Assembly (NCBI RefSeq): GCF_023150065.1
Contig: NZ_JAKLLN010000001.1
Location: forward strand, 378,545-442,544
Direction: 5' to 3'
Origin: Zoogloea sp.
GTDB taxonomy: Bacteria; Pseudomonadota; Gammaproteobacteria; Burkholderiales; Rhodocyclaceae
Length of the DNA stretch: 64,000 nt
Below the pieces are notes generated by a model that saw nothing but the letters and a program-made list of their open reading frames with translations, had not been told where the DNA came from and made no database searches. Below are positions 1 to 64,000 of this stretch, piece after piece. Both the position numbers and the translations under genes were made by a program. Position 1 is the first letter of the stretch; each line of letters opens with the position of its first letter.

Positions 1-41
1 GACTCTCCGGCCTTGTCTCCATAATCTACGGATCACATTTC

Positions 42-1034
42 ATGAACACTGAGGTCATAGACATGAATAGCCGGCCCCTCGATACCGCCCCGCCGGTACG
101 CAAGCCGGTGAATCAGATGGGTTCGAGGATCTTCGGTGGCCTGTCCATGTTGTTCGCGCTGCTGGCCCTGATCCTGCTGGCCGGGATCATCGTGGCGCTG
201 ACGATCGAATCGATGCCGAGCCTGAAGGCTTTCGGGCCGGCCTTCCTGTTTTCCACGGAGTGGAATCCGCCCGCCGAGCAGTTCGGGGCCCTGATCCCCA
301 TCTACGGCACCCTGGTGACCTCCATCATCGCCCTGGTCATCGCCGTGCCGGTCAGTTTCGGCATCGCCCTTTTCCTGACCGAACTCTCGCCCCTGTGGTT
401 GCGCCGTCCCCTGGGCACGGCCGTCGAGCTGCTGGCGGCCGTTCCGTCCATCGTCTTCGGCATGTGGGGCCTGCTGATCTTCGCCCCGATCTTCGCCGAA
501 TACATCCAGCCGCTCCTCAGGGCCACGCTGGGTCAGCTGCCCTTCATCGGCCAGCTCTTCTCCGGTCCGTCCCTGGGCATCGGCCTGTTGTGTGCAGGCG
601 TCATCCTGGCGGTCATGATCATCCCCTACATCGCTTCGGTGATGCGTGACGTGTTTGAAGTCACCCCGGCGATGCTCAAGGAATCGGCTTACGGCCTCGG
701 CTGTACCACCTGGGAAGTGATGTGGCGTGTTGTGCTGCCCTACACCAAGAACGGTGTGGTGGGCGGCATCATGCTCGGCCTCGGCCGCGCCCTGGGGGAG
801 ACCATGGCGGTCACCTTCGTCATCGGCAACACCAACTTCCTGTCCACGGCGTCGCTGTTCGCGCCGGGCAACAGCATCACCTCGGCCCTGGCCAACGAGT
901 TTGCGGAGGCCGAGCGTGGCCTGCACACCGCCTCGCTGATGGAACTGGGCCTGATCCTGTTCGTCATCACGCTGATCGTGCTGGTGCTCTCCAAGCTCCT
1001 GCTGCTCCGCCTGTCCGCCAACGAAGGACGCTGA
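42..1034 (+). CDS. pstC: Phosphate ABC transporter permease PstC
   Basis: This is an inner-membrane permease subunit of the high-affinity phosphate importer PstSCAB. The 330-residue protein has a hydrophobic first segment near residues 33-55 and several further membrane segments. It carries the binding-protein-dependent transport (EAA-type) loop around residues 205-255, including [17 protein letters not shown]. The start is the first ATG of the open frame; a second ATG seven codons downstream (MNSRPLD) is an alternative. pstA follows after 3 bases and pstB after that, so the three form an operon. The pstS binding protein would lie to the left, outside the window. Confidence 0.95.
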
Positions 1035-1037
1035 TCC

Positions 1038-1880
1038 ATGGAACTTCTCGCCCGTCGCAAATTGACCAACCAGATCGCCCTTGGCATGTCCATGGCGGCG
1101 ATGGCCTTCGGCCTGTTCTGGCTGGCCTGGATCCTGGTCACCGTGATCCAGCTGGGGATCGATGGCCTGTCCCTGTCCCTCTTCACCGAAATGACCCCGC
1201 CGCCCGGGGCCGAAACCGGCGGTCTGGCCAACGCCATCGTCGGCAGCCTGATCCTGGTCGGGCTCGGCACCCTGGTCGGTACGCCCATCGGCATCATGGC
1301 TGGCATCTACCTGGCGGAATACGGTCGTTTCACCCTGCTTGGCCGGGTGACCCGCTTCGTCAATGACCTGCTGCTGTCGGCCCCGTCCATCGTCATCGGC
1401 CTCTTCGTCTATGCGGTGATCGTCGCCACCACCGGCAAGTTTTCCGCCTGGTCGGGCGCCGTGGCCCTGGCCCTGCTGGTTCTGCCCATCGTGGTCCGCA
1501 CCACCGAGAACATGCTGATGCTGGTGCCGGGCTCCCTGCGGGAAGCGGCTTTCGCCCTGGGGGCGCCCAAGCATGTGGTGATCCGCAAGGTGACCCTGCG
1601 CGCCGCGCGCAGCGGGGTGGTGACCGGGGTGCTGCTGGCCGTGGCGCGTATTGCCGGCGAGACCGCGCCGCTGCTCTTCACCGCCCTGTCGAACCAGTTC
1701 TGGAGCGTCGATCTGAACGAGCCGATGGCGAACCTGCCGGTGACGATCTTCAAGTTCGCCATGAGCCCCTTCGAAGACTGGCAGCGTCTGGCCTGGGCCG
1801 GCGTGCTGCTGATCACCCTGGGTGTCCTTGGTCTCAACATTATTGCCCGCGTGATGTTCCGCGCCGAAAAACTCCATTAA
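1038..1880 (+). CDS. pstA: Phosphate ABC transporter permease PstA
   Basis: This is the second permease of the phosphate importer and pairs with PstC. It is 280 residues long, the usual size for PstA. It has about six hydrophobic segments and the conserved stretch [19 protein letters not shown] followed by [14 protein letters not shown], which contacts the ATPase PstB. Only three bases separate it from pstC, so the two are probably translationally coupled. pstB begins 12 bases downstream. Confidence 0.95.
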
Positions 1881-1892
1881 AAGAGTCTTCCC

Positions 1893-2687
1893 ATGCAAGC
1901 AGCCAATCAATCCAAGCAGAGCGTCATCACGGGTCCGGCACAGATTGCTTTCCGGAACTTCAACTTCTACTACGGCGAGTTCCTGGCGCTGAAGAACATC
2001 AACTTCGAGATGGAGAAGAACAAGGTCACGGCCTTCATCGGACCTTCCGGCTGTGGCAAATCCACGCTGCTTCGCACCATCAACCGGATGTACGACCTTT
2101 ACCCCAACCAGCGGGCCGAGGGCGAGATCCTGCTCAACGACGAGAACCTGCTGAGCCCCAAGGTGGACGTCACCACCCTGCGGGCGCGGGTGGGCATGGT
2201 GTTCCAGAAGCCGACGCCTTTCCCCATGTCGATCTTCGACAACATCGCCTTCGGTGTCTCCCTGCACGAAAAGCTCAGCCGCGCCGAGCTGGAGGAGCGG
2301 GTCCAGTGGGCGCTGGTGAAGGCCGCCCTGTGGCCCGAGGTGAAGGACAAGCTGCACCAGAGCGGCATGAGCCTGTCCGGTGGTCAGCAGCAGCGTCTGT
2401 GCATCGCTCGCGGCATCGCGGTCAAGCCCGAGGTGCTGCTGCTCGACGAGCCGACCTCGGCCCTCGACCCGATCTCCACCTCGCGCATCGAAGAGCTGGT
2501 GATCGAGCTGAAGAACGACTTCACCATCGTCATCGTGACCCACAACATGCAGCAGGCGGCCCGGATCTCCGACTACACCGCCTACATGTACCTGGGCGAG
2601 CTGATCGAGTACGGCGTGACCGACGAGCTCTTCCTGCGTCCGAAGAAGAAGGAAACCGAGGACTACATCACCGGCCGTTTCGGCTGA
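1893..2687 (+). CDS. pstB: Phosphate ABC transporter ATP-binding protein PstB
   Basis: This is the ATPase of the PstSCAB phosphate importer. All ABC motifs are present in order: Walker [10 protein letters not shown] near residue 50, ABC signature [14 protein letters not shown] near 165, Walker [13 protein letters not shown] near 185, and the switch histidine in [14 protein letters not shown] near 220. The length (264 residues) is normal. It is the last gene of the pst operon in this window: a strong hairpin terminator follows about 70 bases later. No phoU follows directly. Confidence 0.96.
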
Positions 2688-2758
2688 TGGCCGCGCCGCC
2701 CCAGAGGCCGAAAGGTTCTCCGGGGCGGGCGAAGCGGATCGGATTTCGATGTACTGGA

Positions 2759-2793
2759 GGACACCTGCCTGTTGCCGGGCGGGTGTCCTTTTT
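2759..2793 (+). terminator. Rho-independent terminator of the pst operon
   Basis: An 11-bp stem (5' arm 2759-2769, 3' arm 2778-2788, one G-U pair) with an 8-base loop is followed by five T residues. It lies downstream of pstB and faces rightward. Confidence 0.85.
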
Positions 2794-2832
2794 CATTGTT
2801 TCGGTGTTCTGTCGGTGCGGATTGCGGCCCCA

Positions 2833-2863
2833 CCAAAAACAAACGGCGCCCGAAGGCGCCGTT
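2833..2863 (-). terminator. Rho-independent terminator of the phasin gene
   Basis: A perfect 9-bp stem AACGGCGCC/GGCGCCGTT with a CGAA loop is followed, on the minus strand, by TTGTTTTTGG. It sits just past the phasin stop codon. With the pst terminator it forms a convergent terminator pair between the two units. Confidence 0.85.
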
Positions 2864-2885
2864 GGCTACTGCAGGATCGCGCCGA

Positions 2886-3389
2886 TTACTTCTTCGGGGT
2901 GATCTTGGTGAAGGCCTGGAAGGCTTCGGTGGAGGCCTTGGTCATCTGCTCGTAAGCGGCACGGGCGGTGTCCATGGCGCTCTGGATGGAACCCAGGGCG
3001 TTGTTGTCGCCGATCGGCATGCCCTTGAACATCTTCTGCAGGGACTCGAACATGTCCTGGCCGCCGCCGGTGAGCTGCTCGCTGACCATCTTGCCGACTT
3101 CGGCCTGGGTCTTGGAGGTGATCTCGGCGATCTCGCGGGCACAGGAGAGCATCTTTTCGGTGGTGGCCTGGGCGTAGGATGTACGCAGGTTCAGGGCTTC
3201 GGCCGGATCCTTGACGGTGGAGAGGGCCTTGGCGTTGGCCACGCCTTCTTCAAACAGGGACTTGGCGGTGCCGACCTGCAGCTCCATGATGCGCTGGGAG
3301 TTTTCGATCGACAGCTGGGCGAGGCGCATGGCGGCCTCGAGGTTCTTTTTCTGGATCTCGTTGAATTGCTGTTCTTGCTTGGTCGCCAT
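2886..3389 (-). CDS. phaP: Phasin family protein (PHA granule-associated)
   Basis: The protein is 167 residues, alpha-helical and lacks a signal peptide. It begins MATKQEQQFNEIQKKNLEAA and matches the phasin_2-type polyhydroxyalkanoate granule proteins of betaproteobacteria. These proteins coat PHA granules in the cytoplasm. The ATG at 3389 is preferred because GGAG lies 8 bases upstream; an in-frame GTG 12 bases earlier would overlap that ribosome-binding site. The gene is monocistronic with its own terminator. The assignment rests on the overall pattern of amphipathic helices with conserved Q/E/A residues and on length. Confidence 0.85.
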   Translation of the reverse strand: MATKQEQQFNEIQKKNLEAAMRLAQLSIENSQRIMELQVGTAKSLFEEGVANAKALSTVKDPAEALNLRTSYAQATTEKMLSCAREIAEITSKTQAEVGKMVSEQLTGGGQDMFESLQKMFKGMPIGDNNALGSIQSAMDTARAAYEQMTKASTEAFQAFTKITPKK

Positions 3390-3530
3390 AGTTTTCTCCA
3401 CACATTGTTGTTGAACAGTTAGAGACGCAGATCTGTTGTCTCCCGCAGCCTCTTGCCAAAAACGATATCACACGCTCATGCACCGAGAAGGGGCGTTGCA
3501 TAAAAAAATGATGCTTTTGTTGAATTATGT

Positions 3531-3559
3531 TGCAGCGCAACAACAGGTGTTGCGCTGCA
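3531..3559. repeat. 12-bp perfect inverted repeat between CoA-transferase and phasin genes
   Basis: Arms TGCAGCGCAACA (3531-3542) and TGTTGCGCTGCA (3548-3559) flank a 5-base loop. The structure lies just past the CoA-transferase stop codon and about 140 bases upstream of the phasin start. No T-run follows in either direction, so it is either a weak terminator or a binding site. The TGC/GCA-rich arms would suit a PhaR-type phasin repressor, but that is a guess. Confidence 0.5.
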
Positions 3560-3564
3560 GCCCC

Positions 3565-5568
3565 TTATTGAGGCCTGGAGAGACCGGCGCGGGCCTCTTC
3601 GGCCGAGTCGAAGATCTCCGGCGCCAGGTGGCGGGCTGACAGCGCGTTACCCAGCCTGGCCCGCAGGAAGGTGTTGGTGGCGTAGCGGGTGACCTGGCTG
3701 TAACGGCGTTCCATCAGGCCCTGGATCATGCTGGTGTAAGGCTCGAGCAGGTCGTCCTGGATGTCGAAGCCATGGTAGTTGACTACCGCCGGCACCTTGC
3801 GGCCGAGGGGGGCGAGGATGTCCTCGATGTGGCTGCGGATCTCCTCGATCTCGGCGGCCTTGCGCAGGCGAAGGTTCTCGAAGTCGATGAAAAAGATGTT
3901 TTGCGCCGCGTCAAAATGGAAGCGCGAGGCGAGCGGGGCCGCCACGATCGTGCTGCGCAGGTCCATGGCTTCGTCGCGGAAGATGCGCGGGTCCATGGTG
4001 CGCGGCGTGCCGCGGATGACGGGCTTGAAGCGCATGTGGGCGAGGATGTCGCGTTCGATGTCCACCCCGGGCGCCACCTCGGTGAGTTCAACGCCGTCAG
4101 GGGTCAGTTCGAACACGCAGCGTTCGGTGATGTAGAGCACCGGCTGTTTGCGACGCAGGGCCTCGGGACCGCTGAAGGTGCGGTGCTCCACCTCCTGGAC
4201 GAACTTCACGGCCTTGCCTTCCACCAGGATCTTCAGCTGCCCGCTGTCGAGGCCAACCTCCAGCCCGCCGGCCGTGAAGGTGCCGACGAAGACCACCTTC
4301 TTGGCGTTCTGGCTGATGTTGATGAAGCCGCCGGCGCCGGTGAGCTTGGGCCCGAACTTGGAGACGTTGAGGTTGCCCTGCATGTCGGCCTGGGCCAGGC
4401 CCAGGAAGGCGATGTCCAGGCCGCCGCCGTCGTAGAAGTCGAACTGGCTGGGCTGATCGACGATGGCCGCGGTGTTGATGGCCGCGCCGAAGTTGAGGCC
4501 GCCCTGGGGGATGCCGCCGATCACGCCGGGTTCGGCGGTGAGGGTCATCAGGTCGATGATCCGCTCCTCGGCGGCCACCGCGGCGACGCCTTCGGGCATG
4601 CCGATGCCCAGGTTAACCACTGCGTTGGGGGTCAGCTCCATGGCGGCGCGGCGGGCGATGATCTTGCGCTCGCTCATCTCCATGGGTTCGAGGGAGGTGA
4701 CGGGTACCCGGATCTCGCCGGAGAAGGCCGGGTTGTACTGCTCCAGAAAGGTCTGCATGTGCCACTCGGGCTTCTCGGCCACCACGATGCAGTCCACCAG
4801 GATGCCGGGGATCTTCACCTGCCGGGGGCTGAGGGAGCCGGCCTCGGCGATGCGCTCCACCTGGGCGATGACGATGCCGCCGCTGTTTCGCGCCGCCATG
4901 GCGATGGCCTGGCCTTCGAGGGTCAGGGCTTCCTTCTCCATGGTGATGTTGCCGTCCGGGTCGGCGGTGGTGCCGCGGATGATGCCGACGCTGATGGGAA
5001 AGGCCTTGTAGAAGAGATACTCCTCGCCGTCGATCTCCATGACCCGCACCAGATCCTCGGTGGTACAGGCGTTGACCTTGCCGCCGCCAAAGCGCGGATC
5101 GACGAAGGTGCCCAGCCCGACCCGGGTGAGGGTGCCGGGCTTGCCGGCGGCGATGTCGCGATACAGATGGGTGATGACGCCCTGGGGCAGGTTGTAGCCC
5201 TCGATGCGGTTCGACACCGCCAGCTCCTGCAGGCGCGGCACCAGGCCCCAGTGGCCGCCGATCACCCGCTTCACCAGCCCCTCGTGGCCCAGGTGGTTGA
5301 GGCCCTTGTCCTTGCCGTCGCCCTGGCCGGCGCCGTACACCAGGGTCAGGCCGGCGGGCTGGCCGCGCCCCTTCGGGTCCTGCTCGCGGGTATCGAGGAA
5401 ATGCTGTTCCAGGGCGATGGCGATGTTCTCGGGAAAGCCGATGCCGACAAAGCCGGTGGTGGCCACCGTGTCGCCGGCGCGGATCAGCCGCACGGCGTCG
5501 GCGGCGCTGACGATCTTGCCGGTGTTGCGGCCCTGGGGACGCACGAAGTGCGGGGTTTTCTGGGTCAT
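3565..5568 (-). CDS. Acetate/propionate-type CoA-transferase (YdiF-like, fused alpha-beta)
   Basis: This is a 667-residue class I CoA-transferase with alpha-like and beta-like halves fused in one chain, as in propionate CoA-transferase and E. coli YdiF. It begins [13 protein letters not shown]. The beta-type half carries NLGIGMPEG and [14 protein letters not shown], the latter including the likely catalytic glutamate. A C-terminal region of roughly 130 residues ([20 protein letters not shown] onward) extends beyond the usual fold. The ATG at 5568 has AGGAGAGG just upstream; the open frame continues about 250 bases further, but that part overlaps the upstream regulator and is not credible. It is transcribed in the same direction as the V4R regulator and lies 89 bases behind it. 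The acyl substrates are unknown. Confidence 0.85.
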
Positions 5569-5632
5569 GGGTCCTCTCCTGTGGCGGCGCGTGCGGGGTC
5601 CCCGAACGATACCGAAAACCCAGTGGATCGTC

Positions 5633-5658
5633 ATGGCGGGCGGGCGCCCGCCCGCCAT
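5633..5658. repeat. 26-bp perfect palindrome after the regulator stop codon
   Basis: The sequence between 5633 and 5658 is its own reverse complement (ATGGCGGGCGGGC and its inverse), all G/C except the ends. It overlaps the first base of the regulator's stop codon. As RNA it would form a very stable stem on either strand. There is no T-run, so it may attenuate or process rather than terminate transcription into the CoA-transferase gene. Confidence 0.7.
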
Positions 5659-7478
5659 CACTCCGCGTCGCTGAGGATGCCCCGGCTCTTCAGGCGATAC
5701 AGCATCTGCGGGCGGGTGATGCCCAGGAGGCGGGCGGCGGCGGCCACGTTGCCCTGGGCCCGCCCGATGGCCCGCTTGAGGAGCAGGGTCTCGATCTCGT
5801 CCAGGGACACCTGCTCGCACTCGTCCGCCTCGTCGAGGAGCAGCTGCTGGACGCCGCGGCTGACCCGCTCGGCCTCCCGGTCGTGGGTGAGGTCGGCAAT
5901 GAAGGTGGACGGGTCGACGGCCACCAGCCGGCCGTCCCGGTTGATGGCGAAGCGCTGCTCGGTGAAGCGTTCGCCGCTGGTGAACAGGTGCGGGGCGTCG
6001 ATGGCCCCCTCCGGCGGGGCCAGGATCACGCCCCGCTCGATGACGTTCTCCATCTCCCGGATGTTGCCCGGCCAGTCGTAGGACAGCATCGCGTCCACCG
6101 CCCGCTGGGTGAAACCGGTCTGGCTGCGCTCGTGGCGGGTGTTGAACTTGTTGAGGAAGTGGTTCATCAGCAGCGGGATGTCCTCACGGCGTTCGCGCAG
6201 GGGAATGATGCGCACCGGAAACACGTTGAGGCGGAAGAACAGATCCTCGCGGAAGCGCCCGGCCTTCACCTCGTCGCGCAGGTCCACGTTGGTGGCGGCG
6301 ATTACCCGCACATCCACCTTGCGGGTCTGGGCGTCGCCCAGGCGCTCGATCTCGCCCTCCTGCAGGGCGCGCAGTAGCTTGCCCTGGGCGCTGGCGGTGA
6401 GGGTGCCGATCTCGTCGAGAAAGAGGGTGCCGCCGTTGGCCCGCTCGAAGCGGCCCAGGCGGCTCTGCAGGGCGCCGGTGAAGGCGCCGCGCTCGACCCC
6501 GAACAGCTCCGACTCGATGAGCTGCTCGGGGATGGCCGCGCAGTTGACGGCCACGAAGGGCTTGTCGGCCCGGTTGCTGAGGCGGTGCAGGGTACGCGAG
6601 AACACCTCCTTGCCGACACCGCTTTCCCCCAGGAAGAGCACCGTGGCCCGGGTGGGGGCAACCTTGCGGACCAGGTGCATCACGGTGTTGAAGCTCGGCG
6701 ACACCCCCACCGGCATGTCGGGCTGCGGGTTCTCGCCCCGTGGCAGGATCAGCTCGCAGCTGGGGCGGGGCGGGGCAGGGGAGTGATCGGGGCGCAGGAT
6801 GTCGGCTTCCATGAAGCGCTGGTCCTGCAGGGCATCGGGGCCCCACTCATCCAGGGGCTTGCCGACGATGCGGCAGATCTGGTGCCCCATCGACTGGCAT
6901 TCGACTTCCCGGTACAGGATCGGCCGGCCCATGAACTCCGATGAGTAGCCCGAGGCGTAGCCGATCTGCATCCAGCAGGCCGGCTCGGTGCCGATGGAAA
7001 AGTGGCGGATGTGCTCCTCGTCCTCCACCGGGCTCGACCACAGGAACTCGCCGTAGTGGGTGCCTTTCTCCACATCGCATTCCATGCGCACCGCCTGGGA
7101 CATGCCGATGCCCTCCAGGCAGTGCATCTGCGGGCCCACCGCGAACATGTCGCGGATCGGCGTCCTGGAGCGGATCTTGCGGGCCAGGCGGGCGTCGTTG
7201 ACGCCGGCGTGGTAGCCCATGCGGGTCATCAGGCAGCGCGCCACATCCAGGCCCAGGTTGTCGATGATCTCCTTGCGCAGCATGCCGAGGGACGAGGCAT
7301 GGATCAGCAGCATGCGCTGATCGTCCAGCCAGATCCGCCCGTCGGTGGTGGAGAAGTGCAGGCGCCCGATCAGATCGGCCAGCTCCGGGAAGGGCACGGT
7401 CGTTTCGTCCTGGGGCGCTGGCGGTGGCGTGATCGGCTTGTCTGCCCCGGTCCGGTCGGCGCGGCTGCCTGTTTTCAT
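5658..7478 (-). CDS. XylR/DmpR-type sigma-54 activator with V4R sensor (ben side)
   Basis: This is a 606-residue sigma-54-dependent activator. An N-terminal XylR_N/V4R aromatic-sensing region includes the [24 protein letters not shown] block. It is followed by an AAA+ domain with Walker [11 protein letters not shown] (around residue 281) and the sigma-54-contacting loop GAFTGA (around 330), and a C-terminal Fis-type helix-turn-helix ending near [19 protein letters not shown]. The ATG at 7478 is chosen for the GGGAGAGAC ribosome-binding site; earlier in-frame ATGs exist. It is divergent from benABCD, with an enhancer-like site 92 bases from its start, so it probably activates the ben operon in response to an aromatic effector. 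DmpR/XylR relatives are about 560 residues; this one has about 40 extra N-terminal residues. Confidence 0.9.
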
Positions 7479-7569
7479 GGTGTCTCTCCCCATCATTTTT
7501 CGGTGTGTTCCCGGGAGTGCATGCATTGATGCACTCGTTGCCGGTGCCGGATTGCCGGAATTAAATCAT

Positions 7570-7585
7570 TTGATCTAGTGATTCA
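7570..7585. promoter_or_regulatory. Upstream activating sequence for a XylR/DmpR-type activator
   Basis: TTGATCTAGTGATTCA resembles the known XylR/DmpR enhancer consensus TTGATCAATTGATCAA. It lies about 130 bases upstream of the sigma-54 promoter at 7699, the normal enhancer distance. A closer match sits upstream of dmpK at 40314. Confidence 0.6.
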
Positions 7586-7612
7586 CTAAATCTTTGTTTT
7601 GCTGCATTGCGG

Positions 7613-7633
7613 CGAGATTTTATATAAATCTCG
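7613..7633. promoter_or_regulatory. Candidate GntR-type operator (21-bp dyad), ben copy
   Basis: This is a perfect inverted repeat CGAGATTT-N5-AAATCTCG. It lies between the enhancer-like site and the sigma-54 promoter of the ben operon. The CGA cores are 19 bases apart. It is the best copy of an element found in six aromatic-gene control regions of this window. Confidence 0.6.
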
Positions 7634-7698
7634 AGAAAAATGCCGAAGGCCGCATGGATGCTGGGATTCCCCTTTGGGCCGGCTCCTGCGCAAAAGCC

Positions 7699-7715
7699 TT
7701 GGCACGCTTTCTGCT
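7699..7715 (+). promoter_or_regulatory. Sigma-54 promoter of the ben operon
   Basis: TTGGCACGCTTTCTGCT matches the -24/-12 consensus TGGCAC-N5-TTGC with a single change in the -12 element. GG and GC are exactly 10 bases apart. It points toward benA, about 320 bases downstream. The adjacent sigma-54 activator gene supports it. Confidence 0.7.
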
Positions 7716-8033
7716 GAAAGGGATGCAGGCAGGGTGGCAAATCAACGGGATGCACCACAACACAAAGGGCACCCGCCACCTGACAAGAAACGGCACCGCC
7801 AGGCACAGGGCGGCAAGAAACAAAACGGAGACTCTCACCATGCGCTACCCCGATCACCTCCCCGGCCCGTCCTGACGGGCCCTTGGCCGGACACCCCGCC
7901 CGGCCCCTTTTATTCCCCCTTGCCAGACCACTCGCCAGGTGCCCGTGCACCGGGCAGGGACCGGTCTTGCCCGATGAAACGCAGCACCGTGCCCCTCGGG
8001 GCGCATTCCTTCAAACCTGAATCGAAAGAGGAG

Positions 8034-9410
8034 ATGAGCGTGACCCAGATCCGCCAAGACCAGTTCAGCACCCTCGCCAAGCTCGACGCGATGCTTGAAG
8101 AGGATCCCGCCAATCACATCTACCGCCTGGACCGGGCGGCGTTTACCGACGAGGAGCTGTTCGAGCTGGAGATGAAGCACATCTTCGAGGGCAACTGGAT
8201 CTACTTGGCCCACGAGAGCCAGATCCCGAAGGAGAACGACTACTTCACCGTGCATATGGGCCGCCAGCCGGTGATGATCACCCGGGACAAGACCGGCACG
8301 CTCCACGCCCATCTCAACACCTGCACCCACCGGGGCGCCCAGCTCGCCCGCCACAAGAAGGGCAACAAGTCGAGCTTCACCTGCCCCTTCCATGGCTGGA
8401 CCTTCAGCAACGCCGGCAAGCTCCTCAAGGTCAAGGACCAGACTCCCGACGCGGGTTACCCCGAGGGCTTCAACTGCAAGGGCAGCCACGACCTCGTCAA
8501 GGTGGCCCGCTTCGAGAGCTACAAGGGCTTCCTGTTCGGCAGCCTCAACCCCGACGTGCTGCCCCTGGAGGAGCACCTGGGCGAAGCCGCCAAGATCATC
8601 GACATGATCGTCGACCAGGCCCCCGAGGGCATCGAGGTGCTGCGCGGCTCCGGCTCGTATGTGTTCGACGCCAACTGGAAGCTGCAGGCCGAGAACGGCG
8701 CCGACGGCTACCACGTGACCGCGGTGCACTGGAACTACGCCGCCACCCAGGGCCGCCGCACCGCCGACGGCAAGGTGGACACCATCAAGGCCATGAGCGC
8801 CGGTGGCTGGGCGCGCAAGGGGGGCGGCTTCTACTCCTTCAAGCACGGCCACATGCTGCTGTGGACCAACTGGGCCAACCCCGAAGACCGCCCCCTGTGG
8901 GCCAAGCGCGACGAGTGGGTGGAGAAGTTCGGCGAGGCCAAGGCCGACTGGATGCTGGGCAAGTCCCGCAACCTGTGCCTCTACCCCAACGTGTATCTGA
9001 TGGACCAGTTCAGCTCCCAGATCCGCGTGCTGCGCCCCATCTCGGTGGACAAGACCGAGGCCACCATCTACTGCATCGCCCCCAAGGGCGAAGCCCCCGA
9101 AGCCCGTGCCCGCCGCCTGCGCCAGTACGAGGACTTCTTCAACGCCACCGGCATGGCCACCCCCGACGACCTGGAAGAGTTCCGCTCCTGCCAGCAGGGC
9201 TTCAACGCCCGCGCCGTCAAGTGGAACGACATGACCCGAGGTGCCACCCACTGGGTCCAGGGCGCCGATGACAACGCCCGGGTGATCGGCCTCGCGCCGG
9301 AGCTCAGCGGTGTCAAGACCGAAGACGAAGGCCTGTACGTGATCCAGCACCAGTACTGGCTCGAAGCCATGAAGAAGGCCGCCGAGGCCGAACAGAAGGG
9401 AGCCCTGTGA
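8034..9410 (+). CDS. benA: Benzoate 1,2-dioxygenase large (alpha) subunit
   Basis: This is the oxygenase alpha subunit that dihydroxylates benzoate to its cis-1,2-diol. Rieske ligands are visible as C97-T-H99 and C117-P-F-H120 ([20 protein letters not shown]). The mononuclear iron site is [12 protein letters not shown] with D224, H227 and H232. The length is 458 residues, close to known BenA/XylX. The ATG at 8034 has AAAGAGGAG just upstream; the open frame extends further 5' but lacks family similarity there. Its stop codon overlaps the benB start, so the subunits are translationally coupled. Substituted benzoates (XylX-type, toluate) are an alternative substrate. Confidence 0.95.
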
Positions 9411-9895
9411 TGCTGACCTACGAAGCCATTCAAACCTTCCTGTACCAGGAAGCCCGTGCCCTTGACGACCGCCGCTGGAACGACTGGCTGGCCTTCTACG
9501 CCGACGACGTGGAGTTCTGGATGCCGTCCTGGGATGACGACGACACCCTGACCACCGACCCGAACAACGAAGTCTCGCTGATCTACTACGCCTGCAAGCA
9601 GGGCCTGGAGGACCGGGTCTTCCGCATCGAGACCGAGCGCTCCAGCGCCACCATCCCCGACACCCGCACCGGCCACGCCATCAGCAACGTGGAAGTGCTG
9701 TCCCGGGAGGAGGGCGAGATCCGCGTGCGCTTCAACTGGACCACCCACAGCTTCCGCTACGACCTGGTGGACACCTACTTCGGCACCTCCGAATACACCC
9801 TCGACGTGCGCGGGCCCCAGCCGCTGATCACGCGCAAGTACGTGGTCCTGAAGAACGACCACATCCATCACGTGCTGGACATCTACCACATCTGA
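9410..9895 (+). CDS. benB: Benzoate 1,2-dioxygenase small (beta) subunit
   Basis: This 161-residue ring-hydroxylating dioxygenase beta subunit begins [20 protein letters not shown] and has the normal length. It contributes to the alpha3beta3 oxygenase but has no cofactor. The ATG at 9410 overlaps the benA stop (TGATG). A GTG one codon earlier is unlikely to be used. A GC-rich stem-loop follows before benC. Confidence 0.94.
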   Translation: MLTYEAIQTFLYQEARALDDRRWNDWLAFYADDVEFWMPSWDDDDTLTTDPNNEVSLIYYACKQGLEDRVFRIETERSSATIPDTRTGHAISNVEVLSREEGEIRVRFNWTTHSFRYDLVDTYFGTSEYTLDVRGPQPLITRKYVVLKNDHIHHVLDIYHI

Positions 9896-9900
9896 TGAGC

Positions 9901-9926
9901 AGGGCCCGCCCAGGCGGGCGGGCCCT
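9901..9926 (+). other. Stem-loop in the benB-benC gap
   Basis: 10-bp arms AGGGCCCGCC and GGCGGGCCCT flank a 6-base loop. No T-run follows on the coding strand, so it is more likely an RNA-stability or processing hairpin within the operon than a terminator. Confidence 0.55.
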
Positions 9927-9959
9927 CGCAGACCGAAAAAACAACAGAGGGGAAAGACC

Positions 9960-10976
9960 ATGACCTACAACATCGCGCTGCAGTTTGAAGACGGGGTGAC
10001 CCGCATCATTCCCTGCGAAGCCGACGAGCTCGTGTCCGAGGCTGCCTTTCGGGCCAAGATCAACATTCCGCTGGACTGCCGCGACGGCGCCTGTGGCACC
10101 TGCAAATGCCACTGCGAGAGCGGCAGCTACACCCAGGGCGTCTATATCGACGACGCCCTTACCGAGGAGGAGGCCAGCCAGGGCTACCTCCTGACCTGCC
10201 AGACCCGCCCCCAGTCCGACTGCGTCATCCGCGTGCCGGCCTCGTCCGCCGCCTGCAAGACCGCCGTGGCCAGCCACGCCGGGCCGCTGACGGTGATCGA
10301 CCGGACCTCGTCCACCACTGTCTCCTTCACCCTCAGGGCCGACAAGCCGGTGTCTTTCCTGCCGGGCCAGTACGTCAACCTGGGCATCCCCGGCACCGGC
10401 GAGCACCGCGCCTACTCCTTCAGCTCCGCCCCGGGCCAGACCGAGCTGTCCTTCCTGATCCGCGACGTGCCGGACGGGCTGATGAGCCGCTTCATGCGCC
10501 ACACCGCCCAGGCCGGCGACAGCATGCAATTCACCGGCCCCTACGGCAGCTTCTACCTGCGTCCCGTTGAGCGCCCGGTGCTGATGCTGGCCGGCGGCAC
10601 CGGCCTGGCGCCCTTCCTGTCCATGCTGCGCTGGCTGCAGACCCAGCCGGTGGCCCAGCCGATCCGCCTGGCCTACGGCGTCAATGGCAACGATGACCTT
10701 GTCGAACTGGCCACCCTGGACGCCCTCAAGGCCGCGCTGCCCGATTTCGACTACTTCACCTGCGTGGTAGACCCGGCCAGCGGCCACCCCCGCCTGGGCT
10801 ACGTCACCGATCACCTCAGCGCCGCCGACCTGCACGCGGGCAACGCCGACGTCTATGTGTGCGGCCCTCCGCCCATGGTGGAAGGGGTGCGCCGCTGGAT
10901 GGCCGGCGTGGGTGTGGCCCCGGCCCATTTCTACTTCGAGAAGTTCTCCGCCGCCAGTGAAGGAGCCGCAGCATGA
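9960..10976 (+). CDS. benC: Benzoate dioxygenase reductase (2Fe-2S/FAD)
   Basis: This 338-residue reductase passes electrons from NADH to the BenAB oxygenase. The N-terminal plant-type 2Fe-2S domain shows DCRDGACGTCKC and a fourth cysteine in LLTCQTR. It is followed by an FAD domain (RAYSFSSAP) and an NAD-binding domain (MLAGGTGLAPFLSML, CGPPPMVEGV). The order ferredoxin-FAD-NAD is typical of BenC/XylZ. The start has GAGGGGAAAG upstream. The stop overlaps the benD start by ATGA. Confidence 0.95.
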   Translation: MTYNIALQFEDGVTRIIPCEADELVSEAAFRAKINIPLDCRDGACGTCKCHCESGSYTQGVYIDDALTEEEASQGYLLTCQTRPQSDCVIRVPASSAACKTAVASHAGPLTVIDRTSSTTVSFTLRADKPVSFLPGQYVNLGIPGTGEHRAYSFSSAPGQTELSFLIRDVPDGLMSRFMRHTAQAGDSMQFTGPYGSFYLRPVERPVLMLAGGTGLAPFLSMLRWLQTQPVAQPIRLAYGVNGNDDLVELATLDALKAALPDFDYFTCVVDPASGHPRLGYVTDHLSAADLHAGNADVYVCGPPPMVEGVRRWMAGVGVAPAHFYFEKFSAASEGAAA

Positions 10977-11758
10977 GCCGCCCCGATCGTTTCGACGGCA
11001 AGGCCGTCATCGTCACCGGTGCCGCCCAGGGCATCGGCCGGGGCGTGGCCCTGCAGGTGGCCGCCGAGGGTGGCCGGGTGCTGGCGGTGGATCGCTCGCC
11101 GCTGGTGGATGAAGTGGTGGCCGGCATCGTGGCGGCCGGTGGCACGGCCCACGCCATCCAGGCCGACCTGGAGACCTTCGCCGGCGCCCAGGCCGTGGCC
11201 GCCGAGGCCCTGGCCCGCTTCGGCCGCATCGACGTGCTGATCAACAACGTGGGCGGCACCATCTGGGCCAAGCCCTTCGAGCACTACGAGGAAGCCCAGA
11301 TCAAGGCCGAGATCCGGCGTTCGCTGTTTCCCACCCTGTGGTGCTGCCGCGCCGTGCTGCCCGCCATGCTGGCGCAGCGCAAGGGCGTGATCGTGAACGT
11401 CTCCTCCATCGCCACCCGCGGGGTGCACCGGGTGCCGTACTCGGCCGCCAAGGGCGGCATCAACGCGCTCACCGCGTCCATCGCCATGGAGCACACCGGC
11501 AACGGCATCCGCATCAACGCCACGGCCCCCGGCGGCACCGAGGCACCGCCCCGGCGCATTCCCCGCAACGCCGTGCCGCCCACCGAGCAGGAGCAGGCCT
11601 GGTACCAGGGCGTCATCGACCAGACCCTCGACTCGAGCCTGATGCACCGCTACGGGACCATCGACGAGCAGGTGGCCCCGATCCTCTTCTTCGCCTCGGA
11701 CGAATCCTCCTACATCACCGGCAGCGTGCTGCCCGTGGGCGGCGGCGATCTCGGCTGA
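10973..11758 (+). CDS. benD: cis-1,2-dihydroxybenzoate (benzoate diol) dehydrogenase
   Basis: This 261-residue short-chain dehydrogenase oxidises and decarboxylates the benzoate cis-diol to catechol. It has the NAD motif TGAAQGIGRG near residue 17, the NNVG motif, and the catalytic tyrosine and lysine in YSAAKGG. Its start overlaps the benC stop (ATGA), the classic benABCD arrangement. The product, catechol, is the substrate of the dioxygenase encoded two genes downstream. Confidence 0.94.
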   Translation: MSRPDRFDGKAVIVTGAAQGIGRGVALQVAAEGGRVLAVDRSPLVDEVVAGIVAAGGTAHAIQADLETFAGAQAVAAEALARFGRIDVLINNVGGTIWAKPFEHYEEAQIKAEIRRSLFPTLWCCRAVLPAMLAQRKGVIVNVSSIATRGVHRVPYSAAKGGINALTASIAMEHTGNGIRINATAPGGTEAPPRRIPRNAVPPTEQEQAWYQGVIDQTLDSSLMHRYGTIDEQVAPILFFASDESSYITGSVLPVGGGDLG

Positions 11759-11793
11759 CAAGACACCCCGCGATAACGACAACGGAGACAAAC

Positions 11794-13143
11794 ATGAAGA
11801 CCATCGACATTCACGACGTGGTGGACCACGCCCCCTACAGCCGCTTCCATTTCGGTGTGCTGTTCTGGTGTGCCCTGATCATCATCTTCGACGGCTATGA
11901 CCTGGCCGTGGCGGGCATCGCCCTGCCGTCCATCATGAAGGAGATGGGGGTTTCGGCCACCAACGCCGGCTTCATGGTCAGCTCGGCCCTGTTCGGCATG
12001 ATGTTCGGCGCCATCTTTCTGGGCACCCTGGCCGACCGCATCGGGCGCAAGTGGACCATCGTGGTGTGCATCACCCTGTTCAGCGTGTTCACTGCGGCGG
12101 CGGGCATGACCTCCGACCCGGTCGCCTTCAGCATCACCCGCTTCCTGGCCGGCCTGGGCATCGGCGGCGTGATGCCGGCGGTGGTCGCCCACATGACCGA
12201 GTACTCGCCGCGGCGGATGCGCTCCACCCTGACCACCCTGATGTTCAGCGGCTACTCGGTGGGCGGCATGCTGGCGGCGGTGCTGGGCAAGGGCCTGATC
12301 GAGGTGCATGGCTGGCAGTCGGTGTTCCTGGCCGCGGCCACGCCGGTGGTGCTGATCCCGGTGATCCTCAAGGTGCTCCCGGAATCCATGTCCTACCTCG
12401 TCAAGTGTGGCCGCATCGACGAGCTTCAGGCCATCCTCCAGCGCATCGACCCGTCCTACACGCCCGCCGCCGACGACCACTTCGACCTGCACGGCCACAA
12501 GACCAACGCCCCCATCGGCAAGCTGTTCCAGGACGGGCGCGGCTTCTCCACGGCGATGTTCTGGGTGGCCTTCTTCATGTGCCTGTTCATGGTGTACGCC
12601 CTCAGCTCCTGGCTCACCAAGCTCATGGCGGCGGCGGGCTACAGCCTGGGTTCGGCCCTGACCTTCGTGCTGGTGCTCAACTTCGGGGCCATGATCGGCG
12701 CCATTGGCGGCGGCTGGCTGGCCGACCGCTTCCACATCAAGCACGTGCTGATCGGCTTCTACGCCACCGCGGCGGTGTCCATCACCCTGCTGGGCTTCAA
12801 GGTGCCCACCGAGCTGCTGTTCCTGCTGGTGGGCCTGGCCGGCGCCACCACCATTGGCACCCAGATCCTCACCTACGCCTACGTGGGCCAGTTCTACCCG
12901 ATGGCGGTGCGCTCCACCGGCATCGGCTGGGCGTCCGGGGTAGGGCGCAGCGGCGCCATCCTGGCTCCCATCGTGATCGGCACCCTGGTGGGCATGGCGC
13001 TCCCGCTGGAACAGAACTTCATGGCCATCGCCATCCCGGCAGTCATCGCCACCGTGGCCATCTCCCTCATCGACCACAAGCGCTCCGCCTCGGCCATCGC
13101 GCCGGCCAAGGCCACGCCCGCCAAGGTTGCGGCCCAGAGCTGA
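11794..13143 (+). CDS. benK: Aromatic acid:H+ symporter (benzoate MFS transporter)
   Basis: This 449-residue major facilitator protein has 12 predicted membrane segments. It carries the aromatic-acid symporter motifs DGYD in the first membrane helix and GTLADRIGRKWT in the loop between helices 2 and 3. The family includes BenK and PcaK. The ATG at 11794 has GGAGACA upstream; the long open frame 5' of it overlaps benD in another phase and is not real. Location directly after benD points to benzoate as substrate. Confidence 0.9.
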   Translation: MKTIDIHDVVDHAPYSRFHFGVLFWCALIIIFDGYDLAVAGIALPSIMKEMGVSATNAGFMVSSALFGMMFGAIFLGTLADRIGRKWTIVVCITLFSVFTAAAGMTSDPVAFSITRFLAGLGIGGVMPAVVAHMTEYSPRRMRSTLTTLMFSGYSVGGMLAAVLGKGLIEVHGWQSVFLAAATPVVLIPVILKVLPESMSYLVKCGRIDELQAILQRIDPSYTPAADDHFDLHGHKTNAPIGKLFQDGRGFSTAMFWVAFFMCLFMVYALSSWLTKLMAAAGYSLGSALTFVLVLNFGAMIGAIGGGWLADRFHIKHVLIGFYATAAVSITLLGFKVPTELLFLLVGLAGATTIGTQILTYAYVGQFYPMAVRSTGIGWASGVGRSGAILAPIVIGTLVGMALPLEQNFMAIAIPAVIATVAISLIDHKRSASAIAPAKATPAKVAAQS

Positions 13144-13176
13144 GCCCGACCTTCACCCCAACAAGGAGAGATTCAA

Positions 13177-14124
13177 ATGGCACTCACAGGAGTCCTGCGC
13201 CCCGGCCACGTGTCGCTGCGCGTCCTCGAACTGGAACTGGCCCTCAAGCACTACAAGGATGTGATGGGTCTCATCGAAACCGCCCGGGACGCGCAAGGCC
13301 GCGTCTACCTCAAGGCCTGGGACGAGCACGATCACCACAGCATCGTGCTGCGTGAAGCCGACTCCGCCGGCCTGGATTACATGGCCTGGAAGGTGGATTC
13401 GGACGCCACCCTGCGCCGCCTCGCCGCCGACCTGGAAGCCTGCGGCCTGTGTGCCGACCTGGCCTGGATCCCCGCCGGCGAGCACCCGGGCACCGGCGAG
13501 CGCTTCCGCTTCACCGTGCCGACCGGCCACGTCATGGAGCTGTACGCCCACAAGGAGCGTCTGGGCAACAACTGCGGTACCGACGGCCCCGACGTGAACC
13601 CCAACCCCTGGCCCGACGGTCTGGTGGGTATCTCCCCCTCACGCTTTGACCACTGCCTGCTGTACGGCGACGACCTGGACGGCACGGTGAAGGTGTTCAC
13701 CGAGGTGCTGGGTTTCCACATCACCGAGCAGGTAGTGCTCAAGGACAAGCCCGATTTCATGATCGGCAGCTTCCTGACCTGCTCCAACAAGGCCCACGAT
13801 GTGGCCTTCATCCGCCAGCCGGTGAAGGGCAAGCTGCACCACGTCTCCTTCGAGCTGGGCAGCTGGGAGAAGCTGCTCCACGCCGGCGACATCCTGTCCC
13901 GCACCCGCACCTCCATCGACCTGGGGCCGACGCGCCACGGCATCACCCGGGGCGAGACCATCTACTTCTTCGACCCCTCCGGCAACCGCAACGAGGTCTT
14001 CTCCGGCGGCTACATCGCCTACCCGGACAAGCCGGTGATCACCTGGTTCGACGAGACCCTCGGGCCGGCGATCTTCTACCACGACCGCAAGCTCAACGAG
14101 GCCTTCCTGAGCGTGTTCACCTGA
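13177..14124 (+). CDS. xylE: Catechol 2,3-dioxygenase, copy 1 (ben-linked)
   Basis: This 315-residue type I extradiol dioxygenase cleaves catechol to 2-hydroxymuconic semialdehyde. Iron ligands are visible as H159 (RFDHCLLYG), a histidine at 221/222 (KLHHVSFELG) and E273 (SGNRNEVFSGG). It is a few residues longer than XylE (307). An AAGGAGAG site lies just before the ATG. It is the last gene of the benABCDK unit, so benzoate carbon is directed into meta rather than ortho cleavage. It is clearly related to, but distinct from, the copy at 45.3 kb. Confidence 0.94.
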   Translation: MALTGVLRPGHVSLRVLELELALKHYKDVMGLIETARDAQGRVYLKAWDEHDHHSIVLREADSAGLDYMAWKVDSDATLRRLAADLEACGLCADLAWIPAGEHPGTGERFRFTVPTGHVMELYAHKERLGNNCGTDGPDVNPNPWPDGLVGISPSRFDHCLLYGDDLDGTVKVFTEVLGFHITEQVVLKDKPDFMIGSFLTCSNKAHDVAFIRQPVKGKLHHVSFELGSWEKLLHAGDILSRTRTSIDLGPTRHGITRGETIYFFDPSGNRNEVFSGGYIAYPDKPVITWFDETLGPAIFYHDRKLNEAFLSVFT

Positions 14125-14148
14125 TGGAAAGTTCGATGAATAAAAATA

Positions 14149-14177
14149 TCGAGATTTTAAATTAATCTCGTTAAAAT
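14149..14177 (+). promoter_or_regulatory. Sigma-70-like promoter with overlapping dyad operator, lower-pathway operon 1
   Basis: A -35-like TCGAGA (14149-14154) and a -10-like TAAAAT (14172-14177) are 17 bases apart. Between and over them lies the dyad CGAGATTT-N5-TAATCTCG (14150-14170), with TCGA/TCGT cores 19 bases apart. The overlap would let a repressor block this promoter of the downstream dehydrogenase operon. Confidence 0.55.
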
Positions 14178-14263
14178 AGAGTTCGTCCTGGCGGGCCGCC
14201 GATAACGCGTGCCCGGGCACGCAGATCGGCCGGCAGGCCGCCACCCCACACAGCGAGTACGAC

Positions 14264-15724
14264 ATGAAAGACTTCAAGAACTTCATCAACGGCGAATACG
14301 TCACCAACCTCAGCGGCAAGACCTACGAGAACCGCAATCCGGTGGACAACTCCCTGATCGGCATGGTCTACGAGGCCGGCAAGCCCGAGGTGGATGCCGC
14401 CGTGGCCGCCGCCAAGGCCGCCCTGCATGGCCCCTGGGGCAAGCTCTCGGTGGTCGAGCGCTGTGCCATGCTCGACGCCATCGTCGCCGAGATCAACCAC
14501 CGCTTCGACGACTTCCTGCAGGCCGAGATCGCCGACACCGGCAAGCCGGCCCACCTCGCCTCGCACATCGACATCCCGCGCGGCGCGGCCAACTTCAAGA
14601 TCTTCACCGACACCATCAAGAACGTCTCCACCGAGTCCTTCGAGATGCGCACCCCCGACGGCAAGACTGCCCGCAGCTACGGCGTGCGCACCCCGCGTGG
14701 GGTGATCGCGGTGATCAGCCCGTGGAACCTGCCCCTGCTGCTGATGACCTGGAAGGTCGGCCCGGCCCTGGCCTGCGGCAACACCGTGGTGGTCAAGCCC
14801 TCTGAAGTCACCCCGGCCACCGCCACCCTACTGGGTGAGGTGATGAACAAGGTGGGCGTGCCGCCCGGCGTGTACAACGTGGTCAACGGTTACGGTGTGG
14901 ACTCTGCCGGCGCGCTGCTCACCGCCCACCCGGACGTGAATGGCATCACCTTCACCGGCGAGACCAAGACCGGCACCGCCATCATGAAGGCCGGCGCCGA
15001 CGGCATCCGCCCGGTGTCCCTGGAGCTGGGCGGCAAGAACGCGGCCGTCGTGTTTGCCGACTGCGACTTCGAGAACGCGGTGAACACCGTCACCCGCTCG
15101 GTCTTCGAGAACTGCGGCCAGGTCTGCCTGGGCACCGAACGCGTGTATGTGGAGCGCCCGATCTTCGACAAGTTCGTGAACGCCCTGAAGGCCAAGGCCG
15201 AAGGCATGAAGCCCGGCCTGCCCTTTGACGCCGATACCAAGATCGGCCCCCTGGTCAGCAAGGTGCACCAGAAGAAGGTGCTGTCCTACTACCAGAAGGC
15301 CCGGGAGGAGGGCGCCACCATCGTCACCGGCGGCGGTGTGCCGAACATGCCCGACGCCCTGAAGGACGGCTGCTGGGTCGAGCCCACCATCTGGACCGGC
15401 CTGCCCGAAACCGCCTCGGTGGTGCGCGAGGAGATCTTCGGGCCGTGCTGCCACATCCAGCCCTTCGACACCGAAGAGGAAGCCGTGCGCATGGCCAATG
15501 ACACCAAGTACGGCTTGGCCACCTCCATCTACACCCAGGACATCAGCCGCGCCAGCCGCCTGGCCACCCAGATCGAAGTGGGCCTGTGCTGGATCAACAG
15601 CTGGTTCCTGCGCGACCTGCGCACGCCCTTCGGCGGCTCCAAGCAATCGGGCATCGGCCGTGAAGGCGGCGTGCATTCCCTGGAGTTCTACACGGAGCTG
15701 CGCAACGTGATGATCAAGTACTGA
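14264..15724 (+). CDS. dmpC: 2-hydroxymuconic semialdehyde dehydrogenase, copy 1
   Basis: This 486-residue aldehyde dehydrogenase oxidises 2-hydroxymuconic semialdehyde to 2-hydroxymuconate (4-oxalocrotonate). The nucleophile is C288 in NCGQVCLGTERVYVERP, and the general-base region is LELGGKNAAVVF. It begins MKDFKNFINGEYV, like DmpC/XylG. It heads a second unit separated from the catechol dioxygenase by 139 bases that contain a promoter and operator. A near-identical-length paralogue lies at 51.9 kb. Confidence 0.93.
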   Translation: MKDFKNFINGEYVTNLSGKTYENRNPVDNSLIGMVYEAGKPEVDAAVAAAKAALHGPWGKLSVVERCAMLDAIVAEINHRFDDFLQAEIADTGKPAHLASHIDIPRGAANFKIFTDTIKNVSTESFEMRTPDGKTARSYGVRTPRGVIAVISPWNLPLLLMTWKVGPALACGNTVVVKPSEVTPATATLLGEVMNKVGVPPGVYNVVNGYGVDSAGALLTAHPDVNGITFTGETKTGTAIMKAGADGIRPVSLELGGKNAAVVFADCDFENAVNTVTRSVFENCGQVCLGTERVYVERPIFDKFVNALKAKAEGMKPGLPFDADTKIGPLVSKVHQKKVLSYYQKAREEGATIVTGGGVPNMPDALKDGCWVEPTIWTGLPETASVVREEIFGPCCHIQPFDTEEEAVRMANDTKYGLATSIYTQDISRASRLATQIEVGLCWINSWFLRDLRTPFGGSKQSGIGREGGVHSLEFYTELRNVMIKY

Positions 15725-15743
15725 TCAGGCCTCCCTTTCTCCC

Positions 15744-15797
15744 GGCGCCCCTCTCCCGGGGGCGCCCGCCGGCCCCGATCCCTCCCCCGGGGCCGGC
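15744..15797 (+). other. Two GC-rich stem-loops between dehydrogenase and hydratase genes
   Basis: The first has 8-bp arms (15744-15751 and 15759-15766). The second has 9-bp arms (15768-15776 and 15789-15797). Neither is followed by a T-run. They may tune mRNA stability between the two genes. Confidence 0.5.
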
Positions 15798-15831
15798 ACC
15801 CCACCCAGAACACTGCAGAGAGACACGAATC

Positions 15832-16614
15832 ATGGACAAGACCCAGATCGATCTTTACGGCGACGAACTCTACAACGCCCTGATCACCCGCACGCCGGTG
15901 GCCCCCCTGACCGACCGGGAGCCCGGCATCACCCTGGACGACGCCTACCGTATCCAGCTGCGCATGATCCAGCGCCGCCTGGACGCCGGCGAGACCATCA
16001 TCGGCAAGAAGATCGGCGTGACCAGCAAGGTGGTCATGGACATGCTCAAGGTCAATCAGCCGGACTTCGGCCAGATGACCTCCGGCATGGTGTTCAACGA
16101 AGGCGAGGCGATCCGCGTGGACAGCATGATCGCCCCCCGCGCCGAGGCCGAGGTGGCCTTCATCCTCAAGCACGACCTGGAAGGCCCGGGCGTCACCGCG
16201 GCCGATGTGCTGCGCGCCACCGAGTGCGTGCTGCCCTGTTTCGAGATCGTCGATTCGCGCATCCAGGACTGGAAGATCAAGATCCAGGACACCGTGGCGG
16301 ACAACGCCTCCTGCGGCGTGTTGACCCTCGGCGGCGTGCGCCGCAGCCCCCGTGACCTGGATCTGGCCCTGGCCGGCATGGTGCTGGAGAAGAACGGCGA
16401 GCTCATCAGCACCTCCACCGGCGCCGCCGTACAGGGCTCCCCGGTGAACGCCGTGGCCTGGCTGGCCAACACCCTGGGTCGCCTGGGCATCGGCCTGAAG
16501 GCGGGGGAGGTGATCCTCTCCGGTTCCCAGTCGCCCCTCGTCCCGGTCAAGGCCGGCGACTCCCTCAGCTGCGCCGTGGGCGGCCTTGGCGGCACCACCG
16601 TGCGCTTCATCTGA
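15832..16614 (+). CDS. dmpE: 2-oxopent-4-enoate hydratase, copy 1
   Basis: This 260-residue member of the DmpE/XylJ/MhpD hydratase-decarboxylase family hydrates 2-hydroxypenta-2,4-dienoate to 4-hydroxy-2-oxovalerate. Family blocks seen are GKKIGVTSKVVMDML, PRAEAEVAFIL, and FEIVDSRIQDWKIKIQDTVADN. A start-proximal GAGAGAC precedes the ATG. It is strongly similar throughout to the copy at 54.3 kb, pointing to duplication of lower-pathway genes. Confidence 0.92.
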   Translation: MDKTQIDLYGDELYNALITRTPVAPLTDREPGITLDDAYRIQLRMIQRRLDAGETIIGKKIGVTSKVVMDMLKVNQPDFGQMTSGMVFNEGEAIRVDSMIAPRAEAEVAFILKHDLEGPGVTAADVLRATECVLPCFEIVDSRIQDWKIKIQDTVADNASCGVLTLGGVRRSPRDLDLALAGMVLEKNGELISTSTGAAVQGSPVNAVAWLANTLGRLGIGLKAGEVILSGSQSPLVPVKAGDSLSCAVGGLGGTTVRFI

Positions 16615-16643
16615 GCCATCCGAACTCTTACAGGACATTCCCC

Positions 16644-17432
16644 ATGAACCTCGACAACGCCACCATCCTCAAGCTCGCCGATCACCTCGAAACCGCCGAG
16701 CTGAAGGCCTACGACGTCACCAAGATCACCGACGACCACCCGGACATGGACTGGGATGACGCCTACGCCATCCAGGACGAGATCCGCCGCCGCAAGGAGG
16801 CCCGCGGCAACAAGACCGTCGGCCTCAAGGCCGGCCTCACCTCCTTCGCCAAGATGAAGCAGATGGGCGTGGAAGTGCCCGTCTTCGGCTTCGTCAGCGA
16901 CTACATGAGCAGCCCCGACGGCGCCGACATCAAGACCGCCGGGCTGATTCACCCCAAGGTTGAGGCCGAGATCTGCGTGGTCACCAAGGCGCCCCTGTCC
17001 GGCCCCGGCTGCCACCTGGGTGCGGTGATGGCGGCCATCGATTTTGTGGTGCCGGCCGTGGAGATCATCGATTCCCGCTACCGCGACTTCAAGTTCGACC
17101 TGAAGAGCGTGATCGCCGACAACACCTCGGCCTCGCGTTTCGTCATCGGTGGCCGCCCCCGCAACCTGGACGAGCTGGACCTGCGCACCCTCGGCGTGGT
17201 GATGGAGAAGAACGGCGAAATCGTCGCCATGGCCGCCGGCGCCGCCGTGCTGGGCCACCCCCTGGCAGCCGTGGTGATGCTCGCCAACCACCTGGGCGCC
17301 CGCGGCCAGGAGATCCCCGCTGGCACCTTCATCATGACCGGCGGCGTCACCGAGGCCATCGCCGTCCAGGCCGGCGACAACGTGGCCGTGCGCTTCCAGG
17401 ATCTGGGCACCGTCTCCATGCGCTTCGCCTGA
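16644..17432 (+). CDS. dmpH: 4-oxalocrotonate decarboxylase
   Basis: This 262-residue member of the same superfamily as the hydratase matches DmpH/XylI (GLKAGLTSFAKMKQMG, PKVEAEICVV, EIIDSRYRDFKFDLKSVIADN). It decarboxylates 2-oxohex-3-enedioate to 2-hydroxypenta-2,4-dienoate and is thought to work in a complex with the hydratase. It is the only decarboxylase copy in the window. It follows the hydratase by 29 bases. No gene for the tautomerase that feeds it was found here. Confidence 0.9.
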   Translation: MNLDNATILKLADHLETAELKAYDVTKITDDHPDMDWDDAYAIQDEIRRRKEARGNKTVGLKAGLTSFAKMKQMGVEVPVFGFVSDYMSSPDGADIKTAGLIHPKVEAEICVVTKAPLSGPGCHLGAVMAAIDFVVPAVEIIDSRYRDFKFDLKSVIADNTSASRFVIGGRPRNLDELDLRTLGVVMEKNGEIVAMAAGAAVLGHPLAAVVMLANHLGARGQEIPAGTFIMTGGVTEAIAVQAGDNVAVRFQDLGTVSMRFA

Positions 17433-17503
17433 GCCACATCCCACCCACCATCCACCGGAGAAGGCCGCCCCGGAGCGGCCCGGAGACAGAGAGAGGACAT
17501 CCC

Positions 17504-20500
17504 ATGGCCGCCAAGGAAGAAAAGACCAATCCCTTCACCCAGGAAACAGGGGTGATCCACCTGGGAGGCATCGACGCGATCGTGCGCCTGACCCTGGACC
17601 AGGTGCGCACCGATGCGCGCCGGGGGCTCAAGACCGGCATGTTCGTGTCGGGCTACCGGGGCTCGCCGGTGGGCATGCTCGACGCCGCCCTGATCCGGCA
17701 GCAGAAGCTGCTCGTTGAAAAGCACATCCATTTTGTGGACGGCATCAACGAAGACCTGGCCGCCACCGCCGTGTGGGGCACCCAGATGCTGCACACGGTG
17801 GGCAAGCAGAAGCTCGATGGTGTGACCGGCCTGTGGTACGGCAAGGCCCCGGGGGTGGATCGCTCCGGCGACGCCCTCAAGCACGCCAACTACACCGGCA
17901 TTGGCAAGAACGGCGGCGTGCTGGCCATCGCCGGTGACGACCCGAGCTGCAAGAGCTCGTCCCTGTGCAGCCAGTCCGAGCCCATGCTCTTCCACCTGGG
18001 CATTCCCTCCCTGTACCCGGGCAACGTGCAGGAGATCCTCGACCTGGGCCTGCACGGCTACAACATGTCGCGCATGGCCGGCGTGTGGATGGGCATGAAG
18101 ATCGTCACCAACGTGGCCGACGGCTCGGGCAGCGCGCTGGTGTCCCCGGAGCGCCTCGACTTCATCACCCCGGATCTGGAGTTCGACGGCCAGCTGTTCA
18201 CCCCGCGCATGAACCTGGGCATGAACGTGCGCGCCGACGCCCTGGAGATGGAGCAGTCTCTGTACACCCGGCGCCTGGAGGTGGCCAAGCGCTACGCCCG
18301 GGCCAACAAGCTCAACAACGTGGTCTTCGAGAACCGCGACGCCTGGCTCGGCATCATGACCGCCGGCAAGACCTACAACGACCTCAAGCAGGCCTTCCTC
18401 GAGATGGGCCTGGACGACGATGCCCTGCGCCGCTACGGCATCCGCATCCTCAAGATGGGCATGCTCTTCCCCATGGAGCCGACCATCGTGCGCGAGTTTG
18501 CCGAAGGCCTGGAGGAGATCTTCGTCATCGAGGAAAAGCGCCCCTTCCTCGAGATGTTCGCCAAGCAGGTGCTCTACGGCCGTGCCAACGCCCCGCGCAT
18601 CGTCGGCAAGTTCGACGAGGAGGAGCGCGAGCTGCTGCCCCATTACGGCGAGTTCGAGTCCGACATCATCTGCCGCGCGCTGACCAAGCGCCTGTCGCGC
18701 AAGACCCGTGTCGAATCGGCCGAAGCCTGGGTGCGGCGCCTGGACGAGATCGCCGCCCGCAGCAAGCTGCCCACCACCGTGCGTACCGCCTGGTACTGCT
18801 CCGGCTGCCCCCACAACAGCTCCACCGTGGCCCCCGAGGGCAGCATCGTGTCGGCCGGCATCGGCTGCCACACCATGGCCATGTGGATGGACCGCAACGT
18901 GGTGATGGGCACCCACATGGGGGCCGAGGGCGCCCAGTGGATCGGCATGGCGCCCTTCACCGACACCGAGCACATCTTCCAGAACATGGGCGACGGCACC
19001 TATGCCCACTCGGGCAGCCTGGCCATCCGCTACGCGGCGTCCACCAACGTCAATATCACCTTCAAGCTGCTGGTCAATGCCCACACCTCCATGACCGGCG
19101 GTCAGGCCATCCAGGGCGCCCACCCGGTGGCCAACATGGTCTCCGACCTGCTCGCCAACGGCGTGCGGCGCATCATCGTCACCACCGACGAGCCGGGCAA
19201 CTATTCCGGCGTGCGTCTCGACGGTCACACCGAGGTGTGGCATCGCGACCGCCTGGACGAAGCCCAGAAGGAACTCGCCGCCACCCCCGGCACCACCGTG
19301 CTGATCCACGACCAGGAGTGCGCCGCCGAGCTGCGCCGTGCCCGCAGCCGCGGCAAGGCCGAGGAGCCGGCCGAGCTCACCGTGATCAACGAACGGGTGT
19401 GCGAGGGCTGCGGCGACTGCGGCGAGAAATCCAACTGCATGAGCGTCGAGCCGGTGGACACCGAGTTCGGCCGCAAGACGCGCATCCACCAGTCCTCCTG
19501 CAACAAGGACTTCTCCTGCGTGAAGGGCTTCTGCCCGTCCTTCCTGACCATCACCCCCAACGCCGCGCCGGCCGGGGAGGGCAAGAAGCGCAAGAAGGGC
19601 CGCATCCCGGCGCTGGAGCGCGAGCTGCCGGCCCCGGTCAACAAGATCGACGACACCATCGGCGTGGGCATCCACGTGATGGGGATTGGCGGCACGGGCT
19701 CGGTCACCGTCGTGGCCACCCTGGCCAATGCCGCGCGGCTGGAGGGCAAGCACGTCATCGGCCTCGACCAGACCGGCCTGGCCCAGAAGGGCGGCAACGT
19801 GATCTCCGACATCAAGATCTCCCACGCCCCCTTCCATGGCAGCAACAAGATCTCCGACGGCCGGGCCGACCTCTACCTGGGTTTCGACATCCTCAACGCC
19901 ACCGACCCGAAGAACCTGGACAAGTGCCACCCGTCGCGCACCATCGCCGTGGTGTCCACCACCCGCACCCCCACCGGCAAGATGATCGCCGACCGGCACG
20001 TGATGTTCCCGGCCACCCAGGGCCTCACCGCCGGCATCGACCGGGTCACCCGCAAGGACGACAACGTCTTCCTCGACGGCCAGGCCCTGGCCGAGGGGCT
20101 GTTCGGTGACGCCATGGCCACCAACAACTTCATGGTCGGTGTGGCCTTCCAGGCCGGCACCATCCCCCTCAAGGCCGAGTCCATCGAAACCGCCATCCGC
20201 AACTCCGGCGTCGGTGTCGAGCAGAGCCTCGCCGCCTTCCGCTGGGGCCGCATGGCGGTGGTGGACCTGGCCTTCGTCGAGGCCGAGGTGGCCCGCCAGA
20301 AGAGCGGGGGCGCCAGCGTCATCAGCCTCAAGCACGCTCCGGTGCTCAGCCCGGCTGCCCGGGCCATCGTGGACGCCATTGGCGCCCAGGCTGAAGTGAG
20401 GCGCCTGGCCGAAGTGCGGGTGCCCGAGCTGATCGCCTTCCAGGACGAGGCCTACGCCCGGCGCTACGCCGATGTGCTCAAGCGCGTGGTGGCGGCCGAA

Positions 20501-21049
20501 CAGGCCGTGCTGCCCGGCGCCACGACCCTGTCGGCCGCCGCCGCCCGCTACCTTTACAAGCTGATGGCCTACAAGGACGAGTACGAGGTGGCCCGCCTGC
20601 ACACCGACCCGGCCTTCCTGGCTGAGCTGGACGCCCAGTTCCCCCAGGGCTACAGCGTCAAGTACAACCTGGCACCGCCGCTGCTGGCCGACACCGACCC
20701 GCAGACCGGTGAGCTGCAGAAGAAGCAGTACGGCGCCTGGATGTTCAAGGCCTTCCAGCGCCTGGCCGGGCTGAAGAAGCTGCGCGGCGGCGCCCTCGAC
20801 GTGTTCGGCAAGACCGCCGAGCGGCGCACCGAGCGGCAGCTGGTGGAGGATTACATCGGCGAACTGGACAGCATCATCGGCCGGCTCAGCGTCGCCAACC
20901 ACGCCGCCGCCGCCGCCCTGGCCGCCTGGCCGGACGAGATCCGCGGCTACGGGCATGTGAAGGAGAAGAACCTGGCCAAGGCCCGCCTGCTGCAGGCGGA
21001 GCGCTTGGCCGCCTTCAACGCGCCGGTCGTGCTGATGAAGCGGGCTTGA
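17504..21049 (+). CDS. Indolepyruvate ferredoxin oxidoreductase-type 2-oxoacid oxidoreductase (fused subunits)
   Basis: The 1181-residue protein combines the domains of a 2-oxoacid:ferredoxin oxidoreductase in one chain. It has an N-terminal pyrimidine-binding domain (GYRGSPVGMLD), a thiamine-pyrophosphate-binding region around residues 440-600 (SAGIGCHTMAMW), an iron-sulfur region with C633, C636, C639 and C645 (CEGCGDCGEKSNC), and a gamma-type domain (GIGGTGSVTVVATLANAA). Family members oxidise arylpyruvates such as indolepyruvate to acyl-CoA with CoA and ferredoxin. It lies 71 bases after the decarboxylase and seems co-transcribed with the lower meta genes, which is unexpected. The true substrate is unknown. 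Confidence 0.88.
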   Translation: MAAKEEKTNPFTQETGVIHLGGIDAIVRLTLDQVRTDARRGLKTGMFVSGYRGSPVGMLDAALIRQQKLLVEKHIHFVDGINEDLAATAVWGTQMLHTVGKQKLDGVTGLWYGKAPGVDRSGDALKHANYTGIGKNGGVLAIAGDDPSCKSSSLCSQSEPMLFHLGIPSLYPGNVQEILDLGLHGYNMSRMAGVWMGMKIVTNVADGSGSALVSPERLDFITPDLEFDGQLFTPRMNLGMNVRADALEMEQSLYTRRLEVAKRYARANKLNNVVFENRDAWLGIMTAGKTYNDLKQAFLEMGLDDDALRRYGIRILKMGMLFPMEPTIVREFAEGLEEIFVIEEKRPFLEMFAKQVLYGRANAPRIVGKFDEEERELLPHYGEFESDIICRALTKRLSRKTRVESAEAWVRRLDEIAARSKLPTTVRTAWYCSGCPHNSSTVAPEGSIVSAGIGCHTMAMWMDRNVVMGTHMGAEGAQWIGMAPFTDTEHIFQNMGDGTYAHSGSLAIRYAASTNVNITFKLLVNAHTSMTGGQAIQGAHPVANMVSDLLANGVRRIIVTTDEPGNYSGVRLDGHTEVWHRDRLDEAQKELAATPGTTVLIHDQECAAELRRARSRGKAEEPAELTVINERVCEGCGDCGEKSNCMSVEPVDTEFGRKTRIHQSSCNKDFSCVKGFCPSFLTITPNAAPAGEGKKRKKGRIPALERELPAPVNKIDDTIGVGIHVMGIGGTGSVTVVATLANAARLEGKHVIGLDQTGLAQKGGNVISDIKISHAPFHGSNKISDGRADLYLGFDILNATDPKNLDKCHPSRTIAVVSTTRTPTGKMIADRHVMFPATQGLTAGIDRVTRKDDNVFLDGQALAEGLFGDAMATNNFMVGVAFQAGTIPLKAESIETAIRNSGVGVEQSLAAFRWGRMAVVDLAFVEAEVARQKSGGASVISLKHAPVLSPAARAIVDAIGAQAEVRRLAEVRVPELIAFQDEAYARRYADVLKRVVAAEQAVLPGATTLSAAAARYLYKLMAYKDEYEVARLHTDPAFLAELDAQFPQGYSVKYNLAPPLLADTDPQTGELQKKQYGAWMFKAFQRLAGLKKLRGGALDVFGKTAERRTERQLVEDYIGELDSIIGRLSVANHAAAAALAAWPDEIRGYGHVKEKNLAKARLLQAERLAAFNAPVVLMKRA

Positions 21050-21138
21050 TGCACCCCCTGGGGTCGCGTTCAGGCGTGGGGTCGAATTCATTCGACCTCG
21101 GACTCTGGCCCCAGGCTTGCCGGTCATCGACGCGAGGC

Positions 21139-21895
21139 GGTCGAATGAATTGGCGCTGTTCGCGTTAAGTGTGGAAAGCGTTGTTGCCCCATCGGGCAAG
21201 GCTCTCCATGCCTGGTGGGGTGGCCGGTATTGGCGGGGGTTCCGTTGTTTTGCGTGACGTTGGCCGGGTGTTCGCCCCGGCGGGCGACCTTCTTCTTTGC
21301 TTCGCCAAAGAAGAAGGCAAGAAAGGCGACCCGGCCACCCCGGTCATTCGCTACGCGAATGACTCCCCTGCGCTGCTCGTGTCAGGCGGCCGGCGCGGAA
21401 CTCGCCCTGCGGGCTCAGACAGCCGCGCCGGACTTCCCCGCCTGCCCCTGCGCTGCTCTGCGGGGCGGAACGGGCTTTTCGGACACACCGAGCCTCTACG
21501 GAAACGGGGTCGGGTGCTGGCCCTTGATCACCTGCCTTTCCGGTCCCCTCTGACGTGCCGACTGGAGGGGGTGACGGGCGGAAACAGGGCTTCGCATGTT
21601 TGAGCCCGCAGGGCGAGTTTGCGAAGACCCCGCCCGGCGCGCCCGGAAGGAGGGTACCCCCGAAGGGGGCGCGGCAGCGGGGCACGCTTCTTTGCGTCCT
21701 TTCTTGTCGTGCAACAAGAAAGGATGTCGCCCGCCGGGGGCGAGTCCCCGGCCAATGTGACGTCATGCAACGGAAAGCCGTTCCGTAGCGTCAGGAAAGT
21801 GCTTTTCCATCGGTAGTTAAGGCGCTCAAAGCCCGGTGGGTTTGCCAGAGACCGTGTTTACATACCTAACGCGAACATAGCCAATGAATTCGACC
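21139..21895. repeat. Non-coding element with about 36-bp terminal inverted repeats
   Basis: Left end 21139-21174 and the reverse complement of right end 21860-21895 agree at about 29 of 36 positions by eye, sharing TGTTCGCGTTA and GGTCGAAT. A further exact 17-bp pair GTGGGGTCGAATTCATT occurs at 21076-21092 and, inverted, at 21883-21899. The interior has a second set of long imperfect inverted sequences around 21254-21330 and 21690-21765 (GGCGGGCGAC with CTTTC/GAAAG-rich tracts). No transposase or convincing gene is present. I read it as a non-autonomous or decayed mobile element. It fills most of the 906-base gap before benE. Confidence 0.55.
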
Positions 21896-21955
21896 CCACT
21901 GGGCGGTGCATCCTGCATCCCACCTGCCTCCCTCAGACTTTCCCCAAGGATTCCC

Positions 21956-23146
21956 ATGATTCCACGCAAGGACTGGTCCGTTTCCGCCGTCACGGCGGGC
22001 TTTCTCGCCGTCCTCATCTCTTATTCCGGGCCGCTGATCATCTTCTTCCAGGCCGCCCAGTCGGCCGGGGTGGCGCCCGACATGATCTCGTCCTGGGTGT
22101 GGGCGATCTCCATCGGCGCGGCGGTGTCGGGCATCTTCCTGAGCGTGGCCCTCAAGGTGCCGGTGGTCACCGCCTGGTCGGCGCCGGGGACGGCGCTGCT
22201 GGTGACCCTGTTTCCCGGCCTGTCCCTCAACGAAGCGGTGGGGGCCTACCTGACCACGGCGGTGATCCTCTTCATCATCGGCGTCTCCGGCTCCTTCGAC
22301 CGCCTGCTCAAGCACATGCCCAAGGGCATTGCCGCCGGCATGATGGCCGGCATCCTGTTCCAGTTCGGCGTGAAGGCCTTCAGCGCCGCGGGCAGCGCGC
22401 CGTTGCTGGGTTTCGGCATGATCGCCGCCTACGTGATCCTGAAGCGCCTCACCCCGCGCTACTGCATGATCCTGCTGCTGCTCGTCGGCGTGGCCCTGGC
22501 CAGTGCGCTCGGCAGCGCCGATCTGGGCCGGGTGCAGCTGGGCCTGGCCACGCCGGTCTTCATCCGCCCCGAGTGGACCTGGAGCTCGACCCTGAGCCTG
22601 GCCTTGCCCCTGGTGCTGGTCAGCATCACCGGCCAGTTTCTGCCCGGCATGGCCATCCTGCGCAGCTCCGGCTACACCACGCCGGCCCGGCCCATCATCG
22701 CCGTGACCGGCATCACCTCGGTGGCGGTGGCCTTCTTCGGTGGCATCACCATCGTCATCGCCGCCATCACCGCCGCCCTGTGCACCGGCCGCGACGCCCA
22801 CGAAGACCCGGCCCGGCGCTACGTGGCGGGGGTGTCCAACGGGTTGTTCTACCTGATCGGCGGTGCCTGCGGTGCCACCATTGTGTCGCTCTTCACCGTG
22901 CTCCCGCCGGCCTTCGTGGCAGTGCTGGCCGGCCTGGCCCTCATTGGCGCCATCACCGCCAACATGATGGGCGCCATCAACGAGGCCGACCACCGGGAGG
23001 CATCCATCATCACCTTCCTGGCCACGGCTTCAGGCATGAGTTTCCTGGGCCTGGGCTCGGCTTTCTGGGGCGCCATCATCGGCCTGGCGGCCTACCTGGT
23101 GCTGCATCGGGAATGGCGGGTGAAGTCACCCGGGGAAAGCCCCTGA
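21956..23146 (+). CDS. benE: Benzoate/H+ symporter BenE family
   Basis: This 396-residue inner-membrane protein has about 12 hydrophobic segments and BenE family blocks such as VTAWSAPGTALLVTLFP, SGSFDRLLKHMPKGIAAGMMAGILF, and SITGQFLPGMAILRSSGY. The ATG at 21956 has AAGGA five bases upstream; the longer open frame begins in repeat sequence and is not used. It gives the cell a second benzoate importer next to BenK. It is monocistronic and is followed by a palindromic repeat. Confidence 0.9.
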   Translation: MIPRKDWSVSAVTAGFLAVLISYSGPLIIFFQAAQSAGVAPDMISSWVWAISIGAAVSGIFLSVALKVPVVTAWSAPGTALLVTLFPGLSLNEAVGAYLTTAVILFIIGVSGSFDRLLKHMPKGIAAGMMAGILFQFGVKAFSAAGSAPLLGFGMIAAYVILKRLTPRYCMILLLLVGVALASALGSADLGRVQLGLATPVFIRPEWTWSSTLSLALPLVLVSITGQFLPGMAILRSSGYTTPARPIIAVTGITSVAVAFFGGITIVIAAITAALCTGRDAHEDPARRYVAGVSNGLFYLIGGACGATIVSLFTVLPPAFVAVLAGLALIGAITANMMGAINEADHREASIITFLATASGMSFLGLGSAFWGAIIGLAAYLVLHREWRVKSPGESP

Positions 23147-23175
23147 AGCGGCGCTAAAGTGTGAGGGCTTCCAGT

Positions 23176-23266
23176 GGGGGCGACTTCAGTCGCCCGCGGA
23201 CTTGGATAAATGGGGCATGTCGGTGATCGGCGCGCGGGTGGGCGACTGAAGTCGCCCCTACAAGTC
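23176..23266. repeat. REP-like palindromic repeat, copy 1
   Basis: Two inverted palindromic units, GGGCGACTTCAGTCGCCC (from 23178) and GGGCGACTGAAGTCGCCC (23240-23257), flank a spacer containing CGGTGATCGGCGCG. The same unit occurs inverted at 37158-37253. It lies between the convergent benE and V4R regulator genes, a typical site for a REP/BIME-type element. Confidence 0.8.
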
Positions 23267-23315
23267 ACCCCTGCGGGAGAGAACGCATCGACCTTCAGAC
23301 GACCATGCCCCTGCC

Positions 23316-24986
23316 TCACTCCTTCTTCTTCAAGCGGTAATTCAGCTGCGGGCGGGTGATGCCGAGGCGGCGGGCGGCGCCGGAGAGGTTGCCGCCGGCT
23401 TCCTTGACAGCATGCTGGATGAGGGCCTGCTCCAGTTCGTCGAGGCTGACGCCGGTGTGCATCACCTGGCGGCACAGCACGTCCATGTCGCTGGTGCCCG
23501 GGTCGGCAGCCAGGTTGCCGGTGGCGTCGATGCCGTGGCTTACCGCTTCGAACTCCTGGGGTTCGGCAAACAGGTGTTCGATCTCGATGGGCTCGTTCTG
23601 GGGGGAGAGGATCATGCCGCGTTCGATGAGGTTTTCGAGCTCGCGGATGTTGCCGGGCCAGGTGTGGCCCTTGAGGGCGCGCATGGCCTTGTCGGTGAGG
23701 CCGGGCACGCGCTTGCCGTGCAGGGCGCCGAAGCGCTGCAGCATGGCCTCCACCAGCAGGGGGATGTCGGACAGGCGCTCGCGCAGGGGCGGGATGACCA
23801 CCGGGTAGACATTGAGGCGGTAGTAGAGGTCGCTGCGGAAGCGTCCGGCCTTGACCGCGGCCTGCAGGTCCACGTTGGTGGCGGCCACCAGGCGCACGTT
23901 GATCTTGCGGGTGCGCTCGTCGCCGAGGCGCTCGATTTCGCCCTCCTGCAGCACGCGCAGCAGCTTGGCCTGGGCGGCGAGGGGGAGCTCGCCCACCTCG
24001 TCGAGGAAGAGGGTGCCGCCGTCGGCCCGCTCGAACTTGCCCATGCGTGACACCTGGGCGCCGGTGAAGGCGCCTTTTTCGACACCGAAGAGCTCGGACT
24101 CGATCAGGTCGTGGGGCAGGGCGGCGCAATTGATGGCCACGAAGGGGCCGCTGGCCCGGCCGCTCATCTCGTGCAGGGCGCGGGCGAAGCGCTCCTTGCC
24201 GACGCCGGTCTCGCCCAGCAGCAGCACCGTCACCTGGGTGGCGGCGGCCTTCTCGATCAGGGTGTAGGCGTGGCGGAAGCCGGACGATGCGCCGATCAGG
24301 TTCTGGCGCGGCAGGCTGCGTTCGAGGGAGGCGCGCAGGGCGTCCACCTGGCTGCGCAGCTCCAGCATGCGCCCGACGATGGAGTCGGCTTCGTAGAAAG
24401 GGGTGTGCTCGGCGGCGTCGGGCCATTCTTCGACCGGCTTGCCGACGATGCGGCAGCGGTTGCTGCCCGTGGCCGAACATTCCACTTCCTTGAACAGGAT
24501 GAAGCGACGCATGAAGGCCGAGGTGTAGCCCGAGGCGTAGCCGATCTCCATCCAGCACACCGGATGTTCCGCGTGGCCGAACTCGCGCACGTGCACCTCG
24601 GCCTCGCAGGAGTTCTCCCAGATGAACTCGCCGGCGAAGTGGCCTTTCTCCAGGTCGAAGTCGAGGCTCACCGGCGACACATGGACCATGCCCTCGAGCA
24701 TGTGCAGCTGGGGGCCGACCACGAAGGCGTCCTGCAGGCTCTGGCCGACACGGATCTTCTTGGCGAGCTCGGCATCCCGCACACCGGAGGCGTAGCCCAT
24801 GCGCGTCAGGATGCGCCTGGCCTGGTCGATGCCCACCGAGTTGATGAGCTCCTTGCGCAGTTCGGCGAGGGCCGCCGCATGCATCAGGATCATGCGGCTC
24901 TCGCCGAGCCAGATCAGCCCCTTCTCGGCACAGAAGTGCACGAGGCTGCGCAGGTCGTTGTTCTGCGGGTAGCGGATGTCGCTCAA
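23316..24986 (-). CDS. XylR/DmpR-type sigma-54 activator with V4R sensor (phenol-type)
   Basis: This sigma-54 activator is 556 residues from a TTG start, matching the length of DmpR/PoxR/XylR (about 560). It has an N-terminal XylR_N region, a V4R block ([24 protein letters not shown]), an AAA+ domain with Walker [11 protein letters not shown] (around residue 254) and GAFTGA (around 303), and a Fis-type HTH ending in [17 protein letters not shown]. The TTG at 24986 is chosen because GGAGGAG lies immediately upstream and family similarity starts there. An in-frame ATG 123 bases earlier lacks such a site. It is divergent from the ferredoxin gene and is a likely activator of the phenol hydroxylase operon. 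Confidence 0.88.
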
Positions 24987-25134
24987 GTCTTCTCCTCCGG
25001 ATGTCCTTCGCCGCTCGATAGGAGTTGTGGTGTCCGGCCCGGAGGCCGTGGCAGCGGAAGGCATCGCCTTATACCACGCAGGGAGAAAGCATTCGCGGCA
25101 GGCCTGCACGGTGGGCTGTCACGCACGTATCAAC

Positions 25135-25176
25135 TTGCGTTATCGGTTCATTAGCGATAATAATACAAAATCTCGA
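25135..25176 (+). promoter_or_regulatory. Sigma-70-like promoter with overlapping dyad, ferredoxin gene
   Basis: A -35 TTGCGT (25135-25140) and a -10 TAATAA (25158-25163) are 17 bases apart. A degenerate copy of the operator, CGATAATA-N5-AAATCTCG (25155-25175), overlaps the -10, with CGA cores 19 bases apart. It serves the ferredoxin gene and may also affect the divergent regulator. Confidence 0.5.
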
Positions 25177-25252
25177 GAAAAATGGCGAGCCGGGCATTTT
25201 ACCGAAGTCACCGCAGTGTGACCCTGCCCGGTCGGCCCACCAGGAGGAGACA

Positions 25253-25579
25253 ATGGCCGAGAAGTACCGTATTCATATTGAGAACAGCGGGGAGGATTAC
25301 CCCTGCGCGTCCGACCTGAGCCTGCTGCGCGGCATGGAAGTGCTGGGCCGGCGGGGGATTCCCGTGGGGTGTCGGGGCGGTGGCTGCGGTGTGTGCAAGG
25401 TGCACATCGACGCCGGCAGCTACGAGGCCCGCAAGATGAGCCGGGCCTGCATCAGCGAGGAAGAGGAGGCCAGCGGCGTGGTGCTCGCCTGTCGGGTCTA
25501 TCCCCGGGGTGAGATGTCGGTGACCGTGGTGGGCAAGATGTGCAAGGCCCTCGAACAGGCGGGTGGCACGCCGGGCTGA
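25253..25579 (+). CDS. dmpQ: Chloroplast-type 2Fe-2S ferredoxin (XylT/DmpQ)
   Basis: This 108-residue ferredoxin has cluster ligands in GCRGGGCGVCKV and a fourth cysteine in VLACRVYP. In the xyl and dmp systems such a ferredoxin re-reduces the iron of catechol 2,3-dioxygenase after oxidative inactivation. A strong AGGAGGAGA precedes the ATG. Here it is separated from both dioxygenase genes and is instead divergent from the second V4R activator. A strong terminator follows. Confidence 0.88.
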   Translation: MAEKYRIHIENSGEDYPCASDLSLLRGMEVLGRRGIPVGCRGGGCGVCKVHIDAGSYEARKMSRACISEEEEASGVVLACRVYPRGEMSVTVVGKMCKALEQAGGTPG

Positions 25580-25651
25580 AGATCAGTTCCTTCAACCAGG
25601 GGCGCGGCCCGTCTGCTTCACCTCCCTCTCCCGGCGGGCTTCCTGGTTTTC

Positions 25652-25687
25652 AACGGCCGTCACGGTAATGTGACGGCCGTTTTTTTT
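25652..25687 (+). terminator. Rho-independent terminator of the ferredoxin gene
   Basis: A perfect 12-bp stem AACGGCCGTCAC/GTGACGGCCGTT with a 6-base loop is followed by seven T residues. It is one of the clearest terminators in the window. Confidence 0.92.
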
Positions 25688-25699
25688 GGGCGTGGCGCC

Positions 25700-26704
25700 T
25701 TACTCGAAGGGGCGGGGGCGCGGAGTGGCGTCGGCGGATGGGGGCAGGATGGGCATGGGGAAGCTGGGTTGGCGGCCGGTCAGCGTCTTCAGGAAGGCGA
25801 CGATGCGGGCGTTCTCCTCGCGGCTGAACTTGCGGCCCAGCTGGACCCGACCCATGGTGTCCACGGCTTCGGCCAGGGTGTCGGCGGCGCCGTCGTGGAA
25901 GTAGGGGTAGGTGAGTTCCACGTTGCGCAGGGTGGGCACCTTGAAGTTGAAGCGGTCGGCGTCCTGGCCGGTCACGCCGATGCGCCCTTCCGCCGGGCTG
26001 CTGGCCTTGTAGGCTTCGACGACGCCCATCTTCTGGTAGGAGTTGCCGCCCACGGCGGGGCCGTTGTGACAGGCCACGCAGCCGCTTTCCTTGAACAGCT
26101 TGTAGCCGGCCAGTTCGTCGGCGCTGAGGGCCTTGCGGTCGCCCTTGAGCCATTTGTCGAAGCGTGAATCAGGCGTCACCAGGGTCTCCTCGAAGCTGGC
26201 GATGGCCTGGGTGATGCGTTCGATGTTCACTTCATCACTCCCGAAAGCCTTGCGGAAGGCGCCGCGGTAACCGGGCACGGTGCGCAGGGTGGAGACCGCG
26301 AGCTCGTGGCTGTAGGCCATCTCGCCCGGGTTGGCGATGGGGCCGCCGGCCTGGGCCTTGAGGTCGGCGGCGCGGCCGTCCCAGAACTGGGCCAGGTTGA
26401 AGCGGGCGTTCAGCACCGTCGGGGCGTTGATAGGGCCTTTCTGCCAGCCGTGGCCGATGGACGACTTGAGGTTGTCGGAGCCGCCCATGGACAGGTTGTG
26501 GCAGGAGTTGCAGGAGATGAAGCCGGACTTGGACAGGCGCGGATCGAAGAACAGCATCTTGCCCAGCTCGACGGCGGCGGGGTTGGCGACCGGCGTGGGC
26601 TTGATGGGCTGGATGGGTTCGTTTGCGGGGGCGGCGTGGGCGGCTGACAGGGGGGCCAGGGCGCAGACGACCGCGACCAGGGCAGGGCTGAGTTTGAGGA
26701 ACAT
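25700..26704 (-). CDS. Diheme cytochrome c peroxidase family protein
   Basis: This 334-residue periplasmic protein has a signal peptide (cleavage near residue 24, SAAHA) and two c-type heme sites: C65-N-S-C68-H69 and C209-V-A-C212-H213. The surrounding motifs (LFFDPRLSKSGFISCNSCH, NAPTVLNARFNLAQFWDGRA, FKVPTLRNVELTYPYFHDG) are those of the CcpA/MauG family. Most members reduce hydrogen peroxide using cytochrome c. A GGAG site precedes the ATG. It is in the same direction as the guanidine cluster but 194 bases downstream, so probably independent. Confidence 0.9.
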   Translation of the reverse strand: MFLKLSPALVAVVCALAPLSAAHAAPANEPIQPIKPTPVANPAAVELGKMLFFDPRLSKSGFISCNSCHNLSMGGSDNLKSSIGHGWQKGPINAPTVLNARFNLAQFWDGRAADLKAQAGGPIANPGEMAYSHELAVSTLRTVPGYRGAFRKAFGSDEVNIERITQAIASFEETLVTPDSRFDKWLKGDRKALSADELAGYKLFKESGCVACHNGPAVGGNSYQKMGVVEAYKASSPAEGRIGVTGQDADRFNFKVPTLRNVELTYPYFHDGAADTLAEAVDTMGRVQLGRKFSREENARIVAFLKTLTGRQPSFPMPILPPSADATPRPRPFE

Positions 26705-26898
26705 GGAGTGCTCCGGGAGTAGGGCAAGGGCTGGGGAAAGTCGCCCGGTTGCATCCCGGCGGGGAGGCTCGGGATGCTCCGGGCGTGGGCCTGATTGTCC
26801 TGTCGGAGGCTTAATGGATGCTTAAGGCATACGCGGATGGCAAGTTTGAGGGCCGCGCAATGCCGTGCAGGAAAATGCTCTCCTTCCTCCCGGCACGG

Positions 26899-28698
26899 CT
26901 AGGCCGTCCGGCTGGCCAGCCACGCGCGCCAGCTGCCCAGGTGGGTGATGTCTGCCGCGCCCTCCAGGCCGGCGCTTTCGCAGATGAAGCCGCTCACCAG
27001 GCTGCCATCCTCCAGGCGCACCTTGCCGATGCCCAGGGGCGCCGGGATGCCGCCGACGAAGCTGCCGAACTCGCTGGCGGGCAGCTCCCACACTTCCATC
27101 TCGATGCTGGCGCCACCCTTGGCCACCCGGACCATGCCGGGGCGCAGGGGCGGGCCGCCGGCCAATGCATAGAAGCGGTACTCGGGGGCCGAGCGCACGG
27201 TGCCGATCAGGCGCGCCTTGCGCTGGGTGAGCTGCCAGTTGAGGGGCAGGCCCGACAGGTGGGCACCGCACACGGCCACGCGCAGCATGCCGTCGGCCAC
27301 GCCGCTGGCGGGTGTGGCGGCCTCCGGCAGGGGCTGGCCGGTGGCACCGAGGGGCAGGGCGGTGCTGTGCTGCCAGCGGGCGGCCAGCTCCAGCAGGGGG
27401 CCGTCCTGGTGGGCGGGTGCGAGCAGGGTGACGCCGAAGGGCAGGCCGTCGGGGCGGAAGGCGGCGGGCACGGCCACGGCCGAGTAGTCCAGCAGGTTCA
27501 TGAAGTTGGTGTAGTAACCCAGCTCGGTGTTGAGCCGGATCGGGTCGCCCTGCATGGCCGCAATGCTGGGCTGGCGGCCGGCGGTGGGGGTGAGGATCAG
27601 GTCCACCTCGTTCCAGGCGGCGTCGCAGCGGCGCTGATAGGCCTTGAGCTTGTAGAAGGCGTCGAAGGCTTCCACGGCGCTGGCCTTGCCGCCGCCCAGG
27701 GTGATGTCCCGGGTCACGGGGAAGACCGAGCCGGGCCGTTGCTCGATGAAGTCGCGGATGGCGTGGTAGCGCTCGGCCACCCAGGGGCCGCCGTAGAGCA
27801 GGCTGGCGGTTTCCAGGAAGGGGCTGAAGTCGAGCTCGACGCAGGTGCCGCCGAGGCTCTTCAGGCGGGCGATGGCGGCCTCGAAGAGGGTCGGGTTGTG
27901 GGTGTCGCCGAAGAAGGCGCGCTGCGCCTCACGGGGGACGCCGAAGCGGAAGGGCTGTCCGGCGTTGAAGCGTCGGCCGTGGGGCCGGGCGTCGCGGCTG
28001 TAGGCGTCGTCCGGGTCGAAGCCCCGGGCCACGCCGAACACGGTGGCGGCGTCGGCGGCGCTCAGGGCGAAGATCGACACCGCATCCAGGGAGCGGCAGG
28101 CCGGCACCACGCCGCGGGTGGACAGCAGGCCGCATGTGGGCTTGAGCCCCACCAGGTTGTTGAAGGCGGCCGGTACCCGGCCGGAGCCGGCGGTGTCGGT
28201 GCCCAGGGAGAAGCTCACCTGACCCGCGGCCAGGGCCACCGCCGAGCCCGAGCTGGAGCCCCCCGAGATGTAGGCCGGGTCGAAGGCGTTGCGGCAGGCG
28301 CCGTAGGGGCTGCGGGTGCCGTTGAGGCCGGTGGCGAACTGGTCCAGGTTGGTCTTGCCCAGGGGGATGGCGCCGGCGGCGATCAGCCGGGCCACCACCG
28401 TGGCGTCGGCCTCCGGTGTGTAGGCGTAATCCGGGCAGCCGGCGGTGGTGGGCAGGCCGGCCAGGTCGATGTTGTCCTTGACCGCGAAGGGCACGCCGTA
28501 GAGCGGCAGGCTGGCCGGGTCCTGGTCGTCCATCGCCCGGGCGCGGGCCAGCAGCCCGGCTTCGGGCAGCAGGCTGATCCAGGCGTGGTGGGTGTCGGCG
28601 GCGGCCAGGGTGTGCAGGTGGGCGAACAGCTCGGAAGGCTTGAGGCCGTTGCGGTAGGCGGCGGCCAGGGTGGCGAGGTCGAGGCTGGGGGGCAGCAT
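26899..28698 (-). CDS. atzF: Allophanate hydrolase
   Basis: This 599-residue protein hydrolyses allophanate to ammonia and carbon dioxide. The N-terminal amidase-signature domain shows the Ser-Ser-Lys triad region (VKDN for the lysine, GGSSSGSAVALAAG and GTDTAGSGRVPA for the serines). The C-terminal allophanate hydrolase domain (about the last 130 residues) begins near LRVAVCGAHLSGLPLNWQL. The ATG at 28698 gives the expected length. It follows the carboxylase gene by 17 bases and completes the pathway from carboxyguanidine via allophanate. Confidence 0.92.
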   Translation of the reverse strand: MLPPSLDLATLAAAYRNGLKPSELFAHLHTLAAADTHHAWISLLPEAGLLARARAMDDQDPASLPLYGVPFAVKDNIDLAGLPTTAGCPDYAYTPEADATVVARLIAAGAIPLGKTNLDQFATGLNGTRSPYGACRNAFDPAYISGGSSSGSAVALAAGQVSFSLGTDTAGSGRVPAAFNNLVGLKPTCGLLSTRGVVPACRSLDAVSIFALSAADAATVFGVARGFDPDDAYSRDARPHGRRFNAGQPFRFGVPREAQRAFFGDTHNPTLFEAAIARLKSLGGTCVELDFSPFLETASLLYGGPWVAERYHAIRDFIEQRPGSVFPVTRDITLGGGKASAVEAFDAFYKLKAYQRRCDAAWNEVDLILTPTAGRQPSIAAMQGDPIRLNTELGYYTNFMNLLDYSAVAVPAAFRPDGLPFGVTLLAPAHQDGPLLELAARWQHSTALPLGATGQPLPEAATPASGVADGMLRVAVCGAHLSGLPLNWQLTQRKARLIGTVRSAPEYRFYALAGGPPLRPGMVRVAKGGASIEMEVWELPASEFGSFVGGIPAPLGIGKVRLEDGSLVSGFICESAGLEGAADITHLGSWRAWLASRTA

Positions 28699-28715
28699 GG
28701 GGTGTCCCTTTCGTT

Positions 28716-31700
28716 TCAGAGTTCGGGGGCGTGCAGGACCAGCAGGTCCTGACCGGCGGCAACGGGGCTGGCCTCGCGGCACAGGAGCTGCAGCACCTCG
28801 CCGTCGGCGGGGGCGGTCACGGTGAATTCCATCTTCATGGACTCCACCACCACCAGCGGGTCACCGGCCTTGACCATCTGGCCGGGCTCGACGAGCACCT
28901 TCCAGATGTTGCCGGGGATGTGGCTGGCCACCAGGCGGGCGCCCTCCGGCAGGTCTAGCTCGGAGTCGGCGGCGGCCGCGGCGATGTCGGCCTCGCTGAT
29001 GTACTCGGCCTGGCCGGCGGCTTTCCAGCGCTCCCGCTCGGCTTCGAAGGCGGCCTGCTGGCGGGTCTTGAAGGCGCTGATGGGAGCGGCGTTGTCGGCC
29101 AGATAGCGGCGGTAGTCGGCGAGGCGGAACTCGCCTTCCTCGATGCGCACCCGGGCGCGGCCGGCGGCAAAATCCTGGCGCAGCTGCAGCAGCTCGGCCT
29201 CGCTCACCGGCACGAAGCGCACCTGGTCGAAGAAGCGCAGCAGCCAGGGCTTGTCGAACTGCTCGGTGCCCCGGGCGCCGTGGTTCCAGCGGTTCCACAT
29301 CTGCACCGTGCGGCCGACGAACTGGTAGCCGCCGGGGCCTTCCATGCCATACACGCACATGTAGGCGCCGCCGATGCCTACGGCGTTCTCGGGTGTCCAG
29401 GTGCGGGCCGGGTTGTATTTGGTGGTGACGAGGCGGTGGCGCGGGTCCATGGGGGTGGCGACCGGGGCGCCCAGGTACACGTCGCCCAGGCCCAGCACCA
29501 GATAGCTGGCCTCGAAGACGGTGCGATAGACCTCGTCGATGGAATCCAGCCCGTTGATGCGGCGGATGAACTCGATGTTGGATGGGCACCAGGGGGCGTC
29601 CTTCCGCACCGACTGCATGTATTTCTCGATGGCGAGCTTTGTCGCCGGGTCGTCCCAGGACAGGGGCAGGTACACCGTGCGGCTGGGCACGCACATGTCG
29701 TCGATGGCGGGCAGGGCGCTTTCGGCGGCGATCAGGGCGGCGAGCAGGGCGCTGCGGTCGGTGCGGCGGGCGTCGAAGTGCAGCTGCAGGGAGCGGATGC
29801 CCGGGGTCAGGTCGAGGATGCCCGGCTGGGGGTGGGCCTTGAGCCGGTCCATCAGCGCATGCACGCGGAAGCGCAGCTCCAGGTCGAGCACCAGGGGGCC
29901 GTACTCCACCAGCAGGTAGGCGTCGCCGGCCTGGCGATAGACCACCCGGGGCCGTTCGCCGGCGGCGGGCAGCTCCGCCAGCACTGGGGTGCTGACCATC
30001 TCCGGTTCGGCGACGACCGGGGTGGCCAGGGGCGTGCGGGCCTGGCCCAGCGCCGCATCCACCTCGGCCAGCCGTCGGGCGGCGGTGGCGGCGCTCACCG
30101 GCACGAAACGCAGGGTGTCGCCGGGGCGCAGCTGGCCGAGCTTCCACAGGTCGGCCTGGATCACCACCGCCGGGCAGACGAAGCCGCCCAGGCTGGGGCC
30201 GTCCGGGCCGAGGATCACCGGCATGTCGCCGGTGAAGTCGATGGCGCCGATGGCGTAGGCGTTGTCGTGGATGTTGGAGGGGTGCAGGCCGGCCTCGCCG
30301 CCGTCGGTCCGGGCCCACTGGGGCCGGGGGCCGATCAGGCGCACGCCGGTGCGGCTGGAGTTGTAGTGGATCTCCCAGTCGGTGGCGAAGAAGCGGGCGA
30401 TGTCCGGATCGGTGAAGAAATCCGGGGCGCCGTGGGGGCCGTAGAGCACGGCCACCTCCCAGTGGTGGGCGTAGCTGGGCGGCTGGAGCGCGACGGGCGC
30501 GGGCAGGGTGGTGGTGGGCTGGATCGCCAGCACGTCGCCCAGGCGCAGGCAGCGGCCGGCGTGGCCACCGAACTGGCCCAGGGTGAAGGTGGACTTGCTG
30601 CCCAGGTAGTCGGGCACGTCGATGCCGCCGGCCACGGCCAGGTAGCTGCGGCAGCCGGCGTCCTTCACCGCGCCGACCTTCAGCACGGCGCCGGCCTTGA
30701 CGGCGTGGGCCTGCCAGAAGGCGAGGGGTTCGCCGTCCAGTGTTGCGGCGGTGGGGGCGCCGGTGAGGGCGATGACCGCGTCGCAGTTGAAGCGCAGGGT
30801 CGGGCCGGTCATGGTGCATTCCAGGCCGGCGGCGCCTTCCGGGTTGCCCACAAGGCGGTTGGCGGCGCGCAGGGCGAGCTCGTCCATGGGGCCGGAGGGA
30901 GGCACGCCCACGTCCCAGTAGCCCACCCGGCCGGGCCAGTCCTGTACCGAGGTCTGCACGCCGGCTTCGAGCACGTCGAAGGTGCTGGGGCGGTAGTCGA
31001 AGTGGCTGAGGTAGCGGGTGGTCTGGCGGCCGGCGCGGAACACCTCGCCGTCGAGGATCTGGCGCAGGTAGGCGCGGTTGGTCTCGATGCCGTACACGCG
31101 GGTGGTGTCGAGGGCGGCGATGAGCTTGTCGGTGGCGGCCTCGCGGGTGTCGGCGTGGACGATGAGCTTGGCCACCATGGGGTCGTAGTAGGGCGGCACC
31201 TCGGAGCCGGTGGTGACGGCGGTCTCGACCCGCACGCCCTCGGGAAAGCGCACCTCGGTGAGCAGCCCGGAGGAGGGCTGGAAGTTCTTGGCCGGGTCTT
31301 CGGCGTAGAGGCGCACCTGGATGGAGGCGCCCCGGGGCTGCGGCGCGGTGGCCGGCAGGGTCAGGTCGCCGGAGGCCAGCAGCACCATCCACTCCACCAG
31401 GTCGGTGCCGGTGACCTCTTCGGTGACACCGTGCTCCACCTGCAGGCGGGTATTCACTTCCAGGAAGTAGAAGGCGCCGCTGTCGGCGTCCATCACGAAC
31501 TCCACCGTGCCGGCGGAGCGGTAGGCGATGGATTCCATCAGGCGCACGGCGGTGGCAGCCAGGCTGGCGCGCTGTTCGGTTGAGAGCCCCGGCGCCGGGG
31601 TCTCCTCGATGACCTTCTGGTTGCGGCGTTGCACCGAGCAGTCGCGCTCGCCCAGGGCCAGCACCTTGCCGTGGCCGTCGCCAAAGACCTGCACCTCGAT

Positions 31701-32321
31701 GTGGCGGGCGGCGGTGACGTATTTTTCCAGGTAGATGCCGGCCTCCTTGAAGTTGGCGCGGGCCAGGCGGTCCACCGAGGCGTAGGCCTCGTCCAGCTCG
31801 GCGTCGCTGCCGATCAGGCGCATGCCGATGCCGCCGCCGCCGGCGGTGCTCTTGAGCATCACCGGGTAGCCGATGCGGGCGGCCTCGCGGCGGGCGTGGG
31901 CCACGTCGTCGAGCAGGCCGCTGCCGGGCAGCAGGGGTACCCCGGCCTTTTCGGCCAGCTCGCGGGCGGTGTGCTTGAGGCCGAAGGCCAGCATCTGGGC
32001 GCGGGTGGGGCCGATGAACGCGATGCCGGCGGCCTCGCAGGCGTCGGAGAAGTCGGGGTTCTCGGACAGGAAGCCGTAGCCCGGGTGGATGCCCTGGGCA
32101 CCAGTGGCGCGGGCGGCCTCGAGGATGGTGTCGGCCTTGAGGTAGCTCTCGGCGGCGGGGGCCGGGCCGATGCACACGGCCTCGTCGGCCAGGCTGACAT
32201 GCAGGGAGTTGGCGTCGGCCTCGGAATAGACGGCGACGGAGGCGATGCCGAGCTTCTTCAGCGTGCGGATCACCCGGCAGGCGATGGCGCCCCGGTTGGC
32301 GATGAGGACTTTGCTGAACAT
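28716..32321 (-). CDS. Guanidine carboxylase (urea carboxylase family, biotin-dependent)
   Basis: This 1201-residue biotin enzyme has a biotin carboxylase domain (about 1-450, starting [20 protein letters not shown]), KipA/AHS2-type and KipI/AHS1-type carboxyltransferase parts (about 460-1000), and a C-terminal biotinyl domain with the biotin lysine near K1163 (VVESMKMEF). By sequence alone it could be urea carboxylase. Established work shows that family members clustered with two DUF1989 proteins and guanidine-I riboswitches carboxylate guanidine instead. Both hallmarks are present here, so guanidine is the preferred substrate. Confidence 0.85.
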
Positions 32322-32424
32322 GGTGGTGTCTCGCGAAAAGGGCGGCGGGTCGTCCCGCCGGGTCTTTCCTGTCCGCCCGGGTCGTCCCGGGGGCCGGCGC
32401 GTGCCGGAAGCGTGCGGTGTTGGA

Positions 32425-33078
32425 TCAGCCCCAGATGAGGAACTGCACCGGTGTCGGGTTGTAGGCGTTGCAGGGGTTGTTGAGTTGCGGGCAGTTGGAG
32501 ACCAGCACCCACAGGTCCATCTCGGCGCGTAGCTCCACGTACTTGCCGGGGCCTGAGACGCCGTCGTCGAACTTGAGGCCGCCCTCGCCGGTGACCGGCA
32601 CGTTCATGAAGAAATTGACGTTGGGTACCAGGTCGGCGGTGGTGAGGCCCGAGTCCGAGTGCTGGATGGCCAGCAGGTAGTTGTCGCGGCAGCTGTGCAT
32701 GTACTTCTTGTGCAGGGCGTAGCGCACGGTGTTGCTCTCGGCGGCGCAGGCGCCGCCCAGGGTGTCGTGGCGGCCGCAGGTGTCGGCGACGAGGGTGAGC
32801 ATGGGCCGGCCTTCGCTGCTCATCAGCACCGAGCCGGTGGTGAGGTAGATGCCGCCCTGGTGCAGCAGGGTGTCGGTGACGCTGTAGTGCTCGGCGGTGT
32901 CGTGGCGGTTGTAGAAGATCACGTCGGCGGCCTGGTTGCCTTCCAGGTCGACGATGCGCAGGGTCTGGCCCTGCTTCACTTCGTGCAGCCAGGGTTCGCC
33001 GGCGGGGAGCACCACGTTGGTGAGGGCCTGGGCCGGGTCGAGGGCGCTTTCCTGGATGCGGATGGCGGTGGCGGTCAT
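32425..33078 (-). CDS. DUF1989 protein, carboxyguanidine deiminase subunit (urea carboxylase-associated protein 2)
   Basis: This 217-residue DUF1989 protein is one of two adjacent paralogous subunits. In guanidine-degrading clusters the pair forms carboxyguanidine deiminase (CgdAB), converting carboxyguanidine to allophanate plus ammonia. Conserved blocks include [24 protein letters not shown] and [11 protein letters not shown], with cysteine and histidines that could bind metal. The ATG at 33078 has GAGGAGAC upstream; the open frame continues into the partner gene but that part is not homologous. Which of the two is CgdA was not decided. Confidence 0.85.
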
Positions 33079-33088
33079 GGCGGTCTCC

Positions 33089-33886
33089 TCAGGCAAGGTA
33101 CTGGAGGTCGGTGTTGTGCAGGGCACGGGCGCACTCCGGGCGGAAGTGGCGGCAGAAGTCGTCCGCGGGCGCCGGGCCCGAGCGCCAGGCGACGACGCCC
33201 ACGGCGGCCGGGGCGTAGTCGGGGCGTGGATCAAGCGGGTGGGGCGCCGTGGACATGGCGACGATCACGTCCATGTCGAGGCGCAGCTCCACCCGGCTGC
33301 CGGCGGGGGCGTGGTTGGGCTGATAGCGGAAGCGGCCTTCCTCGTCCACGCTGACCTTGCTGAAGAAGTTCACCGGCGCCACCAGGTCGCGGCGGCTCAG
33401 GCCGTGCTTGCCGATCTCGATGAGCAGCCCGTCGCGGCCCGACCGGTACATGCCGTTGCGGTACTGCTGGTAGGGGTGCTCGCCGTATTTCTCGCGCAGG
33501 CGGGGGCCGTCCAGCAACAGGCCCAGGGGGTCGTGCCAGCCCAGGCTGTCGTGGGTGACTGAGGCCATGGCGCAACCCATGTCGCTCATCAGCACATGGC
33601 CGCGGCGGTAGTGGGCAGTGTGCTGGGCCTTCAGGGAGTCGGGCATGTTGTAGCGCTCCAGCGGATTGCGGGCGTTGTAGAGCACCAGCGACAGGTTGGC
33701 GCCGCCGCCCTGGGTGACCAGGCGCAGGGTGGTGCCCCGGGGCAGCCGCCAGGACCAGTGGCAGCCGCCGGGGATCACGTCGGAGAAGAGGATCTGCTCT
33801 TCGGGCAGGTCGGCCGCCAGCTGCTGCCAGCGGGTGTCCACGTCCACGTCTTCGGTGGGGGTGAGGAGGGGGTTCATGGTGCTCAT
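33089..33886 (-). CDS. DUF1989 protein, carboxyguanidine deiminase subunit (urea carboxylase-associated protein 1)
   Basis: This 265-residue DUF1989 protein is the partner of the preceding gene, which starts 11 bases after its stop. Conserved regions include VIPGGCHWSWRLPRGTTLRLV, NLSLVLYNARNPLERYNMPD and APVNFFSKVSV. Its ATG overlaps the stop of the ABC ATPase gene (ATGA), showing that transporter and enzyme genes are one operon. The role as a deiminase subunit is taken from known guanidine clusters. Confidence 0.85.
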   Translation of the reverse strand: MSTMNPLLTPTEDVDVDTRWQQLAADLPEEQILFSDVIPGGCHWSWRLPRGTTLRLVTQGGGANLSLVLYNARNPLERYNMPDSLKAQHTAHYRRGHVLMSDMGCAMASVTHDSLGWHDPLGLLLDGPRLREKYGEHPYQQYRNGMYRSGRDGLLIEIGKHGLSRRDLVAPVNFFSKVSVDEEGRFRYQPNHAPAGSRVELRLDMDVIVAMSTAPHPLDPRPDYAPAAVGVVAWRSGPAPADDFCRHFRPECARALHNTDLQYLA

Positions 33887-34731
33887 TCCTGTGCGGTGGC
33901 AGCGGCGTCGGCGTTGAGCCGGGCAAGCTGCTCGAGGTCGGTCTTCATGCCGGAGGTCTCGCGGATGCGTTCCAGGATTTCGCGCTTGAGGGCGAGGAAG
34001 GCGGGCTCAAGCTTCATGTCCTGGTGGCGCTCGGCGGGCAGGGGCACGTCGTAGAGGGTGTCGATGCGGCCGGGGCGGGGGGCCATCAGCACGATGCGCT
34101 GGCCCAGGTAGATGGCCTCTTCCACGTCGTGGGTGACGAAGACGATGGTGCTGCCCTCGATACGGTGCACGTGGCGGATGAGGTCGTGCATCACTTCCCG
34201 GGTCTGGGCGTCCAGGGCGCCGAAGGGCTCATCCATCAGCAGGATGGGCGGCCGGCTCATCAGCGCCCGGGCAATGGCGACGCGCTGCTGCATGCCCCCC
34301 GACAGCTGGCTGGGGTAGGCGTGGGCCACGTGGCTGAGGCCCATCAGGCGGATCAGGGCGTCGGCGCGGCCCGAGGCCTTCTCCACGTCGGCGGAGGTCC
34401 GGTCGCGGGTGTGGGCCTTGAGCTGGCGGCAGAAGCGGATGTTGTCGAGCACCGTGAGCCAGGGGTAAAGGCTGTAGTGCTGGAACACCATGGCCCGGTC
34501 CACCCCGGGGCCGGTGATGGGCTGGCCATTGACGGTGATGTTGCCGCTGGTGAGGCTCTCCAGCCCGCCGATCATGCGCAGCAGGGTGGATTTGCCGCAG
34601 CCCGAGGCGCCCACGAAGGTGACGAACTCGTTGGGGCGGATGTCCAGGTCGGCGCTTTCGAGGGCGGTGATGGCCCGGGGGCCGTGGCCGAACACCTTGT
34701 TGGCGTCGTGGATTTCGATGCGGGCGCTCAT
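33883..34731 (-). CDS. Guanidine-cluster ABC transporter, ATP-binding protein (NitT/TauT type)
   Basis: This 282-residue ABC ATPase has Walker A GASGCGKST, Q-loop FQHYSLYPW, signature LSGGMQQRVAIARA, Walker B ILLMDEPFGALD and switch VTHDVEEAIYLG. It belongs to the nitrate/taurine subfamily commonly found with urea-carboxylase-type clusters. Its ATG overlaps the permease stop codon. The transported substrate is inferred as guanidine or a related compound from the riboswitch and enzymes. Confidence 0.9.
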   Translation of the reverse strand: MSARIEIHDANKVFGHGPRAITALESADLDIRPNEFVTFVGASGCGKSTLLRMIGGLESLTSGNITVNGQPITGPGVDRAMVFQHYSLYPWLTVLDNIRFCRQLKAHTRDRTSADVEKASGRADALIRLMGLSHVAHAYPSQLSGGMQQRVAIARALMSRPPILLMDEPFGALDAQTREVMHDLIRHVHRIEGSTIVFVTHDVEEAIYLGQRIVLMAPRPGRIDTLYDVPLPAERHQDMKLEPAFLALKREILERIRETSGMKTDLEQLARLNADAAATAQE

Positions 34732-35549
34732 CAGTGTCTCCCGGCCAGGTAGGGGAAGGCCTTGCGGTGCACCAGGCGGAAGCCCTGGTCGATGACCAGC
34801 CCGATCAGGCCGATCATCAGAATGCCGGCGAAGATCTTGTCGGTCTGCAGGAAGCGCTGGGCCTTGAGCACGGCGTAGCCCAGCCCCGAGTTGGCGGCCA
34901 CCAGTTCGGCCACCACCAGGTAGGTCCAGGCCCAGCCCATGGTCACGCGCAGGGTGTCCAGCAGCGCCGGCTTGGCCGAGGGCACGATGACCTTCTCGAT
35001 GATCTCGCCCCGGGTGGCGCCCATGGTCTGGGCCGCCTCGATCTGCGCCAGGGGCACCCGGCGCACGTCCTCGGCCACCATCAGCACCATCTGGAAGAAG
35101 GTGCCGATGAAGATGATGGCCACCTTGGAACCTTCCTCGATGCCCACCCACAGCATGACCAGTGGAATGAAGGCCACCGCCGGCATGTAGCGGATGAAGT
35201 CGGTGAGGGGTTCCAGCAGGGCCTGCACCGAGCGGTAGCTGCCGATGAACAGGCCCAGGGGCAGGGCGATCACCGCCGACAGGGCCCAGCCGGCCACCAC
35301 CCGCCAGGTGCTGATGGCCACGTCGCCGGCCAGCCCGTCCTCCACGGCCCAGGTCCACATGCGTGACAGCACGTCGGCCGGGCCGGGCAGGAAGACCTTG
35401 TCGACGCCGTCCAGGCTGCTCGCCACGCCCCAGCCGAGCAGGGGCGCGACCAGCCCCAGCAGGGCCAGCACCCAGTAGTGGCGTGGGTCGATGGCGGCGC
35501 GGATCTGCCACAGGGGGCTCACGCCACCTGTGCTCTTGCTTGCGCTCAT
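34731..35549 (-). CDS. Guanidine-cluster ABC transporter permease
   Basis: This 272-residue inner-membrane permease of the NitT/TauT family has about six membrane segments and the EAA-type loop EAAQTMGATRGEIIEKVIVPSAKPA split around residues 170-195. It overlaps the ATPase start codon and lies 7 bases after the binding protein gene, so the three transporter genes are translated together. Confidence 0.88.
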   Translation of the reverse strand: MSASKSTGGVSPLWQIRAAIDPRHYWVLALLGLVAPLLGWGVASSLDGVDKVFLPGPADVLSRMWTWAVEDGLAGDVAISTWRVVAGWALSAVIALPLGLFIGSYRSVQALLEPLTDFIRYMPAVAFIPLVMLWVGIEEGSKVAIIFIGTFFQMVLMVAEDVRRVPLAQIEAAQTMGATRGEIIEKVIVPSAKPALLDTLRVTMGWAWTYLVVAELVAANSGLGYAVLKAQRFLQTDKIFAGILMIGLIGLVIDQGFRLVHRKAFPYLAGRH

Positions 35550-35556
35550 GGCTGCC

Positions 35557-36627
35557 TCACTTGCCCAGGGCTTCGGCCAGCAGGGAGACGTCGATGCCCT
35601 TGGCGGCGTCGGGCTTGCCGTCGATCAGTTTCTTGTCGAGCAGGAAGCCGGCGATGGTGGGGGCCACGGCCTGCAGGGACTTGGGGTCGGCGGGGTTGAG
35701 GGCGGCCTGGTTGGCGGCGGCATCGAAGAAGCGCGTGCCGGGCAGGAAGACCTTGTATTCCTCCGGCTTCATGCCCACCACCTTGGCCATGATCTTCGCG
35801 GCCTCATCCGGGTTGTCGCGGATGAACTTCTCGGTGTCGAACCAGGCCCGGATCATCCCGACCAGATCCTTGCGCTTGCTCTTGATGGCCTTGTCCTGGG
35901 CTACGAGCAGATCGGGGATCAGGCCCGGCATGTCCTTGGAGGTGAACAGGGCTTTGCCCTTGCCGCTCTTCTCGATCTGCGCCACCCAAGGGTTCCACAC
36001 CACGGCGGCATCCACACGGCCGGACATGAAGGCCGCAGCGGCGTCGCCGGCGGAGAGGTTCACCACCTTCACGTCCTTCTGGCTCAGGCCGTTCTTGGCC
36101 AGGGCCGTGGCCAGCACGAAGTGGGAGATGCTGAACTCCTCAAGGGCGATGCGCTTGCCCTTTAGGTCGGCGAAGCCCTTGATCGTGCCGCTGACCATGA
36201 GTGCGTCGTTGCCCGCCGAGTTGTCATTGACCAGCACGGCCTTGAGGGGCAGGCCCTTGGCCAGGGGGCCCATGGTGTCGGACCAGGTCTGGGCGTTGGC
36301 GTCGAGCTGGCCGGAGGACAGGGCGGAGATCGAGTCCGTGTAGTTGGCGAACCACACCAGTTTGACGTCGGCCTTGTGCTTCTTGAAGAAGCCCTTCTGT
36401 TCGGCCACATACCAGGCCACCCAGCCCGGCCAGTCGGAGACGCCGACCTTCACTTCGGCCAGGGCTGGTGCGCTGGCGCCGATCAGTGCCAGGCCGAGCC
36501 CGAGGGCACCCAGGCCCTTGCGGCAGCAGGAGAGGGCGGCGCCAAAGGGGCTGCCGGGTTGTGCTACGCGGGTGAGATTGCCGAGGAGGTGGGGACGGCG
36601 GGCAGGACGGCTTTCAGGGTGGTGCAT
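35557..36627 (-). CDS. Guanidine-cluster ABC transporter substrate-binding protein
   Basis: This 356-residue periplasmic binding protein of the NitT/TauT type begins its mature part near EVKVGVSDWPGWVAWYVAEQ. A hydrophobic signal segment ends near residue 57 (ASAPALA). The n-region is unusually long, so a later start is possible, but the ATG at 36627 has AAGGGAG seven bases upstream. It is the first gene after the riboswitch leader. The proteins of this subfamily are often labelled putative urea-binding; guanidine fits the context better. Confidence 0.87.
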   Translation of the reverse strand: MHHPESRPARRPHLLGNLTRVAQPGSPFGAALSCCRKGLGALGLGLALIGASAPALAEVKVGVSDWPGWVAWYVAEQKGFFKKHKADVKLVWFANYTDSISALSSGQLDANAQTWSDTMGPLAKGLPLKAVLVNDNSAGNDALMVSGTIKGFADLKGKRIALEEFSISHFVLATALAKNGLSQKDVKVVNLSAGDAAAAFMSGRVDAAVVWNPWVAQIEKSGKGKALFTSKDMPGLIPDLLVAQDKAIKSKRKDLVGMIRAWFDTEKFIRDNPDEAAKIMAKVVGMKPEEYKVFLPGTRFFDAAANQAALNPADPKSLQAVAPTIAGFLLDKKLIDGKPDAAKGIDVSLLAEALGK

Positions 36628-36685
36628 GACGGGGCTCCCTTGCGAGTCGGATAAATGGGCGAGAGGGCGCTTCATTCAAAGCGAA

Positions 36686-36821
36686 CCTCCCGGGCTTTTA
36701 TCCCTCCGTGGAGCCAGTCATGCCGATGATCCTCAACCGGCACTTCATGGCCGGCAGCTCTCGGACCAGACATCCCCGCAACGTGAATCACCTTGCACCG
36801 AGGACCGGAACCCTAGCCACC
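36686..36821 (-). ncRNA. Guanidine-I (ykkC) riboswitch
   Basis: Read on the minus strand, the leader holds all conserved blocks of the guanidine-I aptamer in order: CTAGGGTTCCGG (36816-36805), CTGGTCCGAGAG (36769-36758), and ACGGAGGGATAAAAGCCC followed by GGGAGG (36709-36686). Between the last two is a pairing arm CCGGC/GCCGG. It lies about 60 bases upstream of the binding-protein gene start. Guanidine binding to this class switches expression on. I saw no strong terminator after it, so control may be translational or use a weaker hairpin. Confidence 0.95.
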
Positions 36822-36875
36822 CTTCGAAGAAGCGAACGCGAAAAATCTCGATACGCCCCTCTCGAGGGAGTGTTT

Positions 36876-36892
36876 AGCACGTGGTGTGCCAG
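36876..36892 (-). promoter_or_regulatory. Sigma-54 promoter of the guanidine operon
   Basis: On the minus strand CTGGCACACCACGTGCT carries TGGCAC and TGC with GG and GC 10 bases apart, a near-consensus -24/-12 promoter. Its predicted start (about 36865) lies just upstream of the riboswitch. Two NtrC-like sites sit about 125 and 155 bases upstream of that start. Confidence 0.72.
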
Positions 36893-36981
36893 CAGCGCCG
36901 AGGGCCAGACTATTGTTTTTTGAAACAGAGGCTTGGCCGCAGAAAGGGCTTTTCAGGGCAGCGCAGGGGCAAGCGGGCAGA

Positions 36982-36998
36982 GGCACGCGAGCGGTGCA
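36982..36998. promoter_or_regulatory. NtrC-like binding site 1
   Basis: On the minus strand TGCACC-GCTCG-CGTGCC matches the NtrC consensus TGCACC-N5-GGTGCA at 10 of 12 arm positions. It is centred about 125 bases upstream of the predicted sigma-54 start. Confidence 0.6.
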
Positions 36999-37012
36999 TG
37001 CCCTGGGGATGC

Positions 37013-37029
37013 TGCATTGGAACGGTGCA
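37013..37029. promoter_or_regulatory. NtrC-like binding site 2
   Basis: On the minus strand TGCACC-GTTCC-AATGCA matches the NtrC consensus with two changed bases. It is 31 bases (three helical turns) from site 1, as expected for cooperating NtrC dimers. Confidence 0.6.
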
Positions 37030-37157
37030 TGAGCGGGCAGTCCGGCTTGCCTGTCCCTGGCTGGATCATCGGACGGGTGAGGCGATGAGAGCATCCGGGA
37101 TGCCCCGACGGCGGCGGGAGGGCCCGCAGGGCGAATGGTAGGCGCGACCGTAGGGGC

Positions 37158-37253
37158 GACTTGTAGGGGCGACTTCAGTCGCCCACCCACGCGCCGATCA
37201 CCGGCATGCCTTCGATCGAAGTCCGCGGGCGACTGAAGTCGCCCCTACAAGTC
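37158..37253. repeat. REP-like palindromic repeat, copy 2
   Basis: This is the inverted counterpart of the repeat at 23176-23266. It shares the palindromic unit GGGCGACTGAAGTCGCCC, the flanking CCTACAAGTC and the internal CGGTGATCGGCGCG (in reverse complement). A partial extra unit TAGGGGCGACTTG precedes it at 37151. It lies just past the stop of the DUF3482 gene. Confidence 0.8.
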
Positions 37254-37257
37254 TGCC

Positions 37258-38730
37258 TCAATGAGGCTTCAAGGCTTCGCCTGCCTGCGGATAGAGCCGC
37301 TGCAGTACCACGGTAGCGGTGCGGGCGAGCAGGGCTTGAAGCGGCTCCCGGTTCCCGGCCAGGCCTGCTTCTTCCTTTCCGCCCGGCCAGGCCTTCGCCA
37401 GTTCGTCCCGCACCTCCGCAACCGCTGCATCCGCGAGCTCCCGCCAGTGTTCCGGCAAGGGTGTCTGGCGCCATTCGCCGCGGCCGCGGCCGTAGTGGGC
37501 GACGGCGAGGTAGCGCAGCAGGCTGGCGGTGAACAGGCGCTCCAGGCTGTCGCTGCTCCAGCGCAGGCGGTTGTCGTCGATGCCGCGCAGGCGGTTGGCG
37601 GCGTGGGCGGCGCCGGCGCTGCCCACGGCACCGGCGATGGCGCCGATGACTGCGCCGGCGCCGAGGCTCAGGCCGCCGGCGGCCAGGTCGGCGGCGAGGC
37701 CGGAGAGGGCTCCGGACATGACGCCACCGAGGAGGGCGGCACTGGATTCGCCGATCTTCTCCCGGGCCGCGAAGTCGCCGGCGAGGCGCTCCTGCACTTC
37801 CTGGGCGGCGCGTCCACCGAGGCCGTGGAGCTCGATGAGCTGGTCGGTGCTGCGGCGGATCTCGGCTTCGAGGCGGCCGGCGAGGTTCTCCATGGCCTGT
37901 TGCTGAGGTGAGGCGGCGGAGCCGATGCCGACGGCGGCGCCCATGCGCCGAAGGGTGCTGCCGAGGCCGGCCTCGGGCAGGGCTTCGCTGTCGCTGGCGG
38001 CCCGGTTGAGGAAGTCGGCCAGGCTGGCCATGGCGGCGTGGAAGGTGTCGAGGCGGCGCTGGCGCCAGGCCGCCGAGAGCTGCGTGAACGCAGGCTGGCT
38101 GGCCTCGGGCAGGCAGGGGGCGACCGCGTCGAAGAGGGCGAACTCCTGCACCCAGCAGCGGGCGAAGGCGTCCAGGGGCAGGATCTGGCGGACGAAGGGG
38201 TAGGGCGCCAGGTGGCGACGCCACAGGGCCTCGTCAGCGGCATCGGCGGCGCCGGGGCGGGGCTCGCCGAGCTGGTTGAGGAGGACCAGCACGGGCTTGC
38301 CGATCCACGCCAGGATCTCCATTTCGGGGGCCACGTAGCCAGCCTCGCCGGGTTTTTCGGAGGCGTTGACCAGATAGAGGACCACGTCGGCCTGCTCGCG
38401 CACATTGCGGATGGCCTGCTGGCTGGACCAGAAGGGGCGATCGCGCCAGCGGTCCCACACCTCGGAGAGCAGCCAGCCCACCGGGTTGCCCTGCTGGCGC
38501 AGGCGCTTGATGAGCCGCGCGCTGTCGCCGAAGCCCGGGGTGTCCCACAGATTGAGCACGTGGCCGTCGGGCGTGTCGATGAGACGGTGGCACTCGGCCA
38601 GGGCGGTGACGTGGGCCTCGTCGCGGATCTCGCCCACGTCGCGGCCCATCAGGCTGCGGGCCAGGGTGGTCTTGCCGGTGTTGGTGTGGGAGACGAGGCT
38701 GAGCTGGATCGTGGTGGGCTGAAGGGTCAC
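37258..38730 (-). CDS. GTPase-like protein with DUF3482 domain
   Basis: This 490-residue protein starts with a GTPase domain: P-loop SHTNTGKTTLARSL near residues 14-26, G3 motif DTPGFGDS near 62, and NQLGEP in the G4 position (normally NKxD, so degenerate). The C-terminal DUF3482 half contains glycine/alanine-rich hydrophobic stretches (LGGVMSGALSGLAADLAAGG, AGAVIGAIAGAVGSAGAAHA) that may touch the membrane. Translation starts at a GTG that overlaps the stop of the upstream DUF2868 gene. The two families usually occur as a pair; their role is unknown. Confidence 0.85.
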   Translation of the reverse strand: MTLQPTTIQLSLVSHTNTGKTTLARSLMGRDVGEIRDEAHVTALAECHRLIDTPDGHVLNLWDTPGFGDSARLIKRLRQQGNPVGWLLSEVWDRWRDRPFWSSQQAIRNVREQADVVLYLVNASEKPGEAGYVAPEMEILAWIGKPVLVLLNQLGEPRPGAADAADEALWRRHLAPYPFVRQILPLDAFARCWVQEFALFDAVAPCLPEASQPAFTQLSAAWRQRRLDTFHAAMASLADFLNRAASDSEALPEAGLGSTLRRMGAAVGIGSAASPQQQAMENLAGRLEAEIRRSTDQLIELHGLGGRAAQEVQERLAGDFAAREKIGESSAALLGGVMSGALSGLAADLAAGGLSLGAGAVIGAIAGAVGSAGAAHAANRLRGIDDNRLRWSSDSLERLFTASLLRYLAVAHYGRGRGEWRQTPLPEHWRELADAAVAEVRDELAKAWPGGKEEAGLAGNREPLQALLARTATVVLQRLYPQAGEALKPH

Positions 38731-40190
38731 CGGGAGGCTTCCTTGCGGGCAGAGAGGTCGATGAGGCGGGTGAGGCTGTCGGCCACGCCGGCGGGGGCGG
38801 CGTCGAGATCGGCGAAGGCCGCTTCGATGGCGTGCTTTTCGAACAGGCGGGTCCAGGCTCGACGGCGCTCGTCCTGGCGTTCGGGCTGGCCGGCAAACCG
38901 GGCCATGAAGCTGCCTTCGTCAACCAGGGCGGCCAGGGACGTGCCGGGAGGCAGGCTGCCGGCCAGGGCGCGGAGGAAGCTGCCGTGGTTCTCGTCCTCG
39001 GGGGTGGCAGCCAGGCTGAACAGGGCGATGGCGAGGCTTGCGCCTTTGCCGGGCAGGGCGCTGGCGGGCAGGGCGTCTTCCTCGCCGAAGGCAATGGGCG
39101 GGCTCAGGTGCAGGCTGGCGCGGGGCCCGAAGGCGCCGACGACGGCCTCCTTGAGCAGCAGGGCGGTGGCCGGGGAGAGCTCGTAGCTGTAAGGCACCAG
39201 GTGCAGATGGGCGCCCTGGCCGGTGTAGCTGCGTTGCAGGCCCTGGTAGTAGCTGTCGGTGATGGGCAGGGGAAAGTGGCGCTCCAGGTGCCGGGCGGCA
39301 AAACCGCTGAGCAGGGCCAGCACGGCCCGGGGCAGCACCACCGTCAGGACCAGGGTGGTGGCGAAGAGGTGGATCCACGGCGCGGCGTTCTCGCCGGGGT
39401 TGTCCGGGAGGCGCAGGGTGTCGAGGTGGGCGGCGTCGGGGATGGGCAGGCCGGTGAGGGCGGAGGCCGGGCCCAGGAGCAGGCTGAGGGCCTGGTGCAC
39501 CTGGCTGGCATCGAGGAAGGTGCTCTCCCAGCCGGCCTGGAAGTGCAGCACCAGCCCGCGGGTGTACAGGGCGGCGATGGCGCCCAGGGCGAAGGCCAGG
39601 GCGGCCAGGTGCAGCACCCGGCCCACCCGGCGTGCCGTGAGGGGGGCCGACACCCGGGCCCATTCGGCGCGGAAGCGGGTGCCAGGGGTGCTCGACCCGG
39701 TGTCGATGATGCCCTCATGCAGGGCGCCACCGAGGCGCGCCACGGCACGCCGCAGGATGCCCTTGGCGGGTGCCTTGCTGCGGAAGGGGTCGGTGAGCCC
39801 ATGCACCAGGAGGCCCAGATAGACGAGGAGGTTCCAGACGATCAGCCCGAGCAGGGGGAAGGCCAGCAGGTTCACGTAGCGGGTCGGGCCCACGGCGTCC
39901 ATCAGCACGCCCAGGGCGAAGGCCAGGGCCACCAGCGCCGTGCCCACCCAGGGCCGCCAGTTGCGGCCGTTGGCCAGACGCTTGAAGGCCTTGTCCCGGT
40001 CGCCGAGCTTTTCGATGGCGAGCTGCCCGCGGCGCGCCAGGAAGCGGTCGGCGTCGGCGCCTTCGCCCACCACTTCGGCGGCGGCCCGGCTGGCCCAGGC
40101 GGCGTCTTCGGCGCGCCACGGGGCGTCGGGCGCAGGGGTGGTTTCCAGGGCGCGGATCAGGGTGACATGACGGGCGGCGGTTTCGTTCAT
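38727..40190 (-). CDS. DUF2868 membrane protein
   Basis: This 487-residue protein has an N-terminal soluble region and about four membrane segments (VGTALVALAFALGVLMDAVG, LLAFPLLGLIVWNLLVYLGL, a third near LHLAALAFALGAIAALYT, and TTLVLTVVLPRAVLALL). A soluble C-terminal domain follows. It belongs to DUF2868 and is coupled to the DUF3482 GTPase gene by overlapping stop and start codons. The function is not known. It is divergent from the phenol hydroxylase operon. Confidence 0.82.
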   Translation of the reverse strand: MNETAARHVTLIRALETTPAPDAPWRAEDAAWASRAAAEVVGEGADADRFLARRGQLAIEKLGDRDKAFKRLANGRNWRPWVGTALVALAFALGVLMDAVGPTRYVNLLAFPLLGLIVWNLLVYLGLLVHGLTDPFRSKAPAKGILRRAVARLGGALHEGIIDTGSSTPGTRFRAEWARVSAPLTARRVGRVLHLAALAFALGAIAALYTRGLVLHFQAGWESTFLDASQVHQALSLLLGPASALTGLPIPDAAHLDTLRLPDNPGENAAPWIHLFATTLVLTVVLPRAVLALLSGFAARHLERHFPLPITDSYYQGLQRSYTGQGAHLHLVPYSYELSPATALLLKEAVVGAFGPRASLHLSPPIAFGEEDALPASALPGKGASLAIALFSLAATPEDENHGSFLRALAGSLPPGTSLAALVDEGSFMARFAGQPERQDERRRAWTRLFEKHAIEAAFADLDAAPAGVADSLTRLIDLSARKEASR

Positions 40191-40313
40191 GCGCTTGTCT
40201 TCGTGCGGGCGGTAATCCCGCAGTTTACTCCGCCCAAGGTGGGGGCGAGTTCATCCTGCCCTGCGCCGCTTGGCGTCCAGGCTTCACCAGATCATCAAGC
40301 TGCATTGCAGCAT

Positions 40314-40329
40314 TTGATCAATTGATGAA
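40314..40329. promoter_or_regulatory. Upstream activating sequence for the DmpR-type activator
   Basis: TTGATCAATTGATGAA matches the known XylR/DmpR enhancer palindrome TTGATCAATTGATCAA at 15 of 16 positions. It lies about 90 bases upstream of the sigma-54 promoter of dmpK. Confidence 0.8.
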
Positions 40330-40358
40330 TTCATAAAATCTTCTGTTTCTGTAAATCT

Positions 40359-40379
40359 CGAGAAAATATCGTTTTCTCC
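40359..40379. promoter_or_regulatory. Candidate GntR-type operator, phenol hydroxylase copy
   Basis: CGAGAAAA-N5-TTTTCTCC is an inverted repeat of the same 21-base geometry as the ben element. It is preceded by AAATCT, giving the shared core AAATCTCGAGAAAA. It sits between the enhancer and the -24 box, where it could block DNA looping or promoter access. Confidence 0.55.
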
Positions 40380-40404
40380 TTTGTAAATCAGCAGTTTGTG
40401 ATTA

Positions 40405-40421
40405 CGGGCACGGGCCTTGTA
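40405..40421 (+). promoter_or_regulatory. Sigma-54 promoter of the phenol hydroxylase operon
   Basis: CGGGCACGGGCCTTGTA resembles TGGCAC-N5-TTGC, with GG and the G of the -12 box correctly spaced; T-to-G in the -24 box and C-to-T in the -12 box are the changes. dmpK starts about 40 bases downstream. The upstream enhancer strengthens the call. Confidence 0.65.
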
Positions 40422-40458
40422 TAGGGGGTGAAGACTTCCTCAGACCCGCGAGAAAAAG

Positions 40459-40722
40459 ATGAACGACCCGACAAGCCCGCCCCCCGTGGATGTGAACCGC
40501 AAGTACGTGCGGCTGGTGGAGCGGCGCCCCGATGGCCTGGTGGAGTTCGAGTTCTCGATCTCCGACCCGGCGCTGTTCGTCGAGATGCTGCTGCCCGAGG
40601 CCGCCTACGAGGAATTCTGCCGGACCAACCGGGTGATCCTGCTGGAAGGCGAGCGCCCGGAAGAAGGCGAGGACGACTTCAACTGGAGCCTCCGCGAGGC
40701 CACCCATCAACGTTTCAGGTAG
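40459..40722 (+). CDS. dmpK: Phenol hydroxylase assembly/auxiliary protein DmpK
   Basis: This 87-residue protein contains the DmpK/LapK/PoxA-type sequence (KYVRLVERRPDGLVEFEFSI, LPEAAYEEFCRTNRVI). In Pseudomonas it helps assemble the iron-containing oxygenase but is not part of the final complex. It is the first gene of dmpKLMNOP. Confidence 0.88.
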   Translation: MNDPTSPPPVDVNRKYVRLVERRPDGLVEFEFSISDPALFVEMLLPEAAYEEFCRTNRVILLEGERPEEGEDDFNWSLREATHQRFR

Positions 40723-40780
40723 GCGGGCGCCCGGCGCCCCTTGCCCGCTGCACACCACAACAACACAGGAGGAGACACAC

Positions 40781-41779
40781 ATGCACATCGACCTGCGCAC
40801 GGTATCCATCAAGCCCCAGCGCCAGACTTTCGACCACATCGCCCGGCGCATCGGCCCGGACAAGGCGGCGACGCGCTATCAGGAGGGCACGCTGGATGTC
40901 CAGGCGACCCACAACTTCCATTACCGCCCCACCTGGGCCCCGGAATACGAGATCTTTGATGCCTCGCGCAGCGCCATCCGCATGGCCGACTGGTACGCCT
41001 TCAAGGACCCGCGCCAGTTCTACTACGGCGCCTACACCCTGGCCCGGGCCAAGCAGCAGGAGACCGCCGAGTCCAACTTCGACTTCGTCGAGGGCCGTGG
41101 CCTGGCCGAAACCCTGCCGGAAGAACTCCGGGACACCGTGCTCAAGCTGCTGCTGCCCCTGCGCCACGTGGCCTGGGGCGGCAACATGAACGGCGCCTTC
41201 ATCACCGCCTACGGCTACGGCACGGCCCTGACCCAGCCCTGTCTGTTCCATTCCATGGACCAGCTGGGCATCGCTCAGTACATCACCCGCGTCGGCCTGC
41301 TGCTGGGGGATGACGTGGACGTGCTCGACGAAGCCAAGACGAGCTGGATGGAAGGCGAGGCCTGGCAGGGGCTGCGCCGCTACGTGGAAGACAGCTTCGT
41401 GCTGAAGGACCCGCTGGAGCTCTTCGTGGCCCAGATGGTGGCCCTGGATGGGCTGCTCTACCCGCTGGTGTACGAAACCATCATCGATGACGTGCTGGCC
41501 TCGAAGGGCGGCACCCCCATCGCCATGCTCACCCAGTTCATGACCGACTGGTATGCCGAAACCCGCAAGTGGGTGGACGCCACGGTCAAGACCGCCGCCG
41601 CCGAATCCCCCGAGAACAAGGCCCTGCTGGAAAAGTGGATCGCCCACTGGCGCGACCGCGCCGCCTCGGCCCTGATGCCCGTGGCCCAGATCGCCCTCGG
41701 TGCCCAGGCCGACGCCCTCACCAGCGAGCTGGTGGGCCAGTTCAACGCCCGCTTGGCCAAGGCCGGCGTCACCCTCTGA
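40781..41779 (+). CDS. dmpL: Phenol hydroxylase small oxygenase subunit (P1)
   Basis: This 332-residue beta-type subunit of the (alpha-beta-gamma)2 oxygenase begins MHIDLRTVSIKPQRQTFDHI. It has the ferritin-like fold but no diiron ligands of its own. AGGAGGAGA lies upstream of the ATG. Gene order K-L-M-N-O-P is complete and typical. Confidence 0.93.
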   Translation: MHIDLRTVSIKPQRQTFDHIARRIGPDKAATRYQEGTLDVQATHNFHYRPTWAPEYEIFDASRSAIRMADWYAFKDPRQFYYGAYTLARAKQQETAESNFDFVEGRGLAETLPEELRDTVLKLLLPLRHVAWGGNMNGAFITAYGYGTALTQPCLFHSMDQLGIAQYITRVGLLLGDDVDVLDEAKTSWMEGEAWQGLRRYVEDSFVLKDPLELFVAQMVALDGLLYPLVYETIIDDVLASKGGTPIAMLTQFMTDWYAETRKWVDATVKTAAAESPENKALLEKWIAHWRDRAASALMPVAQIALGAQADALTSELVGQFNARLAKAGVTL

Positions 41780-41791
41780 GAAGGAAACCCG

Positions 41792-42061
41792 ATGTCCAAG
41801 GTATTCATCGCCCTGCAGACCAACGACGACACCCGCTCGATCATCCAGGCCATCCTCGCCGACAACCCCCACGCCATCGCCAACGAGCAGCCGGCCATGG
41901 TGAAGATCGACGCGGAGGGTGCCCTGGTGGTGCGCCGCTCGACCATCGAAGAGCTGATCGGCCGCGACTTCGACCTGCAGGAACTGCACATCAACCTGAT
42001 TTCCCTCACCGGTCACGTGGACGAGACCGACGACGAACTGACCCTGAGCTGGAACACCTGA
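41792..42061 (+). CDS. dmpM: Phenol hydroxylase regulatory (effector) protein (P2)
   Basis: This 89-residue cofactorless effector protein (MmoB/DmpM family) starts MSKVFIALQTNDDTRSIIQ and contains IEELIGRDFDLQELHINLIS. It binds the oxygenase and tunes oxygen activation. It lies 12 bases after dmpL and 21 bases before dmpN. Confidence 0.93.
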   Translation: MSKVFIALQTNDDTRSIIQAILADNPHAIANEQPAMVKIDAEGALVVRRSTIEELIGRDFDLQELHINLISLTGHVDETDDELTLSWNT

Positions 42062-42082
42062 TCGCGCCAAGGAGACACGACA

Positions 42083-43636
42083 ATGGACATGAAAGTCAGC
42101 AAGAAGAAGCTGGGCCTCAAGGAGAAGTACCAGCACATGACCCGCGGCCTGGGCTGGGAGACCACCTACCAGTCGATGGACGAGGTCTTCCCTTACGCCA
42201 AGTACGAAGGCATCAAGATCCATGACTGGGACAAGTGGGAAGACCCCTTCCGCCTGACCATGGATGCCTACTGGAAGTACCAGGCCGAGAAGGAGCGCAA
42301 GCTCTACGCCATCATCGACGCCTACGCCCAGAACAACGGCCATCTGTCGGTGACGGACGCCCGCTACATCAACGCGATCAAGCTCTTCCTCAACGGCATC
42401 AGCCCGCTGGAGTACATGGCTCACCGGGGCTTCGCCCATGCCGGCCGGCAGTTCCCGGGCGTCGGTCCGCGGGTGGCCTGCCTGATGCAGTCCCTGGACG
42501 AGATCCGCCACGCCCAGACCCAGATCCACTCGCTCTCCAACTACAACAAGTACTACAACGGCTTCCACGAGTACCGGCACATGCTCGAGCGCGTGTGGTA
42601 TCTGTCGGTGCCGCGCTCCTTCTTCGACGACGCCTACACCGCCGGCCCCTTCGAGTTCATGGTGGCCATCGGCTTCAGCTTCGAGTACGTGCTGACCAAC
42701 CTGCTGTTCGTGCCCTTTGTGTCGGGTGCGGCCTACAACGGCGACATGGGCACCATGACCTTCGGCTTCTCGGCCCAGTCCGATGAAGCCCGTCACATGA
42801 CCCTGGGCCTCGAGGTCATCAAGTTCATCCTCGAGCAGGACCCGGACAACCTGCCCATCGTCCAGCAGTGGATCGACAAGTGGACCTGGCGCGGCTACCG
42901 GGTGCTGACCCTGGTCGGCATGATGATGGACTACATGCTGCCCAAGCGCATCATGAGCTGGAAGGAAGCCTGGGAGGTCTATTTCGAAGAGAACGGCGGC
43001 GCCCTGTTCAAGGATCTGGCCCGCTACGGCATCCGTCCGCCCAAGTGGCTCGACCAGATCGAGCAGGACAAGGACCACATCTCCCACCAGGCCTGGGCGA
43101 CCTTCTACAACTACGCCGCCGCGTGCAATTTCCACACCTGGATTCCCACCGACGACGAGCTGGACTGGCTGTCCCAGAAGTACCCCAACAGCTTCGACAA
43201 GTACTACCGGCCGCGCCTGGAGCACTGGCGCGAGGAGGCCAAGAAGGGCAACCGCTTCTACAACAAGACGCTGCCCATGCTGTGTCAGACCTGCCAGATC
43301 CCGATGATCTTCACCGAGCCCGGCGACCCGACCCAGATCTGCTACCGGGAGGTGGACTACAAGGACAACAAGTACCACTTCTGCTCGGACGGCTGTAAGG
43401 AGATCTTCGAGCACGAGCCCGAGAAGTACATCCAGGCCTGGCTGCCGGTGCACCAGATCTACCAGGGCAACTGCTTCAACGAGGGGGTTGACCCCACCGC
43501 CGAGGGCTTCGACCCCCTGGCCGCGGTGCTCGACTACTACCACCTCAATTTCGGTCGCGACAACCTGGACTTCGACGGCTCGGAAGACCAGAAGAACTTC
43601 GAAGCCTGGCGCGGCATGGCCACCAAGAACACCTGA
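42083..43636 (+). CDS. dmpN: Phenol hydroxylase large diiron oxygenase subunit (P3)
   Basis: This is the 517-residue catalytic subunit that hydroxylates phenol (and often cresols) to catechols. Diiron ligand motifs are D139-E140-I-R-H143 and D234-E235-A-R-H238. A C-terminal YHS-type domain carries CQTCQIPMIF and HFCSDGCKEIFEHEPEKY. It begins MDMKVSKKKLGLKEKYQHMT. The substrate range (phenol versus methylphenols or benzene) cannot be read from the sequence. Confidence 0.95.
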   Translation: MDMKVSKKKLGLKEKYQHMTRGLGWETTYQSMDEVFPYAKYEGIKIHDWDKWEDPFRLTMDAYWKYQAEKERKLYAIIDAYAQNNGHLSVTDARYINAIKLFLNGISPLEYMAHRGFAHAGRQFPGVGPRVACLMQSLDEIRHAQTQIHSLSNYNKYYNGFHEYRHMLERVWYLSVPRSFFDDAYTAGPFEFMVAIGFSFEYVLTNLLFVPFVSGAAYNGDMGTMTFGFSAQSDEARHMTLGLEVIKFILEQDPDNLPIVQQWIDKWTWRGYRVLTLVGMMMDYMLPKRIMSWKEAWEVYFEENGGALFKDLARYGIRPPKWLDQIEQDKDHISHQAWATFYNYAAACNFHTWIPTDDELDWLSQKYPNSFDKYYRPRLEHWREEAKKGNRFYNKTLPMLCQTCQIPMIFTEPGDPTQICYREVDYKDNKYHFCSDGCKEIFEHEPEKYIQAWLPVHQIYQGNCFNEGVDPTAEGFDPLAAVLDYYHLNFGRDNLDFDGSEDQKNFEAWRGMATKNT

Positions 43637-43694
43637 TGGGTCGGCGGGCGGCCCCAGGCCGCCCGCCATCAAACAAGAACGAGGAGAGACAACC

Positions 43695-44054
43695 ATGGGC
43701 GTTGCTGCCATCAAGGAATACGCGTTCGAGTCCGCCGACCGGCTCGAGAATTTTCACGGCAACCAGCTGCTGTACATCGGCTGGGACAAGCACCTGCTGT
43801 TCTGTGCGCCGTTCTGCCTGCCCATGCCGCCAGCCATGCGCTTCGGCGACATCATCGACAAGGTGCTGCCGGGCGTCTTCGGCTATCACCCGGACTTTGC
43901 GAAGATCGACTGGAGCAAGGTGATGTGGCTGAAGTCGGGCCAGCCCTGGCAGGCCGACTTCAACAAGACCCTGGCCGAGCTGGGCCTCAAGCACAAGGAC
44001 GTGCTGCGCTTCCAGACCCCGGGCCTGGACGGGATCAAGGGTTCGGCGAGCTGA
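43695..44054 (+). CDS. dmpO: Phenol hydroxylase gamma subunit (P4)
   Basis: This 119-residue third oxygenase subunit begins MGVAAIKEYAFESADRLENF. It is small and needed for full activity. GAGGAGAGAC precedes the ATG at 43695; the longer open frame upstream runs over dmpN in another phase. dmpP starts one base after its stop. Confidence 0.9.
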   Translation: MGVAAIKEYAFESADRLENFHGNQLLYIGWDKHLLFCAPFCLPMPPAMRFGDIIDKVLPGVFGYHPDFAKIDWSKVMWLKSGQPWQADFNKTLAELGLKHKDVLRFQTPGLDGIKGSAS

Positions 44055-44055
44055 C

Positions 44056-45111
44056 ATGTCCTACGAACTGACCATCGAGCCCCTGGGCCAGACCATCGAG
44101 GTGGAGGAGGGCCAGACCATCCTCGACGCGTCCCTGCGTGCCGGCATCTGGCTGCCCCACGCCTGCTGCCACGGCCTGTGTGCCACCTGCAAGGTGCAGG
44201 TGGTGGATGGCGAAGTCGATCACGGCGAGGCCTCCAGCTTTGCCCTGATGGACTTCGAACGCACCGAGGGCAAGACCCTGGCCTGCTGCGCGCGCCTGGA
44301 GTCGGACGTGACCATCGAGGCCGAGATCGACGAGGAGCCGGATGCCGAGTCGATCCCGGTACGGGATTTTCCCGGGGTGGTCAGCCGTATCGAGCCCCTC
44401 ACGCCGACCATCAAGGGCATCTTCATCGAGCTGGACGAGGCCATCCATTTTCAGGCGGGCCAGTACATCAACCTGGAGATTCCGGGGCTGGGCATCACCC
44501 GCGCCTTCTCCCTCGCCAATGCGCCGGGGCAGGGGCGGGAGGTGGAGCTCAACGTGCGCATCGTGCCCGGCGGCGTGGGCACCGGCCACCTCCATGAGCG
44601 CCTCGCGGTGGGTGACCGGGTGCGCTTTTCCGGCCCCTACGGCCGCTTCTTCGTGCGCAAGTCGGCCGGTGTGCCGCTGCTCTTCATGGCCGGGGGCTCG
44701 GGCCTGTCCAGCCCGCGCAGCATGATCCTGGATCTGCTGGGTGAAGGCTGCACGCTGCCCATCACCCTGGTGTATGGCCAGCGCAGCCGGGCCGAGCTGT
44801 ACTACCACGACGAGTTCCTGGCGCTGGCGGCACGGCATCCCAACTTCCAGTACGTGCCGGCCCTCTCCGACGAGCCGGCGGACTCGGACTGGCAGGGCTT
44901 CCGGGGTTATGTGCACGACGCGGCCAAAGCCCACTTCGACAACGACTTCCGGGGTCACAAGGCCTATCTGTGCGGGCCACCCCTGATGATCGACGCGTGC
45001 ATCTCGACCCTGATGCAGGGGCGGCTGTTCGAGAACGACATCTTCACCGAGAAGTTCTTTTCGGCGGCGGACGCCCAGCAGGTGCGCAGCCCCCTGTTCA
45101 AGCGGGTGTAG
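44056..45111 (+). CDS. dmpP: Phenol hydroxylase reductase (P5)
   Basis: This 351-residue NADH-dependent reductase has an N-terminal plant-type 2Fe-2S domain (HACCHGLCATCKV, fourth cysteine in ACCARLE), an FAD domain (RAFSLANAPGQG) and an NAD domain (FMAGGSGLSSPRSMI, CGPPLMIDAC). It delivers electrons to DmpLNO. It ends the dmpKLMNOP run. The catechol dioxygenase gene follows after 155 bases with its own promoter. Confidence 0.94.
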   Translation: MSYELTIEPLGQTIEVEEGQTILDASLRAGIWLPHACCHGLCATCKVQVVDGEVDHGEASSFALMDFERTEGKTLACCARLESDVTIEAEIDEEPDAESIPVRDFPGVVSRIEPLTPTIKGIFIELDEAIHFQAGQYINLEIPGLGITRAFSLANAPGQGREVELNVRIVPGGVGTGHLHERLAVGDRVRFSGPYGRFFVRKSAGVPLLFMAGGSGLSSPRSMILDLLGEGCTLPITLVYGQRSRAELYYHDEFLALAARHPNFQYVPALSDEPADSDWQGFRGYVHDAAKAHFDNDFRGHKAYLCGPPLMIDACISTLMQGRLFENDIFTEKFFSAADAQQVRSPLFKRV

Positions 45112-45152
45112 GGGCTCCGCACCCTGGGTTTTACCAATAGATTTATAAAATC

Positions 45153-45191
45153 TCGAGAAAAGTTTGACTTATCGAGAAGTCTGATTAAGAT
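45153..45191 (+). promoter_or_regulatory. Sigma-70 promoter with overlapping dyad, catechol dioxygenase copy 2
   Basis: A -35 TTGACT (45164-45169) and a -10 TAAGAT (45186-45191) are 16 bases apart. The operator-like CGAGAAAA-N5-ACTTATCG (45154-45174) covers the -35 box, with TCGA cores at 45153 and 45172, 19 bases apart. This position is typical of repression. Confidence 0.65.
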
Positions 45192-45266
45192 ACACAGCAG
45201 CACTCGCCGCCACGGGCTGCACCCCGGGCGAGGCGAACATCCAAAGACAAAAGAGGAGACAAGAAC

Positions 45267-46196
45267 ATGGCAGTTACCGGTGTAATGCGTCCGGGCCACA
45301 TGCAGCTGCGTGTGCTCGACCTGGACGAAGGGGTCAATCACTACAAGAACGTGCTGGGCCTCATCGAGACCGGCCGCGACGCCCAGGGGCGGGTGTATTT
45401 CAAGGCCTGGGACGAGCGCGACCACAACAGCCTGATCCTGCGCGAGGCCGACTCGGCCGGCATGGATTTCTTCGCCTTCAAGGTGGCCGACAAGGCCACC
45501 CTCGAAAAGCTCGATGCCGACCTGAAGGCCTACGGCGTCAGCACCGAGCGCATTCCGGCCGGCGAGCTGCTGGAAACCGGTGAGCGCGTGCGCTTCATGA
45601 TCCCCTCGGGCCACGCCATCGAGCTCTACGCCGAGAAGACCGACGTGGGCAACGGCATGTCCTATGTCAATCCCGATCCCTGGACCCCCGACGCCGAACG
45701 CGGCATCGCCCCGGTACGCCTCGACCACGCCCTGGTGTACGGCCCGGACATCGAGAAGGTGCAGAAGCTGTTCGTGGACGTACTGGGCTTCTACCTGGTG
45801 GAGCGGGTGCTGATGGAAGACGGCAAGACCGACCTGGCCATCTGGCTGTCCTGCTCCCACAAGGCCCACGACATCGCCCTGGTGCGCCACCCCGAGCCGG
45901 GCAAGCTGCACCACGTGTCCTTCCTGTTGGACACCTGGGAGAAGGTGCTGCGCGCCGCCGACATCATGTCCATGAACAAGGTGTCCATCGACATCGGCCC
46001 GACCCGCCACGGCGTCACCCGCGGCACCACCATCTACGCCTTCGATCCTTCAGGCAACCGCTTCGAGACCTTCTGCGGCGGCTACCAGCCCTATCCCGAC
46101 TACGCCCCCATCACCTGGACCTGGGAAGAAGTGGGCACCGGCGTCTTCTACCATGACCGCAAGCTCAACGAGCGCTTCCTGACCGTGGTGTCCTGA
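45267..46196 (+). CDS. dmpB: Catechol 2,3-dioxygenase, copy 2 (phenol-linked)
   Basis: This 309-residue extradiol dioxygenase has iron ligands H154 (RLDHALVYG), H215/216 ([10 protein letters not shown]) and E267 ([11 protein letters not shown]). It is closer to the XylE/DmpB length than copy 1. It directly follows the phenol hydroxylase genes but is separated from the rest of the lower pathway by three leftward genes. A GAGGAGAC site precedes the ATG. Confidence 0.95.
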
Positions 46197-46222
46197 GGCG
46201 GCTTGGAGGGGCGGGGGCGCGC

Positions 46223-49200
46223 TCAGTGCCGTGCCCCGCCCAGCATCATCTGACGCAAGGCATCCATCTCGACCGGCCGGCTGAGCAAGAAGCCCTGGGC
46301 TTCGTGACAGCCGATGCCTGTCAGGTAGTCCAGCTGGGCCCGGGTTTCCACCCCTTCGGCGATGACCCGGAGTTTGAGGGACTGGCCCATCCGCACGATG
46401 GCGTCGGCGATCGCCCGGTCTTCCTCGTCATCGGTGATGTCCTGCACGAAGGAGCGATCCACCTTGAGCTTGCTGACCTGGAAACGCTTCAGGTAGGCCA
46501 GGCTCGAATACCCCGTGCCGAAATCGTCGATGGCCACCGAGATGCCCAGGGCGCGCACGCTGGCGATCAGGTCGATGAAGCGTGCCGCATCCTTCATGAG
46601 GGTGGACTCGGTGAGCTCCAGCTCGATGCACGAGGGTCGGGCACCGGTGTCGCGCAGCACGGCCGCCAGGGTGCTTCCGAAGTCTTCCTTGTGGATCTGC
46701 ACCGCCGACACATTGACGGCGATGCGCAGCGGGTGACCGGCGTCGCTGAAGGTCCGTGCCATCCGGCAGGATTCGTGCAGCGCCCATTCGCCCATGGGGA
46801 CGATCAGGCCGGTTTCCTCCGCGAGCGGAATGAACTGCCCCGGGCTGATCTCCCCCGCGTGGCCGGAGCGCCAGCGCATCAGGGCCTCAACGCCGGTCAT
46901 GCGGCCGTCGTCGAGGGCAAACTGGGGCTGGTAAACCAGGCGCAGCTCCCCGGCTGACAGGGCGTGGCGCAGGCGGGTGGTGAGGGCCAGGCGGTCGGCC
47001 GAGTCCTTGTTCATCCCCACGTCGAAAAAGCTGAAGGCGCCGCGGCCGAGGCCCTTGGCGTGGTACATGGCCATGTCGGCCTTTTTCATCAGGGTGTCGA
47101 AGTCGGTGCCGTCCACTGGAGCCACGGCAATGCCCAGGGTGCCGGTGGAGGTGAGCGCCTGGCCACCCAGCTCGAAGGGGGCTTCCAGGGCCCGGCAGAT
47201 CTTCTCGGCCACCGAGGCAAAGAAGCGCACCGATTCGTCGCCTTCCACCAGGATGATGAACTCGTCTCCGCCAAGGCGGCTGATGGTGTCGCTGCGGCGC
47301 AGGCAGTGGGTGAGGCGGCGGGTCACGGCGATGAGCAGCTCGTCACCGATGCCATGGCCGAGGGTGTCGTTGATGCGCTTGAAGTGATCGAGATCGAGGA
47401 AGTACAGGGCCAGGGCCCGCTGTCCGCGGCTGACCCGCTGATACATCTGCTCGAAGCGGTCGCGCAGCAGGACCCGGTTGGGCAGGCCGGTGAGGGCGTC
47501 GTGGTGGGCCAGGTACTGGATCTTCTCCTCGGCGGCCTTGCGCACGCTGATGTCGCTGAAGGCGGCCACGTAATGGGCCACCCGTCGGTCGGGGTGGCGC
47601 ACCACGCGGATGGTCAGCCACTTGGGGTAGATCCGGCCGCTCTTGTGGCGGTCGATGATCTCGCCTTCCCAGCGGTCGTCGCGCTCCAGGGTCTCCCACA
47701 TGGCCCGGTAGAAGTCGGCGTCATGCTGGCCGGAGCGGAGCATGCCCGGGGTCTGGCCGACGGCTTCGGCGGCGGTGTAGCCGGTGATGGTGGTGAAGGC
47801 GGTGTTGATGCTCTCGATGCGGTTCTCGGCATCGGTGACCATCAGGGCTTCGTTGCTGTGGTTGAAGACCAACTGGGCGAGTTCGAGCTGGGCCTGCTGT
47901 TCCCGCTGGGGGGTGATGTCGGTGAACACCCAGATCGAGCCCGCCAGGGGGGCACTGACCTCCAGGGGGCGCCCCGACAGGCGTATCCATACCGGGCTGC
48001 CATCCTTGCGCACCATGCAGGTGTCGCCTTCGCTGTAGCCGCTGCGGGCCAGTTCGCCGTAGATCCGGCCGCCCACGCTGAGATAGTCCTGCCGGCTGGG
48101 GTAGAGGATCTCGGTGAGCTGGCCGATCATCTCGGCCGGGGACTCGTAGCCGAAGATCTCCGCCATGCGGGTGTTCACGTCGAGCATCTTGCGGTCGTCC
48201 GCCAGGATGATGCCGACGTGGGCGTTGTCGAAGATCGCCCGTTGCTGGCCCAGCAGATGGCGGATGCGCTCCTCGCCCGCCTTGAGGGAGGTGATGTCGC
48301 TGGCGCTGATCACGAAGCCGCCGTCGGGCATGGGAAAACGCGCCAGCTCCAGCACCGGCCCGCCAGTCTGGGTCTGCTCGAAGCGGCTGATGCGGGCCAG
48401 GGTGCCGAGGCCGGGGGGGCACAGCCGCGTCATGGTGCGGCTGATGGCGCGCAGAGCGTCCAGGGGGCTGCCCGCCTGGGCCAGATCGAGGGGCAGTTCC
48501 AACAGTTCGAAGTAGCGCAGGTTCCACGCCACCAGCCGTCGCTCGGCGTCGAAGACGGCGATGCCGTGGTCGATGGTGTCCAGGGTGGACTGGAGCAGGC
48601 GCGATTTGTGGGCCAGTTCGCGCTGGCGCAGGCGCGCCTCCTCGGCCTTGAGGTCGGTGACGTCCGAGTAGATGCCGACCAGGCAGCCATCGGCCATGCG
48701 GTGTTCGCGGATCTGCAGGGCCTGACCGGTGGGCAGCTGCATTTCGCAGCGCCCATCCTGCCCGCGTCCGGCTTTCAGGGTGGGCAACACGCTTCCGCCG
48801 GCGGCCGAGTCGTGGCCGGCGGCTTCGGCCAGCACGTCTCCCAGGGGGCGGTTGCCGGTGTTGCCGGCCAGGCGGTCGAGCTGGCGGAAGGCCTCGTTGC
48901 ACAGCAGGACGTGATCCTCGGGGTCGAACAGGGCGAAGCCGTCGGAGATGTTCTCCACGGCGGCTTCCAGCTGCAGGCGTGCGGCGGTGGCCCGCGCCGA
49001 GACTTCGCCGAGAGCTTCCAGGGCGGCGGTAAGCTCTTCGGTGCGCTGGCGGATCTGGTCCTCCAGCACCGCGGTGGTCTGCAGCAGGCCGTAGTCGCGA
49101 CCCTGGTCATTGAGGCTGCGCTCCACCTGGTAGGCGAGGGCGTCGATGATCTTGTCCCGGCGCAGCAGCTCTTCCAGCAGGCCCTGGGCGTCGTCAGTGG

Positions 49201-49228
49201 CACAGCGGATGTCGCCATTGAGGATCAT
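46223..49228 (-). CDS. Multi-PAS GGDEF-EAL cyclic-di-GMP signalling protein
   Basis: This 1001-residue cytoplasmic sensor has an N-terminal helical region, about four PAS domains (roughly 85-570), a GGDEF domain from about 574 with intact RLGGDEFIIL near 651, and an EAL domain with intact EALMRW near 778 plus DDFGTGYSSLAYLKRF and the late GVETRAQ. Both synthesis and breakdown of cyclic-di-GMP are therefore possible. No membrane segment was seen. Its ATG overlaps the stop of the FIST gene, so the two work together. It is sandwiched between aromatic-degradation genes. Confidence 0.92.
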   Translation of the reverse strand: MILNGDIRCATDDAQGLLEELLRRDKIIDALAYQVERSLNDQGRDYGLLQTTAVLEDQIRQRTEELTAALEALGEVSARATAARLQLEAAVENISDGFALFDPEDHVLLCNEAFRQLDRLAGNTGNRPLGDVLAEAAGHDSAAGGSVLPTLKAGRGQDGRCEMQLPTGQALQIREHRMADGCLVGIYSDVTDLKAEEARLRQRELAHKSRLLQSTLDTIDHGIAVFDAERRLVAWNLRYFELLELPLDLAQAGSPLDALRAISRTMTRLCPPGLGTLARISRFEQTQTGGPVLELARFPMPDGGFVISASDITSLKAGEERIRHLLGQQRAIFDNAHVGIILADDRKMLDVNTRMAEIFGYESPAEMIGQLTEILYPSRQDYLSVGGRIYGELARSGYSEGDTCMVRKDGSPVWIRLSGRPLEVSAPLAGSIWVFTDITPQREQQAQLELAQLVFNHSNEALMVTDAENRIESINTAFTTITGYTAAEAVGQTPGMLRSGQHDADFYRAMWETLERDDRWEGEIIDRHKSGRIYPKWLTIRVVRHPDRRVAHYVAAFSDISVRKAAEEKIQYLAHHDALTGLPNRVLLRDRFEQMYQRVSRGQRALALYFLDLDHFKRINDTLGHGIGDELLIAVTRRLTHCLRRSDTISRLGGDEFIILVEGDESVRFFASVAEKICRALEAPFELGGQALTSTGTLGIAVAPVDGTDFDTLMKKADMAMYHAKGLGRGAFSFFDVGMNKDSADRLALTTRLRHALSAGELRLVYQPQFALDDGRMTGVEALMRWRSGHAGEISPGQFIPLAEETGLIVPMGEWALHESCRMARTFSDAGHPLRIAVNVSAVQIHKEDFGSTLAAVLRDTGARPSCIELELTESTLMKDAARFIDLIASVRALGISVAIDDFGTGYSSLAYLKRFQVSKLKVDRSFVQDITDDEEDRAIADAIVRMGQSLKLRVIAEGVETRAQLDYLTGIGCHEAQGFLLSRPVEMDALRQMMLGGARH

Positions 49229-50400
49229 GATGCGGCCGGCCGCCTGCCGAAGGCGATGCCGGTGAAGGTCTGGTTGATGTGCATGCCCCGGTATTGCTCG
49301 CCGAAGGTGTTAAAGCCGATCACCCGGCTGGCGGCCATCCGCGCACCCACGGTGTCGACGATTTTGCGGGCACGGCACTCGAGCAGCCGCAGAATGCAGT
49401 CGCAGCCGAGGATCAGCTCCACCTCGCCGACCTTTGCCGCGGCCTCGAGCAAGGCAGTGTCCAGGTTGGCCAGGATGTCCTCGCCGCGTGCCATGCGGAA
49501 CACGATGCCCCGGTCGATGGCGCAGAAGAAGCTCAGGCTGCCGTCCGGATTGACCCGCTGGATGGAGCGCACGAAATCCGCGTTGCCGATGCGCACCACC
49601 ACCGGGTGGGCGGCAAACACATGCGGGCTCAGGGCGGCCGTGTCCATGCCCAGGGCGCGGGCATACTCGGGCGCCGCCAGGCAGCCGTTGATCTCGGTGA
49701 CGATGCGCCTCTCCGGAATGGCGCCGGTGACCACCAGGCGGGTCTCGGTGGGGCTGAAATGCTGGGTCTTGAACAGCGTGAAGGGATGTCGGGATGCGGC
49801 CACCAGCAGCACCGCAGCGTTGCGCAGCAGGCGCCCGCCGAAGATCACCCGGGTATCGGTGAAGCTCAGCTCGTCCCCGGCCGAGCCGCCGGTGAGGGGA
49901 ATGCCCCCGAGCCCGTCGTGAAAGGCCCGGGCGACGGACTCCTCCCGCGAGGACAGGCCGTCCACCAGCATGAAGGCGAAGCAGTGTTCGTTGTCGAGGC
50001 CCCCCAGGCGGGCCTGCAGGCGGCTGCGCAGCTCCTGGGCGAAGAGCGCCATGCTGCGGGCGTCGGTGTGTTCCAGGTCTTCCAGCAGGCCGATCTCGAA
50101 GTCGATCTCGCCGGGGGCGAAGTGGGCGCCGCTGAGGCTGCCCTCCCGGTATCCGCCGGGGCCGATCTCGCCGGCCGTGGTGCAGCCGATCAGGGGCGTA
50201 TCGCCGAAGGCTGCCCGCAGATTGTCGGCGAGGGCGTCTGGTGCAAAGCGGCTCGATGCAAACACAATCGACAGCCCGCCGTCGCCGGGGCGAAGCCCGG
50301 CTGCCAGTTCGCGGGAGGCGTCCGCCGGATCGTCGCTGTCGCTCGAGCCGATGCGGATGCCCGACACCCCGCCGTCACCGGCGTGTGTGTTGGCAATCAT
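49225..50400 (-). CDS. FIST-domain sensory protein
   Basis: This 391-residue protein carries FIST_N and FIST_C domains (IGCTTAGEIGPGGYREGSLSG, LVDGLSSREESVARAFHDGLG, LTGGSAGDELSF, and C-terminal GFNTFGEQYRGMHINQTF). FIST domains are proposed small-ligand sensors, often of amino acids. It has no signal peptide. A GGAGGAGACAG site precedes the ATG. It is coupled to the PAS-GGDEF-EAL gene, to which it probably passes a signal. Confidence 0.88.
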   Translation of the reverse strand: MIANTHAGDGGVSGIRIGSSDSDDPADASRELAAGLRPGDGGLSIVFASSRFAPDALADNLRAAFGDTPLIGCTTAGEIGPGGYREGSLSGAHFAPGEIDFEIGLLEDLEHTDARSMALFAQELRSRLQARLGGLDNEHCFAFMLVDGLSSREESVARAFHDGLGGIPLTGGSAGDELSFTDTRVIFGGRLLRNAAVLLVAASRHPFTLFKTQHFSPTETRLVVTGAIPERRIVTEINGCLAAPEYARALGMDTAALSPHVFAAHPVVVRIGNADFVRSIQRVNPDGSLSFFCAIDRGIVFRMARGEDILANLDTALLEAAAKVGEVELILGCDCILRLLECRARKIVDTVGARMAASRVIGFNTFGEQYRGMHINQTFTGIAFGRRPAAS

Positions 50401-50549
50401 TATTGTTCTGTCTCCTCCGGAGCATCGCCGTGTGCAGGCTGGCTAGCTTGCGCATGCGTCAATGCTCCCACCTCCGTCTAACGGAGGCGCGATTCTATAA
50501 CTTTAGTCTGATATCGGAGGAGGTTCCCGCGAAGCGGCCTCAAGCCACT

Positions 50550-51287
50550 TCAGCTGATGAAGTCGGCGGGCAGCTGGCGCACGGCTTCGAGGGTGCGCAG
50601 GATGTGCTCGGAGAGGATGCGCGTGGCCTCGGCCGCGTTGCGGGCGAGGGCGGCGTCGACGATGGCCTGGTGCTCGGCGTGGACGTCCCGGGGGATGGGC
50701 TGCCGGAACAGGGACAGGCGGCGGTAGCGCTCGGATTGGTGATACAGGATGTTCTGGAAGTGGCGGATCCAGCGCGACGGGCAGGCGCCGATGAGCACCT
50801 CGTGGAAGGCCCGGTTGCGCAGCTCCCACTCTTCACGGCTGGTCTTGGAGCCGTCGCTGAGCTTCTCCTCGGCCCGGGACAGCAGGTGGAAGGCGGCCAC
50901 CACGCTGGCCTCCCAGGCATCGTCGCCCAGCTCGATGGATTGCTGCAGGGCCGAAGTCTCCAGCAGCACCCGGGTGCGGGTGATGTCGGCGAAGTCGTCG
51001 AGGGAAATGGGCGCCACCCGGAAGCCGCGCTGCCCCTGGGCCACCACCAGCGCATCGGTGACGAGCAGCTGCAGGGCCTCCCGCAGGGTGCCGGCGCCGA
51101 CTTCGTACTGATCCTTCAGGTGTTCCACCCGCAGCTTGTCGCCCGGGCGGTGCACGCCTTCGATGATGTCCCTGCGCAGCTGGCGATAGGCCGCTTCGGC
51201 CAGGGTCTTGGGTTCGTCGCCGTCGGTGACGAGATCGGGGGCATTGGCCAGGTCGTTCATGGTGTGGTTTCCGCTGTTCTTGTTCAT
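50550..51287 (-). CDS. aphS: GntR-family (FadR/FCD subfamily) transcriptional regulator, AphS/PhcS-like
   Basis: This 245-residue regulator has an N-terminal winged helix (LAEAAYRQLRRDIIEGVHRPGDKLRVEHLKDQ, split at about residues 28-60, then GAGTLREALQLL) and a C-terminal FCD ligand domain. GntR repressors AphS and PhcS are known to repress phenol genes in Comamonas, in tandem with a DmpR-type activator. The same pairing exists here. A start nine codons later (ATG at 51260, with GGAAA upstream) is equally plausible. It is divergent from the lower meta operon and its promoter region contains three operator-like dyads. Confidence 0.85.
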   Translation of the reverse strand: MNKNSGNHTMNDLANAPDLVTDGDEPKTLAEAAYRQLRRDIIEGVHRPGDKLRVEHLKDQYEVGAGTLREALQLLVTDALVVAQGQRGFRVAPISLDDFADITRTRVLLETSALQQSIELGDDAWEASVVAAFHLLSRAEEKLSDGSKTSREEWELRNRAFHEVLIGACPSRWIRHFQNILYHQSERYRRLSLFRQPIPRDVHAEHQAIVDAALARNAAEATRILSEHILRTLEAVRQLPADFIS

Positions 51288-51340
51288 GGCCCCGCAGGGC
51301 GCAGATGAATGGAGCGAATTCTAGCCTAATGGGCTTATTC

Positions 51341-51400
51341 CGATCATAGGCAAAAATCTCGAGAAAAAGTATTGACGTCGAGATAAGAAGTAAATATCGT
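51341..51400 (+). promoter_or_regulatory. Promoter with three tandem operator-like dyads, lower meta operon 2
   Basis: A -35 TTGACG (51372-51377) and a -10 TATCGT (51395-51400) are 17 bases apart. Three 21-base units (51341-51361, 51360-51380, 51379-51399) overlap end to end so that a CGA or CG core recurs every 19 bases. They cover the -35 and -10 boxes and reach toward the divergent GntR gene. Confidence 0.65.
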
Positions 51401-51433
51401 TGCATCCACAAAATCTATAAGTGGATGTGAGAC

Positions 51434-51886
51434 ATGAGCGACAAAACGATCTCCCCGGTGACACCGGTAGCCGTGACCCAGCAGGTCATTTCGGCTGCCG
51501 CCGTCAGCGTCGCCCTCGAGGCTGCCATTGCCCACGCCGAACGGATCGGTGTGCGCATCAACGTGGCGGTGGCTGACAGCGGCGGCAACCTCGCCGGCTT
51601 CCTGCGCATGCCCGGCGCCTTTCTCCAATCCATCGACATCGCCATCGACAAGGCCTACACGGCTGCCGGCTTCGGGTTTTCGACGAAGGACTGGATGCAG
51701 CTGATCGGCCACGACGAAGGCATGAAGCTGGGCTTTTCGGCACGTCCCCGTCTGGTGGTGTTCGGTGGTGGTCTGCCGATCCGGGCCGGTGGCGCCCTGA
51801 TCGGCGGCATCGGCGTGTCCGGTGCCTCTGAAGCCCAGGACGAGGAATGTGCCCGGGCGGCCCTGGCCGCCATCGGCGCGGAATGA
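51434..51886 (+). CDS. HbpS/GlcG-family (DUF336) protein
   Basis: This 150-residue protein of the GlcG/HbpS family contains AVADSGGNLAGFLRMPGAFLQS and GGLPIRAGGALIGGIGVSGA. Some relatives bind heme. Members are often the first gene of meta-cleavage operons, with an unproven protective or cofactor role. It lies 35 bases before the dehydrogenase gene. Confidence 0.85.
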   Translation: MSDKTISPVTPVAVTQQVISAAAVSVALEAAIAHAERIGVRINVAVADSGGNLAGFLRMPGAFLQSIDIAIDKAYTAAGFGFSTKDWMQLIGHDEGMKLGFSARPRLVVFGGGLPIRAGGALIGGIGVSGASEAQDEECARAALAAIGAE

Positions 51887-51921
51887 CACAGGCAGCTCTT
51901 CACCGGAAGGAAGAACAACAG

Positions 51922-53382
51922 ATGAAACGGATCAAGAACTTCATCAACGGCGAGTTCATCGAGGCCGCCAGCGGGCGCCTCTTCGACAAGCGCTCGCCCC
52001 TCGACAACCAGGTCATCGCCCGGATCAGCGAGGCGGGGCGCCCCGAGGTCGAGTCCGCCGTGGCCGCCGGGCACGCTGCCCTGGCCGGCGAGTGGGGGCG
52101 CATCACCGTGGCCGACCGGGTGGACCTGCTGTACGGCGTGGCCAACGAGATCAACCGGCGCTTCGAGGACTTCCTCGCTGCCGAGGTGGCCGACACGGGC
52201 AAGCCCATGAGCCTCGCCCGCCACCTGGACATCCCCCGTGGGGCGGCCAACTTCAAGATCTTCGCCGACGTGGTGAAGAACGTGCCCACCGAATTCTTCG
52301 AGATGGCCACCCCCGACGGGCGCGGCGCCATCAATTACGCCGTGCGTCGCCCGGTGGGCGTGGTGGGCGTGGTGTGCCCGTGGAACCTGCCTCTGCTGCT
52401 GATGACCTGGAAGGTCGGCCCGGCCCTGGCCTGCGGCAACGCCGTGGTGGTCAAGCCCTCCGAGGAAACCCCCCAGACCGCCACCCTGCTGGGTGAGGTG
52501 ATGAACGCCGTGGGCATCCCCAAGGGCGTGTACAACGTGGTGCACGGCTTCGGGCCGGATTCCGCCGGCGAGTTCCTGACCCGCCACCCGGGCGTCAACG
52601 CCATCACCTTCACCGGCGAGACCCGCACCGGCGCCGCCATCATGAAGGCCGCCGCCGATGGCGCCCGGCCGGTGTCCCTGGAGATGGGGGGCAAGAACCC
52701 GGCCATCGTCTTTGCTGACGCCGATCTGGACGCCGCCATCGAGGGCACCCTGCGTTCCTGCTTTGCCAACTGTGGCCAGGTGTGCCTGGGCACCGAGCGG
52801 GTGTATGTGGAACGGCCCCTGTTCGACGCCTTCGTGGCGCGCCTCAAGCAGGGCGCCGAGAACCTGGTCATCGGCACGCCCGACAAGGCCGACACCGGCC
52901 TGGGTCCGCTGATCTCCAAGGAGCACCAGGAGAAGGTGCTGGGCTACTACCGCAAGGCGGTGGAGGAGGGCGCCACCGTGGTGACCGGCGGCGGCGTGCC
53001 CGACATGCCCGCCGGCCTCAAGGACGGCGCCTGGGTGCAGCCCACCATCTGGACCGGTCTCGGTGACGACGCGGCGATTGCCCGGGAGGAGATCTTTGGC
53101 CCCTGCACCCTGGTGATGCCCTTCGACAGCGAGGAAGAGGTGGTGGCCCGTGCCAACAACACCACCTACGGCCTCGCCGCGTCGGTATGGACCAAGGACG
53201 TGACCCGCGCCCACCGCGTCGCCGGCCGCCTGGAAGTGGGCCTGGTGTGGGTGAACTCCTGGTTCCTGCGGGATCTGCGCACCCCCTTCGGTGGCGCCAA
53301 GCAGTCAGGTATCGGCCGCGAGGGTGGCGTGCATTCCCTCGAGTTCTACACCGAGCTCAAGAACATCTGCGTGAAGCTGTAA
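51922..53382 (+). CDS. dmpC: 2-hydroxymuconic semialdehyde dehydrogenase, copy 2
   Basis: This 486-residue aldehyde dehydrogenase has the nucleophile C288 in NCGQVCLGTERVYVERP. It begins MKRIKNFINGEFIEAASGRL and has the same length as copy 1, with long identical stretches such as CPWNLPLLLMTWKVGPALAC (SPWNL in copy 1). The ATG at 51922 is preceded by GGAAGGAAG. Its stop overlaps the hydrolase start (TAATG). In this operon it competes with the hydrolase for the same ring-fission product. Confidence 0.94.
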   Translation: MKRIKNFINGEFIEAASGRLFDKRSPLDNQVIARISEAGRPEVESAVAAGHAALAGEWGRITVADRVDLLYGVANEINRRFEDFLAAEVADTGKPMSLARHLDIPRGAANFKIFADVVKNVPTEFFEMATPDGRGAINYAVRRPVGVVGVVCPWNLPLLLMTWKVGPALACGNAVVVKPSEETPQTATLLGEVMNAVGIPKGVYNVVHGFGPDSAGEFLTRHPGVNAITFTGETRTGAAIMKAAADGARPVSLEMGGKNPAIVFADADLDAAIEGTLRSCFANCGQVCLGTERVYVERPLFDAFVARLKQGAENLVIGTPDKADTGLGPLISKEHQEKVLGYYRKAVEEGATVVTGGGVPDMPAGLKDGAWVQPTIWTGLGDDAAIAREEIFGPCTLVMPFDSEEEVVARANNTTYGLAASVWTKDVTRAHRVAGRLEVGLVWVNSWFLRDLRTPFGGAKQSGIGREGGVHSLEFYTELKNICVKL

Positions 53383-54242
53383 TGGACGCCAGCGTCTCCA
53401 CCCCGGAAATCGGCCGCAGCGTGCTGGCGGCCGGCCGGCACACCAATGTCCATGATCTGGGCAGCGGTGCGCCGGTGCTGCTGATCCACGGCTCCGGGCC
53501 GGGCGTCACCGCCTGGGCCAACTGGCGCCTGGTGATGCCCGCCCTGGCCGAATCGCGCCGGGTGATCGCACCGGACATGGCCGGCTTCGGCTACACCGAG
53601 CGCCTGCCCGGTGACGACTACACGATGGACAACTGGGTGGCCCACGCCATCGGTGTGCTCGACGCCCTGGGCATCGAGCGGACCGACCTTGTGGGCAACT
53701 CCTTTGGCGGCGCGATTGCCCTGGCCCTGGCCATCCGCTACCCGGCGCGGGTGCGGCGCCTGGTGCTGATGGGCAGCGTGGGCGTGCCCTTCGCGATCAC
53801 CCCGGCGCTGGACGCCGTGTGGGGCTATGAGCCCTCGCTGGAGGCCATGCGCGGCCTGCTCGACCTGTTTGCCTTTGACCGCAGCCTGGTCAATGACGAG
53901 CTGGCCCGCCTGCGCTACGAAGCCAGCATCCGCCCGGGTTTCCAGGAGTCTTTTGGCGCCATGTTCCCGGCCCCGCGTCAGCGCTGGGTGGACGCCATGG
54001 CCAGCGCCGAGGCCGATATCCGGGCGCTACCCAACCAGACCCTGGTGATCCACGGCCGGGAGGACAAGGTGATCCCCCTGCAGACCTCCCTGACCCTGGC
54101 GAGCTGGATTCCCCGTTCCCAGCTGCACGTTTTCGGGCAGTGCGGCCACTGGACGCAGATCGAACACGCCAGCCGCTTTGCCCGCCTGGTGGGCGACTTC
54201 CTGGCCGAAGCCGCCGCCGACGAACCCCAACCGCTTTCCTGA
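53382..54242 (+). CDS. dmpD: 2-hydroxymuconic semialdehyde hydrolase
   Basis: This 286-residue alpha/beta hydrolase has a catalytic triad readable as S107 (GNSFGGA), D228 (HGREDKV) and H256 (QCGHWTQ). It hydrolyses the ring-fission product to 2-hydroxypenta-2,4-dienoate and formate or an organic acid. This branch is needed for 3-methylcatechol-type ketone products that the dehydrogenase cannot oxidise. Its start is coupled to the dehydrogenase stop. Confidence 0.93.
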   Translation: MDASVSTPEIGRSVLAAGRHTNVHDLGSGAPVLLIHGSGPGVTAWANWRLVMPALAESRRVIAPDMAGFGYTERLPGDDYTMDNWVAHAIGVLDALGIERTDLVGNSFGGAIALALAIRYPARVRRLVLMGSVGVPFAITPALDAVWGYEPSLEAMRGLLDLFAFDRSLVNDELARLRYEASIRPGFQESFGAMFPAPRQRWVDAMASAEADIRALPNQTLVIHGREDKVIPLQTSLTLASWIPRSQLHVFGQCGHWTQIEHASRFARLVGDFLAEAAADEPQPLS

Positions 54243-54251
54243 GAGACCACC

Positions 54252-55034
54252 ATGGACAAGGCCCTGATCACCCAGCTCGGCGACGAGCTCTACGAAGCCC
54301 TCGTCAAACGTGAAACCGTGACGCCCCTGAGCGAGCGCCATCCAGAGATCACCATCGAGGACGCCTACCAGATCCAGCAGCAGATGATCGCCCGCCGGCT
54401 GGCCGCCGGAGAGCGGGTCGTCGGCAAGAAGATCGGCGTGACCTCGAAGGTGGTCATGAACATGCTCAATGTGCATCAGCCCGACTTCGGCTGGCTGCTC
54501 GACGGCATGGTGTACAACGAGGGTGAGGCCGTCCCCGCCAGTACCCTGATCCAGCCCCGGGCCGAAGGCGAGATCGCCTTTCTGATGAAGAAGGACCTGA
54601 TGGGCCCCGGCCTCACCGCCGCCGACATTCTGGCCGCCACCGAAGGGGTGATGGCCTGCTTCGAGATCGTGGACAGCCGCATCAAGGACTGGAAGATCAA
54701 GATCCAGGACACCGTCGCCGACAACGCCTCGTGTGGCGTGCTGGTGCTGGGCGACCGCATCGTCGATCCGCGCAAGGTGGATCTGGCCACCTGCGGCATG
54801 GTGCTGGAAAAGAACGGCGAGATCGTCGGTACCGGCTCGGGGGCCGCCGCCCTGGGGCATCCGTGCAATGCCATGGCCTGGCTGGCCAACACCCTCGGGC
54901 GCCTGGGCATCGGCCTCAAGGCCGGCGACATCGTTCTGTCCGGTTCCCTTGCGGCCCTGATCCCCGTCACCGCCGGCGACAGCCTGCGGGTGAGCATCGG
55001 CGGCATCGGCGGCTGTTCCGTCCGCTTCAGCTGA
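54252..55034 (+). CDS. dmpE: 2-oxopent-4-enoate hydratase, copy 2
   Basis: This 260-residue hydratase is strongly similar to copy 1 along its whole length (GKKIGVTSKVVMNMLNVHQP, FEIVDSRIKDWKIKIQDTVA). It forms 4-hydroxy-2-oxovalerate for the aldolase encoded downstream. It is 9 bases from the hydrolase and 7 bases from the SDR gene. Confidence 0.93.
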   Translation: MDKALITQLGDELYEALVKRETVTPLSERHPEITIEDAYQIQQQMIARRLAAGERVVGKKIGVTSKVVMNMLNVHQPDFGWLLDGMVYNEGEAVPASTLIQPRAEGEIAFLMKKDLMGPGLTAADILAATEGVMACFEIVDSRIKDWKIKIQDTVADNASCGVLVLGDRIVDPRKVDLATCGMVLEKNGEIVGTGSGAAALGHPCNAMAWLANTLGRLGIGLKAGDIVLSGSLAALIPVTAGDSLRVSIGGIGGCSVRFS

Positions 55035-55041
55035 GGTCGCC

Positions 55042-55836
55042 ATGGATCTCCAGCTCACCGGCAAGCGCGCCCTCGTCACCGGCTCCACCTCGGGCATCGG
55101 CTTTGCCATCGCCTGCGCCCTCGCCGCCGAAGGCGCCCAGGTCACCCTCAACGGCCGCAGCCGCTCCGGCGTGTCGGCGGCAGTGGCCCGGCTGATCGAA
55201 GCCGTGCCCGGCGCCCGGGTCGATGGCGTGGCTGCCGACCTGTCTTCGGCTGCGGGCTGCGAGGCCCTCACCGCCACCTGCGCCGACGTGGACATCCTCG
55301 TGAACAACCTGGGCATCTTCGACCCCCGGCCTTTCGAGGAGATCCAGGATATCGAGTGGTTCAACTTCTTCGAGACCAACGTGATGAGCGGGGTGCGCCT
55401 GTCCCGCCATTACCTGCCGGCCATGAAGACGCGGGACTGGGGGCGCATCGTCTTCATCTCCAGCGAGTCGGGTGTGTGTCCGCCGGCCGAGATGGTCCAT
55501 TACGGCATGAGCAAGTCGGCCCAGCTGTCGGTGGCCCGGGGCATGGCCGAGACCTGCGTCGGCTCCGGCGTGACCGTCAATTCGGTGCTGCCCGGCCCGA
55601 CCCGCACCGAGGGCGTCGGCACCTTCTTCGGGCGCCTGGCGGAAGAGCAGGGCGTCTCCCTCGAGCAGGCCGAGCAGGACTTTTTTGCCAACGCCCGGCC
55701 CACGTCCCTGATCAAGCGCTTCATCGAACCTGCCGAGGTGGCCAGCCTGGTCGCCTACGTGTGCAGCCCCCTCGCTTCTGCCACCCACGGCGCGGCCCTG
55801 CGGGTCGAAGGCGGTGTGGTGCGCAGCATGGTTTAA
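55042..55836 (+). CDS. Short-chain dehydrogenase/reductase in the lower meta operon
   Basis: This 264-residue SDR has nucleotide-binding TGSTSGIGFA near residue 14, NNLG, and active-site YGMSK. It is not a classical member of the dmp pathway. It sits between the hydratase and the acetaldehyde dehydrogenase genes and seems co-transcribed. The substrate is unknown; oxidation of an aromatic alcohol or a side-product is possible but unsupported. Confidence 0.85.
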   Translation: MDLQLTGKRALVTGSTSGIGFAIACALAAEGAQVTLNGRSRSGVSAAVARLIEAVPGARVDGVAADLSSAAGCEALTATCADVDILVNNLGIFDPRPFEEIQDIEWFNFFETNVMSGVRLSRHYLPAMKTRDWGRIVFISSESGVCPPAEMVHYGMSKSAQLSVARGMAETCVGSGVTVNSVLPGPTRTEGVGTFFGRLAEEQGVSLEQAEQDFFANARPTSLIKRFIEPAEVASLVAYVCSPLASATHGAALRVEGGVVRSMV

Positions 55837-55866
55837 CCCTTCGCGACCTTAAAAGGAACAACAGCG

Positions 55867-56781
55867 ATGACCCAAAAAATCAAATGCGCCCTGATCGGCC
55901 CCGGCAACATCGGGACCGACCTCTTGGCCAAACTGCAGCGCAGCCCGGTGCTCGAGCCGGTGTGGATGGTCGGCATCGACCCCGAGTCCGACGGCCTCAA
56001 GCGCGCCCGCGAGATGGGCATCAAGACCACCGCCGAGGGCGTGGACGGCCTCCTGCCCCATGTGCTCGCCGACGGCGTGCAGATCGCCTTCGACGCCACC
56101 AGCGCCTACGTGCATGCCGAGAACAGCCGCAAGCTCAACGAGCTGGGCGTGCTGATGATCGACCTCACCCCGGCCGCCATCGGCCCCTACTGCGTGCCGC
56201 CGGTCAACCTGCTCGAGCACGTCGGTAAAGGGGAAATGAACGTGAACATGGTCACCTGCGGTGGCCAGGCCACCATCCCGATGGTCGCTGCGGTCTCCCG
56301 CGTCCAGAAGGTGGTGTATGGCGAGATCGTCGCCACCGTGTCGTCCAAGTCGGCCGGCCCCGGCACCCGCAAGAACATCGACGAATTCACCCGCACCACC
56401 GCGGGCGCTGTCGAGCGCGTGGGCGGCGCCGAAAAGGGCAAGGCCATCATCATCATCAACCCGGCCGAACCCCCGCTGATGATGCGCGACACCGTGCACT
56501 GCCTGGTCGAAGGCGAGCCCAAGCAGGACGAGATTCGCGAATCCATCGCCGCGATGATCAAGGAAGTCCAGAAGTACGTGCCGGGCTACCGGCTGGTCAA
56601 TGGCCCGGTGTTCGACGGCAACCGCGTGTCCGTCTTCCTGGAAGTCGAAGGCCTGGGCGACTACCTGCCCAAGTACGCCGGCAACCTGGACATCATGACC
56701 GCCGCCGCCGCCCGCACCGCCGAGATGTTTGCCGAAGAGATGATCGCCGGCCGTCTGACCCTGAAACCCGTTGCCGCGTAA
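55867..56781 (+). CDS. dmpF: Acetaldehyde dehydrogenase (CoA-acylating)
   Basis: This 304-residue enzyme converts acetaldehyde to acetyl-CoA. It has the NAD-binding [13 protein letters not shown] near residue 11, active-site C131 in [10 protein letters not shown], and [17 protein letters not shown]. It forms a channelling complex with the aldolase encoded next. An AAAGGAACAA site precedes the ATG. Confidence 0.95.
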
Positions 56782-56791
56782 GGAGCCGGAC

Positions 56792-57910
56792 ATGGATCTC
56801 AAAGGCAAGAAGATCACCCACGCGGATGGCGCCCGGCCGTCCGAAGCCAGCCGCGATCCCCTCGGGGGATCGACCGCCACGCGTGGCGGTCGAGGGGCTG
56901 TCACATTGCACGACATGACCCTGCGCGACGGGATGCACCCCAAGCGCCACCTCATGTCCCTCGAGCAGATGAAGTCGATCGCCACCGGCCTCGACGAAGC
57001 GGGCATCCCGCTGATCGAAGTCACCCACGGCGACGGCCTGGGCGGCAGCTCGGTGAACTACGGTTTCCCGGCCCACACCGACGAGGAATACCTCTCCACC
57101 GTGATCCCGCTGATGAAGCAGGCCAAGGTCTCGGCGCTGCTCTTGCCGGGCATCGGCACCGTCGATCACCTGAAGATGGCCCGCGAGCTGGGCGTGAACA
57201 CCATCCGCGTGGCCACCCACTGCACCGAGGCCGATGTGTCCGAACAGCACATCACCATGGCCCGCAAGCTCGAGATGGACACCGTCGGTTTCCTGATGAT
57301 GAGCCACATGAACAGCCCCGAAGGGCTGGTCAAGCAGGCCAAGCTGATGGAAGGCTACGGCGCCAACTGCATCTACGTGACCGACTCCGCCGGCCACCTG
57401 CTGCCCGACGGCGTGAAGGCGCGCCTCTCCGCCGTGCGTGATGCGCTGAAGCCCGAAACCGAGCTGGGCTTCCACGGCCACCACAACCTGGCGATGGGCG
57501 TCGCCAACTCCATCGCCGCGATCGAAGTGGGCGCCACCCGCATCGACGCCGCCGCCGCAGGCCTGGGTGCCGGGGCCGGCAACACCCCGATGGAAGTCTT
57601 CATCGCCGTGGCCGACCTGATGGGCATCCACACCGGCGTGGACGTGGCCAGGATCACCGACGTGGCCGAAGACCTGGTGGTGCCGATCATGGACTTCCCG
57701 ATCCGTATCGACCGGGACGCGCTGACCCTGGGCTACGCCGGGGTGTATGGCTCCTTCCTGCTGTTTGCCAAGCGCGCCAGCGCCAAGTACGGCGTGCCGG
57801 CCCGGGACATCCTGGTGGAGCTGGGCCGCCGCGGCATGGTGGGCGGCCAGGAGGACATGATCGAGGATACGGCCATCACCATGGCGCGGGCACGGGGCCT
57901 CATGGCCTGA
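56792..57910 (+). CDS. dmpG: 4-hydroxy-2-oxovalerate aldolase with N-terminal insertion
   Basis: This 372-residue aldolase cleaves 4-hydroxy-2-oxovalerate to pyruvate and acetaldehyde, in complex with DmpF. Conserved parts include [44 protein letters not shown] and [16 protein letters not shown]. It is about 27 residues longer than DmpG (about 345). The extra N-terminal stretch (residues 10-38) is encoded partly by two perfect palindromes. The ATG at 56792 has AAGGAGCC upstream, so the extension should be translated. Confidence 0.93.
56854..56891. repeat. Two adjacent palindromes inside the dmpG coding start
   Basis: CGATCCCC-TCG-GGGGATCG (56854-56872) is followed at once by the perfect 20-bp palindrome GACCGCCACGCGTGGCGGTC (56872-56891). 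Flanking CCCCTCG and CGAGGGG could pair outside them. They fall in frame within the extra N-terminal residues of the aldolase. Confidence 0.75.
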
Positions 57911-57954
57911 TCCCCGGCGGGGCCGCGCTCCGCCTTTCTAACGCAGAACTGACC

Positions 57955-57984
57955 GACGGCCCGTCCCTTTGCGGAGGGGCCGTC
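57955..57984 (+). other. Stem-loop between dmpG and the ABC transporter genes
   Basis: 8-bp arms GACGGCCC and GGGCCGTC flank a 14-base loop. There is no T-run, so read-through from dmpG into the transporter genes remains possible. Confidence 0.5.
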
Positions 57985-57999
57985 GCAGGAGTCCGCATC

Positions 58000-59031
58000 A
58001 TGGATGCCGAAATCTTTGCCTTGCTCGGGCAGGACGGGGTCACCAACGGGGCGATCTACGCCCTCCTGGCCCTCGCCCTGGTCCTGGTGTTTGCGGTCAC
58101 CCGCATCATCTTCATTCCCCAGGGGGAGTTCCTTGCCTGGGGTGCCCTGACCATGGCCGCCCTGGAGGCCGGCCATTACCCTGGTACCGTGTGGCTGCTG
58201 CTGGGGGCCGGGGCGCTGACCTTCGCTGCCGACCTGTTGGGGGGGGCGGCGGCGCGCCGCCAGCTGGGCAGGTCCGCCCTGTGGAACCTGCTGTATCCGG
58301 CCGTGCTGGCCGGCCTGCTGTGGGGGCTGCCCCTGCAGGCGCTGCCCCAGGTGGCGAAGGGCCTGCTGGCCCTGCTCATCGTGGTGCCGCTGGGGCCGAT
58401 GATCTACCGGGTGGCCTTTCAGCCGGTGGCCGAGGCGCCGGTGCTGGTGCTGCTGATCGTGGCCGTGGCCCTGCACCTGCTGATGGTGGGCATCGGCCTG
58501 CTGATCTTCGGGCCGGAAGGCTCGCGCACCCTGCCGTTCAGCGAGGCCCAGTTCGAGATTGGCTCCCTGGTGGTGGGCGGACATACGCTGGTGGTGCTGG
58601 CCGCTTCGGTGCTGCTGATCGTGGCGCTCTACCTCTACTTTGACCGCAGCCTGGGCGGCAAGGCCCTGCGCGCCACCGCCATCAACCGCAACGGCGCCCG
58701 CCTGATGGGTATCTCGCCGGCCCTGGCGGGGCGGCAGACCTTCTTCTTCGCGGCCCTCATCGGCACCCTGTCCGGCCTGCTGGTGGCGCCCCTCACCACC
58801 GTGTACTACGACAGCGGTTTCCTGATCGGCCTCAAGGGCTTCGTGGCGGCCATCATCGGCGGCCTCGCCAGCTATCCGCTGGCGGCGGGCGGCGCGGTGC
58901 TGGTCGGCCTGCTCGAATCCTTCTCGTCCTTCTGGGCGAGCGCCTTCAAGGACGTGATCGTGTTCACCCTGATCATCCCCGTTCTGATGTGGCGTTCGCT
59001 CACGTCCCACCATGTGGAGGAAGAAGAATGA
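58000..59031 (+). CDS. Branched-chain amino acid-type ABC transporter permease (LivH)
   Basis: This 343-residue permease of the LivH family has about eight membrane segments ([20 protein letters not shown] at the start) and the conserved [30 protein letters not shown] region, here quoted only as its start [12 protein letters not shown]. The stop overlaps the next start (ATGA). Transporters of this family near aromatic operons often import aromatic acids, so the substrate need not be an amino acid. Confidence 0.88.
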
Positions 59032-60860
59032 ACTCCCGTTCCCTTGCCGTGGAGGCGGGCGCCACCGGGCTGCTGCGCTCACGCCACGTGCTCGCCGTGT
59101 TTCTGGTGATGCTGGCCCTGGCGCCCCTGGCGCTGCCCGAGTTCTACGTCACGCTGCTCAACTACGTGGGGCTGTCGGCCCTGGTGGCCCTGGGCCTGGT
59201 GCTGCTCACCGGCGTGGGCGGCCTGACCAGCTTCGGGCAGGCGGCCTTTGTGGGCCTCGGCGCCTACACCACCGCGTGGCTCACCACCACGCCGGAGCTG
59301 CCGGCCTGGCTGGGCTTCACCGGCGCATCCCCGTGGGCTGCCCTGGTGCTGGGCCTGCTGCTCACCGCCACGGTGGCGGTCATCCTGGGCTCGGTAACCC
59401 TGAAGCTGTCGGGCCACTACCTGCCCCTGGGCACCATGGCCTGGGGCATCAGCCTGTACTTCCTGTTTGGCAACATGGAGTTTCTGGGCGGCCACGCCGG
59501 CCTGTCCAACCTGCCGCCGATCACCCTGTTCGGTTTTGCCCTGCTCGACAACCGGCACTACTACTACCTGGTGTGGCTGTTCGTGCTGGTGGGTTTGTTC
59601 ACCACCCGCAACCTGCTGGATTCCCGCGAGGGCCGGGCCATCCGCGCCCTCAAGGGCGGCATCGTGATGGCCGAGGCCATGGGGGTGGATACGTCCCGGG
59701 CGCGCATGGTGATCTTCGTGCTGGCGGCCCTGCAGGCCTGCGCGGCGGGCTGGCTGTATGCCCACCTGCAGCGCTTTGTTAACCCCACGCCCTTTGGTCT
59801 GCACATCGGCATCGAGTACCTCTTCATGGCGGTGGTGGGCGGGGCAGGGCAGGTGTGGGGGGCGCTGATCGGCGCCGGTGTCATCACCGTGCTCAAGCAG
59901 TGGCTGCAGGACATCCTGCCCAAACTCTTCGGTTCCGCCGGGCACTTCGAGGTGATCGTTTTCGGCCTGATGATGATCATCGTGCTGCACCGGGCGCGGG
60001 AAGGCCTGTGGCCGCTGCTGGCCCGGCTGGTGCCGGTGCGGGCCGAGCCCAAGCTCATCGACCCGAAGGCCGAACCCCTGCCGAAGAAGGCCCAGCCGCC
60101 CCACGGCGAGACCATCCTGGAAGCCCGCGAGGTGACCCGCCGGTTTGGCGGCTTGGTGGCCAACAACGCCATGAGCCTGCATGTGAAGGCGGGCGAGATC
60201 CTGGCCCTGATCGGCCCCAACGGCGCTGGCAAGAGCACCATGTTCAACCAGCTCTCCGGGGTGGATACGCCTACCTCCGGCGAGGTGCTGTTCCGCGGCC
60301 AGTCGGTGGCGGGGCGCAGCTCGCGGCAGATCGCTGCCCTGGGCATGAGCCGCACCTTCCAGCACGTGCGCCTGCTGCCGCGGATGAGCGTGCTCGAGAA
60401 CGTGGCCATCGGTGCCCACATGCGCGGCAGCCGTGGTGTGCTGCCCGCTGCCTGGCGCCTCGACCGGGCCGACGAAGCCCGCCTGCTGCGCGAGGCCGCC
60501 ATCCAGGTCGAGCGCGTTGGCCTGGGCGAGTTCATGCACACCGAGGCTGGCAGCCTGGCCCTGGGCCAGCAGCGCATCCTCGAGATCGCCCGCGCCCTGT
60601 GCTCCGACCCCTGCCTGCTGCTCCTTGACGAGCCCGCCGCCGGCCTGCGCCTGAAAGAGAAGCAGGCCCTCTCCGAGCTGCTGCGGCGCCTCAAGTCCGA
60701 AGGTATGGCGGTGCTCATCGTCGAGCACGACATGGACTTTGTGATGAACCTGGTGGATCGGGTGGTGGTGATGGAGTTTGGCGAGAAGATCGCCGAGGGC
60801 CTGCCGGAAGAAGTCCAGCAGGACCCGGCCGTGCTCGAAGCCTACCTGGGGGGTGTCTGA
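59028..60860 (+). CDS. Fused ABC transporter permease-ATPase (LivM-LivG)
   Basis: This 610-residue protein joins a LivM-type permease (about residues 1-335, with [20 protein letters not shown] and [16 protein letters not shown]) to a LivG-type ATPase (about 355-610). The ATPase has Walker [10 protein letters not shown] at residues 396-404, signature-region [15 protein letters not shown] (with SLALGQQ in place of LSGGQ) and Walker [13 protein letters not shown] proline/lysine-rich linker lies near 345. The ATG at 59028 overlaps the permease stop. Confidence 0.9.
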
Positions 60861-60861
60861 G

Positions 60862-61617
<756 letters not shown>

Positions 61618-61636
61618 CCTAACCGGAGACACCCCC

Positions 61637-62218
61637 ATGCGCGCACTGCAAGTCCTGGCGGACGAACACCAATCCCTGGCGGCCATCCTGCATGCCGTCC
61701 GCTTCATGCTTAAGGAGATCGGCGCCGGCCGCCTGGCCCCCGACATCAAGCTGCTGCGCGGCATGGTGGACTACCTGGAGGCCTACCCCGAGCAGCAGCA
61801 CCACCCCAAGGAAGACCGCCTGCTCTTTGGCCGGCTGGCCGCCCGCACCGATGATGGCCGCGAGCTGCTCGATAAGCTCTTCCGCCAGCACGCCGGCACC
61901 GCCGAGCGCATCGCCCTGCTGGAGAAGGCCCTGGACGCCTTCGAGCAGAACCCGGCCGACGTGGCTGGCCTGTCGGCGGCCTTCGACACCTACGCCGAGT
62001 TCTACCGCAACCACATGATCCTGGAGGAGCGGGAGATCCTGCCCCTGCTGCGCAAGCACTTCACCCCCGACGACTGGGCCGAGATCGACGCCGAGCTGGC
62101 GGCCATGGGCAACAGCATGGGCAGCCTGCCGGGTGAGGACTTCGCCGCCATCTTCTCGAAACTGGTGGCCTCTGCGCCCCCGCCCATCGGCTTCGGCGCC
62201 GGCCCCTACCAGGGCTGA
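61637..62218 (+). CDS. Hemerythrin-domain (HHE) protein
   Basis: This 193-residue four-helix protein has a hemerythrin-like HHE cation-binding pattern: H11 in [14 protein letters not shown] near residue 56, a histidine in [11 protein letters not shown] and [13 protein letters not shown]. Such domains bind a diiron centre and sense or handle oxygen or nitric oxide. It lies 19 bases after the transporter ATPase, so probably in the same operon. Confidence 0.82.
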
Positions 62219-62256
62219 GCTTGCCCCCGACCCCCTGCATTGAAAGGATACCCCCC

Positions 62257-63120
62257 ATGAGCACCCCCACCCTGACCGAAGCCGCCACCAGCCGCTTCAT
62301 CCGCATCCAGGAAGGCGACCTGGACCTGCAGCTGCACTACAACGACATCGGCGAAGGTGCCGAGACCGTGGTCATGCTCCACGGCTCCGGCCCCGGCGCC
62401 AGCGGCTGGGCCAACTTCAACCGCAACATCGAGCCCCTGGTGACGGCCGGCTACCGGGTGATCCTGATGGACTGCCCGGGCTGGAGCAAGAGCGACCCCA
62501 TCGTGTGCACCGGCTCCCGCTCCGACCTCAACGCCCGCGCCCTCAAGGGCCTGCTCGACGGCCTGGGCCTCGACAAGGTGCATATCATCGGCAACTCCAT
62601 GGGCGGCCACAGCGCCGTGGCCTTTGCGCTCGCCAACCCCGCCCGGGTCGGCAAGCTGGTGCTGATGGGTGGTGGCACCGGCGGCCCCAGCCAATTTGTG
62701 CCCATGCCCACCGAAGGCATCAAGCTGCTCCAGGGCCTCTACCGCGAGCCCACCATCGACAACCTCAAGAAGATGATGGCCGTCTTCGTGTTCGACAGCA
62801 GCAGCCTTACCGAAGAACTCTTCCAGGCCCGCCTGGACAACATGCTGGCCCGCCGCGACCACCTGGAGAACTTCGTCAAGAGCCTGGCCGCCAACCCCAG
62901 GCAGTTCCCCGACTTCGGGCCGCGCCTGGGCGAAGTGACCGCCCCGGCCCTCGTCATCTGGGGCCGCGACGACCGCTTCGTGCCCATGGACGTGGGCTTG
63001 CGCCTGATCTGGGGCATGCCCAATGCCGAGCTGCACATCTTCAACCGCTGCGGCCACTGGGCCCAGTGGGAACACGCCGACAAGTTCAACCGCATGGTGC
63101 TGGACTTCCTGACGCACTGA
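62257..63120 (+). CDS. Alpha/beta hydrolase of the meta-cleavage product hydrolase family (MhpC/BphD-like)
   Basis: This 287-residue hydrolase has the triad S114 (GNSMGGH), D239 (WGRDDRFV) and H267 (RCGHWAQ). The oxyanion motif [14 protein letters not shown] and the C-terminal [14 protein letters not shown] match C-C bond hydrolases such as MhpC and BphD. Unlike dmpD, it is outside the main meta operon. The ATG at 62257 has AAAGGAT upstream. It may process another ring-fission product. Confidence 0.85.
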
Positions 63121-63188
63121 GCGTCTTCCCTGCTGTCAAACTGCGGTTCGGCAGCAGGAGAAATTCTTACCCGGCCCGAGGAAGCGCT

Positions 63189-63695
63189 CTACGTAGCCAC
63201 CACGAGCTCTCGGCAAACCGAGATGGGGAGGTACAGCATCAAGGGCGAGTCTGGCGAGGCCTTGAACCCATATTTCCGGTAGAACGATGCCGCCTTGTCA
63301 TGTTTGGCATCGACAACGAGTGCGACCCCCGCACCCTGATTCGATATCTCCACGACGCGCTCAATTGCATTGAGCAGGAGGGTTTCCCCCAGGCGGAACC
63401 CCCTTCCTTGCAGATCTTCCCTGATCGCAAGGCGGCCCAATCTGATGACGGGTACTACAGTTGGCAGGCTGCGTTTGAATGGAACGGCCGCTCCATCGGC
63501 CTGCGAAATCGTCAGCGCATAGAATCCGAGCACAGCTGCCGGATTCGCCTCATCGACGAGGACGAATGTCCGGGATGTGTGTTTGCTTTGTTGCTGAAGC
63601 GCTTGAGTCTCAAGCCACTTGTCCAGATCTACTTCGCCACACCTGAAGTTGGCTCGGTCATGTACCGACGTCAAGAGTTGAACTTGAACCCGCAT
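63189..63695 (-). CDS. GNAT acetyltransferase toxin of a toxin-antitoxin pair
   Basis: This 168-residue GNAT protein of the TacT/AtaT-like type has HDRANFRCGEVDLDKWL near the start, SRTFVLVDE, the acetyl-CoA loop LAIREDLQGRGFRLGETLL and active-site tyrosine region AASFYRKYGF. Known members block translation by acetylating aminoacyl-tRNA. It overlaps the upstream antitoxin gene by 38 bases. It may be a later arrival next to the aromatic cluster. Confidence 0.85.
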   Translation of the reverse strand: MRVQVQLLTSVHDRANFRCGEVDLDKWLETQALQQQSKHTSRTFVLVDEANPAAVLGFYALTISQADGAAVPFKRSLPTVVPVIRLGRLAIREDLQGRGFRLGETLLLNAIERVVEISNQGAGVALVVDAKHDKAASFYRKYGFKASPDSPLMLYLPISVCRELVVAT

Positions 63696-63993
63696 TTATT
63701 ACCTTTCCTGCGTGATAGCGCTTGAATGCGTCCGCCAAGGCAGGTGCAGGTGGAGGCGGATTGTCGATCAGATCGAAGAACCATTCGGCAGACGCAGCCG
63801 ACATTTTGATGACTCTCTCGTTCTCGATGATCTTCTCGGCCTTCTCCACTGCAGCTTGCGTGACGAACTGATTGAGCGTCGAGCCGACCATGGACGCGGC
63901 GGTCTCAAGCACCTCGATAACGTTTTGTGGAACACGGGCAGTAATACGCCCCCGGCTAACTGAAGCTGCTTCCAGCAACTTGGTGTTGGCCAT
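63658..63993 (-). CDS. DUF1778 antitoxin (ribbon-helix-helix type)
   Basis: This 111-residue DUF1778 protein has the ribbon-helix-helix DNA-binding part (RGRITARVPQNVIEVLETAA, TLNQFVTQAAVEKAEKII) and a C-terminal toxin-binding part (WFFDLIDNPPPPAPAL). It precedes and overlaps the GNAT toxin gene. The ATG at 63993 is seven bases from the window edge, so a start further upstream cannot be excluded. Confidence 0.82.
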   Translation of the reverse strand: MANTKLLEAASVSRGRITARVPQNVIEVLETAASMVGSTLNQFVTQAAVEKAEKIIENERVIKMSAASAEWFFDLIDNPPPPAPALADAFKRYHAGKVINAGSSSTLDVGT

Positions 63994-64000
63994 CTGCAAA

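Follow-up and report, generated by a model that had tools for sequence, protein, structure and literature searches.

A putative AphS-type operator at 19-bp pitch in the benzoate, phenol, and lower-pathway control regions of a Zoogloea genome

AphS and BphS recognize a 14-nt palindrome, AAATmTCGAkATTT, according to main-text passages of PMC6449761, which also state that multiple sites imply cooperative binding and that aphR and aphS are usually found in one operon, an arrangement that is usual but not required. In Comamonas testosteroni, an AphS site is located around a putative IHF site and not in the UAS (PMC3063778). BphS is a repressor that is relieved by HOPDA (PMC11448139).

The window analysed here is a 64,000-nucleotide stretch of a Zoogloea genome. 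Its plus strand encodes benABC-like genes, a short-chain dehydrogenase taken as benD, an MFS transporter, and catechol 2,3-dioxygenase 1 (7599–14124, where 7599 is the first in-frame start and the true gene start probably lies later); lower pathway 1, with an HMS dehydrogenase, two FAA-hydrolase-type enzymes, and a POR-domain oxidoreductase (14264–21049); the gene block that follows the sigma-54-like promoter of phenol hydroxylase (40459–46196); and lower pathway 2, comprising an HbpS-like protein, an HMS dehydrogenase, an alpha/beta hydrolase, an FAA-hydrolase-type enzyme, an SDR, an acetaldehyde dehydrogenase, and a DmpG-type aldolase (51434–57910). Two XylR/DmpR-type sigma-54 activators are encoded on the minus strand; they are candidates for the AphR-type activator that is expected to accompany AphS in every case. 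Activator A (5658–7526) is divergent from benA, harbors XylR_N, V4R, and Sigma54_activat domains, and has homologues at ≥71% identity in 12 of 22 other Zoogloea genomes. The best NCBIfam model for activator B (23316–25109) is MobR, with 615 bits under a cut-off of 999, and this protein is possibly an AphR/DmpR-like phenol activator.

The original prediction favored the GntR gene at 50550–51287 (minus strand) as the regulator, and this choice is supported. The gene encodes an aphS-type protein of 245 amino acids with a GntR HTH and an FCD domain (Pfam GntR 2.4e-18, FCD 5.7e-18); no other gene of this genome encodes a close AphS-type homologue, the runner-up reaching 29% identity, and the motif described below tracks its homologues. 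No NCBIfam family scores above its cut-off for the protein, the best being CsiR at 172 bits versus a cut-off of 218. The protein is 46% identical to a Polaromonas CJ2 gene product and 56% identical to that of an Achromobacter plasmid gene, which adjoins a sigma-54 regulator and phenol hydroxylase genes; kinship was judged via the CJ2 gene and aphR-aphS-like relatives. An alignment of 65 homologues retains the HTH segment VGAGTLREAL, every column agreeing in ≥95% of rows. In a midpoint-rooted tree with long branches, a Comamonadaceae aphRS-like clade splits from a set holding both the clade of the window's protein and the CJ2 gene. The aphS-type gene is not part of an aphRS operon; it is divergent from lower pathway 2, and ~25 kb separate it from the closest DmpR-type gene seen in the window.

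An AT-rich dyad with CGA cores 19 bases apart had been predicted at six places, and all six stretches are present, at 7613, 14150, 25155, 40359, 45154, and 51341. Common to them is a TCGA-centred 14-mer, AAATCTCGAGAAAA at five places and AAATATCGAGATTT at 14144. These sites match the published AphS/BphS consensus (PMC6449761), and the earlier statement that no operator of this form had been described is therefore wrong. In a scan of the genome, all five exact copies of AAATCTCGAGAAAA in the 5,245,242-base genome fall inside the window, where ~0.003 would be expected genome-wide at 65% GC. There are no one-mismatch matches and seven two-mismatch matches, versus three for a mirror control. The published 14-mer at 3 mismatches was tried as a definition of the regulon and rejected as too noisy (85 genome hits versus 44 for the mirror control, ~twofold).

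The densest sites form an array (51335–51405, no strand assigned) of four CG cores at 19-bp pitch, with 14-mer frames at 51335, 51354, 51373, and 51392; a −35-like box (51372–51377) lies between cores two and three and a −10-like box (51395–51400) on the fourth. At the C23O-2 promoter (TTGACT at 45164, TAAGAT ending at 45191), a pair (45148–45180, plus strand; 14-mers at 45148 and 45167, pitch 19) surrounds the −35-like box. The pair of the HMSD-1 lower-pathway promoter (14144–14176, plus strand; 14144 and 14163, pitch 19) covers its −35/−10-like boxes. The minus-strand pair at 25149–25181 (14-mer 25168, partner 25149) lies over the sigma-70-like box of the DmpR-type gene B, with a −35 at 25188 and a −10 at 25165–25160 on that strand. 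Likewise, the minus-strand pair at 7607–7639 (7626, partner 7607) lies over a sigma-70-like box facing the gene of activator A and is situated upstream of the ben sigma-54-like promoter. While all sites do precede aromatic-degradation genes as predicted, the overlapped boxes at 7613 and 25155 face an activator gene and not benA or the ferredoxin gene. Four sites had been said to overlap sigma-70-like boxes, which is correct but too low: a whole-window scan (≥9 of 12) returns seven matches, six of which are on these sites, at five promoters.

The sixth place, 40359, has no sigma-70-like box in the same scan and precedes a sigma-54-like −24/−12 element. This operator of the phenol hydroxylase operon (40353–40377, plus strand) consists of a 14-mer at 40353–40366 and a weaker overlapping match at 40364–40377, and it is placed between XylR/DmpR-type UAS-like repeats of the TTGATCA family (40306–40329, plus strand) and the sigma-54-like promoter GGGCACGGGCCTTGT (40406–40420, plus strand, two mismatches). 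The window holds four UAS-like matches, three of them in the 40306–40329 cluster, versus a mean of 0.33 expected. A UAS-like sequence with three mismatches also occurs before ben (7562–7576, plus strand). The sigma-54-like element of benA, TGGCACGCTTTCTGC (7700–7714, plus strand, one mismatch), retains TGGCACG and the −12 GC in all five aligned relatives. The sigma-54 pattern at two mismatches is not enriched in the whole window (54 versus a mean of 86 in shuffles), so the case for the ben and phenol hydroxylase elements is one of position and conservation.

Across 121 genomes of the family, which are not independent samples and were counted without phylogenetic correction, the motif is present in 25 of 28 genomes with an AphS homologue at E≤1e-60 and in 4 of 93 without; the exceptions are thus three AphS-positive genomes lacking the 14-mer and four genomes bearing it without a close AphS. 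At E≤1e-30, the counts are 26/33 and 3/88, and the mirror control is absent from all 121 genomes. Pitch 19 occurs at 30 of 75 places in AphS-positive genomes (E≤1e-30) and at 0 of 67 in the others. This spacing rule sharply parts real from chance sites, where the 14-mer at 3 mismatches does so only about twofold. When the 16 places assigned by hand to the region preceding the regulator gene itself are set aside, the contrast persists (14/59 versus 0/67, p=1e-5).

The sites recur in orthologous promoters of other Zoogloea. The motif is borne by 19 of the 23 genomes in the genus, and relatives were sampled from these only: 60 distinct sites in 18 relatives were listed, 40 of them (11 relatives) were fetched with their neighbours, plus one more, and two further sites were taken from loci L186 and L187. 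Homologues of the window's target genes adjoin 33 of the 40 sites; the remaining seven adjoin other genes. Counting consensus matches only, irrespective of weaker sites and of gene presence, a site (not the whole array) precedes the aphS-type gene in 11/11 sampled relatives, all picked from motif-bearing genomes. The corresponding counts are 7/11 for C23O-2, 7/11 for gene B, 5/11 for the 7607–7639 site, and 3/11 for phenol hydroxylase, with an identical order of elements in those three; the HMSD-1 pair is found at pitch 19 in all six relatives fetched. In 23 distinct AphS promoters aligned on the TCTCGAGA/TCTCGATA anchor, which is conserved by construction, TTGAC is common and TCGA lies at +19; most rows have a −10-like box 17 bp past the −35. 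This set derives from 35 of 57 loci (L030, L032, and L049–L068 are outside it), of which L039 lacks the anchor, leaving 34 that, with the window, give 23 after removal of near-duplicates. The Azoarcus homologues L030 and L032 have no such site in the 170 bases upstream, and L039 has only a variant. At L162 and L165, where a sigma-54 regulator gene directly precedes the GntR gene, and at similar Comamonadaceae loci, strong sites are ~216–220 bp apart and not 19. Distant homologues (26 loci, 50 contexts) show offset 19 four times, which does not exceed the count for offset 57.

On the basis of these sequences, each binding unit would be a 14-bp TCGA-centred palindrome, and the 21-bp dyad described earlier would be the inside of two such sites 19 bp apart. 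The 19-base CG-to-CG distance holds in seven of the eight units originally delineated, the exception being 40359, whose second core is CC. The dyad itself, CGAGATTT-N5-AAATCTCG, has no mismatch at 7613 and a single one at 14150; at 40359, 7 of 8 arm positions are complementary; and its pair form is kept at HMSD-1 in relatives, all of which would suit a single dimer contacting two inner arms. Elsewhere it is looser than claimed, with 3 mismatches at 25155, 7 at 40359, 6 at 45154, and 4, 7, and 3 in the three 51-kb units, such that half of the eight units carry at least four. Consensus matches counted at 72 partner sides with offset 19 give the inner arms no advantage over the outer (2.12 versus 2.24 of 5, p=0.46), and the published motif is the 14-mer (PMC6449761); the odd dyad is thus a very improbable recognition unit. 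The pitch could also be a by-product of two sites set round a −35 box instead of a property of the protein, since TTGAC lies inside 23 of the 30 pitch-19 matches. However, the other seven lack TTGAC, the C23O-2 −35 is shifted 2–3 bp relative to that of the AphS promoter with the pitch still 19, and the HMSD-1, DmpR-B, and ben pairs have different promoter geometry, which makes this explanation unlikely.

It is also very improbable that the element is bound by a different regulator (an XylR/DmpR protein, IHF, or some factor yet to be recognised), one that would co-occur with AphS through carriage alongside the same pathways. Linkage of AphS to the activators and to the pathway genes means that co-occurrence alone cannot tell these apart. 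However, the XylR/DmpR-group UAS differs in sequence from the element and was located independently of it at 40306–40329 and 7562–7576; the element precedes aphS in every sampled relative; and its motif is that published for AphS/BphS (PMC6449761).

Thus, the AphS-type GntR/FCD repressor encoded at 50550–51287 very probably uses these elements as its operators. A putative operator that joins benzoate, phenol, and the two lower pathways in one regulon, as originally envisaged, is supported by the AphS kinship and by the co-occurrence of motif and AphS. The most likely targets of repression are both lower pathways, the catechol dioxygenase, phenol hydroxylase, and the two XylR/DmpR-type activator genes. 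Stacking of units 19 bp centre-to-centre would enable adjacent repressor dimers to bind cooperatively. Where the stack spans the −35 region, as it does at the promoters of lower pathway 2, C23O-2, and lower pathway 1, it should block sigma-70 RNA polymerase. Beside gene B and upstream of ben, it would cover the promoter-like boxes of the two sigma-54 activators, sites whose role the original prediction missed, so that repression may also act by withholding activators, with control exerted partly as a cascade. At phenol hydroxylase, an operator between the activator UAS and the −24/−12 promoter may block DNA bending or looping. By analogy with HOPDA for BphS, the inducer is likely a ring-cleavage product, e.g., 2-hydroxymuconic semialdehyde.

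While the mechanism is already known, the 19-bp pitch rule and the layout of the regulon are new. The analysis places an AphS regulon in Zoogloea, for which a limited literature search found no paper, and predicts a cooperative array and a simple hierarchy, with two activators under a single repressor. In the literature searched, including main-text passages of PMC6449761, a 19-bp pitch of AphS sites is nowhere stated. A broader proposal, judged as likely as not, is that AphS/BphS repressors share a strict grammar of 14-mers at exactly 19 bp, a phased dimer array independent of promoter geometry, and that in Zoogloea a single master switch exerts direct control over phenol hydroxylase and the two lower pathways. 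The same switch would govern two sigma-54 activator genes, of which one would run benzoate dioxygenase as a substitute for BenR, and some species would add an NADH dehydrogenase gene to its targets.

The locus resembles the AphS/BphS regulons of Betaproteobacteria in its GntR repressor, its TCGA-centred 14-nt palindrome, and its multiple sites (Suvorova & Gelfand 2019, PMC6449761). As with AphS in Thauera MZ1T and D. aromatica, the predicted control extends to phenol, benzoate, and lower-pathway genes and to other regulators, which are AphR and BenR in those organisms (PMC6449761). In contrast to the published regulons, in which the AraC-type BenR runs ben, an XylR/DmpR-type gene and a sigma-54-like ben promoter are found here instead, and the aphS-type gene lies outside an aphRS operon (PMC6449761). 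The predicted repression of phenol hydroxylase parallels that exerted in Comamonas testosteroni TA441 by AphS and in strain R5 by PhcS (PMC3063778, PMC6763649), and, as in C. testosteroni, the phenol hydroxylase site is outside the UAS (PMC3063778). The aphRS-arranged homologues (relatives of TA441, not TA441 itself) differ in belonging to another clade of the midpoint-rooted tree and in their ~216–220 bp site spacing. BphS of KKS102 and Polaromonas CJ2 likewise belongs to the GntR repressors, and its operators cover a catabolic promoter (PMC11448139), and CJ2 has two TCGA sites 19 bp apart upstream of a plasmid gene (L161) taken as bphS from its neighbours. However, the pathway there is that of biphenyl, the CJ2 protein shares only the 46% identity given above, and its HTH segment reads VSGGTVREAL in place of VGAGTLREAL. 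NanR of E. coli is also a GntR-type repressor whose dimers bind cooperatively to a repeat operator and need a defined spacing, although its operator, (GGTATA)3, and its ligand are different and its pathway is unrelated (PMC8012715).

The AT-rich elements of the original prediction are present at every position given for them, and alignment of the six places on their shared sequence reveals a common TCGA-centred 14-mer, AAATCTCGAGAAAA at 7626, 25168, 40353, 45148, and 51354 and AAATATCGAGATTT at 14144. AAATCTCGAGAAAA occurs exactly five times in the 5.25-Mb genome, against a chance expectation of about 0.003 copies at 65% GC. Every copy lies inside the window, a part of contig C111, and a whole-genome scan yields none with one mismatch. 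The motif is one already described, the even 14-nt palindrome AAATmTCGAkATTT bound by AphS/BphS (Suvorova and Gelfand, PMC6449761). The operator form had been thought new by the original prediction, which knew these proteins and not their published motif. The 21-bp dyad, with its cores 19 bases apart, is the inside view of two palindromes whose centres are 19 bp apart. The inner arms of a pair show no preference over the outer ones, with 2.12 and 2.24 matches of 5, respectively (p = 0.46; 72 partner sides of 194 examined).

The 19-bp pitch is strict and real. A search for AATCTCGAGA, followed by 3–33 bases and TCGA, finds 142 places in 121 genomes of the family, with a single match for the mirrored control motif. 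Of these, 75 lie in the 33 genomes that carry an AphS homologue (E ≤ 1e-30), and 30 of them have a pitch of exactly 19; none of the 67 in genomes lacking one at this threshold does. Once the 16 that precede the gene for the regulator itself, picked out by hand from coordinates, are set aside, the comparison becomes 14/59 versus 0/67 (p = 1e-5). Of the 194 sides of 97 de-duplicated anchors, 72 have a CG core at offset 19; for each remaining offset from 14 to 29, the count is 3 to 20. The pitch does not track the position of the −35 box: TTGAC is absent from 7 of the 30 pitch-19 places and the −35 is offset by 2–3 bp between the C23O-2 (second catechol 2,3-dioxygenase) and AphS promoters at a constant pitch of 19. 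Two sites upstream of a bphS-like gene of Polaromonas CJ2 are likewise 19 bp apart. Distant homologues as a set show little excess, with offset 19 in 4 of 50 contexts, equal to offset 57.

The densest operator array lies in the upstream region of the GntR/FCD gene at 50550-51287 itself, whose product is the best candidate for the binding protein. This gene is the sole close member in the genome (the next best is 29% identical), and the closest named relatives of its product are from Zoogloea. Across 65 homologues, each column of the HTH segment VGAGTLREAL is conserved in at least 95% of rows. The motif AAATCTCGAGAWWW occurs in 25/28 family genomes with a close AphS homologue (E ≤ 1e-60) versus 4/93 without, although the p values are too strong because genomes of one family are related; its mirror control is absent from all 121.

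The sites recur at corresponding places upstream of orthologous genes in Zoogloea relatives. Among 11 sampled, picked from motif-bearing genomes, a site precedes aphS in all 11, DmpR-B (activator gene B) and C23O-2 in seven each, benA in five, and phenol hydroxylase in three. The C23O-1/HMSD-1 (lower pathway 1) site is found in 6/6 relatives fetched, always paired at 19 bp. Homologues of the window target genes adjoin 33 of 40 fetched relative sites; the remaining seven lack such neighbours. No such site is seen in the upstream stretch examined of the Azoarcus homologues L030 and L032.

A perfect palindrome, AAATCTCGAGATTT, lies 5′ of a gene for a Pyr_redox_2 protein (type II NADH dehydrogenase-like) in five Zoogloea genomes (locus:position L186:851, L187:1501, L198:2486, L231:2568, and L238:2445), in which AphS may target this gene as well; no exact copy of the palindrome exists in the genome of the window. 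One relative has an extra operator pair at 19-bp pitch between a benK-like gene and C23O-1 (L237:5449). The motif also lies between IclR-type regulator and SBF transporter genes in two genomes (L219:2479, L222:2520), ahead of an MFS gene (L197:2573), and ahead of a FAD_binding_3 gene adjoining a LysR gene (L194:2539). In Azoarcus/Thauera loci (e.g., L031, L033, and L040), the aphS-divergent gene apparently starts MK(L/V)AVPQ or MNIAVPQ and, by eye, seems other than the Zoogloea HbpS gene; the two-operator promoter is conserved.

Seven sigma-70-like matches at 9 of 12 or better are found in the window, of which six, at five promoters, overlap operator sites; the four overlaps originally proposed stand and are an undercount. 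Three of these promoters face structural genes (HMSD-1, C23O-2, and HbpS with lower pathway 2). The other two face genes for sigma-54 activators of the XylR/DmpR type; one of these genes diverges from benA and the other from a gene for a ferredoxin. In the phenol hydroxylase control region, the operator lies between UAS-like repeats (40306-40329) and a sigma-54-like −24/−12 element (40406-40420). Repressor dimers would line up next to one another every 19 bp, covering the −35 region, and at phenol hydroxylase may occupy the gap between activator and promoter. The repressor would also hold the activator genes down. Multiple sites upstream of genes imply cooperative binding (PMC6449761, introduction). 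A product of ring cleavage is the likely inducer, since HOPDA relieves repression by BphS (PMC11448139).

The benA upstream region (5658-7760) harbors a conserved sigma-54-like −24/−12 element and, in place of benR or benM, a divergently oriented gene for a XylR/DmpR-type activator. Of 22 other Zoogloea genomes, 12 encode a homologue of this activator (at least 71% identity). Between the aromatic clusters, 26899-32321 carries allophanate hydrolase and urea carboxylase genes, adjoined by DUF1989 proteins and an NMT1-type transporter.

The window system is best placed with the known AphS/BphS kind. It differs in that its aphS lies outside any aphRS operon, the usual arrangement. The phenol hydroxylase operator is placed much like that of Comamonas testosteroni, in which an AphS site lies near an IHF site and outside the UAS (PMC3063778). 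Phenol, benzoate, and regulator genes are described as under AphS control in Thauera MZ1T and Dechloromonas aromatica (PMC6449761, which also gives BenR a ben-activating role). Thauera MZ1T has BenR, while the window has a XylR/DmpR-type activator gene and a conserved sigma-54-like ben promoter in its place.
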